Source: Rufibacter immobilis (GTDB lineage Bacteria; Bacteroidota; Bacteroidia; Cytophagales; Hymenobacteraceae). Taken from it: a DNA stretch of 64,000 bases. Of the stretch, positions 1 to 64,000 are shown in pieces (position 1 is the first letter of the stretch; each line of letters begins with the position of its first letter). Below the pieces are notes generated by a model, which ran no database searches, was not told the DNA's origin, and saw nothing but the letters and a program-made list of their open reading frames with translations. Location: NCBI RefSeq assembly GCF_003721565.1, contig NZ_RJJE01000017.1, positions 1,290,636 to 1,354,635 on the forward strand, read 5' to 3'. Both the position numbers and the translations under genes were made by a program.

Positions 1-12
1 TGAGCGCCGCGC

Positions 13-47
13 GTTTAGCGGCTCTTTTTCCGGAAACAAGCTAAAAC
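13..47 (-). repeat. palindromic element copy 1 (asymmetric)
   Basis: The conserved arm reads on the minus strand (GTTTAGCGGCTCTTTTT on the plus strand). The partner arm is degenerate and ends in CTAAAAC. It lies upstream of the first glycosyltransferase gene. Confidence 0.8.
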
Positions 48-94
48 TGGTTTCCGTTCGCTCACTTACACCCAATACCAGAAGCAGAACACCT

Positions 95-1414
95 TTGAAA
101 TCAACCGGCCCACATACTCCTCAACCTGCATTGCTCATCACGTATTACTGGCCCCCATCGGGCGGAGCTGGGGTGCAGCGCTGCCTTAAGTTTGTGAAGC
201 ACCTCCCAGAGTTTGGCATTGCCCCTACCGTAGTCACCGTTGATGACCGGCAGGCCTCTTACCCGGTCCTGGACCCTTCGCTCAACGCTGAGGTGCCCGC
301 CGGGGTAAACGTGATCCGGACGGGCACCCGCGAGCCTTTTGAGTTCTACAAGAAAATCACGGGCAAGAAAGACATCCCGTTCGGGGGGTTTGCCAATACC
401 GGCCAGGAAACCTGGAAGCAGAAGCTGTTCAAGTTCCTGCGGGGCAATCTGTTCATCCCAGACCCGCGCGTGGGCTGGAACCGGTACGCCTACGCCGCCG
501 CCAAGAAAGCGATTCAGGCGGGGGGCATCAAAGCGGTGGTCACTTCCAGTCCGCCCCATTCCACCCAACTCGTAGGCCTGAAGCTCAAAAAGCAGCTGGG
601 CATCAGGTGGATTGCCGACATGCGCGACCCCTGGACCGACATCTATTATTACCAGGACCTGAACCACACCGCACTGGCCCAGAAGCTGGACGCCAAATAC
701 GAGCGCGATGTGCTGGAACACGCCGATGCCGTGGTAGTGGTCTCTGAGGACATGAAACGCCTGTTCCTGAACAAATCCACCACGCTAGATCCGCACAAAA
801 TCCACGTGATTCCCAACGGTTATGACGAGGACGATTTCGTGCATCCGTCTGCGCCTTCTACTGAGGAGTTCATCATTACCTACACCGGTACCCTCACCGA
901 GGCCTATAACGTGGAAGGTTTCTTTCAGGCGCTCTGCGAAACCGTGACCCGCAACCCTTTGCTGCGGTACCGCCTGCGGTTTGTGGGAAAGGTGTCGCAG
1001 GAGATTAAGCGGCAGATTGAAGAAGCCGGCTTGCCTCTCATCACGGAGTATATTGACTACGTGCCCCACGAGGAATCCATCAAATACCTCATGGCCAGCA
1101 CCGTATTGCTGATGGCCATTCCGGACGTGCCCAACAACTTCGGGATTCTCACCGGCAAGCTGTTTGAGTACCTGGCCGCCAATAAACCCATCATCTGCAT
1201 TGGCCCCATCCACGGCGACGCCGATAAGATTCTGGATGAGTGCGGCGCGGGGCGGGTTTTCCATTACTCGGGCTATGCCCTTATTCTGGATTACCTCATG
1301 CAACTGAGCAAAACCTGGAAGATCAATACCAATCTGGACCTGCCCAGCATCAACTACACGCAGTATTCGCGCCGCTCCCTCACGGAACAGCTGGCAAAAC
1401 TGCTGGTAAAATAA
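95..1414 (+). CDS. glycosyltransferase, GT-B fold (GT4-like)
   Basis: Likely transfers a sugar from a nucleotide-sugar donor during surface or exopolysaccharide assembly at the cytoplasmic membrane face. The 439-aa protein has an N-terminal acceptor-side domain with YYWPPSGGAGVQR at residues 17-29, typical of GT4 enzymes. A C-terminal donor-binding domain carries GKLFEYLAANKPIICIG near residues 354-370. The only start giving a complete N-terminal domain is the TTG at 95; no ATG lies upstream in frame. A deacetylase and a flippase follow on the same strand, separated by gaps that hold palindromic repeats. Acceptor and donor cannot be read from the sequence. Confidence 0.85.
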   Translation: MKSTGPHTPQPALLITYYWPPSGGAGVQRCLKFVKHLPEFGIAPTVVTVDDRQASYPVLDPSLNAEVPAGVNVIRTGTREPFEFYKKITGKKDIPFGGFANTGQETWKQKLFKFLRGNLFIPDPRVGWNRYAYAAAKKAIQAGGIKAVVTSSPPHSTQLVGLKLKKQLGIRWIADMRDPWTDIYYYQDLNHTALAQKLDAKYERDVLEHADAVVVVSEDMKRLFLNKSTTLDPHKIHVIPNGYDEDDFVHPSAPSTEEFIITYTGTLTEAYNVEGFFQALCETVTRNPLLRYRLRFVGKVSQEIKRQIEEAGLPLITEYIDYVPHEESIKYLMASTVLLMAIPDVPNNFGILTGKLFEYLAANKPIICIGPIHGDADKILDECGAGRVFHYSGYALILDYLMQLSKTWKINTNLDLPSINYTQYSRRSLTEQLAKLLVK

Positions 1415-1418
1415 CGTT

Positions 1419-1458
1419 GCGTTTAGGGGCCGTTTTTCCAAAAACAGCCCCTAAACGC
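1419..1458. repeat. palindromic element copy 2 (near-perfect)
   Basis: Both 17-nt arms are present with one mismatch. It fills most of the gap between the glycosyltransferase and deacetylase genes. Confidence 0.85.
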
Positions 1459-1492
1459 ATACCATAACCGGAAAGAGCTTCGTTTTCTCCCC

Positions 1493-2812
1493 GTGAACAG
1501 CATTTTTGACTACGTCCTTTTCCATTTCCAGCGCCTCTACCATTTGCCCTCTCCCCTGGAGATCAGCTACGGGTTAGACGGCCGGAGCCGGGTTCAGGTC
1601 ACGCGCACCACCAGCACGTTTTTTGAGCGGCAGCAAGCCAAACCGGTGCAGACCGTCTGGAAAGAATGGCACGGCAGCAACCTCACCCTCTTCTTTGATG
1701 AAAGCCCAGACCAACCCTGGTTTACCCAAACGGAACAGGGGCACGTAGTGGTGCACTATGATCTGGTGGCCTCGGCGTTTTACCTGTTGAGCGGCTGGCA
1801 GGAATTTTACGGTCCGGAACGCGATTCATTTGGCCGCTATCCTTATAAAGCCTCGCAGCAGGCCCGCCACCGGTTCATCACCAAACCGCTGGTCAATTAT
1901 TACCTGGACATTCTGCGGGAAGCCGTTGCCCTCGCTTATGGGCAGGAGATTTTGCCCCGAAGCTGGAACGGAAAACCGTTTGCCACCTGCCTCACGCATG
2001 ATGTTGATTTTTGCCAGAGCGCCTGGAAAGTGGCCGGCAAACCAGCGCTTAAAAAAGGAAATTTGGGTGTATTCCTGAAGCTGGCCCAGCAAAAACTCAG
2101 GGGCCAGGATGCTTGGTTTAACCTCCCGCAGGTAGAACGCGAACTGAAGCAACTCCACGCCAAAGGCACTTTCTTTTTCCTGCCCGAGGCTGCTCCCTAT
2201 GAAGGCCACCCCAACGCCGACTATGACGTTTCCGCCCCTGAAATCCAGAACGAGATCAAACGGTTGGCCGCCGCCGGGCATGAGATTGGTTTGCACGGCA
2301 GCCACGGCACCGGCACCAACGCCCGGAAACTGCAAGCGGAGCGGGCCAAACTTCCCGCAAATGTAAAGGGAAACCGTTTCCATTATTTGCGCTTTGATCC
2401 CGTGAAAACCCCTGCCCTGCTGGCGGAGCTGAACTTACTGTATGACAGCACCCTGGGGTTCCCCGAGCATTATGGGTTCCGGAACAGCTATTGCCACCCT
2501 TTTAGGCTGTTCAACTTCAGGGAGCGGCAAATGTTGCCTGTCTGGGAAGTACCCCTGAACCTGATGGACGTGACCCTGCACCACCCCTATTACCTGCAAC
2601 TGCCCTCCGCTGAAGTCATGCCCGCCGTCACGCCCATGCTGGAGGAGATCATCCGGTTTGGCGGGGTGTTCACCTTGCTTTGGCACAATGAAAACTTCAG
2701 TGACTATGGCCTGGAAGAGGGAAAGTCGATTTTTCAGGAAATCACCCGCTTTCTCCAGAACCGCCAGACGTGTTTCCTGACCGCCGGTGAAGTGATCGGG
2801 CTGACGGAGTAG
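1493..2812 (+). CDS. polysaccharide deacetylase family protein
   Basis: Probable carbohydrate esterase 4-type N- or O-deacetylase acting on a polysaccharide or its precursor. The N-terminal half (about residues 1-150) looks like the DUF7033-type domain that often precedes this catalytic domain in Bacteroidota. The NodB-like part holds THDVD at 168-172 (metal and base aspartates) and HEIGLHGSH at 263-271 (metal histidines). No signal peptide is evident, so it may be cytoplasmic. Translation appears to start at a GTG. It lies between a glycosyltransferase and a flippase, which fits polysaccharide modification. The substrate is unknown. Confidence 0.82.
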   Translation: MNSIFDYVLFHFQRLYHLPSPLEISYGLDGRSRVQVTRTTSTFFERQQAKPVQTVWKEWHGSNLTLFFDESPDQPWFTQTEQGHVVVHYDLVASAFYLLSGWQEFYGPERDSFGRYPYKASQQARHRFITKPLVNYYLDILREAVALAYGQEILPRSWNGKPFATCLTHDVDFCQSAWKVAGKPALKKGNLGVFLKLAQQKLRGQDAWFNLPQVERELKQLHAKGTFFFLPEAAPYEGHPNADYDVSAPEIQNEIKRLAAAGHEIGLHGSHGTGTNARKLQAERAKLPANVKGNRFHYLRFDPVKTPALLAELNLLYDSTLGFPEHYGFRNSYCHPFRLFNFRERQMLPVWEVPLNLMDVTLHHPYYLQLPSAEVMPAVTPMLEEIIRFGGVFTLLWHNENFSDYGLEEGKSIFQEITRFLQNRQTCFLTAGEVIGLTE

Positions 2813-2891
2813 TTCCTGCGGTCATTCATTTTTGGGTGGCATAGCGAAAGCCACGGGAGAAGCTGCTATTTTTGTTTTTCGGGCCGAGGCT

Positions 2892-2927
2892 GTTTTGGGC
2901 CTGATTTTAGAAAAACGGCTCCTAAAC
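2892..2927 (+). repeat. palindromic element copy 3 (asymmetric)
   Basis: A degenerate left arm GTTTTGGGCCTGATTTT is followed by a conserved right arm ending GGCTCCTAAAC. It lies 15 bp before the flippase start codon. Confidence 0.8.
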
Positions 2928-2941
2928 GCCGCACGCACTCC

Positions 2942-4432
2942 ATGGATGTCATCCGCAAGCAGAGTTACCTGAATACTGTCATTTCCACCGTGGGCATGGT
3001 GATCGGGTACCTGAACACCGTATTGGTGCTCCCCTATTTCCTCGCCGACCCGGACAAAGTGGGCCTGACGCGTTTTCTGCTGAGCGTGTCGCCGGTGTTT
3101 GCGCAGTTTGCGGCCTTGGGGTTCACCAACACCAGCGCTCGCTATTTTCCCTACTTCCGGGACCGCGACAAGCAGCACAATGGTTTTCTGTTCCTGATGC
3201 TGGCCATTCCCATGCTGGGCTTTGCGGTGGTCACGGTGCTGTTCCTCTTCCTGAAACCGGCCGTTTTTGATCTGTATCGGGTCACTTCGCCGCTGGCGGT
3301 GGACTATTATTACTACATCATTCCGCTCAGTTTCTTCACGCTTCTGTTCCTGCTGCTGGATGCGTACCTGCGGGCGCTCTACAAAACCATTGTGCAGACG
3401 TTCTTGCAGGATTTCCTGGTCAGGCTCCTGACCATGGCCTGCGCCGCACTCTTCTATTGGGGCTTTGTTGATTTCCAGTGGTTCGTGATTCTGTTTATTG
3501 CGGCCAATTCCTGCACCGCGTTTATCTGTATTATTTATCTGCTCTGGCTGAAGCAATTCTTTGTGCGCCCGGGGCGCAATATGTTCCAGATTGTACCCAT
3601 CAAGGAAGTGGTGCAGTATGGTTTGTACGCTTTTCTGGGCAACATCTCCGGCACCATCATCACCTTCACCGACACGGCCATGATCATGGCGTACCGTGGG
3701 CTGTCTGATGTAGCTTATTATACCACCGGGTATTTTATCACCAGCGCCATTCTGGTGCCCTACCGCTCCATGAACAAGATTCTGAGTCCGCAGGTAGCCG
3801 ATCTGTTCAAGCAGCAGGACATGCCGGCGCTGGGGAAACTGTACAAGAACATGACCCGCGTGAACCTGCTCATTGGCTTGCTGCTTTTTCTGGGCATCTG
3901 GTGCAACGTAGACAACATCTTCGCGCTCATGCCCGCAGAATACAGCGCCGGACGTTACGTGATCTTGTTCATGGGCATTGCCCGTATCTTTGAGCTGGCC
4001 ACCGGCCTGAACGCCATGATTCTGGTCACTTCGCACAAATACCGCTATGACCTCATCCTGAACATCCTCATGGTGGCGCTGGTCATCTTCACCAATTACC
4101 TGCTCATTCCGCCCTACGGCATCAGTGGCGCGGCCTTCGCCTCCATGCTGGTGTTCATCCTGATCAATGTGTTCAGGGTGGCGTTTGTGGCGTACTTCTT
4201 CAAGATGCAGCCCTTCGGGTGGGATTCTCTGCTGCTGCTGCTCATTGCCGGAGCCGCTTACTTGGCTTCCTACGCGCTGCCGCAATTACCTCACCTACTG
4301 TTGGATATTGCCGTACGGTCTGTGCTGATCACGGGAGTATACGGAGGTTTGGCGGTGGGCTTGAAAGCGTCACCGGAGCTGAACGAAGGAATCAGGAAGA
4401 CCTTGCTGAAGTTTGGGGTTGGTAAGCGGTAA
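2942..4432 (+). CDS. polysaccharide flippase (Wzx/MATE-like membrane protein)
   Basis: A 496-aa, highly hydrophobic protein with roughly 12-14 predicted membrane segments and no soluble domain, the length and profile of Wzx-type O-antigen flippases of the MOP superfamily. It would move lipid-linked oligosaccharide from the inner to the outer face of the cytoplasmic membrane. The N-terminus (NTVISTVGMVIGYLNTVLVL) and a mid segment with GISGAAFASMLVFIL are typical of the family. It closes the rightward polysaccharide group and converges on the leftward glycosyltransferase at 4482, 49 bp away. The ATG start comes shortly after repeat copy 3. Confidence 0.85.
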   Translation: MDVIRKQSYLNTVISTVGMVIGYLNTVLVLPYFLADPDKVGLTRFLLSVSPVFAQFAALGFTNTSARYFPYFRDRDKQHNGFLFLMLAIPMLGFAVVTVLFLFLKPAVFDLYRVTSPLAVDYYYYIIPLSFFTLLFLLLDAYLRALYKTIVQTFLQDFLVRLLTMACAALFYWGFVDFQWFVILFIAANSCTAFICIIYLLWLKQFFVRPGRNMFQIVPIKEVVQYGLYAFLGNISGTIITFTDTAMIMAYRGLSDVAYYTTGYFITSAILVPYRSMNKILSPQVADLFKQQDMPALGKLYKNMTRVNLLIGLLLFLGIWCNVDNIFALMPAEYSAGRYVILFMGIARIFELATGLNAMILVTSHKYRYDLILNILMVALVIFTNYLLIPPYGISGAAFASMLVFILINVFRVAFVAYFFKMQPFGWDSLLLLLIAGAAYLASYALPQLPHLLLDIAVRSVLITGVYGGLAVGLKASPELNEGIRKTLLKFGVGKR

Positions 4433-4481
4433 GAGCATCAAAGGTCTGGTTACGCACATTCTCTGAGACTAGCTGAAGCTT

Positions 4482-5552
4482 TTAACCTACTAATTTTTGT
4501 AATAAACCTATCAATCCCCGCTCTCGCCGCTGCTCTGGATAATGGGAGGCCATGATTTCCCGTGCTTTTTGCCCCAGCTTCTGCGTGTTTTCAACTTCCA
4601 TAGCTTCCCTTACAAGTCTCTCCAGTAAATGAATGTTGCGCTGGGATAATACAAATCCGGTGTCGGCAATTAGATCGGGCATGGCTCCTACCTGGCTCAC
4701 GATGGGGACGCACCCGCACAGCATGCTTTCACTGAGGGCGTTGGGGAATCCTTCTGACATGGAAAGTTGCAAGTAAAAGGTATGGGCGCTATATACTGCT
4801 TTCAGATCCTCTAAAGGCATCTTGGGCAACAGTCGCACGTTGGCGGGTTGGTTGGGGAACTTGAAACCTTCTGGCGCCCCTACAATGGTGAAAGTAGCCT
4901 CCGGAACTCTGCCCGCTACCTCCAGAATCAGATCTACTCCTTTCAGGCGCTGGGTGAAACGCATGTTCAGGCCGGCGCAAACCGTCAGGAAAGAGTTGGG
5001 CTGGCGCTCTATAGTGAAATCTTGTTTCCAGAACTCAGCGTTGTACCCGTTGTAAATAACAGTATGGGGGGTGACAAGAGTTGGGCAATGGTACCGAAAT
5101 CCCTGGTGCGGAAAGTCATTAGTCTGATAGGTATAGTCTTGCCACACCAGTTTCTCGTGCACCGGCGCAATGTGGGCGGCCAACTGGTAAGACCAGCGAG
5201 CGAAACGTCCTAAGACCGGGTTGGCGAACACGCCGTACCCAATGCTGGGAAAGGAAACGCAGTCGGTGCCACCGGCCACAATGAGACAGGGTTTAGCGGC
5301 TATTTTTCCGAAAAGAGCCGGAAACCAGGAATGGTACCCGGCAAACATGCACACCAGCGCCTGAGCTTGCCAAATATGCCGCAGCAGGAAAAAGAGCTGC
5401 CCTAGCCAGACCAATGGCGTCTGCCACTTCTTTACGGGCAGAAAACCCTGGTGCCGCACCTCATACTCCTTCTGCATCAATGCCAGGTCCTTTACCACAA
5501 ACGAAGACTGAGCCGGGTAAAAGTAAAGCAGAATGGGTTTACGGGCAGACAT
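4482..5552 (-). CDS. glycosyltransferase (GT4-like) with an in-frame palindromic element
   Basis: A GT-B glycosyltransferase of 356 aa, last gene of the leftward sugar operon. The donor-side motif EGFPNALSESMLCGCVP (about residues 265-281) is the E-x7-E signature of GT4 enzymes, followed by VGAMPDLI. An early segment FAGYHSWFPALFG leads into CLIVAGGTDCVSFP. Residues about 76-87 (FPALFGKIAAKP) are encoded by a 35-bp copy of the palindromic element spread between genes in this window (5291-5325). The insertion keeps the frame open. The gene lies 21 bp downstream of the methyltransferase gene. The sugar transferred is unknown. Confidence 0.85.
   Translation of the reverse strand: MSARKPILLYFYPAQSSFVVKDLALMQKEYEVRHQGFLPVKKWQTPLVWLGQLFFLLRHIWQAQALVCMFAGYHSWFPALFGKIAAKPCLIVAGGTDCVSFPSIGYGVFANPVLGRFARWSYQLAAHIAPVHEKLVWQDYTYQTNDFPHQGFRYHCPTLVTPHTVIYNGYNAEFWKQDFTIERQPNSFLTVCAGLNMRFTQRLKGVDLILEVAGRVPEATFTIVGAPEGFKFPNQPANVRLLPKMPLEDLKAVYSAHTFYLQLSMSEGFPNALSESMLCGCVPIVSQVGAMPDLIADTGFVLSQRNIHLLERLVREAMEVENTQKLGQKAREIMASHYPEQRRERGLIGLLQKLVG
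5291..5325 (-). repeat. palindromic element copy 4, inside a glycosyltransferase gene
   Basis: On the coding (minus) strand it reads from GTTTCCGGCTCTTTTC to the conserved end AATAGCCGCTAAAC. It is translated as part of FPALFGKIAAKP. Confidence 0.75.
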
Positions 5553-5573
5553 AACCAGGAAAGCAGATAAATA

Positions 5574-6260
5574 CTACAACCACTTAGAAGCCAAGTCCTG
5601 CAATTTTAGGCTCACTTTTGATTTTGATGCGACCGTCTCCGGCACCCGGCGCTGTTTCAGGAGAATCCACTGGTAATCTTCTACCTGCGTGAACAGAGAA
5701 TAGCTTTCCAATTTGTGCAGGTACAAACCAGCGGCGTAGGTGTTGCGCAACAACTCATCAGAATGGATAGGCTGGTCAATCACCTGCAATAACTCCGGTT
5801 GGTGCTCCCGTACCCATGTGAGGTACAGCGGATGCGGAATATTGATGGCCACCGTGGAGTTTTCGTGCAGGTGCTGCGCGATGACCTGGAACAGGTTGGG
5901 GTGCTGCTCCAGCGGGATGTGCTCAATCACGTCTGGCAGCACCACGAAATCAAACTTCTCGGGGCGGCTGAAATCGATCATGTCAGACACCTGGAACTCC
6001 ACGTGGTTAAACTGCTGGTTGAACCGGCGGGCCATGTCAATGCTCTTGGGGCTGATGTCTACGGCCAGAACTTTCCCGTTAGGCGTGGCCTTGGCCAGCA
6101 GGTGCGTCACGGTGCCAATGCCGCAGCCAATCTCCAAAACCTTCGCTTCTGCGGTGAGACCTGCTTTCTTCAGGTTCTTCAGAATAGTCCGGTGCCGGAT
6201 GTGGATGCCTTTTTTGAACTGCTGCTCGGTATAGTCGTCGTAAAAATCAGATACACTCAT
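5574..6260 (-). CDS. class I SAM-dependent methyltransferase
   Basis: A 228-aa Rossmann-fold methyltransferase. Motif I VLEIGCGIGT (residues 41-50) binds S-adenosylmethionine. The acidic residue after strand 2 is in VDISPKSIDMA, and motif IV reads FDFVVLPDVIEHIP (about 104-117). Its place between sugar dehydrogenase/aminotransferase genes and a glycosyltransferase suggests it methylates a sugar or glycan end, but the acceptor is not visible. The ATG start is preceded by an AT-rich repeat tract (6261-6300), so it may have its own transcript or be read through from 6365. Confidence 0.85.
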   Translation of the reverse strand: MSVSDFYDDYTEQQFKKGIHIRHRTILKNLKKAGLTAEAKVLEIGCGIGTVTHLLAKATPNGKVLAVDISPKSIDMARRFNQQFNHVEFQVSDMIDFSRPEKFDFVVLPDVIEHIPLEQHPNLFQVIAQHLHENSTVAINIPHPLYLTWVREHQPELLQVIDQPIHSDELLRNTYAAGLYLHKLESYSLFTQVEDYQWILLKQRRVPETVASKSKVSLKLQDLASKWL

Positions 6261-6378
6261 TTTTTTAATTAAGAATTGGCAATTGAAAATTAAGAAGGAA
6301 TGGAAGGAATTAAGAACTGAATCAATGCCCAGTAAAAACTGGTTTAATCCTTACTTCCTGCTTCTCAATTCTTAACTC
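6261..6378. repeat. AATTAAGAATT-type repeat tract
   Basis: The gap between the methyltransferase and dehydrogenase genes holds AATTAAGAATTGGCAATT-like units. A partly inverse unit (TCTCAATTCTTAACTCCC) at its right end runs into the last codons of the dehydrogenase. Confidence 0.6.
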
Positions 6379-7387
6379 CCTTCAGCTCATAAATACGTTC
6401 AATAATCTCCACCACTTTGAGGCCCTCCAGGGCGTTGGTTGTAGCGAAGGTTTTGCCTTTGAGGGTGTCTATCACGTTCTCAAAAATGAAGTGGTGGTTG
6501 GCGGCGCTGCCTTTGTAGTGGCCGTAGTCGTTGGCCGGGCTGCTGGGCGGCAGTTGTGGCATCACATAATCCTGCACGTGGCAATACTCCACCTCGTTCA
6601 TGTACTGCCCGCCTACTTTAATGCTGCCTTTCTCGCCTATGATGGTCATGCTGCTCTCCAGGTTGCTGTCCCAGACGGCGGTGGAATAGTTGAGCGTACC
6701 CGCTCCGCCGTTCATGAACTCAAACTGGATGAGGCCGCTGTCCTCAAAATCGGTGAGCTGCTGGTGGTTGAAATCCATGAACCGGCCGCTGATGTTCTTG
6801 ATATCCCCGAAGAGCCAGTACATGATGTCTATAAAGTGGCTGAACTGCGTGAACAGCGTACCGCCGTCCAGGGTCTGGTCTCCTTTCCAGGTGCCGGCCT
6901 TGTAGTAGCGGGCGTCGCGGTTCCAGTAACAGTTGATCTGCACCAGGAAAATTTCGCCCAGTCGCTTCTCCGTGATCATTTCCTTCAGCCAGAGTGACGG
7001 CGGACTGTAGCGGTTCTGCATGACGCAGAACACCAGCTTAGACGTTTGCAGGGATTTGTAGATGATGCGCTCACAGTCTGCCTTGCTCAGGGCCATGGGC
7101 TTCTCGCAGACCACGTGGCTGCCGTTCTCCAGGGCCAGCATGGCCTGCTGGGCGTGAAAACCGTTGGGCGTACAGATGCAGATCACATCGGCTTTGGGGC
7201 CGTGGGCTAAGTACTCCTCCATAGACTGAAAGAACGGCACCCCAAAAGCCTCTACTTCCGGCTGGCGCGCCACATCTGTGTCAACCATGGCCACCAACTC
7301 CCCCTCCCCGTGCCGTTGCACCATGGTAGCGTGGCGTTTTCCAATATGGCCTGCGCCTATCACGGCAAATGTTATTTTCTCTGACAT
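6365..7387 (-). CDS. Gfo/Idh/MocA oxidoreductase (WlbA/WbpB-like)
   Basis: NAD(P)-dependent sugar dehydrogenase, 340 aa. The Rossmann motif VIGAGHIGKRH is at residues 9-19 and the family signature EKP at 95-97. The segment GGTLFTQFSHFIDIMYWLFG resembles WlbA/WbpB enzymes, which oxidise the 3-position of UDP-N-acetylglucosaminuronic acid before amination. The adjacent upstream gene encodes an aminotransferase like the one that acts next in that pathway. The matching acetyltransferase and the UDP-GlcNAc 6-dehydrogenase are not in this window. The substrate assignment is inference; the family call is firm. Confidence 0.85.
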   Translation of the reverse strand: MSEKITFAVIGAGHIGKRHATMVQRHGEGELVAMVDTDVARQPEVEAFGVPFFQSMEEYLAHGPKADVICICTPNGFHAQQAMLALENGSHVVCEKPMALSKADCERIIYKSLQTSKLVFCVMQNRYSPPSLWLKEMITEKRLGEIFLVQINCYWNRDARYYKAGTWKGDQTLDGGTLFTQFSHFIDIMYWLFGDIKNISGRFMDFNHQQLTDFEDSGLIQFEFMNGGAGTLNYSTAVWDSNLESSMTIIGEKGSIKVGGQYMNEVEYCHVQDYVMPQLPPSSPANDYGHYKGSAANHHFIFENVIDTLKGKTFATTNALEGLKVVEIIERIYELKGVKN

Positions 7388-7403
7388 GAATGTCTTCTTT
7401 CGC

Positions 7404-7439
7404 GTTTTGGGCCTGTTTTTGGAAAAAGAGCCCCTAAAC
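7404..7439 (+). repeat. palindromic element copy 5 (asymmetric)
   Basis: Arms GTTTTGGGCCTGTTTTT and GAAAAAGAGCCCCTAAAC, with no symmetry outside the core. It lies between the dehydrogenase and aminotransferase genes. Confidence 0.85.
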
Positions 7440-7447
7440 AGGATAAT

Positions 7448-7483
7448 GTAATTAGGAATTGGGAATTATGAATTAAGAATTCC
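7448..7483. repeat. AATTAGGAATT-type repeat tract
   Basis: Tandem-like AATTAGGAATT, GGGAATTATGAATT and AAGAATT units next to palindromic copy 5. Confidence 0.55.
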
Positions 7484-7504
7484 TTACACCTCACTCATTG
7501 ATTA

Positions 7505-8635
7505 TTATACTTTCATAAATGCCACTACGGCATCTGTGATGTACTGCTGCTGATCTTGAGTAAGTTCTGTGTGCATGGGCAGGGAAATCACCTTGCGGCA
7601 AAGCTCTTCCGAAACCGGGAAATCACTGGCTTTGTAGCCCAGATAGGCATAGGCCTCGTGCAAATGCAGCGGCACCGGGTAATATATCATGCTGGGAATT
7701 CCTTTGCTTTGCAGGTGAGCTTTCAACCCCTCGCGTTGCTCCGCCGGCACCTGTAAGGTATACTGATGAAACACATGCGAACTATAAGGAGCCAAGGTTG
7801 GAATCTTGACCTGCTCCAGTTCGGCGAAGGCCGCATCATAGAACATGGCCGCTTTCTGGCGTCTGAGGATGAAATCGTCCAGATGACCCAGCTTCACGTC
7901 CAGCAATGCCGCCTGCAGGGTGTCTAGCCGTGAATTCACGCCTACGCGGGAGTAGTGGTATTTCTTCTGTTGCCCGTGGTTAGCGATTTGTTGCAACACC
8001 GCCGCCAGTTCCTCGTCCTGCGTGAAAATAGCCCCGCCATCACCCATACAACCCAGGTTTTTAGACGGAAAGAACGAAGTGGTGCCAATATGGCCAATGG
8101 TTCCGGCGAAGGAGGTATTGCCCTCGGCATCTACGTATTGGGCACCAATGGCCTGGGCATTGTCTTCAATCACAAATAATTCCTGCGCAATAGCTAAATC
8201 CATGAGTTCTTCCATGGGAGCACACTGGCCGAACAAATGCACCGGCATGATGGCCACCGTTCGCTCCGTGATGGCGGCACGCACTTTAGCGGGGTCAATA
8301 CAGAAGGTGTCTGGCAGCACGTCCACAAACACCGGGGTTAGGCCCAACAGCGCAATCACTTCGGCGGTAGCCACATAATTGAAGGCTGGCACAATCACTT
8401 CACCACCCGCGGGCAAGTCCAGGGCCATGAGCGCAATCTGCAAGGCATCTGTGCCGTTGGCGCAAGGAATTACGTGGTCTACCTGTAGGTACTGGGCTAA
8501 ATGCTGGGAGAAGGTTTTCACCTGTGGTCCGTTGATGAAAGCTGTGCTCTCTACCACTACCTGCATGGCGGCGTCTATCTCAGGTTTAAGGCGTTGGTAC
8601 TGACCCTTGAGGTCCACCATCTGGAGTTGGTTCAT
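7505..8635 (-). CDS. DegT/DnrJ/EryC1/StrS sugar aminotransferase
   Basis: PLP-dependent aminotransferase of 376 aa that adds an amino group to a keto-sugar nucleotide. The cofactor lysine lies in SFFPSKNLGCMGDGGA (K near 188). It most resembles the WlbC/WbpE group, partners of the dehydrogenase encoded downstream, so the pair probably makes a 3-amino sugar for the surface glycan. The ATG at 8635 was chosen because a longer frame would begin at a TTG lying inside a TAnnTTTG promoter at 8654-8661. It heads the leftward operon. Confidence 0.87.
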   Translation of the reverse strand: MNQLQMVDLKGQYQRLKPEIDAAMQVVVESTAFINGPQVKTFSQHLAQYLQVDHVIPCANGTDALQIALMALDLPAGGEVIVPAFNYVATAEVIALLGLTPVFVDVLPDTFCIDPAKVRAAITERTVAIMPVHLFGQCAPMEELMDLAIAQELFVIEDNAQAIGAQYVDAEGNTSFAGTIGHIGTTSFFPSKNLGCMGDGGAIFTQDEELAAVLQQIANHGQQKKYHYSRVGVNSRLDTLQAALLDVKLGHLDDFILRRQKAAMFYDAAFAELEQVKIPTLAPYSSHVFHQYTLQVPAEQREGLKAHLQSKGIPSMIYYPVPLHLHEAYAYLGYKASDFPVSEELCRKVISLPMHTELTQDQQQYITDAVVAFMKV

Positions 8636-8653
8636 GCGTAAAAATATTGCAGG

Positions 8654-8661
8654 CAAATATA
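8654..8661 (-). promoter_or_regulatory. Bacteroidota -7 element for the sugar operon
   Basis: TATATTTG on the minus strand matches TAnnTTTG. Transcription would begin near 8648, giving a leader of about 13 nt before the ATG at 8635. Confidence 0.6.
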
Positions 8662-8863
8662 CAGATAGGAATCGGGAACCGTGCTTTCTAACCCCTGAAT
8701 ATTAAGAGCAGCCAATGCAAACCCAGCATTTCTTGAATATTAGTAAAGTTCAAAAGAAGTATTTATACGGTATACGTAAGCAACTTTTGAAACATACTTA
8801 TTATACCCACGTTAAAAGACAAATTAATATGGATCGCTTTATTAAAACCACAAGCTACAACCT

Positions 8864-9721
8864 ATGAAAAAGACTAATTTATTCAAAAAACATACGCTCA
8901 TTTATGCGGCCTCCCTGTTCTTGGTTTCTGCCCAATTCGCCTGTAGCCGCACTGAAAACGCAGAGGGTAACCAAACCGCCCAAGGCACTGCCCAAACCAG
9001 CGATCAAGCGTATGAGGATTACAAGAACTATGTCTCACAGTTGGAGACTGATGTGAAACAGGGCTGGGATTCTACCGCCACCGACTGGGACCAGCGTATG
9101 GAGACCGCCCGCGCTGATTATGACGCCAGATATTCTGCCGTTAACCAATACGCCGGCGACTTTGACGAGAACCGCCGCAAAGAGTACGATGAACTGCAGT
9201 CTAGATACAACACCGCCTGGGCTACCCGTGAAGAGCAGTACAATACCTGGCGCATGAATCACCAGGGCGCCGGCATGGCCACTACCGGTACTTCATCGGT
9301 AGACATGTCTGCCTTAGACGAAAGCAAAATCCCGAGTTATACCGCCACCGACATCCGGAAGGCGTATGAAAACTTTGTAGCCCACGTGCAGAAACACAAG
9401 TCTGGCTTCAGCAATGAAGATTGGAGAACGGTAGAGAAATACTGGAACCAGCTGGATGACCGCAAAAATGCCATCCAGAGCCAGTTAAGCGATAAAGACA
9501 AGTGGGAAATTGCCAAGGCCAAGACCCAGTACATCACCATGAAGAACGCCAGCAAAGTGGGCAACACCGCCTCTAAATTTGGTTCAGACGCCAAAGAAGT
9601 TGGCAAAGATGTATCTAACAGCAAAGTAGGCGAAGCTGCCAAAGACGCCGGTAAAGCCGTAGGCAATACCGCCAAGAAAGCCGGCCAGAAAGTAGGCGAC
9701 GCCTTTGACGGCAAAGAATAA
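8864..9721 (+). CDS. lipoprotein, coiled-coil, unknown function
   Basis: I do not recognise a named family. The first 27 residues are a lipoprotein signal ending in a lipobox (SAQFAC, Cys27), so the mature 259-aa protein should be lipid-anchored in the envelope. The middle is charged and helical, rich in D, Y, W and R, probably coiled coil. The C-terminus (about 230-285) is a degenerate repeat of AKDAGKAVGNTAKKAG type, like late-embryogenesis or apolipoprotein helices. The ATG is preceded by AT-rich sequence, and a strong terminator follows at 9745. It stands alone between two leftward gene groups. A stress-related structural role is a guess. Confidence 0.75.
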   Translation: MKKTNLFKKHTLIYAASLFLVSAQFACSRTENAEGNQTAQGTAQTSDQAYEDYKNYVSQLETDVKQGWDSTATDWDQRMETARADYDARYSAVNQYAGDFDENRRKEYDELQSRYNTAWATREEQYNTWRMNHQGAGMATTGTSSVDMSALDESKIPSYTATDIRKAYENFVAHVQKHKSGFSNEDWRTVEKYWNQLDDRKNAIQSQLSDKDKWEIAKAKTQYITMKNASKVGNTASKFGSDAKEVGKDVSNSKVGEAAKDAGKAVGNTAKKAGQKVGDAFDGKE

Positions 9722-9744
9722 TCTTACCTTCCTTTCAATCCTGG

Positions 9745-9775
9745 AAAAAGCCTCTCTGCATGGGAGGCTTTTTTT
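9745..9775 (+). terminator. intrinsic terminator after the coiled-coil lipoprotein gene
   Basis: AAAAAGCCTC pairs with GAGGCTTTTT around a short loop, ending in a T7 run. Confidence 0.85.
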
Positions 9776-9784
9776 ATGGCTTCT

Positions 9785-9820
9785 GTTTTAGGCCTCTTTT
9801 CAGATAAAGAGCCCCTAAAC
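9785..9820 (+). repeat. palindromic element copy 6 (asymmetric)
   Basis: Starts 10 bp after the terminator. Its left arm GTTTTAGGCCTCTTTTC matches the copies at 39225 and 50433; the right arm is GATAAAGAGCCCCTAAAC. Confidence 0.85.
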
Positions 9821-9827
9821 CCATGGA

Positions 9828-10715
9828 TCACTGCTGGAGATAACGCGCCAACAGCAGCAGACGGTACAGATCAAAAGCCCGCAGATTGGGGGTAGCCGAA
9901 ACCAGATTTCTTTTGAGGAGAGGGAACAGCCAGTTTCTATTTTCCTGCAACAGGGCCTCCACTTTCCATTTCCTAAACCGCATATAGGCCTTGAAAAGCT
10001 TTGTGCCGGTGCCCAGGTGGTACCGTTGGTGCAACTGCACCAGATTATGGACAGCTTGCTGCGTTTTCAGAAGGTATACATCAGTGGGCTCCAGGCCCAG
10101 GTGCCAAACGGGATTATCAATGTGCAAGACCGGGATCTGCCGCTGCTCTAACCGCCAGGCAAACAAGGTATCTTCATGCCCGTACCCGCTCACTTCCGCC
10201 TGAGGGAAATGCTCCAGAAAAACCGTTTGGGGCACCAGCATATTGCTAAGAAACACCCGTTGGTAGGGAGTCTTTTGTCGTACGGCCGCCGGGGCTTCCT
10301 CACGGTTTTTGCCGTATTTCCAGCGAAGTTCCGCACCGGCAGGAGCTTTTGGTTTGTACGCCACCCCTCCCACGGTCACCGCCTCCCCTGCACTTTGCAA
10401 ATAAGAGTGCAGGAAATCTGGCCGGGTGGGTAGCACATCATTGTCCAGGAAAAGGAGGGTTGGGTATTGGGCCTCGCGGGCCAGGAGCGCTCTTATTTGC
10501 GAACGGCCAATGTTCTGGGGAAGCTCTCGGTAATGTACGCAGGGCAGATGAGCTAATGCTTGGTTCTGGTGCCGGGTGGGGGGAGTGGATCCATCGTCAT
10601 AGACCCTGATCTCATAGGGTACGGCAAGCGCCTGCGCTTCCTGCTGAAGTGTATGCACCAGGTCCAGTACGTTCTGGTTGTAGACCGGGATGAGAATGGA
10701 AATCTCAGATACCAT
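9828..10715 (-). CDS. family 2 glycosyltransferase
   Basis: A GT-A fold transferase of 295 aa. [11 protein letters not shown] at the N-terminus begins the nucleotide-binding fold. YDDGSTPP and FLDNDVLP (DxD-like metal site near residue 93) complete the donor site. [11 protein letters not shown] further on resembles the ED-containing catalytic loop. No membrane segment is obvious, so it is probably cytoplasmic and peripheral. Its start overlaps the end of ftsE by 11 bp, so the two are co-transcribed and perhaps translationally coupled. The acceptor is unknown. Confidence 0.85.
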
Positions 10716-11418
10716 CTAAGAGCGAGAACTCTTCACGGGCAGAATCCAGCACGCGGCCTCTCTCGCATTTGATGATACGGCGCGGAAACCTTTGCAGGAT
10801 GTGGTGGTTGTGGGTGGCCATGAGAATAGCCGTACCGCTGTTGTTGATTTCCTGGAACAGATCCATGATGCCTTGGGTCACGTCGGGGTCCAGGTTACCG
10901 GTAGGCTCATCGGCGAACAGGATCACCGGCTCGTTGAGCAGGGCGCGGGCAATGACCACCCGTTGCTGCTCCCCCCCCGAAAGCTGGTGGGGCATTTTGT
11001 TGGCCACGGAATCCAGGCCTACCCGCATGAGCACCTCAGAGATGCGGTTTTTCATTCGGGACTTATCGCTCCAGCCGGTGGCTTTGAGCACGAACTTGAG
11101 GTTATCTGCCACGCTGCGGTCAAAGAGCAGCTGGAAGTCCTGGAACACTATCCCGATCTTGCGGCGCAGGAACGGAACCTGTTTCCAGGTAAGGGAATGA
11201 ATGTTAAAACCGGCTACCTGGGCCGTGCCCACCTTCAGGGGAAGATCGGCGTACAGGGTTTTGAGCAGGGAGCTTTTCCCGCTGCCGGTTCGGCCCACCA
11301 GGTACACAAACTCGCCTTTCTCAATGCCAAAACTCACGTCGCTCAGGATGGTGTTCACATCCTGGAAAATAGAGACTTTGTGCAGCAAGACCACAGGGTT
11401 AGACGAGAATTCCATCAT
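10705..11418 (-). CDS. ftsE: cell division ATP-binding protein FtsE
   Basis: ABC ATPase of 237 aa that pairs with the membrane protein FtsX to activate peptidoglycan hydrolysis at the division site. Walker A is GRTGSGKSS (42-50), the signature LSGGEQQRV lies near 144 and Walker B/D-loop DEPTGNLD near 168. [16 protein letters not shown] is characteristic of FtsE. No ftsX is visible here; it would have to lie elsewhere. The downstream glycosyltransferase gene overlaps its end by 11 bp. A TACCTTTA sequence (11421-11428) lies only 2 bp before the ATG, so the transcript may have almost no leader. Confidence 0.88.
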
Positions 11419-11505
11419 GGTAAAGGTATTATGAGGTAAGGAAGCCGGCGCAGCGGCAAAAGATCATGCAAGGTAAAGGGAGCGGTGCCTCTCAGAGGTA
11501 GAACA

Positions 11506-11709
11506 CTAGAGTTCCAGTTTCTGCAGTTTCCCAAACTCAAGCCCAGAGATGAGGGCAGCCAATTGCTCCTCCTTGTTCTCCAGACCATAGCGGTCCAGAT
11601 TCTTCAACGGGCGGTCTGCCCTGAAATACGCAATCAGGACGAAGTTCTCATCGCGCAGCTGAATGTAATCCGGAATCTTGGCCTTGCCTTTTACCTTAAT
11701 GATGTACAC
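11506..11709 (-). CDS. small protein of unknown function (67 aa)
   Basis: Not recognised. The 67-aa frame starts with GTG and has normal-looking composition: KVKGKAKIPDYIQLRDENF, then IAYFRADRPLKNL, and a C-terminal helix ending KLQKLEL. No signal peptide, membrane segment or cysteine. It lies between the transaldolase and ftsE genes on the same strand. Its upstream flank is an AT-rich repeat tract. The good hydrophobic/charged alternation suggests a real alpha/beta miniprotein rather than chance. Confidence 0.6.
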   Translation of the reverse strand: MYIIKVKGKAKIPDYIQLRDENFVLIAYFRADRPLKNLDRYGLENKEEQLAALISGLEFGKLQKLEL

Positions 11710-11715
11710 CGTTTT

Positions 11716-11800
11716 TTAATTAGGAATTAGGAATTAAGAATTAGGAATGCCTGAAAACACCTTCCAATTCTTAATTCCTAATTCTAAATTCTCAATTAAA
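11716..11800. repeat. inverted pair of AATTAGGAATT repeat tracts
   Basis: A left tract AATTAGGAATTAGGAATT and a right tract AATTCTTAATTCCTAATT form a long imperfect hairpin between the 67-aa ORF and the transaldolase gene. Confidence 0.65.
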
Positions 11801-12457
11801 TTATCCGTTCGCTTTTTTGTGGTCTGCCAGGAATTTGGCCAGGCCGCTGTCGGTGAGCGGGTGGTTCAGGAGGGCAGTGATCACGTTCAATGGGCAGGTT
11901 ACCACATCGGCTCCAATCTCGGCGCACTGCACCAGGTGCATCACGTGGCGCACAGACGCGGCCAATACTTCGGTTGGGTAGCCGTAGTTCTGGTAGATCT
12001 GCACAATCTGCTCAATCAGCGCGATCCCGTCGGTGGCGATGTCGTCTAAACGGCCCACGAACGGAGACACGTACGTGGCACCGGCTTTGGCGGCCAACAA
12101 GGCCTGTCCGGCGGTGAATACCAGCGTACAGTTGGTTTTGATTCCTTTGTCAGTGAAATATTTGATGGCCTTTACCCCGTCTCTGGTCATAGGCACTTTT
12201 ACCACAATGTTAGGGTGCAGCTGGGCCAGTTCATCCCCTTCTTTCACCATATTCTCGAAATCTGTGGCGATCACTTCGGCACTGATGTCGCCGTCTACGA
12301 TCTCGCAGATGTCTCTGTAGTGCTTCATGACGTTGTCATAGCCTACAATGCCCTCTTTGGCCATCAAAGATGGGTTGGTGGTCACGCCGTCCAATACACC
12401 TAGGTCGTGGGCTTCGCGGATTTCGTTCAGATTTGCGGTATCAATGAAAAATTTCAT
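11801..12457 (-). CDS. transaldolase, small (TalC/FSA-like) family
   Basis: Class I aldolase of 218 aa, the short transaldolase/fructose-6-phosphate aldolase type. The start [16 protein letters not shown] and the segment [13 protein letters not shown] are family hallmarks. The Schiff-base lysine is K87 in [10 protein letters not shown]. It would transfer dihydroxyacetone units in the non-oxidative pentose phosphate pathway, in the cytoplasm. The ATG at 12457 was chosen because a longer GTG-started frame begins inside the promoter element at 12478-12485. It appears monocistronic, with a repeat hairpin downstream. Confidence 0.9.
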
Positions 12458-12477
12458 AACAAAAATGGTTTTGGACA

Positions 12478-12485
12478 CAAATCTA
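12478..12485 (-). promoter_or_regulatory. Bacteroidota -7 element for the transaldolase gene
   Basis: TAGATTTG on the minus strand lies about 20 bp from the ATG at 12457. Confidence 0.6.
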
Positions 12486-12557
12486 CTTTAATCCACTTGG
12501 AAAACCGAACCCGCAGGGGAAGTATTTTAACAAGAAACAGAGAGGGAAAGGCAGGGG

Positions 12558-12595
12558 CGTTTAGGGGCTGTTTTTCTGAAAAGAGGCGCTAAACG
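12558..12595. repeat. palindromic element copy 7 (near-perfect)
   Basis: CGTTTAGGGGCTGTTTTT is paired with AAAGAGGCGCTAAACG, with a few mismatches in the stem. Confidence 0.8.
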
Positions 12596-12873
12596 GGATT
12601 TTCTTGGGTTAATGCCTGGGCTGTGGCGTTTGTCTAGGGCTTTATGGGCGGTGCTGTTTCATCTTTGGCGGTAAGCGCTCACGGCCGCGGGGCCCCGTCT
12701 TCCCCTCTCGCACTGCCCTTGCGGCCAAGTGAATGCAGTTTTCTCTTAGTTTCTTTCCTGCTTGGCCACAAGCGAGGCGCTCTAGGGAAAGACTGGAGAT
12801 GGTGCGGGTAGTAAAGGCCGTTGCGGGATGAGGCAAATATTCTGCTGGAGATAACGGAAGCTCAGCAGGAGTA
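12596..12873. other. non-coding stretch without a recognised gene
   Basis: No convincing gene on either strand. It is GC-rich (for example ACGGCCGCGGGGCCCCG near 12680), with short inverse arms GGCCAAG and CTTGGCC about 40 bp apart (12733-12775). It could be a decayed gene or an unrecognised repeat. Confidence 0.3.
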
Positions 12874-12904
12874 CACCCACCCCTACCCCTCTAAGGAGGG
12901 GAAT
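12874..12904 (+). repeat. C-rich repeat, left copy
   Basis: CACCCACCCCTACCCCTC followed by AAGGAGGGGAAT. It is nearly the inverse of the sequence at 13018-13049. Confidence 0.65.
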
Positions 12905-13017
12905 AACGGCTGAAAGCGGCTAGTGCAGCACTGGTGGTAAGTGAACGTTGGCGTAACGGCGGCAGAAAACTTACGGCATGAACTGAGCTCCCCAGCAATT
13001 TCCTTACTCGTGCAGAT

Positions 13018-13049
13018 GATTCCCCTCCCGGGAGGGGCAGGGGTGGGTT
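13018..13049 (-). repeat. C-rich repeat, right (inverted) copy
   Basis: ATTCCCCTCCCGGGAGGGG followed by CAGGGGTGGGTT, the inverse partner of 12874-12904 about 113 bp away. Confidence 0.65.
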
Positions 13050-13054
13050 CTTCC

Positions 13055-13089
13055 GTTTAGCGGCTGTTTTTCTCAAATCAAGGCAAAAC
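13055..13089 (-). repeat. palindromic element copy 8 (asymmetric)
   Basis: GTTTAGCGGCTGTTTTTC is intact; the other arm is degenerate, ending AAGGCAAAAC. Confidence 0.75.
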
Positions 13090-13156
13090 CGGGCTCTTGA
13101 CTTAGAACTCAACACTTATAACTAACAAAGACCTCTTAGCGTCTTCGCCGATTTCC

Positions 13157-13191
13157 GTTTAGCGGCTGTTTTTCTCAAATTAACTTGAAAC
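13157..13191 (-). repeat. palindromic element copy 9 (asymmetric)
   Basis: The first 24 nt match copy 8 (GTTTAGCGGCTGTTTTTC then TCAAAT); the rest has decayed to TTGAAAC. Confidence 0.7.
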
Positions 13192-13232
13192 CAGAGTGCC
13201 CGGCTAATCCTGAGACAGCTGGGGATTGGGAA

Positions 13233-13290
13233 ACGGCATTTGTGTTTAGGGGCTGTTTTTGGAAAAACAGCCCCTAAACACAAATGCCGT
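13233..13290. repeat. palindromic element copy 10 (perfect, extended)
   Basis: The 36-bp core is a perfect palindrome, and the symmetry runs 11 bp further on each side (ACGGCATTTGT and ACAAATGCCGT), giving an essentially perfect 58-bp inverted repeat. Confidence 0.9.
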
Positions 13291-13350
13291 GGGTAAAGCA
13301 ATATTGATATGGAGATCACTAACGGAAGAGAATCCGTTGGGGTATGGGCA

Positions 13351-13357
13351 AAAAAAG
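13351..13357 (-). terminator. T-run ending the SRP RNA gene
   Basis: Directly after the closing GCCG stem of the SRP RNA, the minus strand carries a run of T residues. Confidence 0.65.
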
Positions 13358-13450
13358 CGGCAAACCGAGTATCGCGCCGCTCAACCACTTACCCTTGCTC
13401 CCTTCCGGGCCTGGGGGAGTTCAGTAGGAGCTGGCCGTACCGATTTGCCG
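13358..13450 (-). ncRNA. ffs: signal recognition particle RNA, small bacterial type
   Basis: A hairpin RNA of about 93 nt that binds Ffh (SRP54) and guides signal-bearing ribosomes to the membrane. On the minus strand the core reads CAGGCCCGGAAGGGAGCA, the universal SRP domain IV with its GGAA tetraloop and asymmetric loop, followed by AGGGTAAGTGGTTGAG. The ends pair (CGGCAAA with TTTGCCG). A T-run follows and a TAnnTTTG promoter lies 3 bp upstream. It has no Alu domain, as is usual for the small bacterial form. It sits in a gene-free, repeat-rich island. Confidence 0.93.
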
Positions 13451-13453
13451 TTG

Positions 13454-13461
13454 CAAAGATA
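13454..13461 (-). promoter_or_regulatory. Bacteroidota -7 element for the SRP RNA
   Basis: TATCTTTG on the minus strand, placed so that transcription starts at the first base of the RNA (about 13449). Confidence 0.75.
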
Positions 13462-13492
13462 CAAACGGTTTCTTTCTCCGCAAGCTATTTTT

Positions 13493-13522
13493 GCCCTGTT
13501 TTCAGAAAAAGAGCCGCTAAGC
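13493..13522 (+). repeat. palindromic element copy 11 (decayed)
   Basis: The right arm CAGAAAAAGAGCCGCTAAGC is recognisable; the left arm is reduced to GCCCTGTTTT. It lies within about 35 bp of the SRP RNA promoter, on its upstream side. Confidence 0.55.
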
Positions 13523-13550
13523 CCATTCCGTTCGGCCGCCTATAAACAAT

Positions 13551-13587
13551 AAGCCACAGATTCCTAAAAGTTTAGAACCTGTGGCTT
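13551..13587 (-). terminator. hairpin after the lipoprotein gene at 13617
   Basis: AAGCCACAG and CTGTGGCTT pair. The T-rich stretch after it on the minus strand is weak. Confidence 0.45.
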
Positions 13588-13616
13588 GCGGCGTATTCCC
13601 TTAAAAAGAAGTTTGT

Positions 13617-14276
13617 TTATTTTTTCCGCCTTACGTTTTTGAATGAGATGCTGAGGTTTCGGCTAGAGCCGCTGTTCTTGAAAACGTTTGACTCCAGGTT
13701 GGGGAAAGAGTAATCCGGCACATAATATTCCAGCGGGAGCTTCAGGTTAGTGATGGAACCACTGATCACATCGGTGGCGGGGTCATAGTGGAGGTTGATG
13801 GTTCCGTCCAGCACGGCGTTACAGCCCGGTGATAGCACCGTGGAGCCATCAGCGAAGTTCTGTCCGTCTTCCACGCAAACCACGCCCGCCTCCCGGGCCA
13901 ATAGCGTGGTGGGCAAATGGTTCACGGCTCTGTCTTTGAACGTGAACGCCACCCAAGGCCGCTCCACCCCATTGGCGACGGCCCTAAAATAAAGCACCAC
14001 GCCTTGGCGGTCTTCCTGGAAAAAAGCCTCTACCTGGTCATTAGCGGTCATAGAGTAAGTTTTGCCGTTCAACGCGAAGGCATGGGCGTACGCATGCTGG
14101 AACGTAGCGTCTACCTTAATACTGTCCACCAAAGAGAAGCTCGCCTGTTGCGGGGCGGCGGCCATAAGCACTGGTTCTTCTTCCTCACTTTCTGAACTAC
14201 AGGAAACCAGCGCAAGAGAGAGCGCCAGCCCTGTCAAAAGTGATTTCACCTTATATATGAGTAAAGTTTTGTTCAT
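13617..14276 (-). CDS. lipoprotein of unknown function
   Basis: Not recognised. The 219-aa frame has a lipoprotein signal with lipobox ALVSC (Cys26), followed by an acidic linker SSESEEEEP. The mature part is beta-rich (VVLYFRAVANGVERPWVAFT, DGTINLHYDPATDVISGSI), with two cysteines (VVCVEDGQ and SPGCNAV) that could form a disulfide. The C-terminus is basic. It resembles the small beta-sandwich lipoproteins common in Hymenobacteraceae. It is transcribed alone, and its upstream 250 bp has no clear promoter element. Confidence 0.7.
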   Translation of the reverse strand: MNKTLLIYKVKSLLTGLALSLALVSCSSESEEEEPVLMAAAPQQASFSLVDSIKVDATFQHAYAHAFALNGKTYSMTANDQVEAFFQEDRQGVVLYFRAVANGVERPWVAFTFKDRAVNHLPTTLLAREAGVVCVEDGQNFADGSTVLSPGCNAVLDGTINLHYDPATDVISGSITNLKLPLEYYVPDYSFPNLESNVFKNSGSSRNLSISFKNVRRKK

Positions 14277-14520
14277 TTTATAGTAGCTGTGTTTTCGTAG
14301 CTCGGGTTCTCCATTGCCAATTTCTTGCCACAGTTCGTTTCAAGTGCAAAATTTACGGATAATCTTTCAAAAGATAGCCAGAATGGCCGGATATTGACAG
14401 AATAGCGGTGCGGCTGTGTGCTTAACCTCTCTAGAGACAAAGCGGTATCCCCTTGCCCCTATCCGCCGCGGCAAAGACATAACTCTTTATTTTTAGCTTT
14501 CAAGTTTTAGTTAGGGCTCT

Positions 14521-14528
14521 TACCTTTG
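14521..14528 (+). promoter_or_regulatory. Bacteroidota -7 element for guaA
   Basis: TACCTTTG ends only 3 bp before the ATG at 14532, so the expected transcript has little or no leader. Confidence 0.65.
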
Positions 14529-14531
14529 CAC

Positions 14532-16061
14532 ATGCCAGAAAAAATTCTCATTCTCGATTTCGGGTCCCAGTACACCCAACTGATTGCCCGTCGCGTTCGC
14601 GAGCTCAATGTTTACTGCGAAATCCATCCGTTCAACAAAGTTCCGGAGCTTACCCCAGATCTGAAAGGGGTCATCCTTTCGGGGAGTCCATGCTCTGTGC
14701 GGGATGTTGATTACCCTAACCCAGACCTGACGCCGTTTTTGGGCAATCTGCCGGTGTTGGGCGTTTGCTACGGGGCGCAGCTCATGGCACAGGAAGGCGG
14801 CGGCGAGGTCATTGCCTCTACCATTAGAGAATACGGAAGAGCAAAGCTCAACTACGTAGACCAGCACAACCGCCTGTTCAAAGAAATCACCTTAGACTCC
14901 CAGGTGTGGATGAGCCACGGCGATACCATCAAACGCATCGCCGACAATTTTGAAATCATCGCCAGCACAGAATCTGTGCAGGTAGCCGCCTATAAAGTAA
15001 AAGACCAGGAAACCTACGGCATTCAGTTCCACCCAGAGGTTACGCACTCCACAGAAGGCAAGCGCTTGCTCAGAAACTTTGTGGTGCACATCTGCGGCTG
15101 CGCCCAGGACTGGACCCCAGATCAATTCATTGAAAGCACCGTAGCCGAGCTGCGCGAACAGATTGGCAACGATAAAGTGATCCTGGGCCTTTCAGGCGGG
15201 GTAGACTCCAGTGTGGCGGCCATGCTCATTCACCAGGCTATTGGAAAGAATCTGTACTGCATCTTCGTGGACAACGGATTGCTGCGTAAGAATGAGTTTG
15301 AGGATGTGTTGCACTCCTATAAAGACATGGGCCTCAACGTGAAAGGCGTAGATGCCAAAGACCAATTCTACACCGCGTTGGCCGGCCTCACAGACCCCGA
15401 AGCCAAACGCAAAGCCATTGGCAAGATCTTCGTGGATGTGTTTGACCAGGAATCGCACCAGGTGGAAGACGCCAAATGGCTGGGCCAGGGCACCATTTAC
15501 CCAGACGTGATCGAGTCAGTTTCGGTGAAAGGGCCATCGGCTACCATTAAATCGCACCACAACGTAGGCGGTTTGCCAGATTACATGAAACTGAAAGTGG
15601 TGGAGCCGCTCAAGACCTTGTTCAAAGACGAGGTGCGCCTGGTGGGCAAAACCCTGGGAATTTCTGAGAATATCATCGGTCGGCACCCCTTCCCGGGTCC
15701 CGGATTGGCCATCCGTATCTTAGGCGACATCACCCCGGAGAAAGTAGCCATCTTACAGGAAGTAGACCACATCTTTATCTCGTCTCTGAAGAAAACCGGC
15801 CTGTACGACCAGGTTTGGCAGGCGGGTGCTATGCTATTGCCTATCCAGAGTGTAGGCGTGATGGGCGATGAGCGCACCTATGAGCGCGTGGTGGCCCTGC
15901 GCGCCGTTACCAGCGTAGACGGCATGACCGCCGACTGGTGCCATTTGCCGTATGAGTTTCTGGCAGATGTCTCCAATGAGATCATCAATAAGGTGCGCGG
16001 GGTAAACCGCGTGGTCTATGACATCAGCTCTAAACCACCAGCTACTATTGAGTGGGAATAG
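14532..16061 (+). CDS. guaA: GMP synthase (glutamine-hydrolysing)
   Basis: Converts XMP to GMP with ATP and glutamine, the last step of guanine nucleotide synthesis. The 509-aa protein has a class I glutamine amidotransferase domain (nucleophile C79 in GVCYGAQ; His/Glu of the triad in FHPEVTHS near 170). It then has an ATP-pyrophosphatase domain with [14 protein letters not shown] (about 218-231) and the C-terminal dimerisation domain ending KPPATIEWE. The ATG at 14532 is the family start; the TTG two codons earlier overlaps the promoter. The gene at 16089 follows after 27 bp and is probably co-transcribed. A purine permease is encoded 3.4 kb downstream. Confidence 0.97.
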
Positions 16062-16088
16062 CGTGTTAGGCTTACTATTCTGAAAGAG

Positions 16089-17780
16089 ATGAAAAAACGA
16101 ATTGTTCTGTCGGCGTTACTGGGCTTGTCCCTGGGTTGGAACGTGCAGGCGCAAAGCAACGGTGAATTGAGCACCCGCCTGGAAAACGGGCGGCTTTTGG
16201 TTGACCAGCAGAAGTATGAATTGGCCATGGCCGAGCTTCTGCCCCTCACCACTGCCGCCACCGGGAAAACCTATGCGCCAGATGCCGCTTACCTGTACAG
16301 CGTGGCCGCCTCCAGAAACAAAAAATGGTCTGAGGCCGATAAAATGCTCACCCAGCTCATCAGCGGGCACCCCACCTGGGGCGGCCTCGCCGATGCGCAG
16401 TACCTGCACGGGTATATCCTGTTTGAGAAGAAAGAATACCTGCGGGCGCTTAATGCGTTGGCGGCCATTCAGGGGAACACTCTGCAGGATGAGGTGGCCA
16501 ACATGAAGCGCCACTACCTGCTGCAGCTCCCCGACAAGGCCACGTTCCAATACCTGCTGCGCCAGTTCGCAGATGATGCCACTTTGTCAAAAACCTACGC
16601 AGACAAACTGGTGAGCGGCTGGTTCACGGAGCAGGACAGAAGTCAGCTGGAGGGAATCGTGAACCGCTTCAAACTGGACAGGAGCTATTTGCAGCGCTCA
16701 GCCAACATCAAGAAGAATGAGTACAATGTGGCGGTGCTTCTCCCCTTCCAGCTGCCTGAGAACGGGGTGCGGGTAGACAAGAAGAACCTTTTCATCACAG
16801 ACTTCTACGCGGGCATGCTGTCGGCACAGGACTCTCTGCAGAAGCGGGGCGTACGGGTAAACATTTACCCCTATGATACTAAAAACGATACTGCCCAGGT
16901 ACGGAAAGTGATGGAGCTGCCAGAACTGGCATCTATGGATCTGGTGGTGGGGCCTATCTACAAAAGCAACAGTGCCGTTGCCGCCAAGATAGCCCAGCAG
17001 CGCAACCTGAACATGGTCAATCCTTTTTCAGATGATCTGGAGGTAACTAAAGGCAACCCATATCTCTACCTCATGGAAGCCTCTGTCGCTACTCAGGGAC
17101 AACGGGCCGCGGCGTACGCGTACCAGACGTTCCCTAAGAAAACGGCTGTTCTCATTTTTGATAGCGGCAAAGACGACACCACCTTTGCCGGTAACTTCCG
17201 GCGTACTTATACCGCCCTGGGAGGGAAAGTGCTGGTGGCGCAGAAAATCAATTCTAAAACCGGAGCCGGCATCAGTGGCATTTTGGGCAATGTAAACCTG
17301 AAAGATCTGGGAGCTCTGGTGATTCAGTCTACTGCCCAGAACGTGGCTACCAACACCGTGAGTTATCTGGAGCAACGTGCCTCTAAAGTGCCGGTTCTGG
17401 TACCGCAGGCGTGGCTGGAGCATCCGCAGATCAGCCTCTCACAGCTAGACTTTCTGGAATTTTACTTCCTGGCGCCTAAGTTCATAGATGCAGAGAACCC
17501 CACGGTGCAGCAATTCAGGCAAGCCTACGCGGCCAAGTATAAATTGCCTCCCTCCTCGTTCACCTATAGTGGTTTTGAGCTTATGAACTACTATGGCCGG
17601 CAGTTGCAGGAAAACGGTTATGCCGCCCCACCCAAACTTAGCGGCGTACAGCCCGGCACTTTCTACCAGGGAATAGGCTATCTGAACAATGCCACTGCTA
17701 AACAAACCCAGGACAACCAATACGTACCCATCCTTAAATTGGAGAATGGTCGCGTGCTGGTAGTGAATCCGGTGTTTTAA
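16089..17780 (+). CDS. periplasmic binding-type protein with TPR-like N-terminus (LpoA-like layout)
   Basis: An exported 563-aa protein. A signal peptide (MKKRIVLSALLGLSLGWNVQ, cleavage after AQA) is followed by a helical repeat region (about 30-200, TPR-like). A type I periplasmic binding fold follows from about residue 210 (YNVAVLLPFQLPENG, then DLVVGPIYKSNSAVAAKIAQ). This order matches LppC/LpoA-type and branched-chain amino-acid receptor-like proteins. In gammaproteobacteria LpoA activates a penicillin-binding protein; whether that holds here is unknown. No transporter genes are near, which argues against a plain ABC receptor. It sits between guaA and hemL. Confidence 0.75.
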   Translation: MKKRIVLSALLGLSLGWNVQAQSNGELSTRLENGRLLVDQQKYELAMAELLPLTTAATGKTYAPDAAYLYSVAASRNKKWSEADKMLTQLISGHPTWGGLADAQYLHGYILFEKKEYLRALNALAAIQGNTLQDEVANMKRHYLLQLPDKATFQYLLRQFADDATLSKTYADKLVSGWFTEQDRSQLEGIVNRFKLDRSYLQRSANIKKNEYNVAVLLPFQLPENGVRVDKKNLFITDFYAGMLSAQDSLQKRGVRVNIYPYDTKNDTAQVRKVMELPELASMDLVVGPIYKSNSAVAAKIAQQRNLNMVNPFSDDLEVTKGNPYLYLMEASVATQGQRAAAYAYQTFPKKTAVLIFDSGKDDTTFAGNFRRTYTALGGKVLVAQKINSKTGAGISGILGNVNLKDLGALVIQSTAQNVATNTVSYLEQRASKVPVLVPQAWLEHPQISLSQLDFLEFYFLAPKFIDAENPTVQQFRQAYAAKYKLPPSSFTYSGFELMNYYGRQLQENGYAAPPKLSGVQPGTFYQGIGYLNNATAKQTQDNQYVPILKLENGRVLVVNPVF

Positions 17781-17891
17781 TTATCAATTGAGTGCCGATG
17801 GCGGAAAGGCGAAAGGAATAGAGCCAGCTTTTTGCTTCACCTTTTTTTCTCTCCTTTCCGCTGCCACTCCTCCACCCAATCTACTTTAACC

Positions 17892-19190
17892 ATGTCACTT
17901 ACCCATACCACCAGTCAAGAACTGTTTCAACGGGCCCAGCAATCCATTCCCGGAGGCGTTAACTCGCCGGTGCGGGCGTTTAGGGCAGTGGGCGGCCAGC
18001 CCCTGTTTATGACCTCGGCCAAAGGTGCCTATCTCTTTGATGAAGACGGAAATCAATACCTGGACTTAATCAATTCCTGGGGACCCATGATTCTGGGGCA
18101 CGCCCACGAAGTCATTGAGAAAGCCGTGCGTGATGCCTTGCCTGGCTCTCTATCTTTTGGAGCTCCCACCCGCCGTGAAGTAGAGATGGCCGAGCTCATC
18201 ATCAGCATGATTCAGGGGGTGGAGAAAGTACGCATGGTAAACTCCGGCACGGAGGCCACCATGAGCGCCATACGGGTAGCGCGGGGCTATACCGGCCGGG
18301 ACAAGATCATCAAGTTTGAAGGCTGCTACCACGGCCATGGCGATTCTTTTCTGATTGCCGCCGGAAGCGGTGCGGTGACCTTGGGCGTACCAGACAGCCC
18401 CGGGGTAACCAAAGGCGTGGCCAATGACACCCTTACCGCTCCGTACAATGATTTAGCGGCCATACAAACGCTTATAGAGGCCAACCCAGCCCAAATTGCG
18501 GCCATCATTCTGGAGCCGGTAGTGGGGAACATGGGCTTGGTTCCGCCCGCCCAGGGCTTCCTGCAAGGCCTCCGCGATCTCTGCACCAAAGAAGGAATCG
18601 TGCTCATCTTTGACGAGGTAATGACTGGTTTCCGTTTAGCCAGAGGCGGAGCGCAGGAGTTGTTCGGGGTAACGCCAGACATGACTACGTTGGGCAAGAT
18701 CATTGGCGGCGGCATGCCTGTGGGTGCCTACGGCGGAAAGCTGGAGATCATGAACGCCGTGGCCCCGGCCGGACCGGTGTATCAGGCAGGTACTCTCTCC
18801 GGTAACCCCATCGCCATGTCAGCGGGGATGGCGGCTCTCACGTACCTGAACGAGCATCCGGAAGTATACACGCAGCTCCAGCACATCACAGATAAACTGG
18901 TGAGCGGCACAAAGCAGAATATGCAGCAACTGGGGCTGAACTACACCATCAACCAGGTAGGCTCCATGTACAGCTTGTTCTTCACGGAGCAGCCGGTCAC
19001 TGATTTCGCCTCGGCGAAGACCTCAGACTTACAGTTGTTCGGGAAATATTTCCATGAGATGCTGCAGCGGGGCATTTACCTGGCGCCGTCGCAGTTTGAG
19101 ACCTTGTTCGTTTCCGCGGCCATCACCGAAGAATTAGCCGATCAGTACCTTGCCGCTAACCTGCAAGCCCTGAAAGCAATACAGGCTTAG
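17892..19190 (+). CDS. hemL: glutamate-1-semialdehyde 2,1-aminomutase
   Basis: PLP enzyme that isomerises glutamate-1-semialdehyde to 5-aminolevulinate in the C5 route to haem. The 432-aa length is standard. SIPGGVNSPVRAFRAVGG opens the family fold, GTEATMSAIRVAR binds the cofactor phosphate, and the Schiff-base lysine is near residue 267 in TTLGKIIGGGMPVGAYGG. The ATG at 17892 begins the conserved N-terminus; an upstream in-frame ATG adds 20 unrelated residues. A terminator follows at 19212. Confidence 0.95.
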   Translation: MSLTHTTSQELFQRAQQSIPGGVNSPVRAFRAVGGQPLFMTSAKGAYLFDEDGNQYLDLINSWGPMILGHAHEVIEKAVRDALPGSLSFGAPTRREVEMAELIISMIQGVEKVRMVNSGTEATMSAIRVARGYTGRDKIIKFEGCYHGHGDSFLIAAGSGAVTLGVPDSPGVTKGVANDTLTAPYNDLAAIQTLIEANPAQIAAIILEPVVGNMGLVPPAQGFLQGLRDLCTKEGIVLIFDEVMTGFRLARGGAQELFGVTPDMTTLGKIIGGGMPVGAYGGKLEIMNAVAPAGPVYQAGTLSGNPIAMSAGMAALTYLNEHPEVYTQLQHITDKLVSGTKQNMQQLGLNYTINQVGSMYSLFFTEQPVTDFASAKTSDLQLFGKYFHEMLQRGIYLAPSQFETLFVSAAITEELADQYLAANLQALKAIQA

Positions 19191-19211
19191 GAAGTACATT
19201 GGCATTGAATG

Positions 19212-19252
19212 AAGCAGCGGCACTTGGGCAGTCAGGTGCCGCTGTTGCTTTT
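19212..19252 (+). terminator. intrinsic terminator after hemL
   Basis: GCAGCGGCAC pairs with GTGCCGCTGT, followed by TGCTTTTAT. Confidence 0.75.
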
Positions 19253-19293
19253 ATAGAGGAATGAAGCCTTTCCAACGGTTACCTCCCCTCTTC

Positions 19294-19333
19294 GCGTTTA
19301 GGGCCTCTTTTTCCAAAAACAGCCCCTAAACGC
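19294..19333. repeat. palindromic element copy 12 (near-perfect)
   Basis: GCGTTTAGGGCCTCTTTTT is paired with AAAAACAGCCCCTAAACGC. It lies between the hemL terminator and the permease gene. Confidence 0.85.
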
Positions 19334-19418
19334 AAACCCAACTGTCATCCGCAATACCATTGTATTTACAGTTCTTTTCCTTTTTACGTACCTTTCTTAT
19401 TATCACCCTATCTCACCC

Positions 19419-20738
19419 ATGGCTTCCTATTTTGACCTGAAGAAGAACGGCACCACCCTGCAAACCGAGATCATTGCCGGCATCTCTTCGTTTCTGGCCA
19501 CGTCTTACATCATTGTTGTGAACCCCAGCATCCTGAGCCAGGCGGGCATGCCTTTTTCAGCGGTACTCACGGCTACGGTACTGGTCTGTTTCTTCAGCAG
19601 TTGCATGATGGGGCTGTACGCCAAGAACCCTATTCTGGTGGCGCCGGGTATGGGTTTGAACGCGTTCTTCACCTTCACGGCGGTTTTGGGTATGAAGGTG
19701 CCGTGGCCCGTGGCTTTGGGGGCGGTGTTCTGGTCCGGCATTGTGTTTCTGCTGCTATCGGCGTTTAACGTGCGCACGTACATTGTGCAGGCCATTCCCA
19801 GACCCCTGCGCTACGCCATTGCGGCGGGCATAGGGTTGTTCATCTCGCTCATCGGGTTTTCCAACGCCAAATTTGTGGTTTCTAATCCGGCTACCATCAT
19901 TGGCATGGGCGAATTAACCCCGGCGGTGCTCACCTTCATTGCCGGTTTATTGATCACGGCGGTACTGGTGACCAAACAGGTGAAAGGCGGAATTCTGCTG
20001 GGCATTCTGTTCACGACGCTGGCCGCCTACCCTATTGGCCGCTGGTGGGGATTGGAAGCTGCGGGCGGCGTTCCCGCCACGCTGATTAACTGGAACGGCA
20101 TTTTCTCGGCCCCAGACTTCAGCCTTTTCTTTCAGTTGGACCTGGTGAACTCGCTGCAATGGTCGGTGGTGCCGGTTATTTTTGCCTTCGTCTTCACCGA
20201 TATGTTTGACAGCCTCTCCACGTTAGTAGGCTTAGCCGAGGCCGCCAATCTGCTGGATGAGCGCGGCGAACCGCGCAACGTGAAGCGCTCCCTGATGGTA
20301 GATGCGTTCGCGACCACCATGGCCGGTTTGGTGGGTTCCAGTCCCGGCACGGCCTATATTGAATCGGCGGTGGGCATTGAGGCGGGCGGGCGTACCGGGC
20401 TCACGGCCGTAGTAGGCGGACTGCTGTTTCTGCCCTTCCTGTTTCTGGCGCCTTTGCTGTCTATGGTGCCGGCCATTGCCACCGCTCCCGCTGTGGTGCT
20501 GGTAGGCGTGTTCATGGTTAGACCGGTCATCAAAATCAATTGGCAGCAATTGGATGAGGCTATTCCGGCGTTTCTGGCCATGGTGCTCATTCCGTTCTCC
20601 TACTCCATCACGCAAGGCATTATCTGGGGCTTCCTTTCCTGGACGGCTCTTAAACTGATCATGGGCAAGAAAGAAGATGTTCCCCTTCCCCTGCTCATTG
20701 TGGATGTGTTCTGTGTGATCGCCCTTATTTTGGAATAG
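19419..20738 (+). CDS. NCS2-family purine permease (AzgA/PbuG-like)
   Basis: Inner-membrane proton symporter of 439 aa, probably for hypoxanthine, guanine or adenine. The start YFDLKKNGTTLQTEIIAGIS and the stretch NPILVAPGMGLNAFFTF are hallmarks of the AzgA branch of NCS2 carriers. VFTDMFDSLSTLVGLAEAA and GSSPGTAYIESAVGIEAGGR form the substrate-site helices. About 12-14 membrane segments are expected. Its closeness to guaA fits purine salvage, but it has its own upstream region (near-consensus TACCTTTC at 19389) and is not in the same operon. Confidence 0.9.
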   Translation: MASYFDLKKNGTTLQTEIIAGISSFLATSYIIVVNPSILSQAGMPFSAVLTATVLVCFFSSCMMGLYAKNPILVAPGMGLNAFFTFTAVLGMKVPWPVALGAVFWSGIVFLLLSAFNVRTYIVQAIPRPLRYAIAAGIGLFISLIGFSNAKFVVSNPATIIGMGELTPAVLTFIAGLLITAVLVTKQVKGGILLGILFTTLAAYPIGRWWGLEAAGGVPATLINWNGIFSAPDFSLFFQLDLVNSLQWSVVPVIFAFVFTDMFDSLSTLVGLAEAANLLDERGEPRNVKRSLMVDAFATTMAGLVGSSPGTAYIESAVGIEAGGRTGLTAVVGGLLFLPFLFLAPLLSMVPAIATAPAVVLVGVFMVRPVIKINWQQLDEAIPAFLAMVLIPFSYSITQGIIWGFLSWTALKLIMGKKEDVPLPLLIVDVFCVIALILE

Positions 20739-20784
20739 TTTGCGTTTAGGGGCCATTTTTGGAAAAAGAGCCCCTAAACGCAAA
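20739..20784. repeat. palindromic element copy 13 (extended)
   Basis: Arms GTTTAGGGGCCATTTTT and AAAAAGAGCCCCTAAAC, with flanking symmetry TTTGC/GCAAA. It begins at the permease stop codon. Confidence 0.85.
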
Positions 20785-20821
20785 TTCACTTTCTCATCTA
20801 TGTCAACCAGCCTAAACGCAT

Positions 20822-21226
20822 ATGTCACCCCAAGATCACACTGGTAAATTTCAGCTCACCATTACGGTCACTCCCTCTGATATTGATGCTTTGGGGCACG
20901 TGAACAATGTGGTGTACCTGCGGTGGGTGCAGGAGGTGTCTGCCGCGCACTGGGAACACGTGGCGCCCCAAGAAATGCAGGAAAAGTACCTGTGGGTAGT
21001 GCTCCGCCACGAGATAGATTTTCATAAACCCGCCATGCCCCAGGACACCGTTACTGGCTACACGTGGGTAGGCGAACACCAGGGCGCGAAGTTTGACCGC
21101 TACGTGAGCCTCTACCGCGCCGGCACCCAAGAGCTACTGGCCGCCGCCAAAACCACCTGGTGCCTGGTAGATGCCCAAACCCTTCGCCCCAGAAGGATTG
21201 AGCAGGAAATGCTGGCGTTGTTGTGA
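20822..21226 (+). CDS. acyl-CoA thioesterase, hotdog fold
   Basis: A 134-aa single-domain thioesterase of the 4-hydroxybenzoyl-CoA thioesterase/YbgC type. The active-site motif VTPSDIDALGHVNNVVYLRW (about residues 14-33) has the aspartate and the HVNN signature. It would hydrolyse an acyl-CoA or acyl-ACP in the cytoplasm; the natural acyl chain is not predictable. The ATG at 20822 follows palindromic copy 13 and a short arm-like remnant near 20810. No partner gene is adjacent. Confidence 0.85.
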   Translation: MSPQDHTGKFQLTITVTPSDIDALGHVNNVVYLRWVQEVSAAHWEHVAPQEMQEKYLWVVLRHEIDFHKPAMPQDTVTGYTWVGEHQGAKFDRYVSLYRAGTQELLAAAKTTWCLVDAQTLRPRRIEQEMLALL

Positions 21227-21389
21227 CGTAGCTGGGCATTGCGTGGGCCCCTGGCTTGCTTCAGGAACTCATTCCACTGCTAAAAACCATTTCCTGCTTG
21301 TTCCAGAGGTAATTTTCCCTATACTTGCTCTTGAAAGAAGAGCCAAAGAAACCTGTTTCCTTCCTGCTGCTTCCCCCGTCTATACAGGC

Positions 21390-21779
21390 ATGACCAGTCA
21401 ATTACCAGATAAGCATAAAGTTCTAGCCCGGTTCCTTAGCCTGGCCTTTCTGCTTGTATTGACGCTTTTCTCCTCCTGCTCTATCCGGAAGGCGGTGCAG
21501 GAAACCCTAGACGTAGCGGCAGTAAGTACCCTCAATGTGGCCAAAGCCACTGTTCAGTCAAGCGACCACTGCCCAGGTGCACCTGATCAGGCAACGGTCA
21601 GTAGCCTGAACCATCAACATGATCATCAACAAGCCCTTGTTCCCCCTTTCCTTAGCCTTCCAACCCGGCAGTTCCTTCGGCTGTCTGGCAAGAGGCCTAT
21701 TCTTGCTTCTTCAGACGGGCCATCGGCATCGTCTGTTCCTCTCTACCTTATGTATAAAAAACTGAAACTATTGGCGTAG
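21390..21779 (+). CDS. small lipoprotein, His-containing, unknown function
   Basis: The 129-aa frame from the ATG at 21390 begins with a basic segment and a hydrophobic helix ending in a lipobox-like LFSSC (Cys near residue 32). The middle holds HQHDHQQA, and the end VPLYLMYKKLKLLA is hydrophobic and basic. I do not recognise a family with certainty. The histidines and the ending recall small proteins near Bacteroidota metal or redox operons. It lies 56 bp upstream of the DoxD-DoxA gene on the same strand, so it probably belongs to that cassette. A longer in-frame extension upstream has no signal and overlaps the thioesterase gene. Confidence 0.55.
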   Translation: MTSQLPDKHKVLARFLSLAFLLVLTLFSSCSIRKAVQETLDVAAVSTLNVAKATVQSSDHCPGAPDQATVSSLNHQHDHQQALVPPFLSLPTRQFLRLSGKRPILASSDGPSASSVPLYLMYKKLKLLA

Positions 21780-21835
21780 CAGGTACTCCTCTATGAGGAC
21801 TTTTTGCGTCATTTTTTCACCTTTTTATACATAAC

Positions 21836-22873
21836 ATGCAGCATTTATCTTCTGGAATCAAAGATTCCCAGCCATACTATATGGCTGGGTTGTTCACCCT
21901 GTCGCTCCGTTTGGTGGTGGGCTGGACTTACTTCTCCGCCTTCTGGCGCAGACTGGTCTTAGAAAACAAATTAGACCCTGACACCGCAGGCTACATTGGC
22001 GAGAAGTTCAACCATTTCTTACCCAATGCCTTGGGCATCAAACCTATCATTGAATACCTGGTCACCCACCCGGAGGCGCTGTGGTGGGCAATGACCATTT
22101 TTACCATCACAGAGGCCATTGTGGGTTTATTTTTCCTGCTGGGACTGTTCACCCGATTCATGAGTATTGGCGTGTTCGGTCTGGCCATGGGAATACTACT
22201 GGGAGCGGGTTGGCTGGGGACTACCTGCCTGGACGAGTGGCAAATAGGCGTTTTGGGAATTGCGGCTGGCTTTACCATCTTTCTTTCCGGCAGCGGCAGG
22301 CACTCTTTGGACTATTGGCTATCTGCCACCGCAGAGCCATTTACGCGCCAGAAATGGTTTGCCTGGTTTGGCTCCGGTCCAATACCGCTGCCTCAAAACA
22401 GGTTGCATCACATTGGTTTTGCAGGAGCCGTTCTTATTCTGTTGCTCACTCTTTTCACCAATCAATATTTCCACGGGGGTATTTGGGGTACACTGCACAA
22501 CAAGTCGGTGAAGCCGAAGTTGGAGATTTCAGGTACTTCCATCAAGCAGGGGCAGCTCTCTTTTACTTTATCCAGAGTTGAGGGCGCAGATGTATATGGT
22601 TCCTTCCTGATTGGGATCTCCCTGAAAGACAAAGCGGGCAATGTTTTACTGGCGAAAGACGGAGAAGCATTAGCGGCACTATCCAAATCCTACATCCAAA
22701 ACCACTATGTTGCCAAAATAAAACCCGGGAAACATAGTCTGGAGATTCCGTTGGGAGCCAAAGCTGAACTCCTTTTCAGGGAGGAAGCATTACAAAACCT
22801 GCCAGCCGGAGAATACCTGCTCCAGCTGACGGACATAAGCGGGGCAACGTGGGAAGATACCATCATCTTATAA
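21836..22873 (+). CDS. DoxD-DoxA fusion (thiosulfate:quinone oxidoreductase-like)
   Basis: A 345-aa protein with two parts. Residues 1 to about 190 form a DoxX/DoxD-type membrane domain (SLRLVVGWTYFSAFWRRLV, TITEAIVGLFFLLGLFTRF, LDEWQIGVLGIAAGFTIFL). After another membrane segment, residues about 220-345 form a DoxA-like beta domain outside the membrane (ISGTSIKQGQLSFTLSRVEG through LLQLTDISGATWEDTI). In archaea DoxD and DoxA are separate subunits that oxidise thiosulfate and reduce quinone. A fused form is known from Bacteroidota. The downstream exported DsrE protein fits sulfur metabolism. Activity is inferred. Confidence 0.8.
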   Translation: MQHLSSGIKDSQPYYMAGLFTLSLRLVVGWTYFSAFWRRLVLENKLDPDTAGYIGEKFNHFLPNALGIKPIIEYLVTHPEALWWAMTIFTITEAIVGLFFLLGLFTRFMSIGVFGLAMGILLGAGWLGTTCLDEWQIGVLGIAAGFTIFLSGSGRHSLDYWLSATAEPFTRQKWFAWFGSGPIPLPQNRLHHIGFAGAVLILLLTLFTNQYFHGGIWGTLHNKSVKPKLEISGTSIKQGQLSFTLSRVEGADVYGSFLIGISLKDKAGNVLLAKDGEALAALSKSYIQNHYVAKIKPGKHSLEIPLGAKAELLFREEALQNLPAGEYLLQLTDISGATWEDTIIL

Positions 22874-22883
22874 GGCTATCAAC

Positions 22884-23324
22884 ATGAACAGTATTCTTAG
22901 ATCGGTCATTTTCATTGTCGTCGCCTTGTTTCCTGCTAAAACTATAACTGCCCAAACTATGGGAAATAATACGAAACAGCAAAAGGTAGTCTTCCAACTT
23001 TCTAACCATGACCCGCTTGTCCATAAAGCGATGGTGAAGCAACTGAACAACCTGCTCACTGCTTTTGAGAAAGGAAACATTCAAACGGAAGTGGTGGTAC
23101 ACGGCCCGGGCATTGAGCTGCTCCTTCAGGAATCTCCGCTCAAAAACAACCTGGAGTCACTCCACCGCAAAGGTGTTTTATTTCTAGTTTGCCAAAACAC
23201 ACTGCAGGAAAAAAAGATAGCACCTGATCGGTTGCTTCCTTTTAGCCAGATCATTCCGGCAGGCATTGCGCATGTGATTGTACGGCAAAGTGAGGGCTGG
23301 AGCTATATCAAAGTGGGCTTTTAG
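22884..23324 (+). CDS. exported DsrE-family protein
   Basis: A 146-aa protein with a signal peptide (MNSILRSVIFIVVALFPAKT, cleavage near AQT) and a DsrE/DsrF-like fold (KVVFQLSNHDPLVHKAMVKQ, then VVVHGPGIELLLQ and GVLFLVCQNTLQEK). DsrE proteins carry or transfer sulfur, and a conserved cysteine often binds it; here C near residue 110 in LVCQNT is the candidate. It begins 10 bp after the DoxD-DoxA gene, so they are co-transcribed, and a terminator follows at 23341. It probably handles sulfur species in the periplasm. Confidence 0.82.
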   Translation: MNSILRSVIFIVVALFPAKTITAQTMGNNTKQQKVVFQLSNHDPLVHKAMVKQLNNLLTAFEKGNIQTEVVVHGPGIELLLQESPLKNNLESLHRKGVLFLVCQNTLQEKKIAPDRLLPFSQIIPAGIAHVIVRQSEGWSYIKVGF

Positions 23325-23340
23325 AACACCCTTTTTAGAG

Positions 23341-23375
23341 AAGAGCAGGCGCAGCTTATTGCGCCTGCTCTTTTG
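23341..23375 (+). terminator. intrinsic terminator ending the DoxDA-DsrE operon
   Basis: AGAGCAGGCGCA pairs with TGCGCCTGCTCT, followed by TTTT. Confidence 0.85.
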
Positions 23376-23417
23376 TACCTCTCTAGTAATCAGAAAAGAT
23401 AAAAGGCATTATAGCTT

Positions 23418-23453
23418 GATTTAAGCCTTTTTTTGAAAAAAGAGCCGCTAAAC
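23418..23453 (+). repeat. palindromic element copy 14 (asymmetric)
   Basis: The right arm GAAAAAAGAGCCGCTAAAC is intact; the left arm is ATTTAAGCCTTTTTTT. It lies 43 bp after a terminator. Confidence 0.75.
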
Positions 23454-23610
23454 CTAAAGAATGCTACCAACACGGGTTTTGCGGGTTTGACAGCTACGGG
23501 AGTGCTAAACAGGCATTCACATCACGTAGATCAGACTATAAGGCAGGAATGGCAAAAGAATGCTAAAGAAGTGCTATATCTCGCTTCAGGAAAAATCATT
23601 ATTTTATGGT

Positions 23611-24600
23611 ATGACTAAACAAGCTGTCAAGATGACTCTTAAGAAAGCATTTGCTTCCCTCCTTCTCTGCGGTGCCAGTTTTTTGGCAGCTGGGCAAACG
23701 GTGAAAGAACACGGTGCCTTACGCGTGGAGGGAACCCAACTGAAAGACAAAGCGGGCAACCCGATGATGCTGCGGGGCATGAGCTTCGGGTGGCACAATT
23801 TCTGGCCGAGGTTCTACACGCCCCAGACGGTGAGCTGGCTCAAGAAAGACTGGAACGTAAATGTGGTGAGGGCGGCCATGGGTGTGGAACCCAACAACGG
23901 TTATCTTCAAAAGCCTGAGTGGTCTAAAGAGCGAATTAAAACGGTGGTAGAGGCGGCCATCAAAGAAGACCTGTACGTGATCATTGACTGGCACAGCCAC
24001 AACATCAACCTACCGGAGGCTAAAGCGTTTTTCCAGGAAATGGCCCAGACCTACGGTAAGCACCCGCACGTGATCTACGAGATCTTCAATGAACCCGATG
24101 AGGAAACCTGGCCGCAGGTAAGAGCCTATTCCCAGGAACTTATCTCCACCATAAGGGCCATAGACCCAGACAACCTCATTCTGGTGGGCACCCCGCACTG
24201 GGACCAGGATGTGCACCTGGCCGCCGATGATCCTATTAAGGGAGTTAGCAACATTATGTACACCCTGCATTTCTACGCTGCCACCCATAAACAGGAACTC
24301 CGCGACCGCGCCGATTACGCCCTGAAAAAAGGGCTTCCTATTTTTATCTCAGAATCGGCGGGCATGGAGGCTACGGGAGACGGACCGCTAAATGAAACCG
24401 AATGGCAGAAATGGATTGATTGGGCCGAGCAGCGGAAAATCAGTTGGGTCACCTGGTCGGTGTCAGACAAAGACGAAACCTGCTCCGTGCTACTTCCTTC
24501 GGCGGCGGCCACCGGAAACTGGAAAGACAGTGACCTGAAGCCATCTGGCCTTAAAACCAGGGCGCTCCTACGCAAGTATAACCGCCCCAACCGGAAATAA
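23611..24600 (+). CDS. secreted GH5 endoglucanase (cellulase)
   Basis: A glycoside hydrolase family 5 enzyme (likely subfamily 2) cutting beta-1,4-glucans. After a signal peptide (KMTLKKAFASLLLCGASFLA, cleavage near AAGQ) a single TIM-barrel follows. It holds LRGMSFGWHNF at the barrel start, the acid/base E161 in IYEIFNEPDEE and the nucleophile E248 in IFISESAG. The WSVSDKDETCS stretch lines the cleft. No carbohydrate-binding module or T9SS tail domain is present. ATGs at 23611 and 23632 are both possible; either gives the same mature protein. It is transcribed alone. Confidence 0.9.
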   Translation: MTKQAVKMTLKKAFASLLLCGASFLAAGQTVKEHGALRVEGTQLKDKAGNPMMLRGMSFGWHNFWPRFYTPQTVSWLKKDWNVNVVRAAMGVEPNNGYLQKPEWSKERIKTVVEAAIKEDLYVIIDWHSHNINLPEAKAFFQEMAQTYGKHPHVIYEIFNEPDEETWPQVRAYSQELISTIRAIDPDNLILVGTPHWDQDVHLAADDPIKGVSNIMYTLHFYAATHKQELRDRADYALKKGLPIFISESAGMEATGDGPLNETEWQKWIDWAEQRKISWVTWSVSDKDETCSVLLPSAAATGNWKDSDLKPSGLKTRALLRKYNRPNRK

Positions 24601-24621
24601 GCGCCCCCACTGGTGCGTATT

Positions 24622-24665
24622 AAACGCCCGCCGTTGCCCTATTTGGCAGCAGCGGGCGTTTTGGC
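24622..24665 (+). terminator. intrinsic terminator after the GH5 gene
   Basis: AAACGCCCGC pairs with GCGGGCGTTT, with more pairing toward the loop (GTTGCC with GGCAGC). It overlaps palindromic copy 15. Confidence 0.75.
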
Positions 24666-24695
24666 TTTGTTTTGGGAAAAAGATGCCAAAAACGC
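24656..24695. repeat. palindromic element copy 15 (diverged)
   Basis: GCGTTTTGGCTTTGTTTT is partly paired with AAAAAGATGCCAAAAACGC. The left end is shared with the terminator arm. Confidence 0.6.
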
Positions 24696-24769
24696 TTTCG
24701 CACAGGCGCATCGGTGGTAAGAAATAGATTTTACCCGTACCTTGCATCTTCAAAACAAGCACCAACCGC

Positions 24770-25306
24770 ATGATCCTCACCGACCGTCAGATTCTGGAAG
24801 AAATTGAGAAAGGCACTATTCTGATTGAGCCGTATGACCGCACCTGCCTGGGCACCAATTCCTATGACGTGCATCTGGGGAAATACCTGGCCATGTACAA
24901 AGACGAAGTGCTGGATGCCCGCCAACACAACCAGATTGAAGTCTTTGAGATACCTGAGGAAGGTTACGTGCTAGAGCCGGGCAAACTTTATTTAGGCGTG
25001 ACCGAGGAATACACGGAGACCCATGCCCACGTGCCGTTCCTGGAGGGGAAATCCAGCGTGGGACGCCTGGGAATAGACATTCATGCCACCGCCGGAAAGG
25101 GAGACGTAGGGTTCTGCAACCACTGGACGCTGGAGATCTCTGTAAGCCAGAAAGTGCGCGTGTACCACAACATGCCTATTGGCCAATTGATCTACTTTGT
25201 GGTGAACGGCGGCATTGAGAACTACTACAACCAGAAAAGCAACGCCAAATATAATCAGCGCTCAGTGTACCCGGTGGAGTCAATGATGTGGAAGAATAAA
25301 TTCTAA
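24770..25306 (+). CDS. dcd: dCTP deaminase
   Basis: Deaminates dCTP to dUTP, the main source of dUMP for thymidylate synthesis. The 178-aa trimeric dUTPase-fold protein begins MILTDRQILEEIEKG. It has GTNSYDVHLGKYL near residue 25, the nucleotide-binding FLEGKSSVGRLGIDIH near 90, and the catalytic glutamate in HWTLEISVS. No sign of the bifunctional DCD-DUT variant was looked for beyond these motifs. Transcribed alone, with a TACCTTG promoter-like sequence at 24738 that lacks one T of the consensus. Confidence 0.93.
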   Translation: MILTDRQILEEIEKGTILIEPYDRTCLGTNSYDVHLGKYLAMYKDEVLDARQHNQIEVFEIPEEGYVLEPGKLYLGVTEEYTETHAHVPFLEGKSSVGRLGIDIHATAGKGDVGFCNHWTLEISVSQKVRVYHNMPIGQLIYFVVNGGIENYYNQKSNAKYNQRSVYPVESMMWKNKF

Positions 25307-25540
25307 CGCTGGCGCTGTTACCCCTGTTTTTCAGTTCGATGCTCTCAATTTTGAAGAAATTTTAGAAGAGTTTTGCAATAGAGCAAGAACTTTATTCTCA
25401 GCGGGTTCAATATGGGATCTATGAGAAACAAATAGCTTCTTTCCACGTTCTTTTTTCAGATAGCCAACTTTTTCGCCTTCGGTTTTGTTCTAAAATAGAT
25501 GGCACGGGAATTGTGTAGAAACCTCAAAACTGAAAGAACC
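25307..25540. other. intergenic, possible gene remnant
   Basis: Plus-strand frame 25325-25420 reads AVTPVFQFDALNFEEILEEF and ends in IWDL and a stop, with no start codon. It looks like the tail of a lost gene, but I cannot name it. Confidence 0.25.
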
Positions 25541-26020
25541 ATGAAAAGATTTGCGTATACCTTAGTACTTGTTCTGTTTGTAAGTATTGCCTCTTTTGCG
25601 CAAAGCGGCACCACCGCAGAGCAACGTGCCAAGAACCTATCTGATAAAATGATCAGGGAACTGCAGTTGAATAACTACCAGTCTCGGAAGCTGCGGGAAA
25701 TCAACCTCAAAAACGCCAAGAAGATGGTGGAGTTTGAGGAGATGCACGCCAACAATCCTAAAGAGCTGGAAAAATGTATCAACGGGGTTTGTAAAGAGCG
25801 CGACGTTGAGCTGGAAAACCTGCTGAGCACAGCCCAATACTCACAGTATTACGGCTCCCGTAAAAGCTTCAACACCTATGACCGCGAGTACGCCGTTCTC
25901 CTCCAGAAACAGAACGGTAAGGTAGCCAAAACGCTAGTGGCACAAGACAAAGCCGATGCCAAGCGCACGTTCTCCCAGCCAGAGACAGCCGTCATCAAAG
26001 AGGCATCACCTAGAAACTAA
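25541..26020 (+). CDS. small exported protein, helical (Spy-like size)
   Basis: A 159-aa protein with signal peptide MKRFAYTLVLVLFVSIASFA (cleavage after AQ) and an all-helical, charged mature part (MIRELQLNNYQSRKLREINL, KNAKKMVEFEEMHANNP). Two cysteines in KCINGVCKERD could form a disulfide. The size and pattern recall Spy/CpxP-type periplasmic chaperone or sensor proteins, but the LTxxQ motifs of that family are not clear, so the function is open. The ATG at 25541 gives the clean signal peptide; the 14 extra upstream codons do not. Confidence 0.7.
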   Translation: MKRFAYTLVLVLFVSIASFAQSGTTAEQRAKNLSDKMIRELQLNNYQSRKLREINLKNAKKMVEFEEMHANNPKELEKCINGVCKERDVELENLLSTAQYSQYYGSRKSFNTYDREYAVLLQKQNGKVAKTLVAQDKADAKRTFSQPETAVIKEASPRN

Positions 26021-26030
26021 TGATATTACT

Positions 26031-26073
26031 AACAACAGAAAAGCCGCTCTACAAAGGGCGGCTTTTCTGTTGT
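26031..26073. terminator. bidirectional terminator before gldC
   Basis: ACAACAGAAAAGCCGC pairs with GCGGCTTTTCTGTTGT, between convergent genes. Confidence 0.85.
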
Positions 26074-26091
26074 ATAAGGCAATGGAACTAC

Positions 26092-26442
26092 TTACAGCGG
26101 GCTCTGGGCGTTACGCTTCTGTTGCTCCTCCACGTGCTGAATGAGTTCCTGGCAAAGGCTTCTCATCTTCTCTGCCATCATTTTATCGCTGGTGGCGGTT
26201 TCAATGCTCTGCGCCATGGCCCCAATGGTATCAATGGTGAAGTATTTCATCTCATCTACGGGCATGTCCTTGGTCCAGAGATCAATCTTCATGGTACCAG
26301 AGTCATTGCGGTCCCAGAGGGAAATATTGATGGCTTTAGCGAAGTGAATGTCTTTGCCCGCATCGGTGGCGGTCCAGCTAATGGCCTCCGGAACGTGCTG
26401 ATCATCTAAGGCAATGCTGAAGTGTATTTCTGATTTTTTCAT
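26092..26442 (-). CDS. gldC: gliding motility protein GldC
   Basis: A 116-aa cytoplasmic protein of the GldC family, found with gliding/type IX secretion systems in Bacteroidota. The start MKKSEIHFSIALDDQHVPE and the middle LWTKDMPVDEMKYFTIDTIG are diagnostic. GldC supports gliding in Flavobacterium but its molecular role is not settled. An earlier in-frame ATG at 26460 adds six residues; the conserved MKKSEI start was preferred. A TACCTTTG promoter lies at 26484-26491. No other gld genes are nearby, though a T9SS plug gene is at 49056. Confidence 0.9.
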   Translation of the reverse strand: MKKSEIHFSIALDDQHVPEAISWTATDAGKDIHFAKAINISLWDRNDSGTMKIDLWTKDMPVDEMKYFTIDTIGAMAQSIETATSDKMMAEKMRSLCQELIQHVEEQQKRNAQSPL

Positions 26443-26483
26443 CTGTTTCATTGATTTCACGCCAAGCGTGTGCGTTCAAACCA

Positions 26484-26491
26484 CAAAGGTA
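26484..26491 (-). promoter_or_regulatory. Bacteroidota -7 element for gldC
   Basis: TACCTTTG on the minus strand; the transcript would start near 26478 with a leader of about 36 nt. Confidence 0.65.
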
Positions 26492-26615
26492 AAACGTTTT
26501 TCAGTAATGCAAGCAGATTCACCGGTTCCTTCCTTTATACTTCACTTAGTCTGGTAGGGAGCCTTCAACAACTCTCTTATTTAAGGACTCTAAAAAGATA
26601 AATTCTCTCTTCGTT

Positions 26616-26651
26616 GTTTAGCGCCTGTTTTTGGAAAAAGAGCCTCTAAAC
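26616..26651. repeat. palindromic element copy 16 (near-perfect)
   Basis: GTTTAGCGCCTGTTTTT is paired with AAAAAGAGCCTCTAAAC. Confidence 0.85.
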
Positions 26652-26872
26652 GTAAATTTAGTTTGGTAAGAGTGTCCTTTATTGGGCTGCTCCTGCCTTT
26701 AGCGCTAAAAACCTCTCCAGAAGATTTAATCTAGAACCTGTTCCGTAAAAAAAATTCAACGGGTAAATAAGCTGCATTTGTTGGTGATCTCACAGACAAA
26801 CCCAGTGAAAGTGACTATCCTGCTTGTTGGTGAGAACACCAACAAGGGAAAAATCGCCTTCTACATATAATA

Positions 26873-26912
26873 ACGTTTAGCGCCTGTTTTAGGAAAAAGA
26901 GCCGCTAAACGT
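26873..26912. repeat. palindromic element copy 17 (near-perfect)
   Basis: ACGTTTAGCGCCTGTTTT is paired with AAAAAGAGCCGCTAAACGT. Confidence 0.85.
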
Positions 26913-27053
26913 AATGAATACATTTTAACCAAGCAGTACTGTAACGGAAAGTGATATTAACTTAATATGTATTGTTGTTACTATTAATTCAAATGTGATT
27001 ACATTAGACAATTCTATTCTAATATCTATATCCATACTTATTCTTACAGATCA

Positions 27054-27908
27054 ATGAAAAACGTAATCATCACCGGTATCTTAGCCATGGTTACCTACGC
27101 CGCTGCAGGGCAGGCAGACACAACCTATCTTGATAAATATTACAGAGGTCTCCCCAGCAGAGCAACTGCTGAGTATTATAGGTTCACCACATACGGCCCC
27201 CAGAAAAAGCACCGGCAACTCCATACATATTATATCACGGGTGAGAAGTTTTATGAAGAGGAGGCGGTAAAAGATAAAAAAGATATTTACCAACCTGTGG
27301 GCGCTGTTAGGTATTATTATAAAAATGGTCAGTTAAAGGAAGAAAGGTTGCATTAAGAACAACAGGTACAAATAACCAAATGGCACCATAACGGTCAGGT
27401 GTACTACAAGTACACTAAAGTGAATAACAAGACGGAAGGCGAAGCCATAGGATATTATGCCAACGGGCAGGTAAAAAGACAGGAAACCTATAAAGATGGT
27501 GAGCTTGTGACGGGCGCGTGTTTTGCCGAAGACGGGAGCAGCATCAAATACTTTTCCCATTTCACACATCCAGACTTCCCGGGTGGTACGGCTATCTTAA
27601 TGAAACTTGTCTCGAGTAATTTCAAGCTTCCGGCAGAGGCAATACAACGCGGCGTTTCTGGCGTGACGGTGGTTGGGTTCAACGTTACTAAAAACGGTGA
27701 TGTAGAGGATATAAGGTTCCTTAAATCAGTACACCCTTCCTTAGACACAGAGGCCTTAAGGGTGGTTAACCTCTTGCCCAAGTTTACTCCCGCCACCGAA
27801 GAAGGAAACCCGATAGACTTCACCTATTCCCTGCCAATCAGAGTGAAACTAAATAAACCCTCTCATCAGAAACCAAATCACCTAGACAGAACCAGTTTCA
27901 GACGTTAG
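27054..27908 (+). pseudogene. MORN-repeat/TonB C-terminal-domain protein, interrupted by an in-frame TAA
   Basis: One continuous frame is split by a TAA at 27354-27356. The first part has a signal peptide (MKNVIITGILAMVTYAAAGQ) and a repeat VRYYYKNGQLKEERLH. After the stop the same frame continues with WHHNGQVYYKYTKV and GYYANGQVKRQETYKDGE. It ends in a TonB C-terminal domain (about 27570-27870: SNFKLPAEAIQRGVSGVTVV, NVTKNGDVEDIRFL). The antitoxin/MORN-like repeats run across the stop without a gap, so it is a single gene with a nonsense change, or a sequencing error. Intact relatives are exported TonB-like proteins of unclear role. A GTG at 27399 could restart translation of the C-terminal part, which would then lack the signal peptide. 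Confidence 0.8.
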
Positions 27909-27917
27909 TTCAACTTT

Positions 27918-27977
27918 AAAGCCTAAAAGGAAAGCCCCAAGAATCTGTAGATTCTTGGGGCTTTCCTTTTAGGCTTT
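27918..27977. terminator. long bidirectional terminator between the TonB-like gene and dnaN
   Basis: A perfect stem of about 29 bp (AAAGCCTAAAAGGAAAGCCC and onward) with a 2-nt loop, shared by two convergent genes. Confidence 0.9.
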
Positions 27978-27984
27978 ATTTTGC

Positions 27985-29109
27985 TTACACGTAGTTGTTG
28001 AGCATTACCGGCATTACCAGCATTAAGATGTTTTCTTCCTCATCATTGGAAGAAGGCATCAATAAACCGGCGCGGTTAGGCGTGGAAAGCTCCAGTGTGA
28101 TTTCGTCAGAGTCAATGTTGCTCAGCATTTCGGTGAGGAACTTGGCGTTGAAGCCAATCTCCATGTCCTCGCCGTCGTACTGGCAGGTCAGGCGCTCGCT
28201 GGCTTCGTTGGAGAAGTCAAGATCCTCGGCTGAGATCTGCAGCTCGCTGCCGGTGATGCGCAGGCGAACCTGGTGCGTGGTTTTGTTGGAGTAGATGGAG
28301 ATACGCTTCACAGAGCTCAGGAAGTCATACCGATCAATGGTGAGTTTGTTGGGGTTCTGCGCCGGGATCACGTTCTCATAATCTGGGTAGCGCTCATCAA
28401 TGAGGCGGCAGATCATTCTAATGTTGTCAAAGCTGAAGAACGCGTTAGACGTATTGAACTCCACTCTCACCGCCGTAGCCTCATTGGGCAACGTAGACTT
28501 GAGCAGGTTGAAAGCCTTCTTAGGAATGATGATGGAAGCGGCATTGTCACTGCTCACATCCTGACGGCGGTAACGCAGCAGGCGGTGTCCGTCTGTGGCC
28601 ACAAACGTGATGTTCCCGCTGTTGAGCTGCACAAAAATACCGGTCATGGCCGGGCGAAGCTCATCGCTGCTCACCGCGAAGATGGTTTTGTTGATGGCGC
28701 GGCTCAATACATTTGACGGAATCTCAATGGCGTTGCCACCGCGTACCACCGGTACTTTAGGAAAGTCAGTGGCATTCTCACCGGAAAGCTTGTACCGGCC
28801 ATTGGATGAACTGATCTCAATGGTGTAGGTTTCCTCATCTATGGTGAAGGTCACCGGCTGGTCTGGCAGGTTCTTGAGGGTATCAATGAGAATACGGGCT
28901 GGGGCGGCAATACGGCCGTTCTCCCGAGCCTCCACGTGTATCTCCGTGATCATGGAGGTCTCCAGGTCACTCGCGGTGATGGTCAGGACCCCGTCGTTGA
29001 TCTCAAACAAGAAGTTCTCCAAAATCGGCACCACCGGGTTGTTGGCCACTACCCCGTTGATGCTGGTAAGCTGCTTTAGCAGCGCCGTAGAAGATACAAT
29101 GAATTTCAT
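27985..29109 (-). CDS. dnaN: DNA polymerase III sliding clamp (beta subunit)
   Basis: Ring-shaped processivity clamp for the replicative polymerase and repair enzymes. The 374-aa length and three repeated clamp domains are standard. It starts MKFIVSSTALLKQLTSINGV and has VTFTIDEETYTIEISSSNGR and FVATDGHRLLRYRRQDVSS. The C-terminal MLVMPVMLNNYV forms the protein-binding groove edge. No dnaA or recF is adjacent, so the classical origin arrangement is absent. A TAACTTTG promoter lies at 29147. Confidence 0.96.
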   Translation of the reverse strand: MKFIVSSTALLKQLTSINGVVANNPVVPILENFLFEINDGVLTITASDLETSMITEIHVEARENGRIAAPARILIDTLKNLPDQPVTFTIDEETYTIEISSSNGRYKLSGENATDFPKVPVVRGGNAIEIPSNVLSRAINKTIFAVSSDELRPAMTGIFVQLNSGNITFVATDGHRLLRYRRQDVSSDNAASIIIPKKAFNLLKSTLPNEATAVRVEFNTSNAFFSFDNIRMICRLIDERYPDYENVIPAQNPNKLTIDRYDFLSSVKRISIYSNKTTHQVRLRITGSELQISAEDLDFSNEASERLTCQYDGEDMEIGFNAKFLTEMLSNIDSDEITLELSTPNRAGLLMPSSNDEEENILMLVMPVMLNNYV

Positions 29110-29146
29110 CCGATATATGTAGGTTTGGCTAAGGTCAAATACCCGG

Positions 29147-29154
29147 CAAAGTTA
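29147..29154 (-). promoter_or_regulatory. Bacteroidota -7 element for dnaN
   Basis: TAACTTTG on the minus strand, about 38 bp upstream of the ATG. Confidence 0.6.
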
Positions 29155-29201
29155 ACCAAAAAAGGTTTTTTTCCTATTGGCACGGCAGTTTTGTTTTACG
29201 G

Positions 29202-29255
29202 CCTGTTGGCGTTTAGGGGCTCTTTTTGGAAAAAGAGCCCCTAAACGCCAACAGG
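29202..29255. repeat. palindromic element copy 18 (perfect, extended)
   Basis: A perfect core (GTTTAGGGGCTCTTTTT/AAAAAGAGCCCCTAAAC) plus 9 bp of extra symmetry, CCTGTTGGC and GCCAACAGG. Confidence 0.9.
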
Positions 29256-29322
29256 TAGAATCCTAGCCAGAATTATCCAGTAAAAGACACCGCCCCCGCC
29301 CAAGCAGAAGTGCCAACAGCTG

Positions 29323-30093
29323 CTATTTTTGCTGCATTAATCTATGCTTCACGGCTTTGAAATTTCCCTTCTTAAAGATCTTGGCACTTTGGGCCGCCAC
29401 GGGAGTTTCCTCTAACTCCAGGGGAGGAAATTTGTAGATCACGTTAGGCTCCGCCGCCTGAACAAAGCCCTGGAGGTTGAAGATGGAGCATAAGGCCAAC
29501 ACGTTTCCGGTCGATTTCTTGTCTGAGGTAATCACGTGCACTTCGTCTGAGAAGGAAAATAGGATTTTGGTATTGGTAATGGCCACCAGCTTTTCTAAAT
29601 GTTTTAGGGTGCCGGCTTCAATGGAAACCATGAACTCATTGGTTAAGCCTAAGGCCGGCTCCTCTGGGTCTGCGGTCTTTTTCTCAAACACCGGATAGGC
29701 GAAGGAAACTGTCTTCTCCTTCAGAAGCTTGGATATCAGTTTTTCGGCATCAAAACAGGTGGCGCCCGGTACCAATTTCACTTCGGTGATGATTCCTGAG
29801 TCTAAGGCTACTTCCCCGTCAATGCTTTGGAACTGGCTGTATTTGGAAAGCACTTTCTGGCGGGCTTCCAAAGACAAGCCTTCCTGAAAACCAACCAACA
29901 CCACTTCTCCGGCGGCTTTGCCATAGTTTACTTTTCCATAGACTTTATGGAAGTAAAAATATTGATCGCAGCTGGCCGTACGGGCTTCAGCCTGAGTAGT
30001 GGTTTCTAGCGTAGGCTCAATGTATTCTTTTTCACAGGAGAATAACGAAAGGGCTAGTATGGAAAAGGAGGCGAGAGATAAAAATCTGTTCAT
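29323..30093 (-). CDS. lipoprotein resembling a subtilase prodomain (inhibitor I9-like)
   Basis: A 256-aa lipoprotein (lipobox LFSC, Cys20). There are two similar beta-alpha-beta units. The first runs from EVVLVGFQEGLSLEARQKVL to KEKTVSFAYPVFEK; the second from NEFMVSIEAGTLKHLEKLVA to LQGFVQAAEPNVIYKFPP. The ending AEPNVIY is typical of the propeptide of subtilisin-like proteases (fervidolysin/I9 type), yet no protease domain follows. It may inhibit or chaperone a protease encoded elsewhere, or simply share the fold. Transcribed alone. The family assignment rests on motif resemblance only. Confidence 0.65.
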   Translation of the reverse strand: MNRFLSLASFSILALSLFSCEKEYIEPTLETTTQAEARTASCDQYFYFHKVYGKVNYGKAAGEVVLVGFQEGLSLEARQKVLSKYSQFQSIDGEVALDSGIITEVKLVPGATCFDAEKLISKLLKEKTVSFAYPVFEKKTADPEEPALGLTNEFMVSIEAGTLKHLEKLVAITNTKILFSFSDEVHVITSDKKSTGNVLALCSIFNLQGFVQAAEPNVIYKFPPLELEETPVAAQSAKIFKKGNFKAVKHRLMQQK

Positions 30094-30276
30094 AGGAAGA
30101 TGGATTATAAATTCAAAGACCCTCCTACTACGGAATTAACTTAAAAACGGAGCATTAATATGATATAATTAATCCAAACAAAACACATAAACCTGTTTTA
30201 CAATACTTTAAATTTTTAATTTTTATATTTACACCTTTCACTTTCAATTAAATTCCCTGCTTATGAGGATGAATTC

Positions 30277-30314
30277 CGTTTAGGGGCTGTTTTTGAAAAA
30301 ACAGCCCCTAAACG
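30277..30314. repeat. palindromic element copy 19 (perfect)
   Basis: CGTTTAGGGGCTGTTTTT and AAAAACAGCCCCTAAACG, ending just before the menE stop codon. Confidence 0.9.
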
Positions 30315-30315
30315 C

Positions 30316-31410
30316 TTACAGCAGGGCCATTCCGCCGCGCCGGTCTAGTTTGCCTGATGCGGTCTCTGGGAGGCGGGGCAAGTAGCCTAATTGTTTCGGG
30401 ATTTCGTATTTTGTTAGGGTTTCGCTTAGTTTCCCTTTGAGGTTCTCCTCTTCCACCTCTGTCAGCGGACTGCCTTCCAGTACCGCGATGAGGCGCTCCC
30501 CCAGAGTCTCATCCGGTAGGGCTGCCGCAAAATAACGGCGGGCCATCCCCAGTTGCGTTAGAGCCTCGCCTAAAGCCGCCTCTACTTTCTCCAGCTGCAC
30601 TTTCACCCCCCCGGAGTTGATGGTATTATCGGCGCGGCCAATCCAACGGAAGGTGTGCTCATCCAGCAGGTGCACCAGATCATTGGTAACCAAAGTTTCG
30701 CCGCCGGTTACCTCGGCGGCAATGGTGAGGCAGCCGCGCTCATCCAATCCTAATCTCACTTCGGGCGGGGCCGTGTAATAGTCAGTCCGCTCATCGCCGT
30801 TCAGGCGCCGCACGGCTATGTGGGAGATGGTCTCGGTCATGCCGTAGCTCTGGTAAACCGGCACTTCCAGCACCTGCACCAACTTCTCCAGTTGCGCGCC
30901 CACCGGCGCCCCGCCCAGCAAAATGGCTTTCATCTGGTTCAGCTTGGTTACTTTCTCCGGGGTTTGCTCCAGAATAGTCTGCAGCTGCAATGGCACCATG
31001 GCAATAAAATCAAAATTAGCCTCCGGGTCTACGTTCGCCAGCGGATTGCCAATGGGTTCTATGATGGTCATGTGCAGGTTGCCCACCAGGCCGCGCACCA
31101 GCATCATCATGCCGGCAATGTAGTCGGTGTTCATGCAGACCAGCACCCGGTCTTCGGGCTTTAGGTCAAAGATGCGTAAGGTGCGTTGGGCACTGGCCTC
31201 CATTCTATCCCGTTGCAGTTCCAGCAGCTTGGGAACACCCGTACTCCCCGACGTCTGCACCGGAAACTCCTGCACACCTTGTAACCAGTTTTTACAGAAC
31301 TCCAGCGTTTTGGCTTCATACCCGTTCAGCGGAATGCTCTCCCGGAACGAATAATGCTGTATTTCATCCAAGAAAAATTTCTTACCGTTGAGGAGCAGGT
31401 AGTCTGGCAT
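30316..31410 (-). CDS. menE: o-succinylbenzoate-CoA ligase, MenE-like
   Basis: Acyl-CoA synthetase of 364 aa that would activate o-succinylbenzoate with ATP and CoA in menaquinone synthesis. The AMP-binding loop QTSGSTGVPK is at 52-61, YQSYGMTETISHIA near 190 and the C-terminal hinge WIGRADNTINSGGVKVQLEK near 266. The catalytic lysine is in ETASGKLDRRGG near the end. It is shorter than generic acyl-CoA ligases, as usual for MenE of Bacteroidota. The ATG at 31410 (MPDYLLLNG) was preferred to one six codons upstream. It is the last men gene, cut off from menB by a hairpin. Confidence 0.9.
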   Translation of the reverse strand: MPDYLLLNGKKFFLDEIQHYSFRESIPLNGYEAKTLEFCKNWLQGVQEFPVQTSGSTGVPKLLELQRDRMEASAQRTLRIFDLKPEDRVLVCMNTDYIAGMMMLVRGLVGNLHMTIIEPIGNPLANVDPEANFDFIAMVPLQLQTILEQTPEKVTKLNQMKAILLGGAPVGAQLEKLVQVLEVPVYQSYGMTETISHIAVRRLNGDERTDYYTAPPEVRLGLDERGCLTIAAEVTGGETLVTNDLVHLLDEHTFRWIGRADNTINSGGVKVQLEKVEAALGEALTQLGMARRYFAAALPDETLGERLIAVLEGSPLTEVEEENLKGKLSETLTKYEIPKQLGYLPRLPETASGKLDRRGGMALL

Positions 31411-31412
31411 AG

Positions 31413-31446
31413 TAGTATCAAGTAGCACGTATCAAGAATCAAGACG
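31413..31446 (+). repeat. dispersed AGTAGCACGTATCAAG-type repeat, left copy
   Basis: AGTATCAAGTAGCACGTATC is inverted relative to the sequence at 31713-31743; both flank the menB-menE gap. Confidence 0.55.
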
Positions 31447-31534
31447 AAGGAAATACTTAATGAGAGTGATTAAAGTTTTCCCTTTCATTTCTTCTTACTG
31501 GCGCAAGCGTTCACTTGTGTCATACACATTTCTG

Positions 31535-31570
31535 ATTTTGGCCTGTTTTTGAAAAAGGAGCCTCTATTCA
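31535..31570 (+). repeat. palindromic element copy 20 (decayed)
   Basis: ATTTTGGCCTGTTTTTG followed by AAAAAGGAGCCTCTATTC; the terminal CTAAAC has become CTATTC. Confidence 0.6.
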
Positions 31571-31638
31571 GGAACACAACAGACACAGGCGTTAGCGACC
31601 GTATGATTTATGCAAAGAAACATAACCTGTAAAAGAAA

Positions 31639-31677
31639 ACGGAGCAGTTCTGAGGTTTTCACCCAAAACTGCTCCGT
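31639..31677 (-). terminator. hairpin between menB and menE
   Basis: ACGGAGCAGTT and AACTGCTCCGT pair. On the minus strand it is followed by TTTCTTTTAC, so it may end or attenuate transcription from menB into menE. Confidence 0.65.
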
Positions 31678-31712
31678 GGTTAGACTTGACTTTGTACGCT
31701 CGTACCAAAAGT

Positions 31713-31743
31713 CATGCTACCTGATACGTGCTACGTGCTACTA
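31713..31743 (-). repeat. dispersed AGTAGCACGTATCAAG-type repeat, right (inverted) copy
   Basis: CTACCTGATACGTGCTACGT, the inverse partner of 31413-31446. Confidence 0.55.
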
Positions 31744-31748
31744 ATTCA

Positions 31749-32573
31749 TCATGGGAACTTAGGATACTTAGAGAAGTCTGGTTTGCGTTTCTCCAGGAAA
31801 GCGTTTTTCCCTTCTTTGGCTTCGTCTGAGAGGTAGTAGAGCAGTGTGGCATCACCAGCCAGCTGCTGCACCCCGGCCTGACCGTCCAGCTCGGCGTTGA
31901 AAGAGGCTTTGAGCATGCGGAGCGCCAGCGGGCTTTTCTCCAGAATTTTCTGGCACCACTCCACCGTGGTTTCTTCCAGCTGCTCCAAAGGCACCACCTT
32001 GTTCACCAAGCCCATGTCCAGCGCTTCCTGGGCATTGTATTGGTCGCAGAGGTACCAGATCTCACGGGCTTTCTTCTGCCCTACAATACGGGCCAGGTAA
32101 GACGCCCCAAACCCGCCGTCAAAAGACCCAACTTTAGGACCAGTCTGTCCGAATCGGGCATTCTCCGCGGCAATAGAAAGGTCGCACACCACGTGCAGCA
32201 CGTGACCGCCGCCAATGGCCCAACCGGCCACCATGGCAATCACCGGCTTCGGAATCCGGCGGATCTGCATCTGCAGGTCCAGCACGTTCAAGCGCGGCAC
32301 GGTGTCTTCGCCAATGTACCCGCCGTGGCCACGCACACTTTGGTCACCCCCGGAGCAGAAAGCCTTGCCTCCCTCACCGGTTAGGATGATCACCCCAATG
32401 TCAGAATTGTCGCGGCAGATGTTCATGGCATCAATCATCTCGGCCACGGTGCGGGGCGTGAACGCGTTGTGCACCTGCGGACGGTTAATGCTGATTTTGG
32501 CAATGCCGTTATAAAATTGAAACAGTATCTCTTGGTATTCTTTAAGCGTTGTCCAGTTGAAGTTGCTTTGCAT
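31749..32573 (-). CDS. menB: 1,4-dihydroxy-2-naphthoyl-CoA synthase
   Basis: Crotonase-fold enzyme that closes the second ring of menaquinone, turning o-succinylbenzoyl-CoA into dihydroxynaphthoyl-CoA. The 274-aa protein has [19 protein letters not shown], the oxyanion-hole loop [18 protein letters not shown] and [40 protein letters not shown] is diagnostic of MenB rather than other crotonases. The ATG at 32573 fits the promoter at 32635; an upstream in-frame ATG adds eleven basic residues. Confidence 0.95.
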
Positions 32574-32634
32574 GAACCTTACTTTTAAGTGAAACTTGAC
32601 GGGCATGAAGGTCCTGTGCCCTTGCAGGATGCCA

Positions 32635-32642
32635 CAAAGGTA
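32635..32642 (-). promoter_or_regulatory. Bacteroidota -7 element for menB
   Basis: TACCTTTG on the minus strand, about 62 bp before the menB ATG, suggesting menB can be transcribed apart from menD. Confidence 0.6.
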
Positions 32643-32682
32643 AACGTAGAATCTGAACCCGCCTACAAACCAATGCGTCCTT

Positions 32683-33126
32683 TTACTTCATACGCCTCTC
32701 GTTCATTTTAAATTTATGGTCTACAGAGTAGTAGCCAGAACCGCCCACGAAGAAGAAAATGAGCGCCAGGAGCGTAACCAAAGAAAGGGCGAACTGCGGG
32801 TCCACGGAGAAGAAGCCCTGGCCTGGGTTGAAGAAAAACACCGCCCCCACCAGTACCGGAATCTGGAACGCAATGGCTAACCGCGTAATGAGTCCAAGAG
32901 CAATCAGGAGCCCGCCCACCAGATGCGCAAACGCCACGTAATGGGCCAAACCCAAGGCCACAAACTGAAACTGGCTGTTCTGGATGATCTGCGCCAGCCC
33001 TGAGGTGTCTGCAATAAACGTGAGCCCTTTGTAGAAAATAAACAGCCCCAGCACCATCCGTCCCGCATCATACAGCGCCGGATGGTGCTCATGCTGCCAT
33101 TGGTCTACCTGTTGTACCCAATTCAT
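32683..33126 (-). CDS. DoxX-family membrane protein
   Basis: A 147-aa inner-membrane protein with four hydrophobic segments: [53 protein letters not shown] and [19 protein letters not shown]. This is the DoxX pattern. The cellular role of most DoxX proteins is unknown, though some act in quinone or thiol redox. Its place between menD and menB is suggestive of a quinone link, but that is inference. It lies 147 bp after menD, with no hairpin between. The charged C-terminus ([11 protein letters not shown]) faces the cytoplasm by the positive-inside rule. Confidence 0.82.
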
Positions 33127-33273
33127 CTTTTTAACGCCGTTTTAGAAGCGCCTCCAGGAGAATTATACGTTTATTATCAGATAGATATAATTTAAAGGCT
33201 AAACTTTTTGGTGAGTTTGCAGTAGTGGGTTTTCAACATTCTTATCTGCGCAGCGGACAGGGAACAACCAAGC

Positions 33274-34986
33274 CTAAAGCTTTATCCTCTGTGCTACCTG
33301 CTCCCGGTAAGCGGCAAACACGGCATAATTTTCGGCGCTGTCGGTTTCCACTTCCAGCAGTTGCGGGCCTGCCGCCAGATCAAAGAAAGACGGAAGAGCC
33401 TGAGCCAGTGACGCCGCATCGGTCACTTTGGTGTAGGTGAGCCCCATGTCCTCGGCGGTTTTCTGGGCCGTCTGCCGCTGTTCCGTCTCAAAATAAGTGC
33501 GTAGTTCAGGTTGGCTGCGCGGCCCCTCTATCATTCTGAAAATGCCGCCGCCGTGGTTGTTGAGCACCACAATGCGCAAGTTCTGGGGCAGGTAGTTGTG
33601 CCAAAGCGCGTTCCGGTCATACAGAAACGCCATGTCACCGGTCAGGAAGGTAACTATTTGGTCCGTGCTCAACGCTGAGCCCACAGCGGTGCTGGTACTT
33701 CCGTCAATGCCGCTGGTCCCGCGGTTGGCGAACACCTCCACCCCTTCCCTTTCGGCTACGCCGATGAGGTTGGCATACCGCACGCTCATGCTGTTGGCCA
33801 GGTGCAGCAGGCTGTTGTTGGGCAGGCTTCTGAGCACCAGATAGCAGGCGTTGAATTCTGAATAGGGGCTGTTTTTCTGGAATTGGGTCAAAACCAGTTT
33901 TCCCTGTCGGTCCAGGTCGTGCCATGCCTGGGTAAAGTCGGGCGCTACCTGAAGCAGGTTCTCCCTTGCCGCCACCTTCCCGAAGAAATCCAGAGGAGAA
34001 GTCCGGATGATGCGGGTGAGTGACTGAAAGGTATCGGCCACCATGCCGGCGGGCTGCAGGTGCCAGTGGTGCATTCCCTTCTGCTTCCGCAGGAACAGCT
34101 TTAGGCTTTTTGAAATCAGTGACTTATGGAAAGTAATAAGAAGATCTGGTTGAAGCTGCTCCTGGCTGTGCAGATGCTTGGCCCCCAGAAAAACATCATG
34201 GTAATTAATGCTCTCACCGGCCGTTTGCTGGTTACTGATGGTGTCTGTGATGTAGACGGCACCGGTGTTGCGGCAAAAGGTGGCAATAGCGGCTTGCAAG
34301 GCCTCGTCCCGCGCCCCCTGCCCGGCTACCACCACCACTCGTCTGTACTGCTGCAACTCCTTTTTCAGGGCCGCCCACGTCTGCTCCGGCAAACCATACC
34401 CCGATGGCAACTCTTCAATGATCTTTACGTTCTTGGAGTACGCAAACTCCTCTTCTGGCTCAGGGTAAAACGGCTCCCGCAACGGGATATTCACATGCAC
34501 CGGCCCCTCTGGGAAAGCTACTGCTTCATTCAAGGCTTCGTTTAATAGCCTCACCCCATACCACTGGGCATCAGAATGATTTGTTTCTACCGGAAAATCA
34601 ATACTTCTCTTCACGTGCCCCCCGTAAATGCGCGACTGCCGGATGGTTTGACCGTCTAGCTGGTCTATCCATTCCGGGGGTCTGTCGGCGGTGAGGACGA
34701 GCAGGGGAATGTTTTGGTAGAAGGCTTCGGCCACGGCGGGAGCATAGTTGTAGGCGGCGGTACCGGAGGTACACACCAGCACCACGGGCTTCTTGGTTTT
34801 CTGGGCAATTCCCAAGCCAATGAAAGCGGCACTGCGCTCATCTGGCACGGTGCGCACCCGCAGCTTCGGATGGCGGGCGAACGCCAGCGTCAAAGGCGCA
34901 CACCGCGACCCAGGCGACAACACCACATCCTGTACACCTTTGCGGGCGCAGATCTCGGCAATATCTATAATGGCTTGTAGAATCAT
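33274..34986 (-). CDS. menD: SEPHCHC synthase (MenD)
   Basis: Thiamine diphosphate enzyme joining 2-oxoglutarate to isochorismate, the first committed menaquinone step. The 570-aa protein has the cofactor-activating glutamate in VRTVPDERSAAFIGLGIA (near residue 51) and SPGSRCAPLTLAFARHP before it. The diphosphate/Mg site is VTFLTGDMAFLYDRNALWHN, then LNNHGGGIF. The start overlaps the menF stop by ATGA, so translation is coupled. Substrate-binding arginines are plausible but cannot be assigned by eye. Confidence 0.94.
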   Translation of the reverse strand: MILQAIIDIAEICARKGVQDVVLSPGSRCAPLTLAFARHPKLRVRTVPDERSAAFIGLGIAQKTKKPVVLVCTSGTAAYNYAPAVAEAFYQNIPLLVLTADRPPEWIDQLDGQTIRQSRIYGGHVKRSIDFPVETNHSDAQWYGVRLLNEALNEAVAFPEGPVHVNIPLREPFYPEPEEEFAYSKNVKIIEELPSGYGLPEQTWAALKKELQQYRRVVVVAGQGARDEALQAAIATFCRNTGAVYITDTISNQQTAGESINYHDVFLGAKHLHSQEQLQPDLLITFHKSLISKSLKLFLRKQKGMHHWHLQPAGMVADTFQSLTRIIRTSPLDFFGKVAARENLLQVAPDFTQAWHDLDRQGKLVLTQFQKNSPYSEFNACYLVLRSLPNNSLLHLANSMSVRYANLIGVAEREGVEVFANRGTSGIDGSTSTAVGSALSTDQIVTFLTGDMAFLYDRNALWHNYLPQNLRIVVLNNHGGGIFRMIEGPRSQPELRTYFETEQRQTAQKTAEDMGLTYTKVTDAASLAQALPSFFDLAAGPQLLEVETDSAENYAVFAAYREQVAQRIKL

Positions 34987-36203
34987 GATTCAGAGGCTTG
35001 AAAAAGGCGGAGCACCGTTTGCATTTTGAGCTCCGTTTCCTGCCACTCCTGGGCAGGGTTGGAATCGGCGGTCATGCCGGCGCCGGCATAGGCGGTCACG
35101 GTGTGGGCGCCCAGTTCCACGCAACGCAGGTTCACGAACAAATTGGTTTCCTGCCCCACCTGCACCGGCCCCAGGTAGCCGCTGTAATAACGGCGGTCGT
35201 GCCCTTCCAGTTGGTTGATCATTTGCAGGGCGGCGGCTTTGGGCATGCCCCCCACCGCCGAGGTTGGGTGCAGCAGTTCCAGCATATGGGTACCTAGCTT
35301 GGGGAAGCCCACTTCGGCCATAGCCGCGCTGAAATCGGTGCGGAGGTGCAGCAGGTTCCCGGCGCGTACGGTTCTGGGGCCCATCTCCACGTACTCGTGC
35401 AGCCGCAGGTGCCGGAAGCAGCTCACCACGTACCGTTGCACCAGGGCCTGCTCCTCAATTTCCTTCTGCCGCCAGATGGCGTCGGCGGGCGTGAGTCCGT
35501 CTACCAACGGCTGGGTTCCGGCCAAGGCCACCGTCCTGAAGACCTGGTGCCGGTCTATCTGCACCAACAGCTCCGGCGTAGCCCCCAGCCAGGTGCCCAC
35601 CCCCGGAATAGCGACGAGCGAGACGAAGGCGGTAGGATACAGTCTGGTCAGTTGGGTAAAAGCCTGCAGCAGATCAAACCCTTCAAACAAGGGCAAGGTC
35701 TTGGTTCTGGACAGCACCACTTTCTCCAGGCAGCCTTCCTGCATGGCCTTCACCGCCGTGGCCACGGTTTGCTCAAAGGCATCGCGGGGAATTGCTTTGG
35801 CGGCTCCGCCCGGGTGGCTGGGCCAACCGCCGCCCACGGTGGGTTTAGCGGCCGTTTTTTCTAAATCAGCCCAAAACTGGCTGGGCAGGTGGCCTTCCCC
35901 CTTCTCTGGCACGGCATCGGCTTTGCCGGAAAAATAAAGCTGGGCGGGCAGGAAAAGTACCGGGGCGTTTTCTGAGGGCTGGAACGGGCAGAAAGCGAAT
36001 CCTCTGGTGGGGCCTTCCAGGGGCGGCAGGGCGTCTGCCAGTTGGGCGGCTACCACCGCCTGCACCTCTGTGCCGTTGGGTAAACGCCAGAGCGCCACGG
36101 GCAGTTGGGCGCGCAGGGCGGCACTGAAGATGGAATGCGCCGTCTCCTCCGGGGAGGAATGGGCGGGTGGCTGGGCTATGGAAGCAGGGTTCTCTTGGGA
36201 CAT
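34983..36203 (-). CDS. menF: isochorismate synthase, with an in-frame palindromic element
   Basis: Converts chorismate to isochorismate for menaquinone. The 406-aa chorismate-binding enzyme has EKVVLSRTKTLPLFEGFDLL, TVALAGTQPLVDGL, HPTSAVGGMPKAAALQMI and YYSGYLGPVQVG; the last two are the active-site signatures. Residues about 109-120 (FWADLEKTAAKP) come from a 35-bp palindromic element at 35843-35877, set in a variable, Gly/Pro-rich linker before the catalytic core. The gene starts 8 bp after menI and overlaps menD. An EntC-type role (siderophore) is possible in general, but the men context decides. Confidence 0.92.
   Translation of the reverse strand: MSQENPASIAQPPAHSSPEETAHSIFSAALRAQLPVALWRLPNGTEVQAVVAAQLADALPPLEGPTRGFAFCPFQPSENAPVLFLPAQLYFSGKADAVPEKGEGHLPSQFWADLEKTAAKPTVGGGWPSHPGGAAKAIPRDAFEQTVATAVKAMQEGCLEKVVLSRTKTLPLFEGFDLLQAFTQLTRLYPTAFVSLVAIPGVGTWLGATPELLVQIDRHQVFRTVALAGTQPLVDGLTPADAIWRQKEIEEQALVQRYVVSCFRHLRLHEYVEMGPRTVRAGNLLHLRTDFSAAMAEVGFPKLGTHMLELLHPTSAVGGMPKAAALQMINQLEGHDRRYYSGYLGPVQVGQETNLFVNLRCVELGAHTVTAYAGAGMTADSNPAQEWQETELKMQTVLRLFQASES
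35843..35877 (-). repeat. palindromic element copy 21, inside menF
   Basis: On the coding strand it reads GTTTTGGGCTGATTTAG then AAAAAACGGCCGCTAAAC, in the same reading frame as the glycosyltransferase copy. Confidence 0.8.
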
Positions 36204-36211
36204 GTACTCAA

Positions 36212-36631
36212 TTATCTATCCAGTACGGCCATGGTGATACGGCTGATGCAGACCAGATCGCCGGCCTCTGAGGTGATACGGATTTCCCAGACTTGGGTCT
36301 TGCGCCCCACGTGCACTGCCGTGGCTTTGCCATAGACGTACCCGCTGCGTACGCTCTTGATGTGGTTGGCGTTGATCTCCAGCCCCACACAGTACTGCTT
36401 CTCCAGGTCCAGGAACATGGTGGCTCCCACGCTGCCCAGGGTTTCGGCCAGGGCCACTGAGGCGCCGCCGTGCAGCAGGCCCAGGGGCTGGTGGGTGCGG
36501 TGGTCCACAGGCATACGGCCCACCAGGTAATCTTCGCCTATCTCTGTGTATTCTATGCCTATGTGTTCACCCAACGTATTTTTGTTCCAGCCGTTCAACT
36601 GTTCCAGGGTCACATCTGTGCGTCTTTTCAT
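36212..36631 (-). CDS. menI: hotdog thioesterase, probable DHNA-CoA hydrolase (MenI-like)
   Basis: A 139-aa PaaI-type hotdog protein. The motif LGLLHGGASVALAETLGSVG (about residues 51-70) contains the HGG turn and catalytic glutamate. Heading the cluster directly before menF, it most likely removes CoA from 1,4-dihydroxy-2-naphthoyl-CoA, the step between MenB and MenA. The family also includes phenylacetate-pathway enzymes, but nothing of that kind is nearby. A near-consensus TAATTTG lies about 50 bp upstream on the minus strand. The gene symbol rests on context. Confidence 0.82.
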   Translation of the reverse strand: MKRRTDVTLEQLNGWNKNTLGEHIGIEYTEIGEDYLVGRMPVDHRTHQPLGLLHGGASVALAETLGSVGATMFLDLEKQYCVGLEINANHIKSVRSGYVYGKATAVHVGRKTQVWEIRITSEAGDLVCISRITMAVLDR

Positions 36632-36683
36632 CCGTTGTTGTCGTAATTATGGCCTATCTTAGGGCCTGCAAATTAGCGTAAAA

Positions 36684-37301
36684 TTGAGCCTCAAAAAAAT
36701 CTACCTCATCCGCCACGGCCAGACAGAGCTGAACTTGCAGGGCATTGTGCAGGGCAGCGGCGTGGACAGTTCCCTTAATGAAACCGGCTTCTGGCAGGCC
36801 CAGAAATTCTTCCAGGCCTATAAAGACGTTCCCTTTGACAGAATCTACACCTCAGTGCTCCAACGCAGCGTGCAGAGCGTGCAGGAGTTCATAGACCTGG
36901 GTATTCCGCATGAGCGGCACGCGGGCCTGAACGAGATCTGCTGGGGCCACCGCGAGGGCACCCGCATCACCCCGGAGGAAGATGCCTATTACTTTGACAT
37001 GCTGCAGCGCTGGCAGAACGGCGAGACTTCTGTGCCCATTGAAGGCGGCGAAAGTCCCCAGGACGTGGCCGACCGGCAGAAGCCTGTGATAGACCTCATC
37101 CTGTCGCGTCCAGAAGAGAAGACTATCCTGGTCTGCATGCACGGGCGCGCCATGCGGGTGCTGCTGGCCCAGCTGCTCAGATACCCCCTGCACCAGATGG
37201 ACCGCTTCCTGCACCAGAACCTCTGCCTCTACCAGCTCCACTACACCGGCTCCATGTTCTGGGTAGAACGCTTTGCCGATGTCTCACATTTAGCCCGGTA
37301 A
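36684..37301 (+). CDS. histidine phosphatase family protein (phosphoglycerate mutase-like)
   Basis: A 205-aa cytoplasmic phosphatase. The phosphohistidine motif is LIRHGQTELN (RHG at 10-12), the acid/base region is LNEICWGHREG, and the second histidine is in VCMHGRAMRVLLAQL. This pattern fits broad-specificity phosphatases (GpmB/PhoE/CobC type) rather than a true glycolytic mutase. The start appears to be a TTG. It diverges from menI, 52 bp apart. The substrate is unknown. Confidence 0.85.
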   Translation: MSLKKIYLIRHGQTELNLQGIVQGSGVDSSLNETGFWQAQKFFQAYKDVPFDRIYTSVLQRSVQSVQEFIDLGIPHERHAGLNEICWGHREGTRITPEEDAYYFDMLQRWQNGETSVPIEGGESPQDVADRQKPVIDLILSRPEEKTILVCMHGRAMRVLLAQLLRYPLHQMDRFLHQNLCLYQLHYTGSMFWVERFADVSHLAR

Positions 37302-37317
37302 AAGCAACAGCTTGTGC

Positions 37318-37352
37318 GTTTAGCGGCTCTTTTTTTGAAAATAGCCCAAAAC
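37318..37352 (-). repeat. palindromic element copy 22 (asymmetric)
   Basis: GTTTAGCGGCTCTTTTTTT then GAAAATAGCCCAAAAC; the plus-strand right arm is the degenerate one. Confidence 0.8.
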
Positions 37353-37402
37353 CACGTGCACATTCTCTTCCCCCCTTATTTGTATTAGAGCTTTTTTGCC
37401 TC

Positions 37403-37410
37403 TATTTTTG
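37403..37410 (+). promoter_or_regulatory. Bacteroidota -7 element for the PDH E2 gene
   Basis: TATTTTTG, 25 bp before the ATG at 37436. Confidence 0.6.
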
Positions 37411-37435
37411 AAGCCTTAAAACCGAGCAAAAAACT

Positions 37436-39157
37436 ATGGCCGAAATCATCCGAATGCCCAAGATGAGCGATACTATGACCGAAGGGGTCATTGCCTCTTG
37501 GTTGAAGAAAGTTGGTGACTCTGTGAAATCTGGGGACGTTCTAGCTGAAGTGGAAACCGACAAGGCAACCATGGAATTGGAGTCTTACGAAGACGGGACG
37601 TTACTGTACATCGGCCCGAAAGATGGTGAATCTGTACCGGTAGACGGCGTACTCGCCATCATCGGGAAACAAGGGGAGGATATCTCCGGCCTTATGGGCC
37701 AGGTAAACGGCGGAGCCGCTCCGGCCCCTGCCCAGGAAGCCCCTAAAGCAGAGGCCCCCAAAGAAGAACCTAAGAAAGAAGCCGCTCCTGCCGCCCAGCC
37801 GGCTGCCGCCGCCAATGTGAACGCGTCTGTGGTGACCATGCCCAAGATGAGCGACACCATGCAGGAAGGCACCATTGTGGCCTGGCACAAGAAAGTGGGC
37901 GACAAAGTGAAATCAGGTGATCTGCTGGCCGAGGTGGAAACCGACAAAGCCACCATGGAACTGGAGTCTTATGAAGACGGGACTCTTTTATATATTGGCG
38001 TGGAGGCTGGTGCTTCCGTAGCCGTAGACGGCGTACTTTGCATCATCGGCGAAGCCGGTGCCGATTACCAGGCCCTGCTCAACGGCGGCGCCAATACATC
38101 TGGCGGCAACGCCAACCCGGCAGAGGCTGCCAACAACGAGGAAGCTACCCGCCGCGAAGAACATAAAACCGAAGCCCAGTCTCAGTCTGGTGACGGCGTG
38201 AACCAATCTGCCGGTGCTCCGGTACCTGGCCAAGGCACGTCTGGCGCAGCTGCTTCCGGCACGGCCAACCAGGGCCGCATCCTGGCTTCTCCGTTGGCCA
38301 AAAAAGTTGCCCAGGAAAAAGGCATCAGTTTAGCTGACGTAAAAGGAAGCGGTGAGAACGGCCGCATTGTGCTGCGTGACGTGGAGAGCTTCACCCCTAG
38401 TGCGGCTGCCCCTAAAGCCCAGCCACAGCAAGCCGCCCCTGCTCCTCAGGCCGCTGCCGCTCCGGTTGCCTCCGGCGAAGAGTACACCGAGGTTCCGGTG
38501 TCGCAGATGCGCAAAGTGATTGCCCGCCGTCTGGCCGAAAGCAAATTTGGCGCGCCGCACTTCTACCTCACCATGGAAATTGACATGGACAACGCCATGA
38601 AAGCCCGCACCAGCATCAATGAGGTGTCGCCGGTGAAAGTGTCGTTCAATGACCTGGTGATCAAAGCCGCCGCCGCCGCCCTGCGTAAGCACCCTGCCGT
38701 GAACTCGTCTTGGTTAGGCGACAAAATCCGCTACAACAACGTGGTGAACATTGGCGTGGCCGTAGCCGTGGAAGAAGGTCTGTTGGTACCCGTTGTGCGT
38801 AACGCCGATGTGAAGCCACTTTCGGCTATCTCCGCTGAGGTGAAAGACCTGGGTGGTAAAGCCAAGTCCAAAAAGCTGCAGCCCGCTGAGATGACCGGCA
38901 ATACCTTCACCATCTCAAACCTGGGTATGTTCGGGATTGAAGAGTTCACCGCCATCATCAACCCACCAGATGCGTGCATCCTGGCCGTGGGCGGTATTAA
39001 GCAGACGCCAGTGGTGAAGAACGGTCAGATCCAGATTGGCAACGTGATGAAAGTAACCCTTTCCTGCGACCACCGCGTGGTAGACGGCGCCGTTGGTTCC
39101 GCCTTCCTGCAGACCTTGAAGGGCTTCCTGGAAGACCCGGTGAGAATGTTAGTGTAA
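37436..39157 (+). CDS. pdhC: pyruvate dehydrogenase E2, dihydrolipoamide acetyltransferase (two lipoyl domains)
   Basis: Core subunit of the pyruvate dehydrogenase complex, moving acetyl groups to CoA. The 573-aa protein has two N-terminal lipoyl domains (lipoyl lysines K43 and K171, each in ETDKATMELES) joined by Ala/Pro-rich linkers. A peripheral subunit-binding domain follows (about 281-317, ASPLAKKVAQEKGISLADVK), then the catalytic domain. Its HxxxD motif is in SCDHRVVDGAVGS (H546, D550). The E1 genes are not adjacent. A branched-chain or oxoglutarate E2 is less likely because those usually carry one lipoyl domain. Confidence 0.92.
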   Translation: MAEIIRMPKMSDTMTEGVIASWLKKVGDSVKSGDVLAEVETDKATMELESYEDGTLLYIGPKDGESVPVDGVLAIIGKQGEDISGLMGQVNGGAAPAPAQEAPKAEAPKEEPKKEAAPAAQPAAAANVNASVVTMPKMSDTMQEGTIVAWHKKVGDKVKSGDLLAEVETDKATMELESYEDGTLLYIGVEAGASVAVDGVLCIIGEAGADYQALLNGGANTSGGNANPAEAANNEEATRREEHKTEAQSQSGDGVNQSAGAPVPGQGTSGAAASGTANQGRILASPLAKKVAQEKGISLADVKGSGENGRIVLRDVESFTPSAAAPKAQPQQAAPAPQAAAAPVASGEEYTEVPVSQMRKVIARRLAESKFGAPHFYLTMEIDMDNAMKARTSINEVSPVKVSFNDLVIKAAAAALRKHPAVNSSWLGDKIRYNNVVNIGVAVAVEEGLLVPVVRNADVKPLSAISAEVKDLGGKAKSKKLQPAEMTGNTFTISNLGMFGIEEFTAIINPPDACILAVGGIKQTPVVKNGQIQIGNVMKVTLSCDHRVVDGAVGSAFLQTLKGFLEDPVRMLV

Positions 39158-39186
39158 ATTCATCGTCCGTAGACGAAACATAGAGT

Positions 39187-39226
39187 ACAGCAAGAGCCGA
39201 GGGAGCAATTCTTCGGCTCTTGCTGT
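39187..39226 (+). terminator. intrinsic terminator after pdhC
   Basis: ACAGCAAGAGCCGA pairs with TCGGCTCTTGCTGT, followed by TTTA. Its last two bases overlap palindromic copy 23. Confidence 0.85.
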
Positions 39227-39260
39227 TTTAGGCCTTTTTTCAGAAAAAGAGCCGCTAAAC
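39225..39260 (+). repeat. palindromic element copy 23 (asymmetric)
   Basis: GTTTTAGGCCTTTTTTC then AGAAAAAGAGCCGCTAAAC, continuous with the pdhC terminator. Confidence 0.85.
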
Positions 39261-39364
39261 ACATCATTGCATCTCTTTAGAGGCTAGAGGCTAGAGGCTC
39301 GCTCGTCTCCCGGAGACTATGAGCATGAACTACCAGTGCTACTCTCTCTACCTCTACTCCTTGC

Positions 39365-39399
39365 GTTTAGCGGCTCTTTTTCCGGAATCAAGCCAAAAC
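39365..39399 (-). repeat. palindromic element copy 24 (asymmetric)
   Basis: GTTTAGCGGCTCTTTTTCCG then GAATCAAGCCAAAAC; close to copy 1. Between copies 23 and 24 (39280-39300) lies a short tandem repeat of AGAGGCT units. Confidence 0.8.
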
Positions 39400-39432
39400 C
39401 AGCCTGATCTTTGCACGAAACCACTATACACA

Positions 39433-39467
39433 AAAAAGCCGCTCCAGGGAAGTGAAGCGGCTCTTTC
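39433..39467 (-). terminator. terminator hairpin after nagB
   Basis: AGCCGCT and AGCGGCT pair. On the minus strand the downstream arm is followed by TTTTTT. Confidence 0.7.
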
Positions 39468-39486
39468 TCTTTAAAACCTTATGCTA

Positions 39487-41409
39487 TTAAAATTTGAACC
39501 TTACAAATGCCTCCATGGCCTCGTAGTTGGCTAAACCTAAGTCATCATAACGGCGGGCAGTTTCGCGGTTACGCTCCTGAGCCCGTAGCCAGAACTCACG
39601 CTCATCATCGCCGGGGAAGACCGGCGTATCTTTCTGGGACTGGTGCTTGAAGATGGCCATTTTCTTGCGCTGCACTTCCTGCGGAGAAAGCGGAACGGCC
39701 ATTTCAATCTCATGGGTCTCAAATTCGTGCCAGGCACCGCGGTACATCCACAGCCAGCAGTCCTCCACCCAGGTCTCGCCGTTGGCACGTAATCTTTTCA
39801 GAGCCTCCACAATGATGTTGAAGCAGACAATGTGCGTGCCGTGCGGGTCTTCAAAATCGCCGGCGGCGAACACCTGGTGCGGTTTAATGCTTTGTAGCAG
39901 GGTCATGGTCATCTCAATGTCCACATCCGTTACCGGATTTTTCTTGGTCTTGCCGCTCTCATAGAAAGGCAGCGCCTGGAAATGGATATGATCGTCTTCC
40001 AGACCGGCGTAGCGGGCACCGGCAATGGCTTCGCTCTTCCTGATGAAGGCTTTCACGTTCTGGATCTCCGGGGTATCTACCTGGTTAGGCTGCTTCTGCT
40101 CAATGAAAGCGCGCATGTCCTCATAGATAGCCGTCAGTTGCTTGCCGTCTTGGCCCACGCTCTTGGAGAAGTCAATGGCGAACTCCATGTAGCGCAGCAC
40201 GTCATCATCCCAAACGGCGGTATTGCCGGAGGTCTGGTAGGCCACGTGCACGTCATGGCCTTGGTCTACCAACCGGATGAACGTACCGCCCATGGAGATC
40301 ACATCATCATCTGGGTGCGGCGAGAAGATAATGGAACGTTTCTGCGCAGGCAGGGCTCGCTCAGGACGCTGTGAGTCATCTGAGTTCGGCTTGCCGCCTG
40401 GCCAGCCGGTAATAGTATGTTGCAGCTTGTTGAAGACATCAATGTTGATGTTGTACACCGGGCCGCGGTCTACGGCCAGTTGGGCCATGCCATGGTTGTT
40501 ATAGTCTTCCTCAGTCAGTTTTAAAATTGGCTTCTTCAGGGTGCTGGACAGCCAGATCACCGCTTTCTTGGTTAGTTGCTCATCCCAAACGCAGTCTCTG
40601 GTAAGCCAAGGCGTACCGAAACGGGTGAGTTCAGAGGCGGCATCTTGGTCCAACACAAACTCCACGTTGTCTGAGAGTTGCAGATAGGTGGCCGGAACGT
40701 CACTGGAGATCTCCCCTTCCACGGCTTTCTTGATGATGGAGGCTTTCTTGCCGTTCCAGGCCATCAACACAATCTCGCGGGCCTTGAAGATGGTCCCAAT
40801 CCCCATGGTGATGGCCTTGGTAGGCACATTCTCCTTGCCCCCGAAATCACGGGAGGCATCACGGCGGGTCAGGTCATCCAGGGTTACCAGGCGGGTACCG
40901 GAGTTAGGCGCAGAACCAGGCTCATTGAAACCAATGTGACCGGTACGGCCAATCCCCAGGATTTGCAGATCCAGTCCGCCCAGGGCCTCAATTTTACGCT
41001 CATACTCCAAGCAGAAGGCCGGAATCTCCTCCAGCGGCAACGTTCCGTCTGGGATGTTGATATTCTGGCGCTCAATGTCAATGTGATCGAACAGATTCTC
41101 GTTCATGAACGTCACATAGCTCTGATTGGCCGTAGGCAGCATGGGGTAATACTCGTCCAGGTTGAACGTGATCACTTCCTTAAAGCTCAAGCCCTCTTCG
41201 CGGTGCAGGCGAACCAGTTCGTTGTAAACTCTTACGGGGGTGGCACCGGTGGCAAGACCCAAGACGGTCTTCTCACCTTTCTGCTGTTTGCTTTTAATTA
41301 AATCGGCAATACGTCTTGCAACCGTTACGGAGGCGATGTCCTGGTTGGGGTAAACGGTTACCGGGAGTTTCTCGAATCGGGTTTCTTCAAGGAGGTTTAA
41401 ACGACTCAT
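39487..41409 (-). CDS. nagB: glucosamine-6-phosphate deaminase fused to a PIG-L-like domain
   Basis: A 640-aa, two-domain protein. The N-terminal half is a NagB deaminase (VLGLATGATPVRVYNELVR, FNLDEYYPM with the catalytic Asp, GIGRTGHIGFNEPGS), which makes fructose-6-phosphate from glucosamine-6-phosphate. From about residue 365 (KRSIIFSPHPDDDVISMGGT) the C-terminal half is an N-acetylglucosaminyl-phosphatidylinositol deacetylase-like (PIG-L/LmbE) fold with its HPDDD metal site. This pairing is common in Bacteroidota. The second domain may deacetylate GlcNAc derivatives, but that is unproven. The ATG at 41409 was chosen because a longer frame begins inside the promoter at 41445. Confidence 0.92.
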   Translation of the reverse strand: MSRLNLLEETRFEKLPVTVYPNQDIASVTVARRIADLIKSKQQKGEKTVLGLATGATPVRVYNELVRLHREEGLSFKEVITFNLDEYYPMLPTANQSYVTFMNENLFDHIDIERQNINIPDGTLPLEEIPAFCLEYERKIEALGGLDLQILGIGRTGHIGFNEPGSAPNSGTRLVTLDDLTRRDASRDFGGKENVPTKAITMGIGTIFKAREIVLMAWNGKKASIIKKAVEGEISSDVPATYLQLSDNVEFVLDQDAASELTRFGTPWLTRDCVWDEQLTKKAVIWLSSTLKKPILKLTEEDYNNHGMAQLAVDRGPVYNINIDVFNKLQHTITGWPGGKPNSDDSQRPERALPAQKRSIIFSPHPDDDVISMGGTFIRLVDQGHDVHVAYQTSGNTAVWDDDVLRYMEFAIDFSKSVGQDGKQLTAIYEDMRAFIEQKQPNQVDTPEIQNVKAFIRKSEAIAGARYAGLEDDHIHFQALPFYESGKTKKNPVTDVDIEMTMTLLQSIKPHQVFAAGDFEDPHGTHIVCFNIIVEALKRLRANGETWVEDCWLWMYRGAWHEFETHEIEMAVPLSPQEVQRKKMAIFKHQSQKDTPVFPGDDEREFWLRAQERNRETARRYDDLGLANYEAMEAFVRFKF

Positions 41410-41715
41410 AGTTTGGAAAGGTGTTTTAGCTTCTTTGGAACTCGCAAAGGTATAAAGACCTGGCAAAGGACAATTGTTAGGCTGAAAACTTTTTTATTTT
41501 TTTTAGAAAGTCCGATTCCGGGATGAAGTACAGGCCGATAAAACGAGATTCCGCCGCATTCATAAAGAGGTTTTCCCTTGGGCGTATGCAACTTGGTCCT
41601 TCTTGCCCGCGCTGCCGGTCTACCGTGTAGGCACGGCTCGTGAATTCCAAAAGAATGTCGTAGTTTCGCACCAGATTCTTACGTTGTAAGAGACTTACCT
41701 TAAGAAGACCTACAC
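41410..41715. other. intergenic region between nagB and hslV
   Basis: Contains the nagB promoter and a near-consensus TAGTTTCG (41660) pointing to hslV. The stretch 41510-41690 is GC-richer than its flanks and carries a minus-strand open frame, but no protein family or RNA was recognised. Confidence 0.35.
41445..41452 (-). promoter_or_regulatory. Bacteroidota -7 element for nagB
   Basis: TACCTTTG on the minus strand, about 36 bp before the ATG at 41409. Confidence 0.65.
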
Positions 41716-42255
41716 ATGGTAAAAATACGTTCAACTACGGTGCTGGGCATCTACCACAACGGCGAAGTGGCCGTGGGGGCAGACGGACAGGCCACTATGG
41801 ATAAATACGTTGCCAAAAGCAATGTGCGCAAAATAAGAAAGCTGCAGGACGGGAAGATTGTGACCGGGTTTGCCGGTTCCACCGCCGATGCCTTCACCCT
41901 GCTGGAGCGCTTTGAGGAGAAACTGGCCGCCTACAGTAACAACATGAAGCGCGCCGCCATTGAGTTGGCCAAAGACTGGCGCAAAGACCAGTACCTGCGC
42001 AAGCTGGAAGCCATGATGGTGGTAGCCAACAAAGAAGAGCTGTTGATCATCTCGGGCACCGGCGATGTGCTGGAACCAGACCACCAGATCGCCTCCATCG
42101 GCTCCGGCAGCACCTATGCGCAGTCGGCGGCGTTGGCCTTGAAGAAACACGCCCCTCACCTCACGGCAGAGGAAATGGTGCGCGAGGCCCTCACCATTGC
42201 GGCAGACATCTGCATCTATACAAACCACAATTTCATAATAGAGAAACCGAACTAA
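41716..42255 (+). CDS. hslV: ATP-dependent protease proteolytic subunit HslV
   Basis: Threonine protease that forms a double hexamer and degrades proteins unfolded by HslU. The 179-aa protein begins MVKIRSTTVLGIYHNGEVAV; the catalytic Thr is in STT (residue 7 or 8), so a short propeptide is removed. GADGQATMDKYVAKSNVRKI and GTGDVLEPDHQIASIGSGS are conserved. The partner gene hslU is not in the window, which is unusual for Proteobacteria but common in this group. The next gene starts 89 bp downstream. Confidence 0.94.
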   Translation: MVKIRSTTVLGIYHNGEVAVGADGQATMDKYVAKSNVRKIRKLQDGKIVTGFAGSTADAFTLLERFEEKLAAYSNNMKRAAIELAKDWRKDQYLRKLEAMMVVANKEELLIISGTGDVLEPDHQIASIGSGSTYAQSAALALKKHAPHLTAEEMVREALTIAADICIYTNHNFIIEKPN

Positions 42256-42344
42256 CCCCCGGGTTAGGGTGTTTGATTTTCGCAGCCCCAAACGGTTGCC
42301 CGCTTATTTACCACAGCATTATTTAAAACAACAGAAGAAAAAGA

Positions 42345-43316
42345 ATGAAGGTAACGCAGTTCCTGAAAGATCACTACAAGCATTTTAACGCCGCCGCGCT
42401 CATTGATGCCGCTGAAGGCTACAAAACCCATTTGAACAATGGCGGAAAGATGATGATTACCCTGGCCGGTGCCATGAGTACCGCTGAGTTGGGCATCATC
42501 TTGGCTGAGATGATCCGGGAAGATAAAGTGCAGGCCATTACCTGTACCGGTGCCAACTTGGAAGAGGATATCTTCAACCTGGTGGCCCATGATTTCTATG
42601 AGCGAATTCCGCATTACCGTGACCTTACCCCGCAGGACGAGCAAGCCCTGCTGGACCGTCACCTGAACCGTGTCACTGATACCTGTATTCCGGAGGAAGA
42701 GGCCATGCGCCGCCTGGAGCACACCGTATTGAAATACTGGCAGAAAGCCGACCAGGCTGGTGAGGCCTATTTCCCGCACCAGTTCTTCTACCAGATCCTG
42801 CTCTCCGGTGATTTGGAACAGTATTACCAGATTGACCCTAAAAACAGCTGGATGCTGGAAGCAGCCAAGAAAAACCTGCCCATCTTCGTGCCGGGCTGGG
42901 AAGATTCAACGCTAGGTAACATCTATACTGGCCACGTGATCAGCGGCGATGTGAAGAATGTACACACCGTGAAAACCGGTATCCAGTACATGATGGAACT
43001 GGCCGAGTGGTACACCCAAACCGCCACCGATGAATCTACCATTGGTTTCTTCCAGATTGGCGGTGGTATTGCCGGTGACTTCCCTATCTGCGTGGTGCCT
43101 ATGCTGCACCAGGACTTACAGCGTACGGGCGTTCCATTGTGGGGCTACTTCGCGCAGATCTCAGACTCTACCACCAGCTACGGCTCTTACTCAGGCGCAG
43201 TGCCCAACGAGAAAATCACCTGGGGTAAACTGGGCATTGATACGCCTAAATACGTGATAGAATCAGACGCTACCATTGTGGCGCCACTCATCTTCGCCAT
43301 AGTGCTGGATATATAA
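42345..43316 (+). CDS. deoxyhypusine synthase-like protein
   Basis: A 323-aa member of the deoxyhypusine synthase family. ITLAGAMSTAELGIILAEMI and AITCTGANLEEDIFNLVAH form the NAD/spermidine-binding fold. ITWGKLGIDTPKYVIESDAT holds the active-site lysine (K295, equivalent to human K329 in SWGK). Eukaryotic enzymes modify eIF5A, which bacteria lack. Bacterial relatives are thought to make homospermidine or act on other amines, so the substrate here is open. The whole catalytic region is intact. It follows hslV and ends in a terminator at 43359. Confidence 0.87.
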   Translation: MKVTQFLKDHYKHFNAAALIDAAEGYKTHLNNGGKMMITLAGAMSTAELGIILAEMIREDKVQAITCTGANLEEDIFNLVAHDFYERIPHYRDLTPQDEQALLDRHLNRVTDTCIPEEEAMRRLEHTVLKYWQKADQAGEAYFPHQFFYQILLSGDLEQYYQIDPKNSWMLEAAKKNLPIFVPGWEDSTLGNIYTGHVISGDVKNVHTVKTGIQYMMELAEWYTQTATDESTIGFFQIGGGIAGDFPICVVPMLHQDLQRTGVPLWGYFAQISDSTTSYGSYSGAVPNEKITWGKLGIDTPKYVIESDATIVAPLIFAIVLDI

Positions 43317-43358
43317 TCTCAACAGAGATCCATCTTTAGCTGTAAAGGCTATTCAATA

Positions 43359-43388
43359 TAAAAGCGGGGCTAGTTGCTCCGCTTTTTT
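43359..43388 (+). terminator. intrinsic terminator after the deoxyhypusine synthase-like gene
   Basis: AAAGCGGGGC pairs with GCTCCGCTTT, with a T7 tail. Confidence 0.8.
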
Positions 43389-43438
43389 TATGTACTACCG
43401 TAACCGACGCAGGTATAACTTCCTGCTAACGCCGTTCA

Positions 43439-43473
43439 GTTTGGCCCTGATTTAGGAAAAAGGGGCGCTAAAC
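43439..43473 (+). repeat. palindromic element copy 25 (asymmetric)
   Basis: GTTTGGCCCTGATTTAG then GAAAAAGGGGCGCTAAAC; about 50 bp after a terminator. Confidence 0.75.
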
Positions 43474-43477
43474 ACCC

Positions 43478-43597
43478 ATGGCTGCTTCTTTCCCCTTTCA
43501 GTGGCCCAATCGCCTCCTGAGGGAATACCGTAATGTCCGGAACAACCTGAAAGCCACCTTCCTTCGCCGTAAAATCAACTTAAATCTCATTTTATAA
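43478..43597 (+). CDS. possible 39-aa basic peptide
   Basis: A short frame beginning at an ATG 4 bp after palindromic copy 25, translated MAASFPFQWPNRLLREYRNV then a basic helix (RRKINLNLIL at the end). The Arg/Leu pattern could be amphipathic. No ribosome site, homology or conservation can be shown, so it may be chance. The rest of this gap (43598-43711) is AT-rich and shows nothing else. Confidence 0.2.
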   Translation: MAASFPFQWPNRLLREYRNVRNNLKATFLRRKINLNLIL

Positions 43598-43711
43598 AGC
43601 CTATGAAGATTTTAAGAAAAATATTTTCATTTTCTAAGTATTTTTTAAACCTTACTGCTTTACAACACCGTAAGTACCGGAGATACAGAAACTTAACACA
43701 ACGGTCAAAAA

Positions 43712-44308
43712 ATGGGAAAACAGTACATTTTATCCAGAGTAGTTATCTTGATGGTAGCGGTTGGGCTTAGCAGCTGCCTTGGGTTCAAGAACCGGAAATT
43801 CGGCTCCGATTACAGTTACACCGGAGCTTTCCACAAGTACAAGACCTTCAATTTTATTACCCACGCCTCTGCTGAAGACAGCTTAACGCTACAGCAGTAC
43901 AACATCCTTAAAAAGTACATAAAGGAGCGGCTGGAGATCCAGGGCTACGAGTTCACTGAGAAGAAACCTGATCTGCTGGTGAGTTACTACCTCTACTATG
44001 ATGACCTGAACATGAAAGGCTATGAGCAGGAGGAATTTGATATCTGGCTCATGAACAAACCTGAGGAAGAGCTCAAAGAGCATGACCCTTACCGACCCAT
44101 CAAAATGTACATGAGCCAGGGCACGCTGCTGGTGACTTTGTTAGATCACAAGAAGCAGAACGCCGTCTGGCAAGGCTATACCTCCGGCGTCATGGCCGAC
44201 CGTACCACCGAAAGCACTGCCTACCTCAACCGCGCCGTAAGAACCATATTTGACCAATACCGGGTCTTCCGGAAAGGCTACTTGCGTGAAACCTCTTACT
44301 CCAATTAA
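43712..44308 (+). CDS. DUF4136-like lipoprotein
   Basis: A 198-aa lipoprotein (signal ending in LSSC, Cys22) with a DUF4136-type domain: GAFHKYKTFNFITHASAEDS, KKYIKERLEIQGYEFTEKKP and LLVSYYLYYDD. The middle part KMYMSQGTLLVTLLDHKKQN and WQGYTSGVMADRTTES completes the fold. The family is widespread in the envelope of Gram-negative bacteria and has no established function. Single gene; a strong hairpin follows about 150 bp later. The ATG gives a clean signal peptide. Confidence 0.82.
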   Translation: MGKQYILSRVVILMVAVGLSSCLGFKNRKFGSDYSYTGAFHKYKTFNFITHASAEDSLTLQQYNILKKYIKERLEIQGYEFTEKKPDLLVSYYLYYDDLNMKGYEQEEFDIWLMNKPEEELKEHDPYRPIKMYMSQGTLLVTLLDHKKQNAVWQGYTSGVMADRTTESTAYLNRAVRTIFDQYRVFRKGYLRETSYSN

Positions 44309-44346
44309 ACCATTCCACTAGAGCAGACCAATCACAGAAACATTCC

Positions 44347-44382
44347 GTTTAGCGGCTCTTTTTCCAGAAACAGCCTTAAAAC
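44347..44382 (-). repeat. palindromic element copy 26 (asymmetric)
   Basis: GTTTAGCGGCTCTTTTTCC then AGAAACAGCCTTAAAAC. Confidence 0.8.
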
Positions 44383-44462
44383 AGCGGTAACCTAATATAT
44401 TGAATCTCTGAATGTTTGATTGCTGCGCATTTTGCTGTGGTTATCTAACTTTATAATACGGC

Positions 44463-44503
44463 GGGCTGGCACTATTCTACAAGTGCCAGCCCGACGTATT
44501 TTT
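44463..44503 (+). terminator. hairpin with T-run upstream of the decarboxylase gene
   Basis: CGGGCTGGCACT pairs with AGTGCCAGCCCG, then GACGTATTTTTT. It probably ends transcription of the DUF4136 gene. Confidence 0.8.
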
Positions 44504-44564
44504 TATGCCTTGCATCTACAGAGATAGTGATATTTCACTACTTTGGACATGTAATTCCTATTTC

Positions 44565-46034
44565 ATGTCAACTCCCCCCTTAGAACCTACGCTGCGTCAC
44601 CTGGAGAACCTCTCCCAAACCTTGGAACCAAATTTTGCTGAAAGGGCACTGGTACAGACCGCCGTGGAACAGTACCTCCAGACGTTTCTCACCCAACTCC
44701 CCACGCTTCCCTCTTACACCGCACAGCCAGAAATGGGTGGCGGCCTGCTGGAGAGTCCTATTGCGGAAGAACCTGTTCCGGTGCAGGAAGCCCTGCAGCT
44801 CCTGAAAACTCAGGTAGATACCCCGGGCCTTAACCCCGCCTCTGCTGGGCACATGGGCTATATTCCGGGCGGAGGACTTTATTATGCGGGCTTAGGCGAT
44901 TATCTGGCAGCCGTGACCAACCGGTACGCTGGCTTGTTTTACTCGGCCCCCGGGGCGGTGCGGATGGAGAATATGCTCCTGCGCTGGATGGCTGGCATCA
45001 TTGGTTTTCCCGAGGATGCGGCAGGTAACCTCACCTCCGGCGGAAGCATCGCAAGCCTTATTGCCCTGGCCACCGCCCGTGATGCCCACCACATCTCCGC
45101 GGCCCTCATCCCCAAAGCCGTCGTCTATACCACCGCCCACGCGCACCATTGCTTGGACAAAGCCCTCCGGATTACCGGCTTAGGCGAATGCCCGGTGCGC
45201 CACATTGCCATGGACGCCCAGTTCAGACTCCAGCCAGATGCGCTGGAAGAAACGATTGCCCAAGACAAGGCAGCTGGGTTCACGCCCTGGATCATCATTG
45301 CCTCGGCAGGCACCACAGACGTGGGCGCCGTTGATCCGCTGCCCCAGATTGCCACCATTGCCCAACGCCACCAGCTGTGGTTCCATGTAGATGCCGCCTA
45401 CGGCGGATTCTTCGCCCTGGCTCCGTCTGGGCTGCCTACATTGAAAGGCATAGAACAAGCCGATTCTGTGGTGATGGACCCGCACAAGGGGCTCTTTATT
45501 CCGTATGGTTTGGGAGCGGTACTGATCAAAAACCGGCAACAGCTGGCCCACACCCACCATTACCAGGCCAACTACATGCAAGACACGCTCTCTGCCACAG
45601 AGGAAGCCTCCCCCGCCGATCTGTCGCCGGAGCTGAGCAAACACTTTAGGGGCCTTCGGCTTTGGCTACCGCTTAAATTGCACGGGGTGGCAGCGTTCAG
45701 GAGTGCGTTGGAAGAGAAACTGCTCCTGGCCCAATACGCTTACCAACGGCTTCAGGAGTTGAAGAGCTTTGAGACGCCGGTAGTGCCCGCTCTGTCGGTG
45801 GTAATTTTCCGGTACCTGCCTTCCGAAGGGTTCGACGCCAACACCTTTAATCAGCGCCTGATCAGGGCGGTGCAGGTAGATGGGCGGGTGTTCCTGTCTT
45901 CCACTATGCTGGGCAACAATTTCATGCTCCGGATGGCGATCCTCTCGTTCAGGACCCACCAGACAACCGTTGATCTGGCGCTGCAGATTTTACAGGAAAA
46001 GGTGTTAGAACTGGAAGAGAACTGGCAGGAATAA
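44565..46034 (+). CDS. PLP-dependent group II amino acid decarboxylase
   Basis: A 489-aa decarboxylase of the aromatic-amino-acid/glutamate decarboxylase superfamily. GHMGYIPGGGLYYAGLGDYL and NLTSGGSIASLIALATARDA precede the cofactor site. WFHVDAAYGGFFAL holds the Asp that binds the PLP nitrogen, and the Schiff-base lysine is K308 in VMDPHKGLFIPYG. The substrate (aromatic amino acid, Glu, Asp or diaminobutyrate) cannot be told from the sequence. The ATG at 44565 (MSTPPLEP) fits the family; an upstream frame would start inside the preceding terminator tail. The gene stands alone. Confidence 0.87.
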   Translation: MSTPPLEPTLRHLENLSQTLEPNFAERALVQTAVEQYLQTFLTQLPTLPSYTAQPEMGGGLLESPIAEEPVPVQEALQLLKTQVDTPGLNPASAGHMGYIPGGGLYYAGLGDYLAAVTNRYAGLFYSAPGAVRMENMLLRWMAGIIGFPEDAAGNLTSGGSIASLIALATARDAHHISAALIPKAVVYTTAHAHHCLDKALRITGLGECPVRHIAMDAQFRLQPDALEETIAQDKAAGFTPWIIIASAGTTDVGAVDPLPQIATIAQRHQLWFHVDAAYGGFFALAPSGLPTLKGIEQADSVVMDPHKGLFIPYGLGAVLIKNRQQLAHTHHYQANYMQDTLSATEEASPADLSPELSKHFRGLRLWLPLKLHGVAAFRSALEEKLLLAQYAYQRLQELKSFETPVVPALSVVIFRYLPSEGFDANTFNQRLIRAVQVDGRVFLSSTMLGNNFMLRMAILSFRTHQTTVDLALQILQEKVLELEENWQE

Positions 46035-46039
46035 CCTTT

Positions 46040-46079
46040 CCGTTTAGCGGCTCTTTTTCAAAAAAGAGCCGCTAAACGG
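46040..46079. repeat. palindromic element copy 27 (perfect)
   Basis: CCGTTTAGCGGCTCTTTTT and AAAAAGAGCCGCTAAACGG, lying between convergent genes. Confidence 0.9.
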
Positions 46080-46090
46080 AGTTAGATAAC

Positions 46091-46666
46091 TTAATATTTG
46101 GTGCTGAGCTTGAAAGCAGCTTCTTCCTCCACCCCCACCAGCGGGAACTCCCCGTCTTTGAGGAATTTGTCCTGGCGTTTGGTCAGGAGGGCCAGGTTGT
46201 CCAGCTCTATGTGCCAGTCAAAATTCTCCTGGTTGAGGTAAAGCAGGGCCTGGCTCACCACTTCGGGGGAGGTGTCTCCTAAGGCCAGGGAGAGGTGCGG
46301 CATCCAGATGCTGGGGTGGTAATGTTTGCCTATTTCCTGGCAGAAGGAAGCAACGGCTTCGTGCAGCTGCCCATGGAAACGGTTCACGCCCTGCGTCCGG
46401 ATCACGGGGATATACAGAACAGGTTTCGGACCCGGGAAAACGCCCAGGCCGGTGGTATTGATCCTGAACTTGCAACAGATGCCCGCCGCGTGCCCCAACG
46501 TCTGTTTTAGGTTCTGTAGACTTCCATCGTTCACGGTAAGCCAAGTCAAGTGCGGGTACGGGGTAGTTTGCACCTCCTTCAGCCCAAATTCCCTCTCTAA
46601 CCTATGAATCAGGCTGTTCATGCGGTCAGTACTTTCTGCGTCAAGCAAAGATACAATGGCTACCAT
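46091..46666 (-). CDS. 2'-5' RNA ligase/2H phosphoesterase family protein
   Basis: A 191-aa protein of the 2H phosphoesterase fold, with its two catalytic HxT/S motifs in PYPHLTWLTV (about residue 42) and WMPHLSLALG (about 124). The start MVAIVSLLDAES is the first beta strand. These enzymes act on cyclic phosphates or ligate RNA ends; the in vivo substrate is usually unknown. A longer frame from 46702 was rejected because its extra 12 residues are encoded by palindromic copy 28. No partner gene adjoins. Confidence 0.8.
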   Translation of the reverse strand: MVAIVSLLDAESTDRMNSLIHRLEREFGLKEVQTTPYPHLTWLTVNDGSLQNLKQTLGHAAGICCKFRINTTGLGVFPGPKPVLYIPVIRTQGVNRFHGQLHEAVASFCQEIGKHYHPSIWMPHLSLALGDTSPEVVSQALLYLNQENFDWHIELDNLALLTKRQDKFLKDGEFPLVGVEEEAAFKLSTKY

Positions 46667-46682
46667 AGAAGGTAAGTTTAGC

Positions 46683-46718
46683 ATTTTAGGCCTTATTTTC
46701 AAAAAACGGCCTCTAAAC
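46683..46718 (+). repeat. palindromic element copy 28 (asymmetric)
   Basis: ATTTTAGGCCTTATTTTC then AAAAAACGGCCTCTAAAC, just upstream of the 2H phosphoesterase start. Confidence 0.75.
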
Positions 46719-46895
46719 GGGGCTGTGTCTCTGAAAGAACGATGAAGTGCTTCTATTGTTTGCGTTACCTTTCATTTCACCCTCATGACTCATTTCTTAG
46801 GATTTCTGCAGCTGTTAAATTACACGTGCAACGCAATGACTAACTCCAGCAAGAACAAGAGGTAAATCAGACTCTTTGGCTGCCTTAAAATTCAC

Positions 46896-46903
46896 TACCT
46901 TTG
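46896..46903 (+). promoter_or_regulatory. Bacteroidota -7 element for the ABC-F gene
   Basis: TACCTTTG, 21 bp before the ATG at 46925. Confidence 0.65.
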
Positions 46904-46924
46904 CGGTTTGAGAAGAATTGACCA

Positions 46925-48850
46925 ATGATTTCCATAAATAACCTTAACTTCCATTTCGGGAGCCGCACCCTGTACGAAGACGCCAACCTGCACATCAAAC
47001 CCAAAGACAAAATAGGGTTAGTGGGGCTCAACGGAACAGGTAAATCCACTTTGTTGCGCCTACTGGTGGGCGAATACAAGCCTGATGCGGGCAGCATCCA
47101 GATGAGCCGCGAAACCACGCTTGGTTTCCTGAACCAGGACCTTCTGTCTTATGATACGCATGAGAGCATCCTGAAAGTGGCCATGCAGGCCTTTGAAGAA
47201 GCCATACAGCTGCAGCACAAGATTGACGAGGTGCTCCACGAGATGGAAACCAATTACCAGGACGAGCACATAGACAAACTGGCCAAGCTGCAGGAACAGT
47301 TTGAGGCGCTGGACGGCTATAACATACAGGTGAAGGCCGAGGAGATTCTGGAAGGCTTGGGCTTCAGCACGGAGGAACTGCAGCAGCCGCTCCGTACCTT
47401 CTCCGGGGGCTGGCGCATGCGCGTGATGCTGGCCAAAATCCTCTTGCAGAAACCCTCGCTCCTGCTCCTGGATGAGCCTACCAACCACCTGGACCTACCG
47501 TCTATCAAGTGGATTGAGAATTATCTGAGCGCGTATGAAGGCGCCCTGGTGATTGTTTCCCACGACCGGGAGTTCCTGGACCGGACCACCAACACCACGG
47601 TAGAAGTGTCCGGTGCTAAACTCAATGTGTACGCCGGTAACTACAGCTTTTATCTGGAGGAAAAAGAGCTGCGCAACGAGATCCAGAAGGGAGCCTTTGA
47701 GAACCAGCAGCAGCAGATAAAGCAGGCCGAACAATTCATTGCCCGCTTCAAAGCCAAGGCTACCAAGGCCAAGCAAGCCCAGAGCCGCATGAAAATGCTG
47801 GAAAAGATGGACCGCATTGAAGACGTAGCCGCCGATGCCCCGGTAGTGAACTTCAAGTTCCAGTTCACCGTGCAACCGGGCCGCCACATCCTGCGCCTGG
47901 AGGACATGAGCAAAAGCTACGGCGAGAAACTCATCTTCCGGAACACGCACGTGAACATTGAGCGCGGCGACAAGATCGCTTTGATTGGCGCCAACGGGAA
48001 AGGGAAATCTACGCTCATGCGGATCATTGCCGGCGATGAACCTATTCAGGGCAACCGCCAGTTAGGACATAACGTGATCATGGCCTTTTACGCGCAGCAC
48101 CAGCTGGAAAGCCTCAACGTGGAGAACGAGATACTGCAAGAGATGGTACAGGCGGGCAGTAAACGTACCGAAATGGAATTACGCGGCGTGCTGGGTTCCT
48201 TCCTCTTCACCGGCGACACCGTTTTCAAAAAGATCAAAGTCCTCTCCGGGGGCGAGAAAAGCCGCGTGGCCTTGGCCAAGACCTTGATCTCAGAAGCCAA
48301 CTTCCTGCTCCTGGATGAGCCTACCAACCACCTGGACATGCAGAGTGTGAACATCCTGATCCAGGCCTTGCAGCAGTATGAGGGAACTTTCGTGGTGATT
48401 TCCCACGACCGTTACTTTGTGGAGAACGTGGCCAACAAGATCTGGTACATTGAAAACCATGAGCTGAAGGAGTACCCCGGCACTTACCATGAATACGAGT
48501 ACTGGATGGAGCAGCGCGAGAAAGATGGCAAACGGAATGCCCCAACAGCCGCAACCGCTAAAGCGGCTCCCAAACCCAAGCCCACTGCCAGCCAGCAGCA
48601 GGAACTGGAGCAGGAGCTTAAAAAGGCAAACCAGAAACTGAAACAGGTGGAAGGCTTGGTGAATGAGCTGGAAGGCAAACTGAAAAACTGCGAAAACAAA
48701 CTCGCCCTGCCCAGCACCTACGCAGACCCTAACGCCCTGCATGAAGCCACCCAGCAGTTCAACAAGATCAAGGCCCAGCTAGACAAAGAACAGGCCACTT
48801 GGGAACAGCTTATGGAACAGGTAGACGAGCTGGAAAGCCAGCTGAAATAA
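46925..48850 (+). CDS. ABC-F family ATPase (Uup/YdiF-like)
   Basis: A 641-aa cytoplasmic protein with two ATP-binding domains and no membrane part, the ABC-F layout of ribosome-associated translation factors. Walker A motifs are GLNGTGKST (34-42) and GANGKGKST (near 353). Signatures are FSGGWRMRVMLAK and LSGGEKSRVALAK, each followed by LLDEPTNHLD. The linker between domains is charged and helical. A C-terminal coiled coil (about 560-641, rich in Glu, Lys and Gln) matches Uup-type DNA/RNA-binding tails. Single gene, ended by a terminator at 48856. Confidence 0.92.
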   Translation: MISINNLNFHFGSRTLYEDANLHIKPKDKIGLVGLNGTGKSTLLRLLVGEYKPDAGSIQMSRETTLGFLNQDLLSYDTHESILKVAMQAFEEAIQLQHKIDEVLHEMETNYQDEHIDKLAKLQEQFEALDGYNIQVKAEEILEGLGFSTEELQQPLRTFSGGWRMRVMLAKILLQKPSLLLLDEPTNHLDLPSIKWIENYLSAYEGALVIVSHDREFLDRTTNTTVEVSGAKLNVYAGNYSFYLEEKELRNEIQKGAFENQQQQIKQAEQFIARFKAKATKAKQAQSRMKMLEKMDRIEDVAADAPVVNFKFQFTVQPGRHILRLEDMSKSYGEKLIFRNTHVNIERGDKIALIGANGKGKSTLMRIIAGDEPIQGNRQLGHNVIMAFYAQHQLESLNVENEILQEMVQAGSKRTEMELRGVLGSFLFTGDTVFKKIKVLSGGEKSRVALAKTLISEANFLLLDEPTNHLDMQSVNILIQALQQYEGTFVVISHDRYFVENVANKIWYIENHELKEYPGTYHEYEYWMEQREKDGKRNAPTAATAKAAPKPKPTASQQQELEQELKKANQKLKQVEGLVNELEGKLKNCENKLALPSTYADPNALHEATQQFNKIKAQLDKEQATWEQLMEQVDELESQLK

Positions 48851-48855
48851 TTTGA

Positions 48856-48893
48856 GCAAAACCTCACGGCCTTACACGTCTGTGAGGTTTTGC
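48856..48893 (+). terminator. terminator-like hairpin after the ABC-F gene
   Basis: GCAAAACCTCAC pairs with GTGAGGTTTTGC. Its right arm runs into palindromic copy 29. Confidence 0.75.
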
Positions 48894-48934
48894 GTTTAGG
48901 GGCTGTTTTTCCAAAAACAGCCCCTAAACGCAAA
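48889..48934. repeat. palindromic element copy 29 (perfect, extended)
   Basis: A perfect core with flanking symmetry TTTGC/GCAAA. The left flank is shared with the terminator hairpin. Confidence 0.9.
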
Positions 48935-49055
48935 GGAAGCTTACCTGAATCACTTGCAGGACACGATAACCTCACCACAAGGCGTTCTGTGACCAGAGAC
49001 GGTCTAAGTCTACAAAAGCACAATCAATAATAAACGCGCTACCCAAACGCATTAC

Positions 49056-50384
49056 ATGATACCAAAGAAAAATTGGAGAACTAGTCTCTTAACAATCCTA
49101 CTGGCTGCCGCCACCGTGTCGGGCTGTGTTCCCGTGGAGGGCACCGGCTCTGGCACCGGAGCAACGGGTTACGGCGTTTCCCTGCGCTATGATGATGCCG
49201 TGTACGCCTCAGATGTGCGCTCGGTACAGTTGTACACTCAGAATTACAACGTGGGCGATGTGCTGGCGCCGCCGGTGGTATCCATTGCCCAATCCAGCCC
49301 CCTCACCCTGGAGTTCGACCGTATGTCGGCGCCGCGGGCCCGGGCGGTGGTCAAGCTTCACCACTGTGACGTGAACTGGCAGCCTTCCCAGCTCCAGCCG
49401 CTCCAGTACGTGCAGGACTACAATGAATTTTTCATCATGGAAGTGGAGCCCTCTGCGGGTACCAAGGTGCCCTACTGGCACTACCGCTTTCAGGTACCAC
49501 GCGTGAAATTGAGCGGAAACTACGTTCTGGAGGTCGCTGAGGAAGGCGGTAACCTGTTGCTGAGCCGCAGGTTTGTGGTGTTTGAGGAAAATGTGAACGT
49601 GGTCATCAGGCCGGTGGCTACCCCGGGCGCCGGCGACAGGTACGTGCGACAACAGATGGATTTCAACATCTTCTATGCGCAGTACCCGCTGGTGAACCCT
49701 GCCCAGGAAATAAAGGTAGTGCTGCGCCAGAACCACCGCTGGGACAACGCCAAATATTTCACCCGCCCCACCTTTGTGCAGGAAGCGCAGCGCCGCCTGG
49801 AGTACCAGCTCTTTGAAGTGGAACAGTCTTTCCTGGGTCTGAACGAGTTCAGGGCCCTGGATACGCGCAGTGAGCGGTTCAGCGGCATTGGGGTGGAGCG
49901 CCGCGATGTCACCACCAGCCCCGACCGCGTGTTTGCAGTCACCGGGAAAAGCCGCGCCCAACAGGCCTACAGCACCCAGCCAGACGCCAACGGGAAGTTC
50001 CTCTTCGGGAGCCGCGAGTACGGCAACGCCCCTCTCAACGCCGATTACCAACAGGTCACCTTCCAACTGCACGCTCCAGAACCCGCCCCCGGTCCGGTTT
50101 ACGTCTACGGCGGTTTATCTGACTGGCAACTGCAGGAGCCATACCGGCTGACGTATGATGCCGAAAAGCAGCTGTACACCGGTTCTGCACTCCTGAAACA
50201 GGGATACTATAATTACTACTTCGTCATGAAAGGTGCCAATGGCCAAGCCGATGCCCGTTATTTTGAAGGCAGCCACTTTGCCACTGAGAATGTCTATGAC
50301 GTGCTGGTGTATTACCGCCCGCCCGGCACCCGTGCCGATCTCATCATTGGCTACTCCACTATCCAATTCAATCCGCAGAAATAA
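49056..50384 (+). CDS. type IX secretion plug protein (DUF5103), lipoprotein
   Basis: A 442-aa DUF5103-type protein. A signal ends in a lipobox VSGC (Cys24), so it should be lipid-anchored. DUF5103 proteins include Plug, which closes the outer-membrane SprA channel of the type IX secretion system when idle. Conserved parts here include RSVQLYTQNYNVGDVLAPPV near the start, LKQGYYNYYFVMKGANG and the ending VLVYYRPPGTRADLIIGYS. The remainder is beta-rich, with a CBM48-like stretch (VYVYGGLSDWQL). Single gene. With gldC at 26.1 kb it indicates a working T9SS/gliding machinery. Confidence 0.88.
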   Translation: MIPKKNWRTSLLTILLAAATVSGCVPVEGTGSGTGATGYGVSLRYDDAVYASDVRSVQLYTQNYNVGDVLAPPVVSIAQSSPLTLEFDRMSAPRARAVVKLHHCDVNWQPSQLQPLQYVQDYNEFFIMEVEPSAGTKVPYWHYRFQVPRVKLSGNYVLEVAEEGGNLLLSRRFVVFEENVNVVIRPVATPGAGDRYVRQQMDFNIFYAQYPLVNPAQEIKVVLRQNHRWDNAKYFTRPTFVQEAQRRLEYQLFEVEQSFLGLNEFRALDTRSERFSGIGVERRDVTTSPDRVFAVTGKSRAQQAYSTQPDANGKFLFGSREYGNAPLNADYQQVTFQLHAPEPAPGPVYVYGGLSDWQLQEPYRLTYDAEKQLYTGSALLKQGYYNYYFVMKGANGQADARYFEGSHFATENVYDVLVYYRPPGTRADLIIGYSTIQFNPQK

Positions 50385-50427
50385 AAAGAGAAGGCTCCTT
50401 AACCGGTTAAGGAGCCTTCTCTTTTTA
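50384..50427. terminator. bidirectional terminator between the plug gene and the dehydrogenase gene
   Basis: A perfect 22-bp inverted repeat (AAAAAGAGAAGGCTCCTTAA and its inverse) with T-runs on both strands. Confidence 0.92.
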
Positions 50428-50432
50428 TTTCT

Positions 50433-50468
50433 GTTTTAGGCCTTTTTTCAGAAAAAGAGCCCCTAAAC
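50433..50468 (+). repeat. palindromic element copy 30 (asymmetric)
   Basis: GTTTTAGGCCTTTTTTC then AGAAAAAGAGCCCCTAAAC. It nearly equals copies 6 and 23, and like them it directly follows a terminator. Confidence 0.85.
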
Positions 50469-50469
50469 G

Positions 50470-51432
50470 CTATTTGGCTTTGGTTTGAAGATACGCTTTC
50501 AATTTGGCTACCAACACTTCATTAATCCGGAGGTAAGATTCCTGCGTCCAGCCGGCAATGTGCGGGGTAAATATTACCTGGGGGTGTTCTTCCAGATAAG
50601 CTAAACGGGACTGCTGTTCCGGGGTGAGGGTTTTCAGTTTTTCGTTTTCCAACACATCCAGCGCGGCTCCTTTTACCTTGCCGGCTTGCATGGCGGCCAC
50701 CAGCGCGGCATGGTCAAGAACTTCGCCGCGGGCAGTATTCAGTAGCCAAAACGGCTGTTGGAACCCCATCAGGACCTGCTCGTTGATGAAATGGTGGTTC
50801 TCTTTATTGTAAGGGAAATGAAGACTCAGCACTTGCGCCCGCGCCTGAATTTCTTCCAGGGTGGTAAGCCGCACATGCGGATAAGGGTTTTCCACCTCCT
50901 GTTGGTCAAAGGCCAGCACCTCACAGTCAAAACCCATCAGCCGTTTAGCGAAGGATTTCCCCATGTGCCCGTAGCCGATGAGGCCGATGGTTTTCCCCCC
51001 AATCTCCTCGCCCCGGTTTTCTTCCCGCAGCCACTGGCCCTGCCTAATCTGGCGGTCGCCTTGCGTAATTTTCCGGAACAGCGCCAGCAGCAGACCTAAC
51101 GTGTGGTCACCCACGGCGTCTCGGTTCCCTTCCGGGGCGTTGAGCAGGGTAATCTTCCTGGCCTCCAGCACGCCATCATCAATGTTGTCTACTCCGGCTC
51201 CGGCGCGGGCCACTACTTCCAGTTTAGGGGCGTGTTCCAGCAAAGCTGCGGTCACCCGCATCTTGCTGCGCACCACCAGCATGTGGTACTCTGGCAACAA
51301 AGCGGGCACTTCTTCTTTTTTGATTTCCGGTACGTACGTGACCTCCACGCCAAGCCCTTGCAGCATAGGCAGCAGGCTTTCATGCATGAGGTCAATGACC
51401 AGGCAACGGAACGGTGATTCTGATGAAGACAT
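50470..51432 (-). CDS. D-isomer-specific 2-hydroxyacid dehydrogenase (phosphoglycerate dehydrogenase-like)
   Basis: NAD-dependent dehydrogenase of 320 aa. The Rossmann motif is IGLIGYGHMGKSFAKRLM (near residue 148). The catalytic arginine lies in LNTARGEVLDHAAL, the glutamate follows in the next helix (DVLENEKL), and the histidine is in FTPHIAGWT. Its length without an ACT domain fits SerA-like, glyoxylate or related reductases, so the exact substrate is open. It is third in a leftward group, 4 bp after mgtE. Confidence 0.82.
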   Translation of the reverse strand: MSSSESPFRCLVIDLMHESLLPMLQGLGVEVTYVPEIKKEEVPALLPEYHMLVVRSKMRVTAALLEHAPKLEVVARAGAGVDNIDDGVLEARKITLLNAPEGNRDAVGDHTLGLLLALFRKITQGDRQIRQGQWLREENRGEEIGGKTIGLIGYGHMGKSFAKRLMGFDCEVLAFDQQEVENPYPHVRLTTLEEIQARAQVLSLHFPYNKENHHFINEQVLMGFQQPFWLLNTARGEVLDHAALVAAMQAGKVKGAALDVLENEKLKTLTPEQQSRLAYLEEHPQVIFTPHIAGWTQESYLRINEVLVAKLKAYLQTKAK

Positions 51433-51436
51433 GGTA

Positions 51437-52789
51437 TTAGAGATTTAACAGGACATGCGCCACCAGAAAATAGACGGCCAGCCCTAACAGGTCATTGGCG
51501 GTGGTAATGAACGGCCCGGCGGCCACGGCGGGGTTAATTCCGTATTTATCCAGAATCATGGGCGTTACCGTACCCATGAACGAGGCTAACAGCACCACAC
51601 TGAACAAAGCCACGGCCACTACCACAGACAAAGTAAACTGCACCCCAAACAGGATATTAAAACCCAGCACCAGACCAGACATGACCAATCCGTTAATAAT
51701 GGCCACCAATAGTACTTTCACAATCCGGGAGGTGAAGTTGTCAAACAAGACGGTTTTGTTGGCCAGCGTCTGAATAATGATGGACGAGGACTGGATGCCT
51801 ACGTTGCCACCGGTGGCGGTGATAAGCGGCGTGAACATAGCCAGCGCCGGGATCACAGAAATATCGCCTTCAAAAAGCCCGATGAAACGGGCGCCCAACA
51901 GACCGCCTACCATGCCCACCATCAGCCAGGGCAGCCGCGCGCGCGAAAGCCGGAACACGCTGTCATCTTCCTCAATGTTCTCGGTGATACCCGTCATGAG
52001 CTGCCTGCTCAGTTCGGCTTGCTCCTGAATCACATCAATCACGTCGTCAATGGTGATGCGGCCCAGCAATCGGCCCTGGATGTTGACCACCGGAATAGCG
52101 TCCAAATCATACTTCTGCATGACCGTGGCCACCTCCTGCTCATCTTTGTAAGACTCAATGGAAATCACATCGGGGTCGTAGACTTTGGAGATGGGAGTCT
52201 CATCGCCGCAAAGAATGAGGGTTTTCATGCTCAGGCGCCCCACCAGTTTGTCGCGTTCGTCCACCACGTAAATGGCGTAGACTTTCTCCACGTCCTCGGC
52301 CTGGCGTCTTATTTCATCAATACATTGCCCTACGCGCCAGTTAATGTTCACTTTGATCAACTCCTTTGCCATGAGACCTCCGGCGCAGTCTTCGTCATAG
52401 TGCAAGAGGTCAATAATATCGGCTACATGCTCCTGGTCTTCCAGCAGGGCTATGATTTCCTCTTTGCGCTGCACCGGCTGCTCATTGAGCAAATCCACGG
52501 CATCATCAGAGTCCATTTCGCCAATGTAGCGGGCAATCTCCTCGGTGGTGAAATTCTTGAGGAAATTGGTGCGCACGTCAGAGTCCAGGTCGCTCAGGAT
52601 TTCAGCGCCCACATCGGGCGGCAGCACGTCCATCACGTATTTGCTTTGCTCCGTGTTGAGCTCGTACAAAACGGTGGTGATGTCTACCGCATACATTTCC
52701 TCCATGTTGGAGAGAATGAACTCAGCGTCGCGGCGCTCAATGGCGTCTTCTATCTGGGCAATGAACTCGCGGGTAATTTCAGACTGCAT
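51437..52789 (-). CDS. mgtE: magnesium transporter MgtE
   Basis: A 450-aa Mg2+ channel/transporter. The N-terminal domain (about 1-130, with DVGAEILSDLDSDVRTNFLK) senses Mg2+, two CBS domains follow (about 130-250, KVYDPDVISIESYKDEQEVA), then five membrane helices. The pore region includes TATGGNVGIQSSSII, with conserved TGGN and Asp in the last helix (NDLLGLAVYFLVA). Its start overlaps the end of rsmA by 11 bp, so they are co-transcribed. No Mg2+ riboswitch is visible upstream; the leader is coding. Confidence 0.92.
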   Translation of the reverse strand: MQSEITREFIAQIEDAIERRDAEFILSNMEEMYAVDITTVLYELNTEQSKYVMDVLPPDVGAEILSDLDSDVRTNFLKNFTTEEIARYIGEMDSDDAVDLLNEQPVQRKEEIIALLEDQEHVADIIDLLHYDEDCAGGLMAKELIKVNINWRVGQCIDEIRRQAEDVEKVYAIYVVDERDKLVGRLSMKTLILCGDETPISKVYDPDVISIESYKDEQEVATVMQKYDLDAIPVVNIQGRLLGRITIDDVIDVIQEQAELSRQLMTGITENIEEDDSVFRLSRARLPWLMVGMVGGLLGARFIGLFEGDISVIPALAMFTPLITATGGNVGIQSSSIIIQTLANKTVLFDNFTSRIVKVLLVAIINGLVMSGLVLGFNILFGVQFTLSVVVAVALFSVVLLASFMGTVTPMILDKYGINPAVAAGPFITTANDLLGLAVYFLVAHVLLNL

Positions 52790-53561
52790 GCTGCTGGATC
52801 AGGAGGGTCAGGTGAATGAAATCTTCTACGGAAAGTTGCTCCGCCCTTTTATCGAAAACCGGTTGCTGCGTCACCTCGGCCGGCAGGCCGAAGGGCTTGA
52901 GGCAGTTCCGAAGGGTTTTACGGCGCGTCCCGAAACTGGTCTTCACTACGCTGAAAAACAGTTTCTCGTCGCAGGGCAGCTGGGTCACCTCATTGCGCGT
53001 TAACCGCACCACCGCGCTTTTCACCTTGGGCGGCGGGTTAAACACGTGCTCGTGCACCGTGAACAGGTACTCTATAGAATAAAACGCCTGCAAAAGCACA
53101 CTCATGATGCCGTATGTCTTGGAACCGTGCGGGGCGGCAATACGCTCAGCCACTTCTTTCTGGATCATGCCCACCACTTCCGGCACCTGATCACGGTGCT
53201 CCAGCACTTTGAAGAAGATCTGGCTGGAGATGTTGTAGGGAAAATTGCCTATGATGGCGAACGGTCCGGTAAAGAGCGTTTTCAGATCGGTTTTCAGAAA
53301 ATCGGCAAAAAGCACACGCCCCTCCAGCTGCGGAAAATGCTCGTTGAGCCAGGCAATGGATTCGCGGTCAATGTCTACCACGGTAGTTTTATAGGCAGGG
53401 TTCTGCGCCAGGTATTGCGTGAGCACCCCCATGCCGGGCCCTACCTCCAACACCTCCCGCACCCCCTTGGGAAGCTGCAGGGCCTCCACAATCTTCTGGG
53501 CAATGTTGAGGTCTGTGAGGAAGTGCTGACCTAGGTGTTTCTTGGGTTGGACGGGCTTCAC
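52779..53561 (-). CDS. rsmA: 16S rRNA dimethyladenosine transferase RsmA (KsgA)
   Basis: Dimethylates two adjacent adenines near the 3' end of 16S rRNA during small-subunit maturation. The 260-aa protein has PKKHLGQHFLTDLNIAQKIV at its N-terminus, VLEVGPGMGVLTQYLAQ (SAM-binding) and the catalytic IGNFPYNISSQIFF (NxPY type). The longest frame starts at 53612, but that start lies before the -7 element at 53600-53607. The GTG at 53561 gives a transcribed and family-like N-terminus. It heads the leftward rsmA-mgtE-dehydrogenase operon and diverges from pepA. Confidence 0.92.
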   Translation of the reverse strand: MKPVQPKKHLGQHFLTDLNIAQKIVEALQLPKGVREVLEVGPGMGVLTQYLAQNPAYKTTVVDIDRESIAWLNEHFPQLEGRVLFADFLKTDLKTLFTGPFAIIGNFPYNISSQIFFKVLEHRDQVPEVVGMIQKEVAERIAAPHGSKTYGIMSVLLQAFYSIEYLFTVHEHVFNPPPKVKSAVVRLTRNEVTQLPCDEKLFFSVVKTSFGTRRKTLRNCLKPFGLPAEVTQQPVFDKRAEQLSVEDFIHLTLLIQQHAV

Positions 53562-53599
53562 TGGTTTTCGGTTTCCGTTTGTTAAGGCTATATTGCAGC

Positions 53600-53607
53600 C
53601 AAAGATA
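53600..53607 (-). promoter_or_regulatory. Bacteroidota -7 element for rsmA
   Basis: TATCTTTG on the minus strand, 9 bp from the pepA start on the other strand. A near-consensus TATATTG at 53589 faces pepA, so the two promoters overlap. Confidence 0.6.
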
Positions 53608-53615
53608 CACATCTT

Positions 53616-55052
53616 ATGCGCACAGAACTGACTTACTCCGCAACATTACCGGCAAATACCAGCACCGCCGTGCTCGTGCCGGGCCGGGATCAACTCCCCG
53701 TAGAGCTTTTCTCCGCCGATGAACTGAACTACATCAACCGCCAACTGGAGCTGAAAAGCACCTTGGTATCTCTTAATAAATACACGCACCAGCTGTACCT
53801 GCTGCTCACTGAGCCTAAAAAGAAGGAAACACAAACGCAGGAGGCCCTCCGTAAAGCCGGACACGCCCTCCAGCAGCGCCTCCTCGCGGATAAGGTTGAA
53901 AACGTGGTGCTGTTAGACGGTGCCGACGGGGAAGCCGCTCTCTATGTAGCCGAAGGATTGGTGCTGAGCAATTACTCTTTCCAACGGTATAAAACGGAGA
54001 AAGCCACACCGCCCTGCCTCAAGACGGTGACCATTACAGGCGTGGGCGTTACCCAAACCCAGGTAATGGAGCTTTCCCACTTATTGGAGGCGGTCTACCA
54101 AACCCGCGACCTCATCAACACTCCGCCTAATATGCAGACCGCTAGCATGCTGAGTGATCAGATTCAGGAGATGCTGCAAGGGTCTGGCGTGGAAGTGGAA
54201 GTACTGGACCAGGTACAGATCCAGTCCCTGAAAATGGGCGGTTTGCTCAGTGTGAACCAAGCCTCAGATGAATCGGCTACCTTTAATATATTAGAGTGGA
54301 AACCAGCCAACGCCACCAATGCGCAACCCGTGATCTTGGTGGGCAAAGGCGTGGTCTATGATACCGGTGGGCTCAGCCTGAAACCTACGCCCAACTCCAT
54401 GGACTACATGAAATCAGACATGTCTGGCGCCGCCGCCGTGGCGGGCACTTTGTATGCCCTGGCCAAGAATGAAGTGCCCCTGCACGTCATCGGGCTTATC
54501 CCGGCCACCGACAATCTGATCAGCGGCAAAGGGTTCGCCCCCGGCGATGTCATTACCATGCACAGCGGCCACACCGTGGAGGTGCTGAACACCGATGCCG
54601 AAGGTCGCCTGATTCTGGCCGATGCCCTGCACTTTGCCAAACGGTATAATCCAGCTCTGGTGATTGACATAGCCACGCTTACCGGAGCCGCAGCCAGGGC
54701 CATCGGTCGGGAGGGTATTGCCATGATGGGCACTGCCGATGACCTGCTGAAAACCGACCTGAAGCTGGCCGGGGAAATGGCCCATGAGCGCCTGGTGGAG
54801 TTCCCGCTTTGGGAAGAGTACCAAGACCACCTCAAATCTGAGATCGCGGACCTGAAGAACATCGGCGGAGCCGAAGCGGGCGCCATCTCAGCGGGCAAGT
54901 TCCTGGAGTTCTTCACCAACTACCCCTGGATTCACCTGGACATTGCCGGCACCGCTTACCTGCTCAGCCCAGATTCTTACCGCGGCAAACATGCCACCGG
55001 GAGCAGCGTACGGCTGCTGTACCACTTCCTTACTTCGCAAGCCACCGCTTAA
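53616..55052 (+). CDS. pepA: leucyl aminopeptidase (M17 family)
   Basis: Hexameric metallo-aminopeptidase of 478 aa that trims N-terminal residues from peptides in the cytoplasm. The M17 active site is clear: VGKGVVYDTGGLSLKPTPNS (metal and catalytic Lys), then DNLISGKGFAPGDVITMHSG, and the signature NTDAEGRLILADALHF. The C-terminal part ends with HLDIAGTAYLLSP. The N-terminal domain is less conserved, as usual. pdxA starts 3 bp after its stop, so they form an operon. Its promoter overlaps that of rsmA. Confidence 0.92.
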   Translation: MRTELTYSATLPANTSTAVLVPGRDQLPVELFSADELNYINRQLELKSTLVSLNKYTHQLYLLLTEPKKKETQTQEALRKAGHALQQRLLADKVENVVLLDGADGEAALYVAEGLVLSNYSFQRYKTEKATPPCLKTVTITGVGVTQTQVMELSHLLEAVYQTRDLINTPPNMQTASMLSDQIQEMLQGSGVEVEVLDQVQIQSLKMGGLLSVNQASDESATFNILEWKPANATNAQPVILVGKGVVYDTGGLSLKPTPNSMDYMKSDMSGAAAVAGTLYALAKNEVPLHVIGLIPATDNLISGKGFAPGDVITMHSGHTVEVLNTDAEGRLILADALHFAKRYNPALVIDIATLTGAAARAIGREGIAMMGTADDLLKTDLKLAGEMAHERLVEFPLWEEYQDHLKSEIADLKNIGGAEAGAISAGKFLEFFTNYPWIHLDIAGTAYLLSPDSYRGKHATGSSVRLLYHFLTSQATA

Positions 55053-55055
55053 CCA

Positions 55056-56063
55056 ATGGACCAAAGAACTAAACCTAGAATAGGAATCACCATAGGAGAT
55101 GTTGCCGGCATTGGTCCGGAAGTAATCTTAAAAACCCTCCTGGATAACCGGGTGCTGCACTTTTGCGCGCCGGTCATTTACGGAACTGCGGCAGCCCTAA
55201 ACCACTACCGCAAGCTTTTGAACCTGGAGAACTTTACTTTTCAGACGGTACAGGGTTTTGACCAACTGCACCCCAAGAAAGTGAGCGTCATCAACTGCCT
55301 GGAAGAGGAGATGGAGTTCACGCCCGGCTCCCCTACTGCCGCCACCGGCACCCTGGCCCGCACCGCTCTCCTGCGTGCCGCCCAGGATTTGAAGGACGGT
55401 CACCTCCAAGCGGTGGTCACAGCCCCCATTGACAAAGACAACACCCAGGGCGAAGGTTTCCAGTTTCCGGGCCATACAGAGTTCTTCACCACCTACTTTG
55501 ACGCCCCCGAAAGCCTCATGTTCCTGGTGGCCGAAGGATTCAGAGTGGCCACCGTGACGGGGCACCTGCCGCTCAAAGAGGTAGCCAACCGCCTTACCCC
55601 GGAGCTGCTTATCAGAAAGCTCACCATCCTGGACAACTCCCTGCGGCGCGACTTTGGGATACAGAAACCGAAAATTGCGGTGCTGGGCCTTAATCCACAC
55701 GCCGGCGAGAACGGACTTTTGGGCACTGAGGAGACCGAAATAGTGATTCCGGTCATTGAGCAGCTGAAAAACAAGGGCAACCTGGTCTTCGGTCCCTTCC
55801 CCGCCGATGGTTTCTTTGGCACGCGCAGCTATCAGAAATTTGACGCTACGCTGGCTTTATACCATGACCAGGGCCTTATCCCGTTCAAGACCATCGCGTT
55901 TGAGCGGGGCGTGAACTTCACGGCAGGTCTGCCCATTGTGCGCACCTCGCCAGACCACGGCACCGCCTATGACATTGCCGGGCAGAACCGGGCAGATGAA
56001 ACCTCGTTCAGGGAAGCGTTGTTTGCCGCCATTGATATTCTACGGGCCAGAGCCAACGCATAG
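55056..56063 (+). CDS. pdxA: 4-hydroxythreonine-4-phosphate dehydrogenase
   Basis: Oxidises 4-phospho-hydroxythreonine with NAD in the DXP-dependent pathway to pyridoxal phosphate. The 335-aa metal-dependent protein has IGITIGDVAGIGPEVILKTL at the start, FQFPGHTEFFTTYF (metal His), LGLNPHAGENGLLGTEE and YHDQGLIPFKTIAFERGVNF. All are PdxA hallmarks. Four PLP enzymes are encoded elsewhere in this window. Palindromic copies 31 and 32 follow it. Confidence 0.94.
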   Translation: MDQRTKPRIGITIGDVAGIGPEVILKTLLDNRVLHFCAPVIYGTAAALNHYRKLLNLENFTFQTVQGFDQLHPKKVSVINCLEEEMEFTPGSPTAATGTLARTALLRAAQDLKDGHLQAVVTAPIDKDNTQGEGFQFPGHTEFFTTYFDAPESLMFLVAEGFRVATVTGHLPLKEVANRLTPELLIRKLTILDNSLRRDFGIQKPKIAVLGLNPHAGENGLLGTEETEIVIPVIEQLKNKGNLVFGPFPADGFFGTRSYQKFDATLALYHDQGLIPFKTIAFERGVNFTAGLPIVRTSPDHGTAYDIAGQNRADETSFREALFAAIDILRARANA

Positions 56064-56067
56064 GAGC

Positions 56068-56115
56068 TTTTTACGTAGGGGCTGTTTTTAGAAAAACAGC
56101 CCCTAAACGTAAAAA
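56068..56115. repeat. palindromic element copy 31 (extended, left arm short)
   Basis: TTTTTACGTAGGGGCTG is paired with CAGCCCCTAAACGTAAAAA. The left arm has lost two or three bases (GTAGG for GTTTAGG), yet the outer flanks TTTTTACG/CGTAAAAA still pair. Confidence 0.85.
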
Positions 56116-56169
56116 ACAACAGATGAAATGTCTTTAGCACAGCTATCTTCCTCAGAATGAACTAGTGCT

Positions 56170-56205
56170 GTTTTAAGGCTGTTTTGAGAAAAGGAGCCGC
56201 TAAAC
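56170..56205 (+). repeat. palindromic element copy 32 (asymmetric)
   Basis: GTTTTAAGGCTGTTTTG then AGAAAAGGAGCCGCTAAAC, 55 bp after copy 31. Confidence 0.8.
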
Positions 56206-56264
56206 GGCTAATGACTAACCCTCGCAAAAAAGGCAATTGTATTTTATAATTCAGATATTTCTGC

Positions 56265-56272
56265 TAATTTTG
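56265..56272 (+). promoter_or_regulatory. Bacteroidota -7 element for the yceD-rpmF operon
   Basis: TAATTTTG, 23 bp before the GTG at 56296. Confidence 0.65.
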
Positions 56273-56295
56273 CGACTTGCAAAAAAAGAGGCAAC

Positions 56296-56850
56296 GTGAA
56301 GGAGATAAAAAAATACGATATCAACCTGGTACGACTGGGCAACAAAAGCCACAGCTACGAGTTTGAATTGGATGACCACTTCTTTGAGTTGTTCAGCCAG
56401 CAGTTAATCCATGGCGGCAACTTGAAGGCAGAGGTGGTGTTACACAAGTCTGAGCTTCTTTTGCAGTTTGATTTCCACATTGCGGGCAAGGTTCGCCTTA
56501 CCTGTGACCGGAGCTTAGAGGAATTTGAGTACCCGCTGGAAGTAAAACAAACCCTGCATGTGCGTTTTGGCCAGGAAGAAGTAGAACTGGATGAGAACGT
56601 GTTGCAGATCTTGCCGGAGACGCAGTACATCAACATTGCCCAGCACCTATATGACTACATTGGTCTGGCGGTGCCCATGAAGAAACTGCACCCCCGGTTT
56701 GTGGAAGAAGACCAAGACCTGGAGGATGACCCAGAGGCAGAAGGCCTCCTGATCTATTCCACCGGTTCTGACGGAGAAGAGGAGGACGACGATGACGATG
56801 AGGACGGTCCGCTGGACCCTCGCTTCGCCGCCCTTAAGAAGTTAAAATAG
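56296..56850 (+). CDS. yceD: DUF177 (YceD-like) protein
   Basis: A 184-aa protein of the DUF177/YceD family, whose gene sits before rpmF in most bacteria. YceD is implicated in 23S rRNA or ribosome maturation. It begins at a GTG (VKEIKKYDINLVRLGNKSHS), has VRLTCDRSLEEFEYPLEV and the family core TQYINIAQHLYDYIGLAVPM. A very acidic tail (EEEDDDDDEDG, about 167-177) precedes the ending. The usual cysteine pair is reduced to one Cys. First gene of an operon with rpmF, plsX and fabH. Confidence 0.85.
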   Translation: MKEIKKYDINLVRLGNKSHSYEFELDDHFFELFSQQLIHGGNLKAEVVLHKSELLLQFDFHIAGKVRLTCDRSLEEFEYPLEVKQTLHVRFGQEEVELDENVLQILPETQYINIAQHLYDYIGLAVPMKKLHPRFVEEDQDLEDDPEAEGLLIYSTGSDGEEEDDDDDEDGPLDPRFAALKKLK

Positions 56851-56881
56851 TTTTAAACCAATTTTGTAATAATTACCTGAG

Positions 56882-57076
56882 ATGGCACATCCAAAGCGAA
56901 AAATCTCCAAAACCAGAAGAGATAAGAGAAGAACGCATGACAAACTGACTCCAAAGGCGATTTCTATCTGCCCTAACACCGGAGAGGTACACCAGTATCA
57001 CAGAGCTTATGTGGTAGACGGTGATTTATACCACAAAGGGAAAGTGGCCATCAAAAATTATACCTCTGTTGCCTAA
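56882..57076 (+). CDS. rpmF: ribosomal protein L32
   Basis: A 64-aa basic large-subunit protein, starting [20 protein letters not shown] and continuing with [20 protein letters not shown]. Only one cysteine is present, so this is the zinc-free (C-minus) form. The order yceD-rpmF-plsX-fabH is strongly conserved across bacteria and links ribosome and lipid synthesis. It lies 31 bp after yceD. Confidence 0.95.
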
Positions 57077-57105
57077 TAAAGCTTGCCTGATCGGGCTTTA
57101 TTTTA
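57076..57105 (+). terminator. weak hairpin after rpmF
   Basis: AATAAAGC and GCTTTATT pair around a short GC stem, then TTAG. It could lower read-through into plsX. Confidence 0.45.
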
Positions 57106-57140
57106 GTTACTTGTAGGATAATTTACGAAATACGCTTTAC

Positions 57141-58082
57141 ATGAAAATAGCTCTGGATGCAATGGGCGGCGACTTCGCCCCCGACGCAGTTGTAGAAGGC
57201 GCACTTTTGGCAGCTGAGACATTAAAGGATGGATTTGAGATTTTCCTCATTGGGGATGAGAACACAATCCATTCACTCCTGCAAAAGCACGGCTACACCG
57301 GTTCCAGAGTAAAGGTTGTTCACGCATCCCAGGTAATTGGGATGGGTGAACACCCTACTAAAGCCCTCACCCAGAAACCAGATTCCAGCATTGCGGTAGG
57401 TTACGGCATGTTGGCATCCAAGAAGGTAGACGCCTTCTGCAGCGCCGGTAACACCGGCGCCATGCTAGTGGGCGCCGTCTTCAGCGTGAAACAGGTAGAG
57501 GGCATTCTGCGGCCGGCCCTGGCCAGCTTTATCCCCAAATTATCTGGGGGCTTGGGCGTACTACTGGATGTAGGCGCCATTGCCGACTGCAAGCCGGAGA
57601 TTCTGGAGCAGTTTGGCGAAATAGGTTCTATCTGCGCAGAGAATATCCTGGATATCAAAAACCCGCGCATAGGCCTCATGAACCTGGGAGAAGAGGAAGG
57701 CAAGGGAACCATGGTTACCCAGCCGGCCCACAAACTCCTCAAGGAAAACAAATCCATTAACTTTATCGGGAACATTGAAGGACGCGACCTGTTTAACGAC
57801 AAGGCCGATGTGATTGTATGTGACGGGTTCACCGGTAACGTGATTCTAAAAATGGCAGAGTCTATCTATGACATCCTGCTGGAGAAAAAGATCAAAGACC
57901 CTTTCTTTGACCGCTTCAACTATGAAGCGGTAGGTGGTAGCCCCATCTTGGGCGTGAACGGCAATGCCGTGATAGGGCACGGGGTTTCCAGCCCTACCGC
58001 TATCTGCAATATGCTGCACCTGGCCAATAAAATGGCTGAGTCGCACATTTCAGATAAACTGAAAAAATACTTCAGCGCCTAA
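57141..58082 (+). CDS. plsX: phosphate acyltransferase PlsX
   Basis: Makes acyl-phosphate from acyl-ACP for phospholipid synthesis, at the inner membrane surface. The 313-aa protein starts [20 protein letters not shown] and has [38 protein letters not shown] and [17 protein letters not shown], all typical. Its stop codon lies in a GCGCCTAAACG sequence that looks like an arm of the palindromic element but has no partner. fabH starts 37 bp later. Confidence 0.95.
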
Positions 58083-58119
58083 ACGTGCGCTCCTTCACCA
58101 GACAATCCTTCAGAACAAT

Positions 58120-59118
58120 ATGAGCAAAATTACCGCCGCGATCACCGGTGTGAGCGGATATGCCCCAGAGTATGTGTTAACCAACCAGGAGTTGGAGACA
58201 ATGGTAGAAACCAACGACGAATGGATCGTTAGCCGCACGGGCATCAAGGAAAGGCGCATCCTGAAGGGCGAAGACCAGGGAACATCGGCCATCGCCATTC
58301 CGGCGGTACTGGAGCTTCTCCAAAAAACCAACACCAAACCAGAGGAAGTAGATTTACTTATCTGCGCCACCACCACCCCAGACATGGTATTCCCGGCTAC
58401 GGCCAACATTATCTGCGCCGAGGTGGGTGCCGTAAACGCCTTTGGTTATGATTTACAGGCCGCCTGCTCCGGTTTCTTATTTGCCTTGAGCACCGGCGCC
58501 CAGTTTGTGGAGACTGGCAAGTATAAGAAAGTGGTTGTGGTAGGCGCTGATAAGATGTCTGCCATTGTAGACTATACAGACCGTGCTACCTGCATCATCT
58601 TCGGTGATGGTGGCGGCGCCGTGATGCTGGAACCCAACACCGAAGGCCTGGGCATTCAGGACAGCATCCTGAAGTCTGACGGCACCGGTGCTCAGTTCCT
58701 CCACATGAAAGCCGGTGGCAGCCGCAGACCAGCCACCGCAGAGACTGTGGCCCGCCGGGAGCATTACGCTTTCCAGGAAGGCCAGCAGGTATTCAAATTT
58801 GCCGTAAAGGGCATGGCCGATGTTTCTGCCGAAGTGATGGAGCGCAACAACCTCACCGCCGATGACATTGCCTGGTTAGTGCCTCACCAGGCCAACAAGC
58901 GCATCATTGACGCCACCGCCAACCGTATGGGCGTTGGTCCTGATAAAGTGATGCTCAACATCCAGAAATACGGCAACACCACCAGCGGTACTATCCCGCT
59001 GTGCCTGTGGGAGTACGAAAAACAGCTGAAGAAAGGCGACAACTTAGTGCTGGCTGCTTTTGGCGGCGGGTTCACCTGGGGTGCTATTTACCTGAAGTGG
59101 GCATATGATCCTAAGTAA
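58120..59118 (+). CDS. fabH: 3-oxoacyl-ACP synthase III (FabH)
   Basis: Starts fatty acid synthesis by joining an acyl-CoA to malonyl-ACP. The 332-aa thiolase-fold enzyme has the Cys-His-Asn triad: C116 in [13 protein letters not shown]256 in [10 protein letters not shown] and N286 in [11 protein letters not shown]. The N-terminal [18 protein letters not shown] is a FabH signature. In Bacteroidota such enzymes often accept branched primers; the substrate is not readable here. A nested terminator/promoter follows at 59154. Confidence 0.95.
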
Positions 59119-59153
59119 TCGCTTCGTTTTTAAGACAGTTTTCTAAAATGAAT

Positions 59154-59187
59154 AAAAAAATTCGGCTATCTTTGGCCGAATTTTTTT
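59154..59187 (+). terminator. terminator with a promoter in its loop, between fabH and efp
   Basis: A 13-bp stem (AAAAAAATTCGGC with GCCGAATTTTTTT) encloses exactly the 8-nt loop TATCTTTG, which is a perfect -7 element for efp. The T-run ends the fabH transcript. Confidence 0.8.
59167..59174 (+). promoter_or_regulatory. Bacteroidota -7 element for efp-accB
   Basis: TATCTTTG. Transcription would start near 59179, within the right arm of the terminator stem, so the efp mRNA would not contain the hairpin. Confidence 0.6.
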
Positions 59188-59241
59188 ATGTCAAAACGGG
59201 AAAAACCCGCCGACATCTTAAACCGAAACGCACACACAACT

Positions 59242-59805
59242 ATGGCAACCACCGCTGATTTCCGCAACGGGCTTTGCATTGAATTTAACGGCGATTTATG
59301 GCTCATCACTGAGTTTCAGCACGTGAAACCAGGTAAAGGACCAGCCTTTGTTCGTACCAAACTGAAGAATATCAAAACCGGTAAAGTAGTAGACAACACG
59401 TTTACCGCCGGTGTAAAAGTAACCACGGCTCGGGTGGAGCAGCGTCCGCACCAATTCATCTTCAAAGATGACTATGGCTACAATTTCATGGACCTGAACA
59501 ATTTTGAGCAGGTGACCTTGAACGAGAAGCTGGTTCCATTCGCAGACCTCATGAAAGAAGGCCAGGAAGTGACCATCCTTTTCCACGCTGAAACCGAGAC
59601 TCCGCTCACGGCTGAATTGCCTACCTACGTAGAGCTTACCATCACGTATACAGAGCCTGGCATCAAAGGAGACACTGCCACCAACGCTTCAAAACCAGCC
59701 ACCGTAGAAACCGGTGCTACTATCTCTGTCCCGCTGTTTATTGGGCAAGATGAAAAAATTAAGGTAGATACGCGTACCTATACCTACGCCGAACGAGTAA
59801 AATAG
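59242..59805 (+). CDS. efp: elongation factor P
   Basis: A 187-aa, three-domain, tRNA-shaped factor that relieves ribosome stalling at proline runs. It starts [17 protein letters not shown]; the loop lysine that contacts the peptidyl site is K32 in [16 protein letters not shown]. The domain III ending [14 protein letters not shown] is typical. A longer frame from 59188 adds 18 residues that do not match the family, so 59242 was chosen. accB follows 4 bp after the stop. No EpmA/EpmB-type modifying gene is adjacent. Confidence 0.94.
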
Positions 59806-59809
59806 AACT

Positions 59810-60301
59810 ATGAAAGCAAAGGAAATCCAAGAACTGATTGATTTCATCGCGAAATCAGGCCTGAATAAAGTGGACATTGAGACGGAAGAATTCAAAATCT
59901 CAGTGGAACGCGAAGCTAGCCAAAAAGTAAAATTCGTGTCTGGGGCTGCCCCTGCCGCGGCTCCGGCCCCTGCCCCACAGATTGCGGCTCCGGCACCACA
60001 ACCGGTTGCCGCAGCCGCTCCGGCTGCGCCAGCCCAGCCGGCTGCTGATGACACCAGCAAATACATCACCATCAAAGCGCCAATGATAGGCACGCTGTAC
60101 CGCTCTGCTAACCCAGAGTCCCCTGCCTTTGTAAACGTAGGTGATGAGGTGAAAAAAGGTCAGGTAATCTGCATCATTGAGGCCATGAAACTGTTCAATG
60201 AGATTGAATCTGAAGTTTCTGGCCGTATTGTGAAGGTGTTGGTAGACAATGCCTCCCCAGTGGAGTACGACCAGCCGTTGTTCTTGGTAGATCCCAGCTA
60301 A
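59810..60301 (+). CDS. accB: biotin carboxyl carrier protein of acetyl-CoA carboxylase
   Basis: A 163-aa subunit of acetyl-CoA carboxylase. An N-terminal helical part ([20 protein letters not shown]) is followed by an Ala/Pro linker (about 47-82) and a biotinyl domain with biotin lysine K127 in [14 protein letters not shown]. The thumb-containing [14 protein letters not shown] is present. It is tightly coupled to efp, 4 bp upstream, a pairing found in many bacteria. accC follows after a 267-bp gap full of repeats. Confidence 0.95.
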
Positions 60302-60340
60302 ATAATTATGAATTAAAAATTAAGAATTATGAATGAGCCT
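60302..60340. repeat. AATTAAAAATT-type repeat tract, left
   Basis: AATTATGAATTAAAAATTAA and following units, inverse to the tract at 60527-60562. Confidence 0.55.
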
Positions 60341-60408
60341 TCTCTTCATAATTCTTTAGTTTAAAGAACCTTTCTGGCTCTCACCTTCACCAGATAAATA
60401 AGTCATTG

Positions 60409-60476
60409 CTAGCGATGCTCCCCGCTTTTGGTTTTCTTTTCTAAAAAATAAGCCAGAAAACAGGGAGCATCACTAG
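60409..60476. repeat. palindromic element copy 33 (diverged core, paired flanks)
   Basis: The core (GCTTTTGGTTTTCTTTT with TAAGCCAGAAAAC) is diverged. The flanks CTAGCGATGCTCCC and GGGAGCATCACTAG still pair with one mismatch. Confidence 0.65.
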
Positions 60477-60526
60477 AATATAACCTAACAGTTTTGGTTG
60501 TGAAGGAATGAAAGACGGCTGGTTCT

Positions 60527-60562
60527 TCAATTTTTAATTCTTAATTTCTAATTCTTAATTAA
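60527..60562. repeat. AATTCTTAATT-type repeat tract, right (inverted)
   Basis: TCAATTTTTAATTCTTAATT and following units, immediately before the accC start. Confidence 0.55.
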
Positions 60563-60568
60563 AAAGAA

Positions 60569-61912
60569 GTGTTCAAAAAAATACTAATCGCCAACCGTGG
60601 TGAAATTGCGCTTAGGGTAATCCGGACGTGCAAAGAGATGGGAATTAAAACGGTAGCTGTGTATTCTACCGCCGACAAAGAAAGCTTACACGTTCGTTTC
60701 GCAGACGAAGCGGTATGTATCGGTCCCGCTCCCAGCGCGCAGTCTTACCTGAACATCCCTAATTTGATTGCCGCCGCAGAAATCACCAATGCAGACGCCA
60801 TTCACCCAGGCTACGGTTTCCTTTCTGAAAACGCCGAATTTTCCAGAATCTGCGCCGAGAACGGTATCAAATTCATTGGTGCCAGTCCAGAAATGATTAA
60901 CTCCATGGGCGATAAATCATCGGCTAAGGATTTCATGAAAAAAGCTGGGGTGCCTACCATTCCGGGGTCAGACGGCTTGCTTACTTCTGCGGAGCAAGGC
61001 AAAAAACTGGCTGCAAAGATCAAGTACCCGGTGATTATCAAAGCTACCGCCGGTGGTGGTGGACGCGGTATGCGGATCATCAAATCTGCGGAAGAATTTG
61101 ATAAGGCTTGGAATGATGCCCGCCAGGAAGCCAAAGCGGCTTTCGGGAATGACGGCATGTATCTGGAGAAATTTGTGGAGGAACCCCGCCACATAGAGAT
61201 CCAGATTGTGGGTGACCAATTTGGCAATGTTTGCCACTTATCTGAGCGGGATTGCAGCATCCAGCGCCGCCACCAGAAACTGATTGAGGAAACTCCTTCT
61301 CCGTTCATCTCAGATGAACTGCGTGAAAGAATGGGCCAGGCGGCCATTGCCGGGGCTAAAGCGATCAACTACGAAGGCGTAGGTACCATTGAATTCCTGG
61401 TAGACAAGCACAAAGATTTCTACTTCATGGAGATGAACACCCGTATTCAGGTGGAGCATCCTATCACAGAAGAGGTAGTGAACTATGACTTGATCAAAGA
61501 GCAAATTAAAGTGGCCGCTGGCGTTCCTATTTCGGGTAAAAACTACTACCCACAGATGCACGCCATTGAGTGCCGGATCAACGCTGAGGACCCGAAAGCC
61601 GGTTTCCGTCCAAGCCCCGGCAAGATCAACGTGTTGCACATACCGGGCGGCCACGGGGTACGCGTAGACACGCACGTATATGCGGGCTACACCATTCCGG
61701 CCAACTATGACTCCATGATTGCCAAACTGATTGTAAGCGCCCAGACCCGGGAAGAAGCCATTGTAAAGATGAAGCGCGCCTTGAGTGAGTTTGTGATTGA
61801 AGGGGTGAAAACCACCATTCCGTTCCACCTGGCCATGATGGATGATAAGAACTTCAACGAGGGAGATTTCACGACCAGCTATCTGGATAGCTACGATTTC
61901 ACTCAGGTTTAA
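60569..61912 (+). CDS. accC: biotin carboxylase subunit of acetyl-CoA carboxylase
   Basis: ATP-grasp enzyme of 447 aa that carboxylates biotin on AccB. It starts at a GTG ([20 protein letters not shown]). The ATP loop is [16 protein letters not shown]. The catalytic region is [20 protein letters not shown], and [20 protein letters not shown] is the C-terminal signature. It is separated from accB by repeats, so it may be transcribed apart. A compact terminator follows. Confidence 0.95.
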
Positions 61913-61930
61913 CCTAAGCCTCAGATAAAA

Positions 61931-61962
61931 TGAAAAAAGCAGCTCCAAAGCTGCTTTTTTCA
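61931..61962 (+). terminator. intrinsic terminator after accC
   Basis: TGAAAAAAGCAGCT pairs with AGCTGCTTTTTTCA. Confidence 0.88.
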
Positions 61963-62028
61963 TTTTGCAGATAGGGGTAAAGCGAGCATAAGCTGTTTAC
62001 AAAGTACCCTTACATGAAATAGTACTGC

Positions 62029-62976
62029 ATGAAAACATATTCCCCCCGCCTGGTCATAGCCTGCCTCTGTCTTTTTCTTTCCAGCTGCACCTCAGTCCTA
62101 TATTTAGACAGAGAGGAACCCGCCATAGTGCAGATCCCCGACGAGATTGCTAGGATTCTCTTGGTTCAGCGCTATGATGCGTCTCTTCTGCCTTATAAGA
62201 AAGAGCGAAAAGTTGAGGTGTTTAGAGACGGGGCCATAAACGCGATGGAAGCCGTGCGGCATGAGTTAGCCTTAGACACTACCTTTCAGGTGGTGCTGGC
62301 AGATACAAGCTTGTTTTTACAGAAACCTGTTGCGGACCGGCTGATAACTAAAGCGAAGGCACAACAGCTCTGCCGCGAGTACAACGCTTCCCTCCTGCTG
62401 GTGCTGGACACCTTGGATGCCTATATGGACCAGGCTTCCGTGACCCGTGAAAAGGATGAGCAAGGCAATGTCTCAAAAATCGCTGATTATTTCCTGGTGG
62501 TCTCCACCAAATGGAGACTGTATACCCAAGAGGGAGAACTCTTGGATGAAGCCACGCTTACGCACAGCGAACCTTACGGCAGCCGAGGTGTTATTAGTGG
62601 ATTGCTTGCCATTGGCCCAGCCATGGCAAATGCCGGCGAGGCCGTGAACCGCAATGCTGCCATCACCGGCAAAATGTACGCCGACAGGTTTTACCCTACC
62701 AAATTCACCATTACCAAAGAATACTTCCACCAGAAAGAACTTGCCCAGGCAGCCGAATACATCAGGCTGTATGAGTGGGAAAAAGCTTCAGAGCTACTAG
62801 TCCCGCTTGCCAAGGGAAAATCCACATCCCTAGCCGGGAAAGCCGCTTACAACCTTGCTGTTATCCATGAGGTTCAGGGTAACCTTGAAGAGGCCAGAAA
62901 ATAGGCCGAAGTGGCCCGAAAAGCGGGTCTGAAGAAAGCCCATTTCCTGTTGGCTGACCTGAGCCAAACCCATTAA
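62029..62976 (+). pseudogene. DUF6340-like lipoprotein, truncated near its end by an in-frame TAG
   Basis: The frame starts with a lipoprotein signal (LFLSSC, Cys20) and reads normally to a TAG at 62902-62904. It then continues open for 23 more codons to a TAA at 62976. The last 60 residues form TPR-like helices (AEYIRLYEWEKASELLVPLA, AAYNLAVIHEVQGNLEEARK), and after the stop come AEVARKAGLKKAHFLLADLS, which complete the helix. A TGG-to-TAG change would explain it. The 291-aa product may still fold, so loss of function is not certain. The N-terminal part resembles DUF6340 proteins of unknown role. Confidence 0.7.
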
Positions 62977-62980
62977 AACA

Positions 62981-63032
62981 AAACTCCCGTTTAGGACCTG
63001 TTTTTGGAAAAACAGGTCCTAAACGGGAGTTT
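62981..63032. repeat. palindromic element copy 34 (perfect, extended, paired changes)
   Basis: GTTTAGGACCTGTTTTT is paired with AAAAACAGGTCCTAAAC. Both arms carry the same complementary changes from the common form, and 8 bp of flank (AAACTCCC/GGGAGTTT) extend the symmetry. Confidence 0.9.
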
Positions 63033-63051
63033 GATTATCAAGAGGAGTATC

Positions 63052-63627
63052 TTATTTGACCAATGCTTCCTTAGCCACCAGCTCATCCAGTTCATTGAAC
63101 CATTCCTCGCCGAATTTCCGGATCAAAGGCTCGCGCAGGAACTTGTACACCGGCACGCCCAACTCCTGCCCGAAGGAACAGGCGGGGTTGCAGATTTCCC
63201 AGCGGTCGTAGTTCAGGGCCTCAAACCCGTCGTACTTCGTGATCCGGATGGGGTACAGATGGCAGGAAATGGGTTTCTTCCAGGAGATCTTACCATCCAG
63301 GTACGCCTGTTCAATGGCGCACTTGAGCGTGAGGTTATCGTCATAGATGGCGTAGGCGCACTCGCGGTCGCCAATGGTGGGCGTGCTATAGTCCCCTTCA
63401 AAGTCTTCTACGTAGAGACCTTGTTCCGTAACGGCTTTCACTCCCTCCGCAGACATGTAGGGTTTTACGTGCTCATAAACCTCGGCTAAGAGCGGGAGTT
63501 CTTCTTTGTCCAGAGGGGCGCCCAGGTCTCCTTCCACGCAGCAGGCCCCTTTGCATTTCTCTAGGTTACAGACAAAGAACTTGTCTTTGAGGTCGTCAGA
63601 GAGAACAGTATTTTGCAGTACAATCAT
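63052..63627 (-). CDS. DUF3109 family protein
   Basis: A 191-aa cysteine-rich protein ([20 protein letters not shown], later [20 protein letters not shown] and [10 protein letters not shown]). The eight or so cysteines are placed as in the DUF3109/YkgJ-like group and probably bind zinc or an iron-sulfur cluster. No reaction is established for the family. The ATG start ([16 protein letters not shown]) follows a TACTTTTG promoter at 63652. Transcribed alone and divergent from the helicase gene. Confidence 0.85.
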
Positions 63628-63651
63628 GAGCTAATTCTTTTAGCAGAAAGA

Positions 63652-63659
63652 CAAAAGTA
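63652..63659 (-). promoter_or_regulatory. Bacteroidota -7 element for the DUF3109 gene
   Basis: TACTTTTG on the minus strand, 25 bp before the ATG. Confidence 0.6.
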
Positions 63660-63716
63660 CCGCTATTTAAGTTCGGCCGCAAAGCCTTAGCGCAAAGTGT
63701 GCAAGACGGCAAATGC

Positions 63717-63752
63717 GTTTAGCGGCTCTTTTTCTGAAAAAAGGCCCAAAAC
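63717..63752 (-). repeat. palindromic element copy 35 (asymmetric)
   Basis: GTTTAGCGGCTCTTTTTCTG then AAAAAAGGCCCAAAAC, the inverse of the form seen at 39225. The rest of the interval 63760-63910 shows no recognised feature. Confidence 0.8.
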
Positions 63753-63912
63753 GGCTGCTTCTTCCCTACCCCATCTATCACCCACCGTAAACGCGAGGCG
63801 AATGGCCCAGAACAAGAGCTTGGGTGCCTCCTCCTTTGGGCAGCGGAAGGATGGTCCAAGAAATGGAGCAGTGAATACCAAAGCTTCTGAGCAGAATGCG
63901 ACCTTTCTTTCG

Positions 63913-63920
63913 TAATTTTG
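63913..63920 (+). promoter_or_regulatory. Bacteroidota -7 element for the helicase gene
   Basis: TAATTTTG, 33 bp before the ATG at 63954. Confidence 0.6.
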
Positions 63921-63953
63921 TGTTCCTTCTACAAGAAAGAACCTTTCGTACAC

Positions 63954-64000
63954 ATGGATTACTTAAAACTCCTGAATGAGTCACAGCGCGCTGCTGTTTT
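63954..64000 (+). CDS. UvrD/PcrA-type DNA helicase, 5' end only
   Basis: The last 47 bases encode MDYLKLLNESQRAAV, the Q-motif start typical of UvrD/PcrA superfamily 1 helicases. The gene runs off the window, so Walker A is not visible. The call depends on this short N-terminus and the well-placed promoter. Confidence 0.65.
   Translation, partial: MDYLKLLNESQRAAV

Follow-up and report, generated by a model that had tools for sequence, protein, structure and literature searches.

A Rufibacter-wide family of REP-like 40-bp palindromes as probable modules of gene 3' ends

Species of the genus Rufibacter share a family of REP-like 40-bp palindromes which, on balance, we regard as bidirectional terminator or 3'-end modules that have been homogenised in some lineages. 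A covariance-model (CM) scan of relatives, as suggested in a preliminary description of this DNA, detected the family in 14/14 Rufibacter genomes, and in 3/46 other genomes of the same taxonomic family, each of the three with one palindrome's worth of matches. Searching Rfam with the window (i.e., the whole 64-kb stretch analysed here) at the gathering threshold returned SRP RNA only, and no match fell on an element in bases 1–32000 at an E value ≤0.5. Among the literature matches listed there was no earlier description of the Rufibacter family, in agreement with the first impression of a dense, REP-like family.

The element is a palindrome of 36–40 bp with the consensus CCGTTTTnGGGCTGTTTTCnnnAAAACAGnCCnAAAACGn. 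It is present in the window as 33 CM matches (E value ≤0.02), the doubtful ones being 60422–60463 and three in open reading frames (5289, 35841, and 53276), and as 34 distinct elements by hand listing, which bears out the dense family of about 35 copies originally reported. The arm GAAAAAGAGCCGCTAAAC (3 mismatches or fewer) has 40 matches in the window compared with 0.13 expected from shuffles, while the arm GAAAAACAGCCCCTAAAC has 43 compared with 0.04. A chance frequency elsewhere in the genome had been named as grounds for abandoning the family, and the counts are far from it. An 864-kb sample of the R. immobilis genome contains 348 sites compared with 4 for a reversed-pattern control, the 11-mer AGCSSCTAAAC occurs 807 + 813 times genome-wide compared with 4 + 7 for the reversed pattern, and a 3-mer shuffle serving as the control for a looser pattern gave 1 raw match. 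Rufibacter genomes carry one 40-bp palindrome per 2–3 kb; the extrapolated copy number is ~1,600–2,000 per genome in the four most-sampled genomes, and ~1,900 in R. immobilis, where the 348 copies of 40 bp make up ~8% of the non-coding DNA of the sample. Copies are spaced more evenly than expected by chance: per 20 kb, the mean count is 7.78 and the variance 4.95 (p 0.038, or 0.0009 with the empty locus L029 removed post hoc). This locus, which has defence-type genes, contains zero elements. Copies fall into two classes: palindromes that are near-perfect, and imperfect palindromes of which one arm is of the ancestral type. These classes, together with the 3'-end skew, the stems reaching into unique flanks and the genus-wide dialects described below, went unremarked in the preliminary description.

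Many copies in the window were found both by hand and by the CM. They include the near-perfect palindrome at 1419–1458, 6 bp 3' of a stop codon, and the imperfect elements at 2890–2929, 7402–7441, and 9783–9822 (all plus strand, the last in a convergent gap) and at 13053–13092, 13155–13194 (E value 0.016), and 63715–63754 (all minus strand). Also in this group are 11–50 (minus strand; one dialect arm; E value 0.0095), 12557–12596 (minus strand), 19294–19333, 20742–20781 (5 bp 3' of a stop codon), 24656–24695 (lacking an arm of the R. immobilis dialect), and 26614–26653. Two elements share a convergent gap at 39223–39262 (plus strand), directly 3' of a terminator-like hairpin, and at 39363–39402 (minus strand; E value 0.008), and another gap holds 56073–56110, located 9 bp 3' of a stop codon, and 56168–56207 (both plus strand). 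The CM further supplied 26873–26912, the near-perfect 30276–30315, the weak 31532–31571 (minus strand; E value 2.8e-4), and three perfect palindromes: 13233–13290 (28-bp arms; element core 13242–13281, outer stem unique), 29202–29255 (26-bp arms; core 29209–29248), and 62981–63032 (25-bp arms; core 62987–63026; in a convergent gap). At the place of 29202–29255, several relatives have a degenerate element-like sequence, as judged by eye. The CM also returned element-like sequences within open reading frames at 5289–5328 and 35841–35879 (both minus strand), as well as weak, doubtful matches at 53276–53315 (minus strand; within an open reading frame; E value 0.0043) and at 60422–60463, within a different, longer palindrome (E value 0.012).

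The preliminary description placed the copies on both strands and in every kind of gap. Both strands are indeed used, and convergent, tandem and, rarely, divergent gaps are occupied, but the distribution is strongly biased towards convergent gaps and gene 3' ends. Gaps of the R. immobilis sample contain 4.5 elements per kb when convergent, 1.9–2.2 when tandem, and 0.74 when divergent. An element is present in 70/87 convergent gaps of at least 60 bp in this sample and in 53/57 in five relatives; among gaps of 60–120 bp in the R. immobilis sample, 28/35 convergent and 18/69 tandem ones are occupied. The near-absence from tight operon junctions is confirmed, with an element in 3/96 tandem gaps below 60 bp in the 864-kb sample. 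In tandem gaps, near-perfect copies lie at a median of 28.5 bp past the stop codon and 126.5 bp ahead of the next start. Divergent gaps contain an element in 26/93 cases in R. immobilis and in 7/12 in G228. These assignments rest on a hexamer-based gene caller trained on the R. immobilis genome, so gap types are rougher in relatives. After removal of six sites less than 70 bp from a locus end, 342 of the 348 remained, of which 26 were outside gaps between called genes.

Located at gene 3' ends, the element forms a stable hairpin, and its stem can continue into the flanks. Pairing reaches at least 3 bp past the 40-bp frame in 54/103 of the best-paired R. immobilis copies compared with 2/118 poorly paired ones. 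In a subset of copies the element is the top of a longer, gene-specific stem followed by a T-tail on the coding strand. Such tails (at least 5 T in the 8 nucleotides after the stem, with a mirrored A-tail as control) were counted for tandem copies that are well paired and lie no more than 100 bp from a stop codon. Most copies have none, and those present follow the coding strand, 34 compared with 8 mirrored among 169. The bias is significant in the relatives (20 compared with 2 of 77; Wilcoxon p=0.0007), that of R. immobilis alone being non-significant (14 compared with 6 of 92; p=0.257). With a stem extension of at least 5, the counts are 14 compared with 1 of 33 in relatives and 10 compared with 2 of 51 in R. 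immobilis; in divergent gaps they are 0 compared with 1 of 22 and 1 compared with 2 of 13, respectively. The earlier view that the T-run lies inside the stem, and that the element is therefore not an ordinary terminator, holds for the inner T-run, which is not a tail, but not for the subset with a coding-strand T-tail. A folding-based terminator scan, applied to 200/313 R. immobilis elements, found a hairpin plus tail in 41/96 well-paired copies in sense and 21/52 in antisense orientation, and so does not discriminate in this genome; sense and antisense counts were 17/43 and 2/15 in G302, 15/28 and 3/12 in G228, and 8/30 and 3/17 in G297. A strict test for flush terminators was positive for 10–16% of 3' sides, about the same as for random intergenic points (9%). 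A perfect terminator-like palindrome with 29-bp arms that does not belong to the family (50376–50433) abuts the element at 50431–50470.

Pairing between the arms was assessed by covariation. In a set of 67 copies the score was 0.242, compared with 0.133 for shuffled and at most 0.089 for slid alignments, and two stem positions show all four Watson-Crick pair types. Pairs changed on both sides numbered 12 in the same set, a value reached in 96/500 shuffles, and at one site common to 15 species pairing covariation was no better than in shuffles (55/500 reach it). On the sense strand G-U pairs were in no excess over A-C mismatches among all tandem copies (308 and 286), the counts being 98 and 69 among well-paired copies. 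A model in which the two arms vary independently fits only roughly and was set aside: copies with both, one, or no dialect arm number 166/57/26 compared with 152/85/12 expected, and at other thresholds 176/105/40 compared with 163/132/27 and 176/142/50 compared with 166/162/40.

A single stretch of the window, comprising 13 gaps, was compared between Rufibacter species (CM hits with an E value ≤0.02), and the elements there largely occupy the same places. Six gaps occupied in R. immobilis are occupied in 14/14, 10/12, 11/15, 7/10, 13/15, and 9/11 relatives. They include those of 37316–37355 (one arm of the R. immobilis dialect; 14/14), 44345–44384 (minus strand; 11/15), 48892–48931 (near-perfect, 3' of a small TTTT hairpin; 13/15), and 50431–50470 (plus strand; convergent gap; 9/11), all CM matches, and of 46681–46720 (plus strand; divergent gap; 7/10), which was also hand-listed. 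In five of the six, 2–4 relatives are without a match. For the seventh, the 56-bp convergent gap 46035–46090, the near-perfect palindrome at 46040–46079 is shared with 1/14 relatives, and a divergent gap that is empty in R. immobilis has a copy in 6/13 relatives. The weak R. immobilis copy at 43436 (E value 0.2) was scored as absent from the gap 43317–43750 because of the cut-off.

The spelling of the elements is species-specific in 5/16 lineages. Similarity within the species compared with that at the same place across species is 0.838 and 0.663 in G302, 0.766 and 0.698 in G299, 0.732 and 0.649 in R. immobilis, 0.710 and 0.666 in G228, and 0.710 and 0.667 in G296. In the other 11/16, copies from one species resemble each other no more than copies at one place do across species; therefore, no single spelling is required. 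Fourteen CM hits of the place comparison were excluded from this test, namely those of the window at 11, 5289, 35841, 53276, and 60422 and nine weak or late ones (L133, L134, L138, L139, L140, and L146). A 95% identical block is common to R. immobilis and G299.

Could the family be a selfish, non-autonomous element that inserts beside or into terminators and is tolerated there, its dialects reflecting recent bursts of copying? The five homogenised lineages would agree with this, as would the variable occupancy among relatives (the 1/14 and 6/13 gaps and the missing matches in five shared gaps) and the avoidance of genes, divergent gaps being avoided less strictly. We nevertheless consider it unlikely, given that most of the places compared in the 13 gaps are common across the genus and that copies are more evenly spaced than chance; the empty L029 speaks against rapid colonising. 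Moreover, the in-gene copies checked against relatives (6 of the 16 listed) were non-insertions in 6/6 cases. The sequences at 5289 and 35841 are so classified because the relatives' coding sequence has the same or nearly the same length there (equal in 14 aligned relatives at 5289; at 35841 equal in 10/13 and two residues longer in 3/13). Clustered rewriting of the coding sequence at L005:4865–4901 was considered and dismissed, since private changes are equally numerous in another stretch of that gene and were not outlying at the other five copies. No insertion footprint was found in the flanks compared, which are too diverged for one to be definable. That the family is of the REP/BIME type and moved by a host RAYT (Y1 transposase) is very improbable, even though 15/16 Rufibacter genomes have 1–6 Y1_Tnp matches, size and location are REP-like, and one RAYT-bearing locus (L204) has seven elements in 3.2 kb. 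The window was correctly described as devoid of RAYT and reverse transcriptase genes: PF01797 gave none there and one elsewhere in the R. immobilis genome, and PF00078 none in that genome. A RAYT flanked by the same arm, for which a search had been advised, did not emerge, as the sole RAYT of the genome is flanked by GGATT..AATCC palindromes of a different family, the nearest Rufibacter elements being a degenerate one ~270 bp upstream and one 260 bp downstream. At 30 RAYT-bearing loci the Rufibacter element occurs at 0.51/kb, near its background of 0.36–0.43/kb; GGATT..AATCC occurs there at 0.29/kb (in 6/30 loci) compared with 0.004/kb in the R. immobilis sample. G240 has no Y1_Tnp match and yet abundant elements, and a RAYT is not supported as the mover. 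With RAYT-associated REPs and BIMEs the family shares a 20–40 bp extragenic palindrome dispersed at gene ends in hundreds to thousands of copies, but it is unassociated with RAYT genes, keeps its places largely across the genus, and has GTTT..AAAC ends, its consensus showing by eye no GTAG/CGTC-type tag (tags as given in a passage of PMC3733652).

A site in double-stranded DNA, bound at unit ends by a putative dimeric protein (a roadblock, or of nucleoid or gyrase type) whose shifts in specificity would drive the dialects, strikes us as quite doubtful. Dyad symmetry with no clear preference for an RNA strand, one place whose letters are conserved but not significantly compensated, and even spacing fit such a site, but four Watson-Crick pair types at two stem positions would be odd for it, and the T-tails follow the coding strand. 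Very little credence is due to a DNA uptake sequence with species dialects as in the Neisseriaceae, its paired copies doubling as terminators. Copy number, dialects, pairs at gene ends and even spacing do resemble the DUS of Neisseria and the USS of Pasteurellaceae, for which tail-to-tail enrichment and coding-strand tails are likewise described in parts of PMC3630211 and PMC1852404. However, 353/365 strict arms are paired, the remaining 12 having a degenerate partner by eye, and 6/365 lie in coding sequence, while a passage in PMC3630211 calls intragenic DUS common; for a looser 10-mer, 20 of 415 are single and 15 are in coding sequence. Rufibacter arms are thus hardly ever single and rare in coding sequence, and an uptake sequence is not supported. 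Rho-independent terminators are similar in the 3'-end hairpin and, for a subset, the T-tail, but differ in that the Rufibacter elements share sequence, the stem top being common and the base gene-specific. RepRanger likewise reports high palindrome counts in some Bacteroidota, a passage naming Flavobacterium and Thermoflavifilum, with 'Rufibacter' and 'Hymenobacter' absent from the main text (PMC12306157).

Returning to the reading as bidirectional 3'-end modules, we propose that the element extrudes or folds into a hairpin. In a subset it would be the top of an intrinsic terminator, and since the lower stem and the T-tail are gene-specific, polymerase release would follow closure of the lower stem. 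Other copies, directly behind a separate hairpin or alone within ~30 bp of the stop codon, might halt or trim transcripts. Being palindromic, one copy could serve both strands, which would fit the occupancy of most convergent gaps. Against this reading stand the lack of a T-tail in most copies and of a significant tail bias in R. immobilis alone, the folding scan that does not discriminate there, the missing G-U excess, the double changes and single-site pairing that shuffles can equal, the occupied divergent gaps, and the absence of one required spelling. Copies tend to keep their places between species, and in some lineages a putative copying process would rewrite their letters to a common dialect. 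As a bolder and tentative extension, the genus may possess a 3'-end code in which ~2,000 palindromes that stay at transcription-unit ends are jointly rewritten to a new species dialect, a chromosome-wide concerted evolution of 40-bp sites whose copier or recognition factor would lie outside the RAYT and reverse-transcriptase families searched.

Rufibacter has a family of REP scale that is tied to transcription-unit ends throughout the genus without the usual link to RAYT. Many copies have the stem top in common, and each gene has its own base. The elements mostly keep their places, yet within some species their spelling shifts in step. The family makes it testable what keeps dispersed short repeats of bacteria alike, and also whether repeats of the REP type live as parasites or belong to gene 3' ends as built-in modules.

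Analysis with a covariance model (CM; E ≤ 0.02) revealed 33 distinct copies of the palindrome, an element of 36-40 bp treated here in a 40-bp frame with two 17-bp arms, in the window, of which the copy at 60422-60463 and three inside ORFs (5289, 35841, and 53276) are doubtful. The recurrent arms claimed in the preliminary description were borne out, with 40 and 43 matches in the window as against 0.13 and 0.04 expected. An 864-kb sample of the R. immobilis genome (the window and 40 stretches of 20 kb) contains 348 merged sites versus 4 with the reversed pattern, which extrapolates to about 1,900 copies in the genome of 4.77 Mb, and the exact 11-mer AGCSSCTAAAC occurs 1,620 times in the whole genome versus 11 times reversed. 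No description of the Rufibacter palindrome family was found among the best matches listed from the open-access literature.

Of the 291 genomes in the order, five contain a match to the 17-mer in the R. immobilis spelling (1,320 occurrences in its own genome, 3 in one congener, and 1 in each of three genomes). A covariance model built from 67 copies from 11 species (R1) has 80-110 matches per genome in all 14 Rufibacter genomes, where 110 candidates were scored per genome and a palindrome counts on both strands; among the other genomes of the family, 43 of 46 have no match and three have 2. With loose-frame detection, the density is 0.36-0.43 per kb in R. immobilis and the relatives G302, G297, and G228, whose commonest arms are GTTTAGGGGCTG, GTTTTCGGGCTC, GTTTTTGGCCTG, and GTTTTGGGCCTG, respectively, and 0.20-0.56 per kb in the remaining, smaller samples; the shuffled control gave one raw hit. 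These differing spellings are referred to here as dialects. Copies across one genome are more alike than same-place copies between species in 5 of 16 species, namely G302 (0.838 versus 0.663), G299 (0.766 versus 0.698), R. immobilis (0.732 versus 0.649), G228 (0.710 versus 0.666), and G296 (0.710 versus 0.667), and not in the other 11; homogenisation is therefore a property of some lineages. This comparison used one 20-kb stretch per relative and left out 14 CM hits (window positions 11, 5289, 35841, 53276, and 60422, and nine weak or late hits in loci L133, L134, L138, L139, L140, and L146). The strict arms are paired in 353 of 365 cases, the other 12 having, by eye, a degenerate partner. Among 342 copies, 167 are near-perfect (at least 14 pairs in the 17-bp arms), 49 intermediate, and 126 imperfect, the last combining one arm of the R. 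immobilis dialect (GTTTAG[GC]GGC..) with one resembling those of relatives (GTTTTnGGcCTg..).

The density of the element differs with gene orientation. The R. immobilis sample has 99 copies in 98 convergent gaps (4.5 per kb), 190 in tandem gaps (1.9-2.2 per kb), 27 in divergent gaps (0.74 per kb), and 26 outside any called gap. Gaps of 60-120 bp carry an element in 28 of 35 convergent and 18 of 69 tandem cases, and those under 60 bp in 3 of 9 and 3 of 96, respectively. Among gaps of at least 60 bp, a copy is present in 70/87 convergent and 26/93 divergent gaps in R. immobilis, 20/20 and 10/23 in G302, 13/17 and 4/17 in G297, 12/12 and 7/12 in G228, 5/5 and 3/5 in G299, and 3/3 and 1/2 in G300. 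Near-perfect copies in tandem gaps lie at a median distance of 28.5 bp from the stop codon, and the spacing of elements is more even than a Poisson distribution would give (variance 4.95 against a mean of 7.78, p=0.038). Thirteen orthologous gaps from a single stretch (window 36632-53615) were examined for shared places in up to 15 relatives. Where R. immobilis has a copy (seven gaps), relatives are occupied in 14/14, 10/12, 11/15, 7/10, 13/15, 9/11, and 1/14 cases, the last being gap 46035-46090; for the gaps empty in R. immobilis (E ≤ 0.02), the counts are 0/14, 1/15, 3/15, 1/11, and 0/7 in five gaps, and 6/13 in a divergent gap of 330 bp.

The preliminary description had proposed a search for RAYT genes (Y1 transposases; Y1_Tnp, PF01797), usually tied to REPs, flanked by the same arm. 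This association did not materialise: over 30 RAYT-bearing loci the element is near background (0.51 per kb), although one of them, L204, has seven copies, and G240 has no Y1_Tnp match yet many elements. A search with PF00078 found no reverse transcriptase in the whole R. immobilis genome, as had been reported for the window. The element most likely does not belong with the RAYT-linked REPs and most likely differs from an uptake sequence. Comparison with relatives of six of the 16 copies lying inside genes shows that none of the six is an insertion. The one Y1 transposase found in R. immobilis lies among GGATT..AATCC palindromes, which surround 6 of the 30 loci (this one and five more) and none of the other 24; these clusters, at L001 1233-1360, L190, L197, L198, L212, and L215, may represent the genuine RAYT-linked REPs of Rufibacter.

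Other features were observed in the same material. A distinct dispersed repeat, about 100 bp long and bounded by the inverted ends GTCATCCTGAAAG..CTTTCAGGATGAC, occupies L036 5308-5412; a search whose query includes this repeat gave 21-32 matches per Rufibacter genome over the entire query, most of those listed falling on the repeat. Positions 3953-6553 of the same locus share 95% identity with G299 over 2.6 kb versus 81% in the 20-kb comparison, a recent exchange between species. Locus L029 (1-20000) is low in GC, carries genes of the defence type (Schlafen helicase, TIR, and MazG-like), and has no element copy; it is perhaps an acquired defence island. AT-rich AATTAGGAATTA repeats form an inverted repeat at window 11713-11797 (8 matches in the 864-kb sample versus 0 reversed), and a small SRP RNA gene (Rfam RF04183) lies at 13354-13457 on the minus strand. 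A perfect palindrome with 30-bp arms at window 27917-27978, outside the element family, has Rfam microRNA matches below the gathering score, which are probably long-hairpin matches only. Another perfect palindrome, terminator-like and with 29-bp arms, lies at 50376-50433; several orthologs are also long and nearly perfect with a different sequence, as if such long terminators were kept perfect by some correction.

In the best-paired R. immobilis copies, the palindrome continues into non-conserved sequence, the stem extending past the 40-bp frame by at least 3 bp in 54 of 103 of them versus 2 of 118 poorly paired copies. By eye, several extended stems consist of an A-tract, a unique GC stem, the element, the mirrored stem, and a T-tract (for example, L030:5009, L022:3952, L034:11279, and L027:16571). 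A tail test after Kingsford and colleagues (PMC1852404) compared T-tails (at least 5 T in the 8 nucleotides after the stem) with mirrored A-tails. For well-paired copies within 100 bp of a stop in tandem gaps, the counts are 20 versus 2 in relatives (n=77; Wilcoxon p=0.0007) and 14 versus 6 in R. immobilis (n=92), not significant in this set alone (Wilcoxon p=0.257); with stem extension of at least 5 they are 14 versus 1 (n=33) and 10 versus 2 (n=51), respectively. The tails are near parity in convergent gaps (10 versus 6, n=58, in R. immobilis; 9 versus 7, n=62, in relatives) and both scarce in divergent gaps (1 versus 2, n=13, and 0 versus 1, n=22). Under a strict test, a separate hairpin directly precedes the element on 10-16% of 3' sides versus 9% at random points, and, for copies 35-60 bp from the stop, in 27-60% versus 24%.

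Several results are at odds with a terminator that acts purely as RNA. On the sense strand, G-U mismatches are not above A-C mismatches over all tandem copies (308 versus 286), the counts in well-paired copies being 98 versus 69. In a folding scan of well-paired R. immobilis copies, the element falls in a tailed hairpin at similar rates on the sense (41/96) and antisense (21/52) strands; sense is ahead in G302 (17/43 versus 2/15) and G228 (15/28 versus 3/12). At a site common to 15 species, pairing is no better than in shuffled columns. Over 67 dispersed copies, covariation is strong in its score and in the cells with changes on both sides but not in the number of pairs with such changes, which 96 of 500 shuffles reach, and dialects alone could produce covariation among dispersed copies. 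A role of the element as double-stranded DNA or as a DNA hairpin is therefore possible. The family is real, genus-specific, dialect-bearing, and tied to gene ends, and we consider the element most likely to be a REP-like terminator and 3'-end module.
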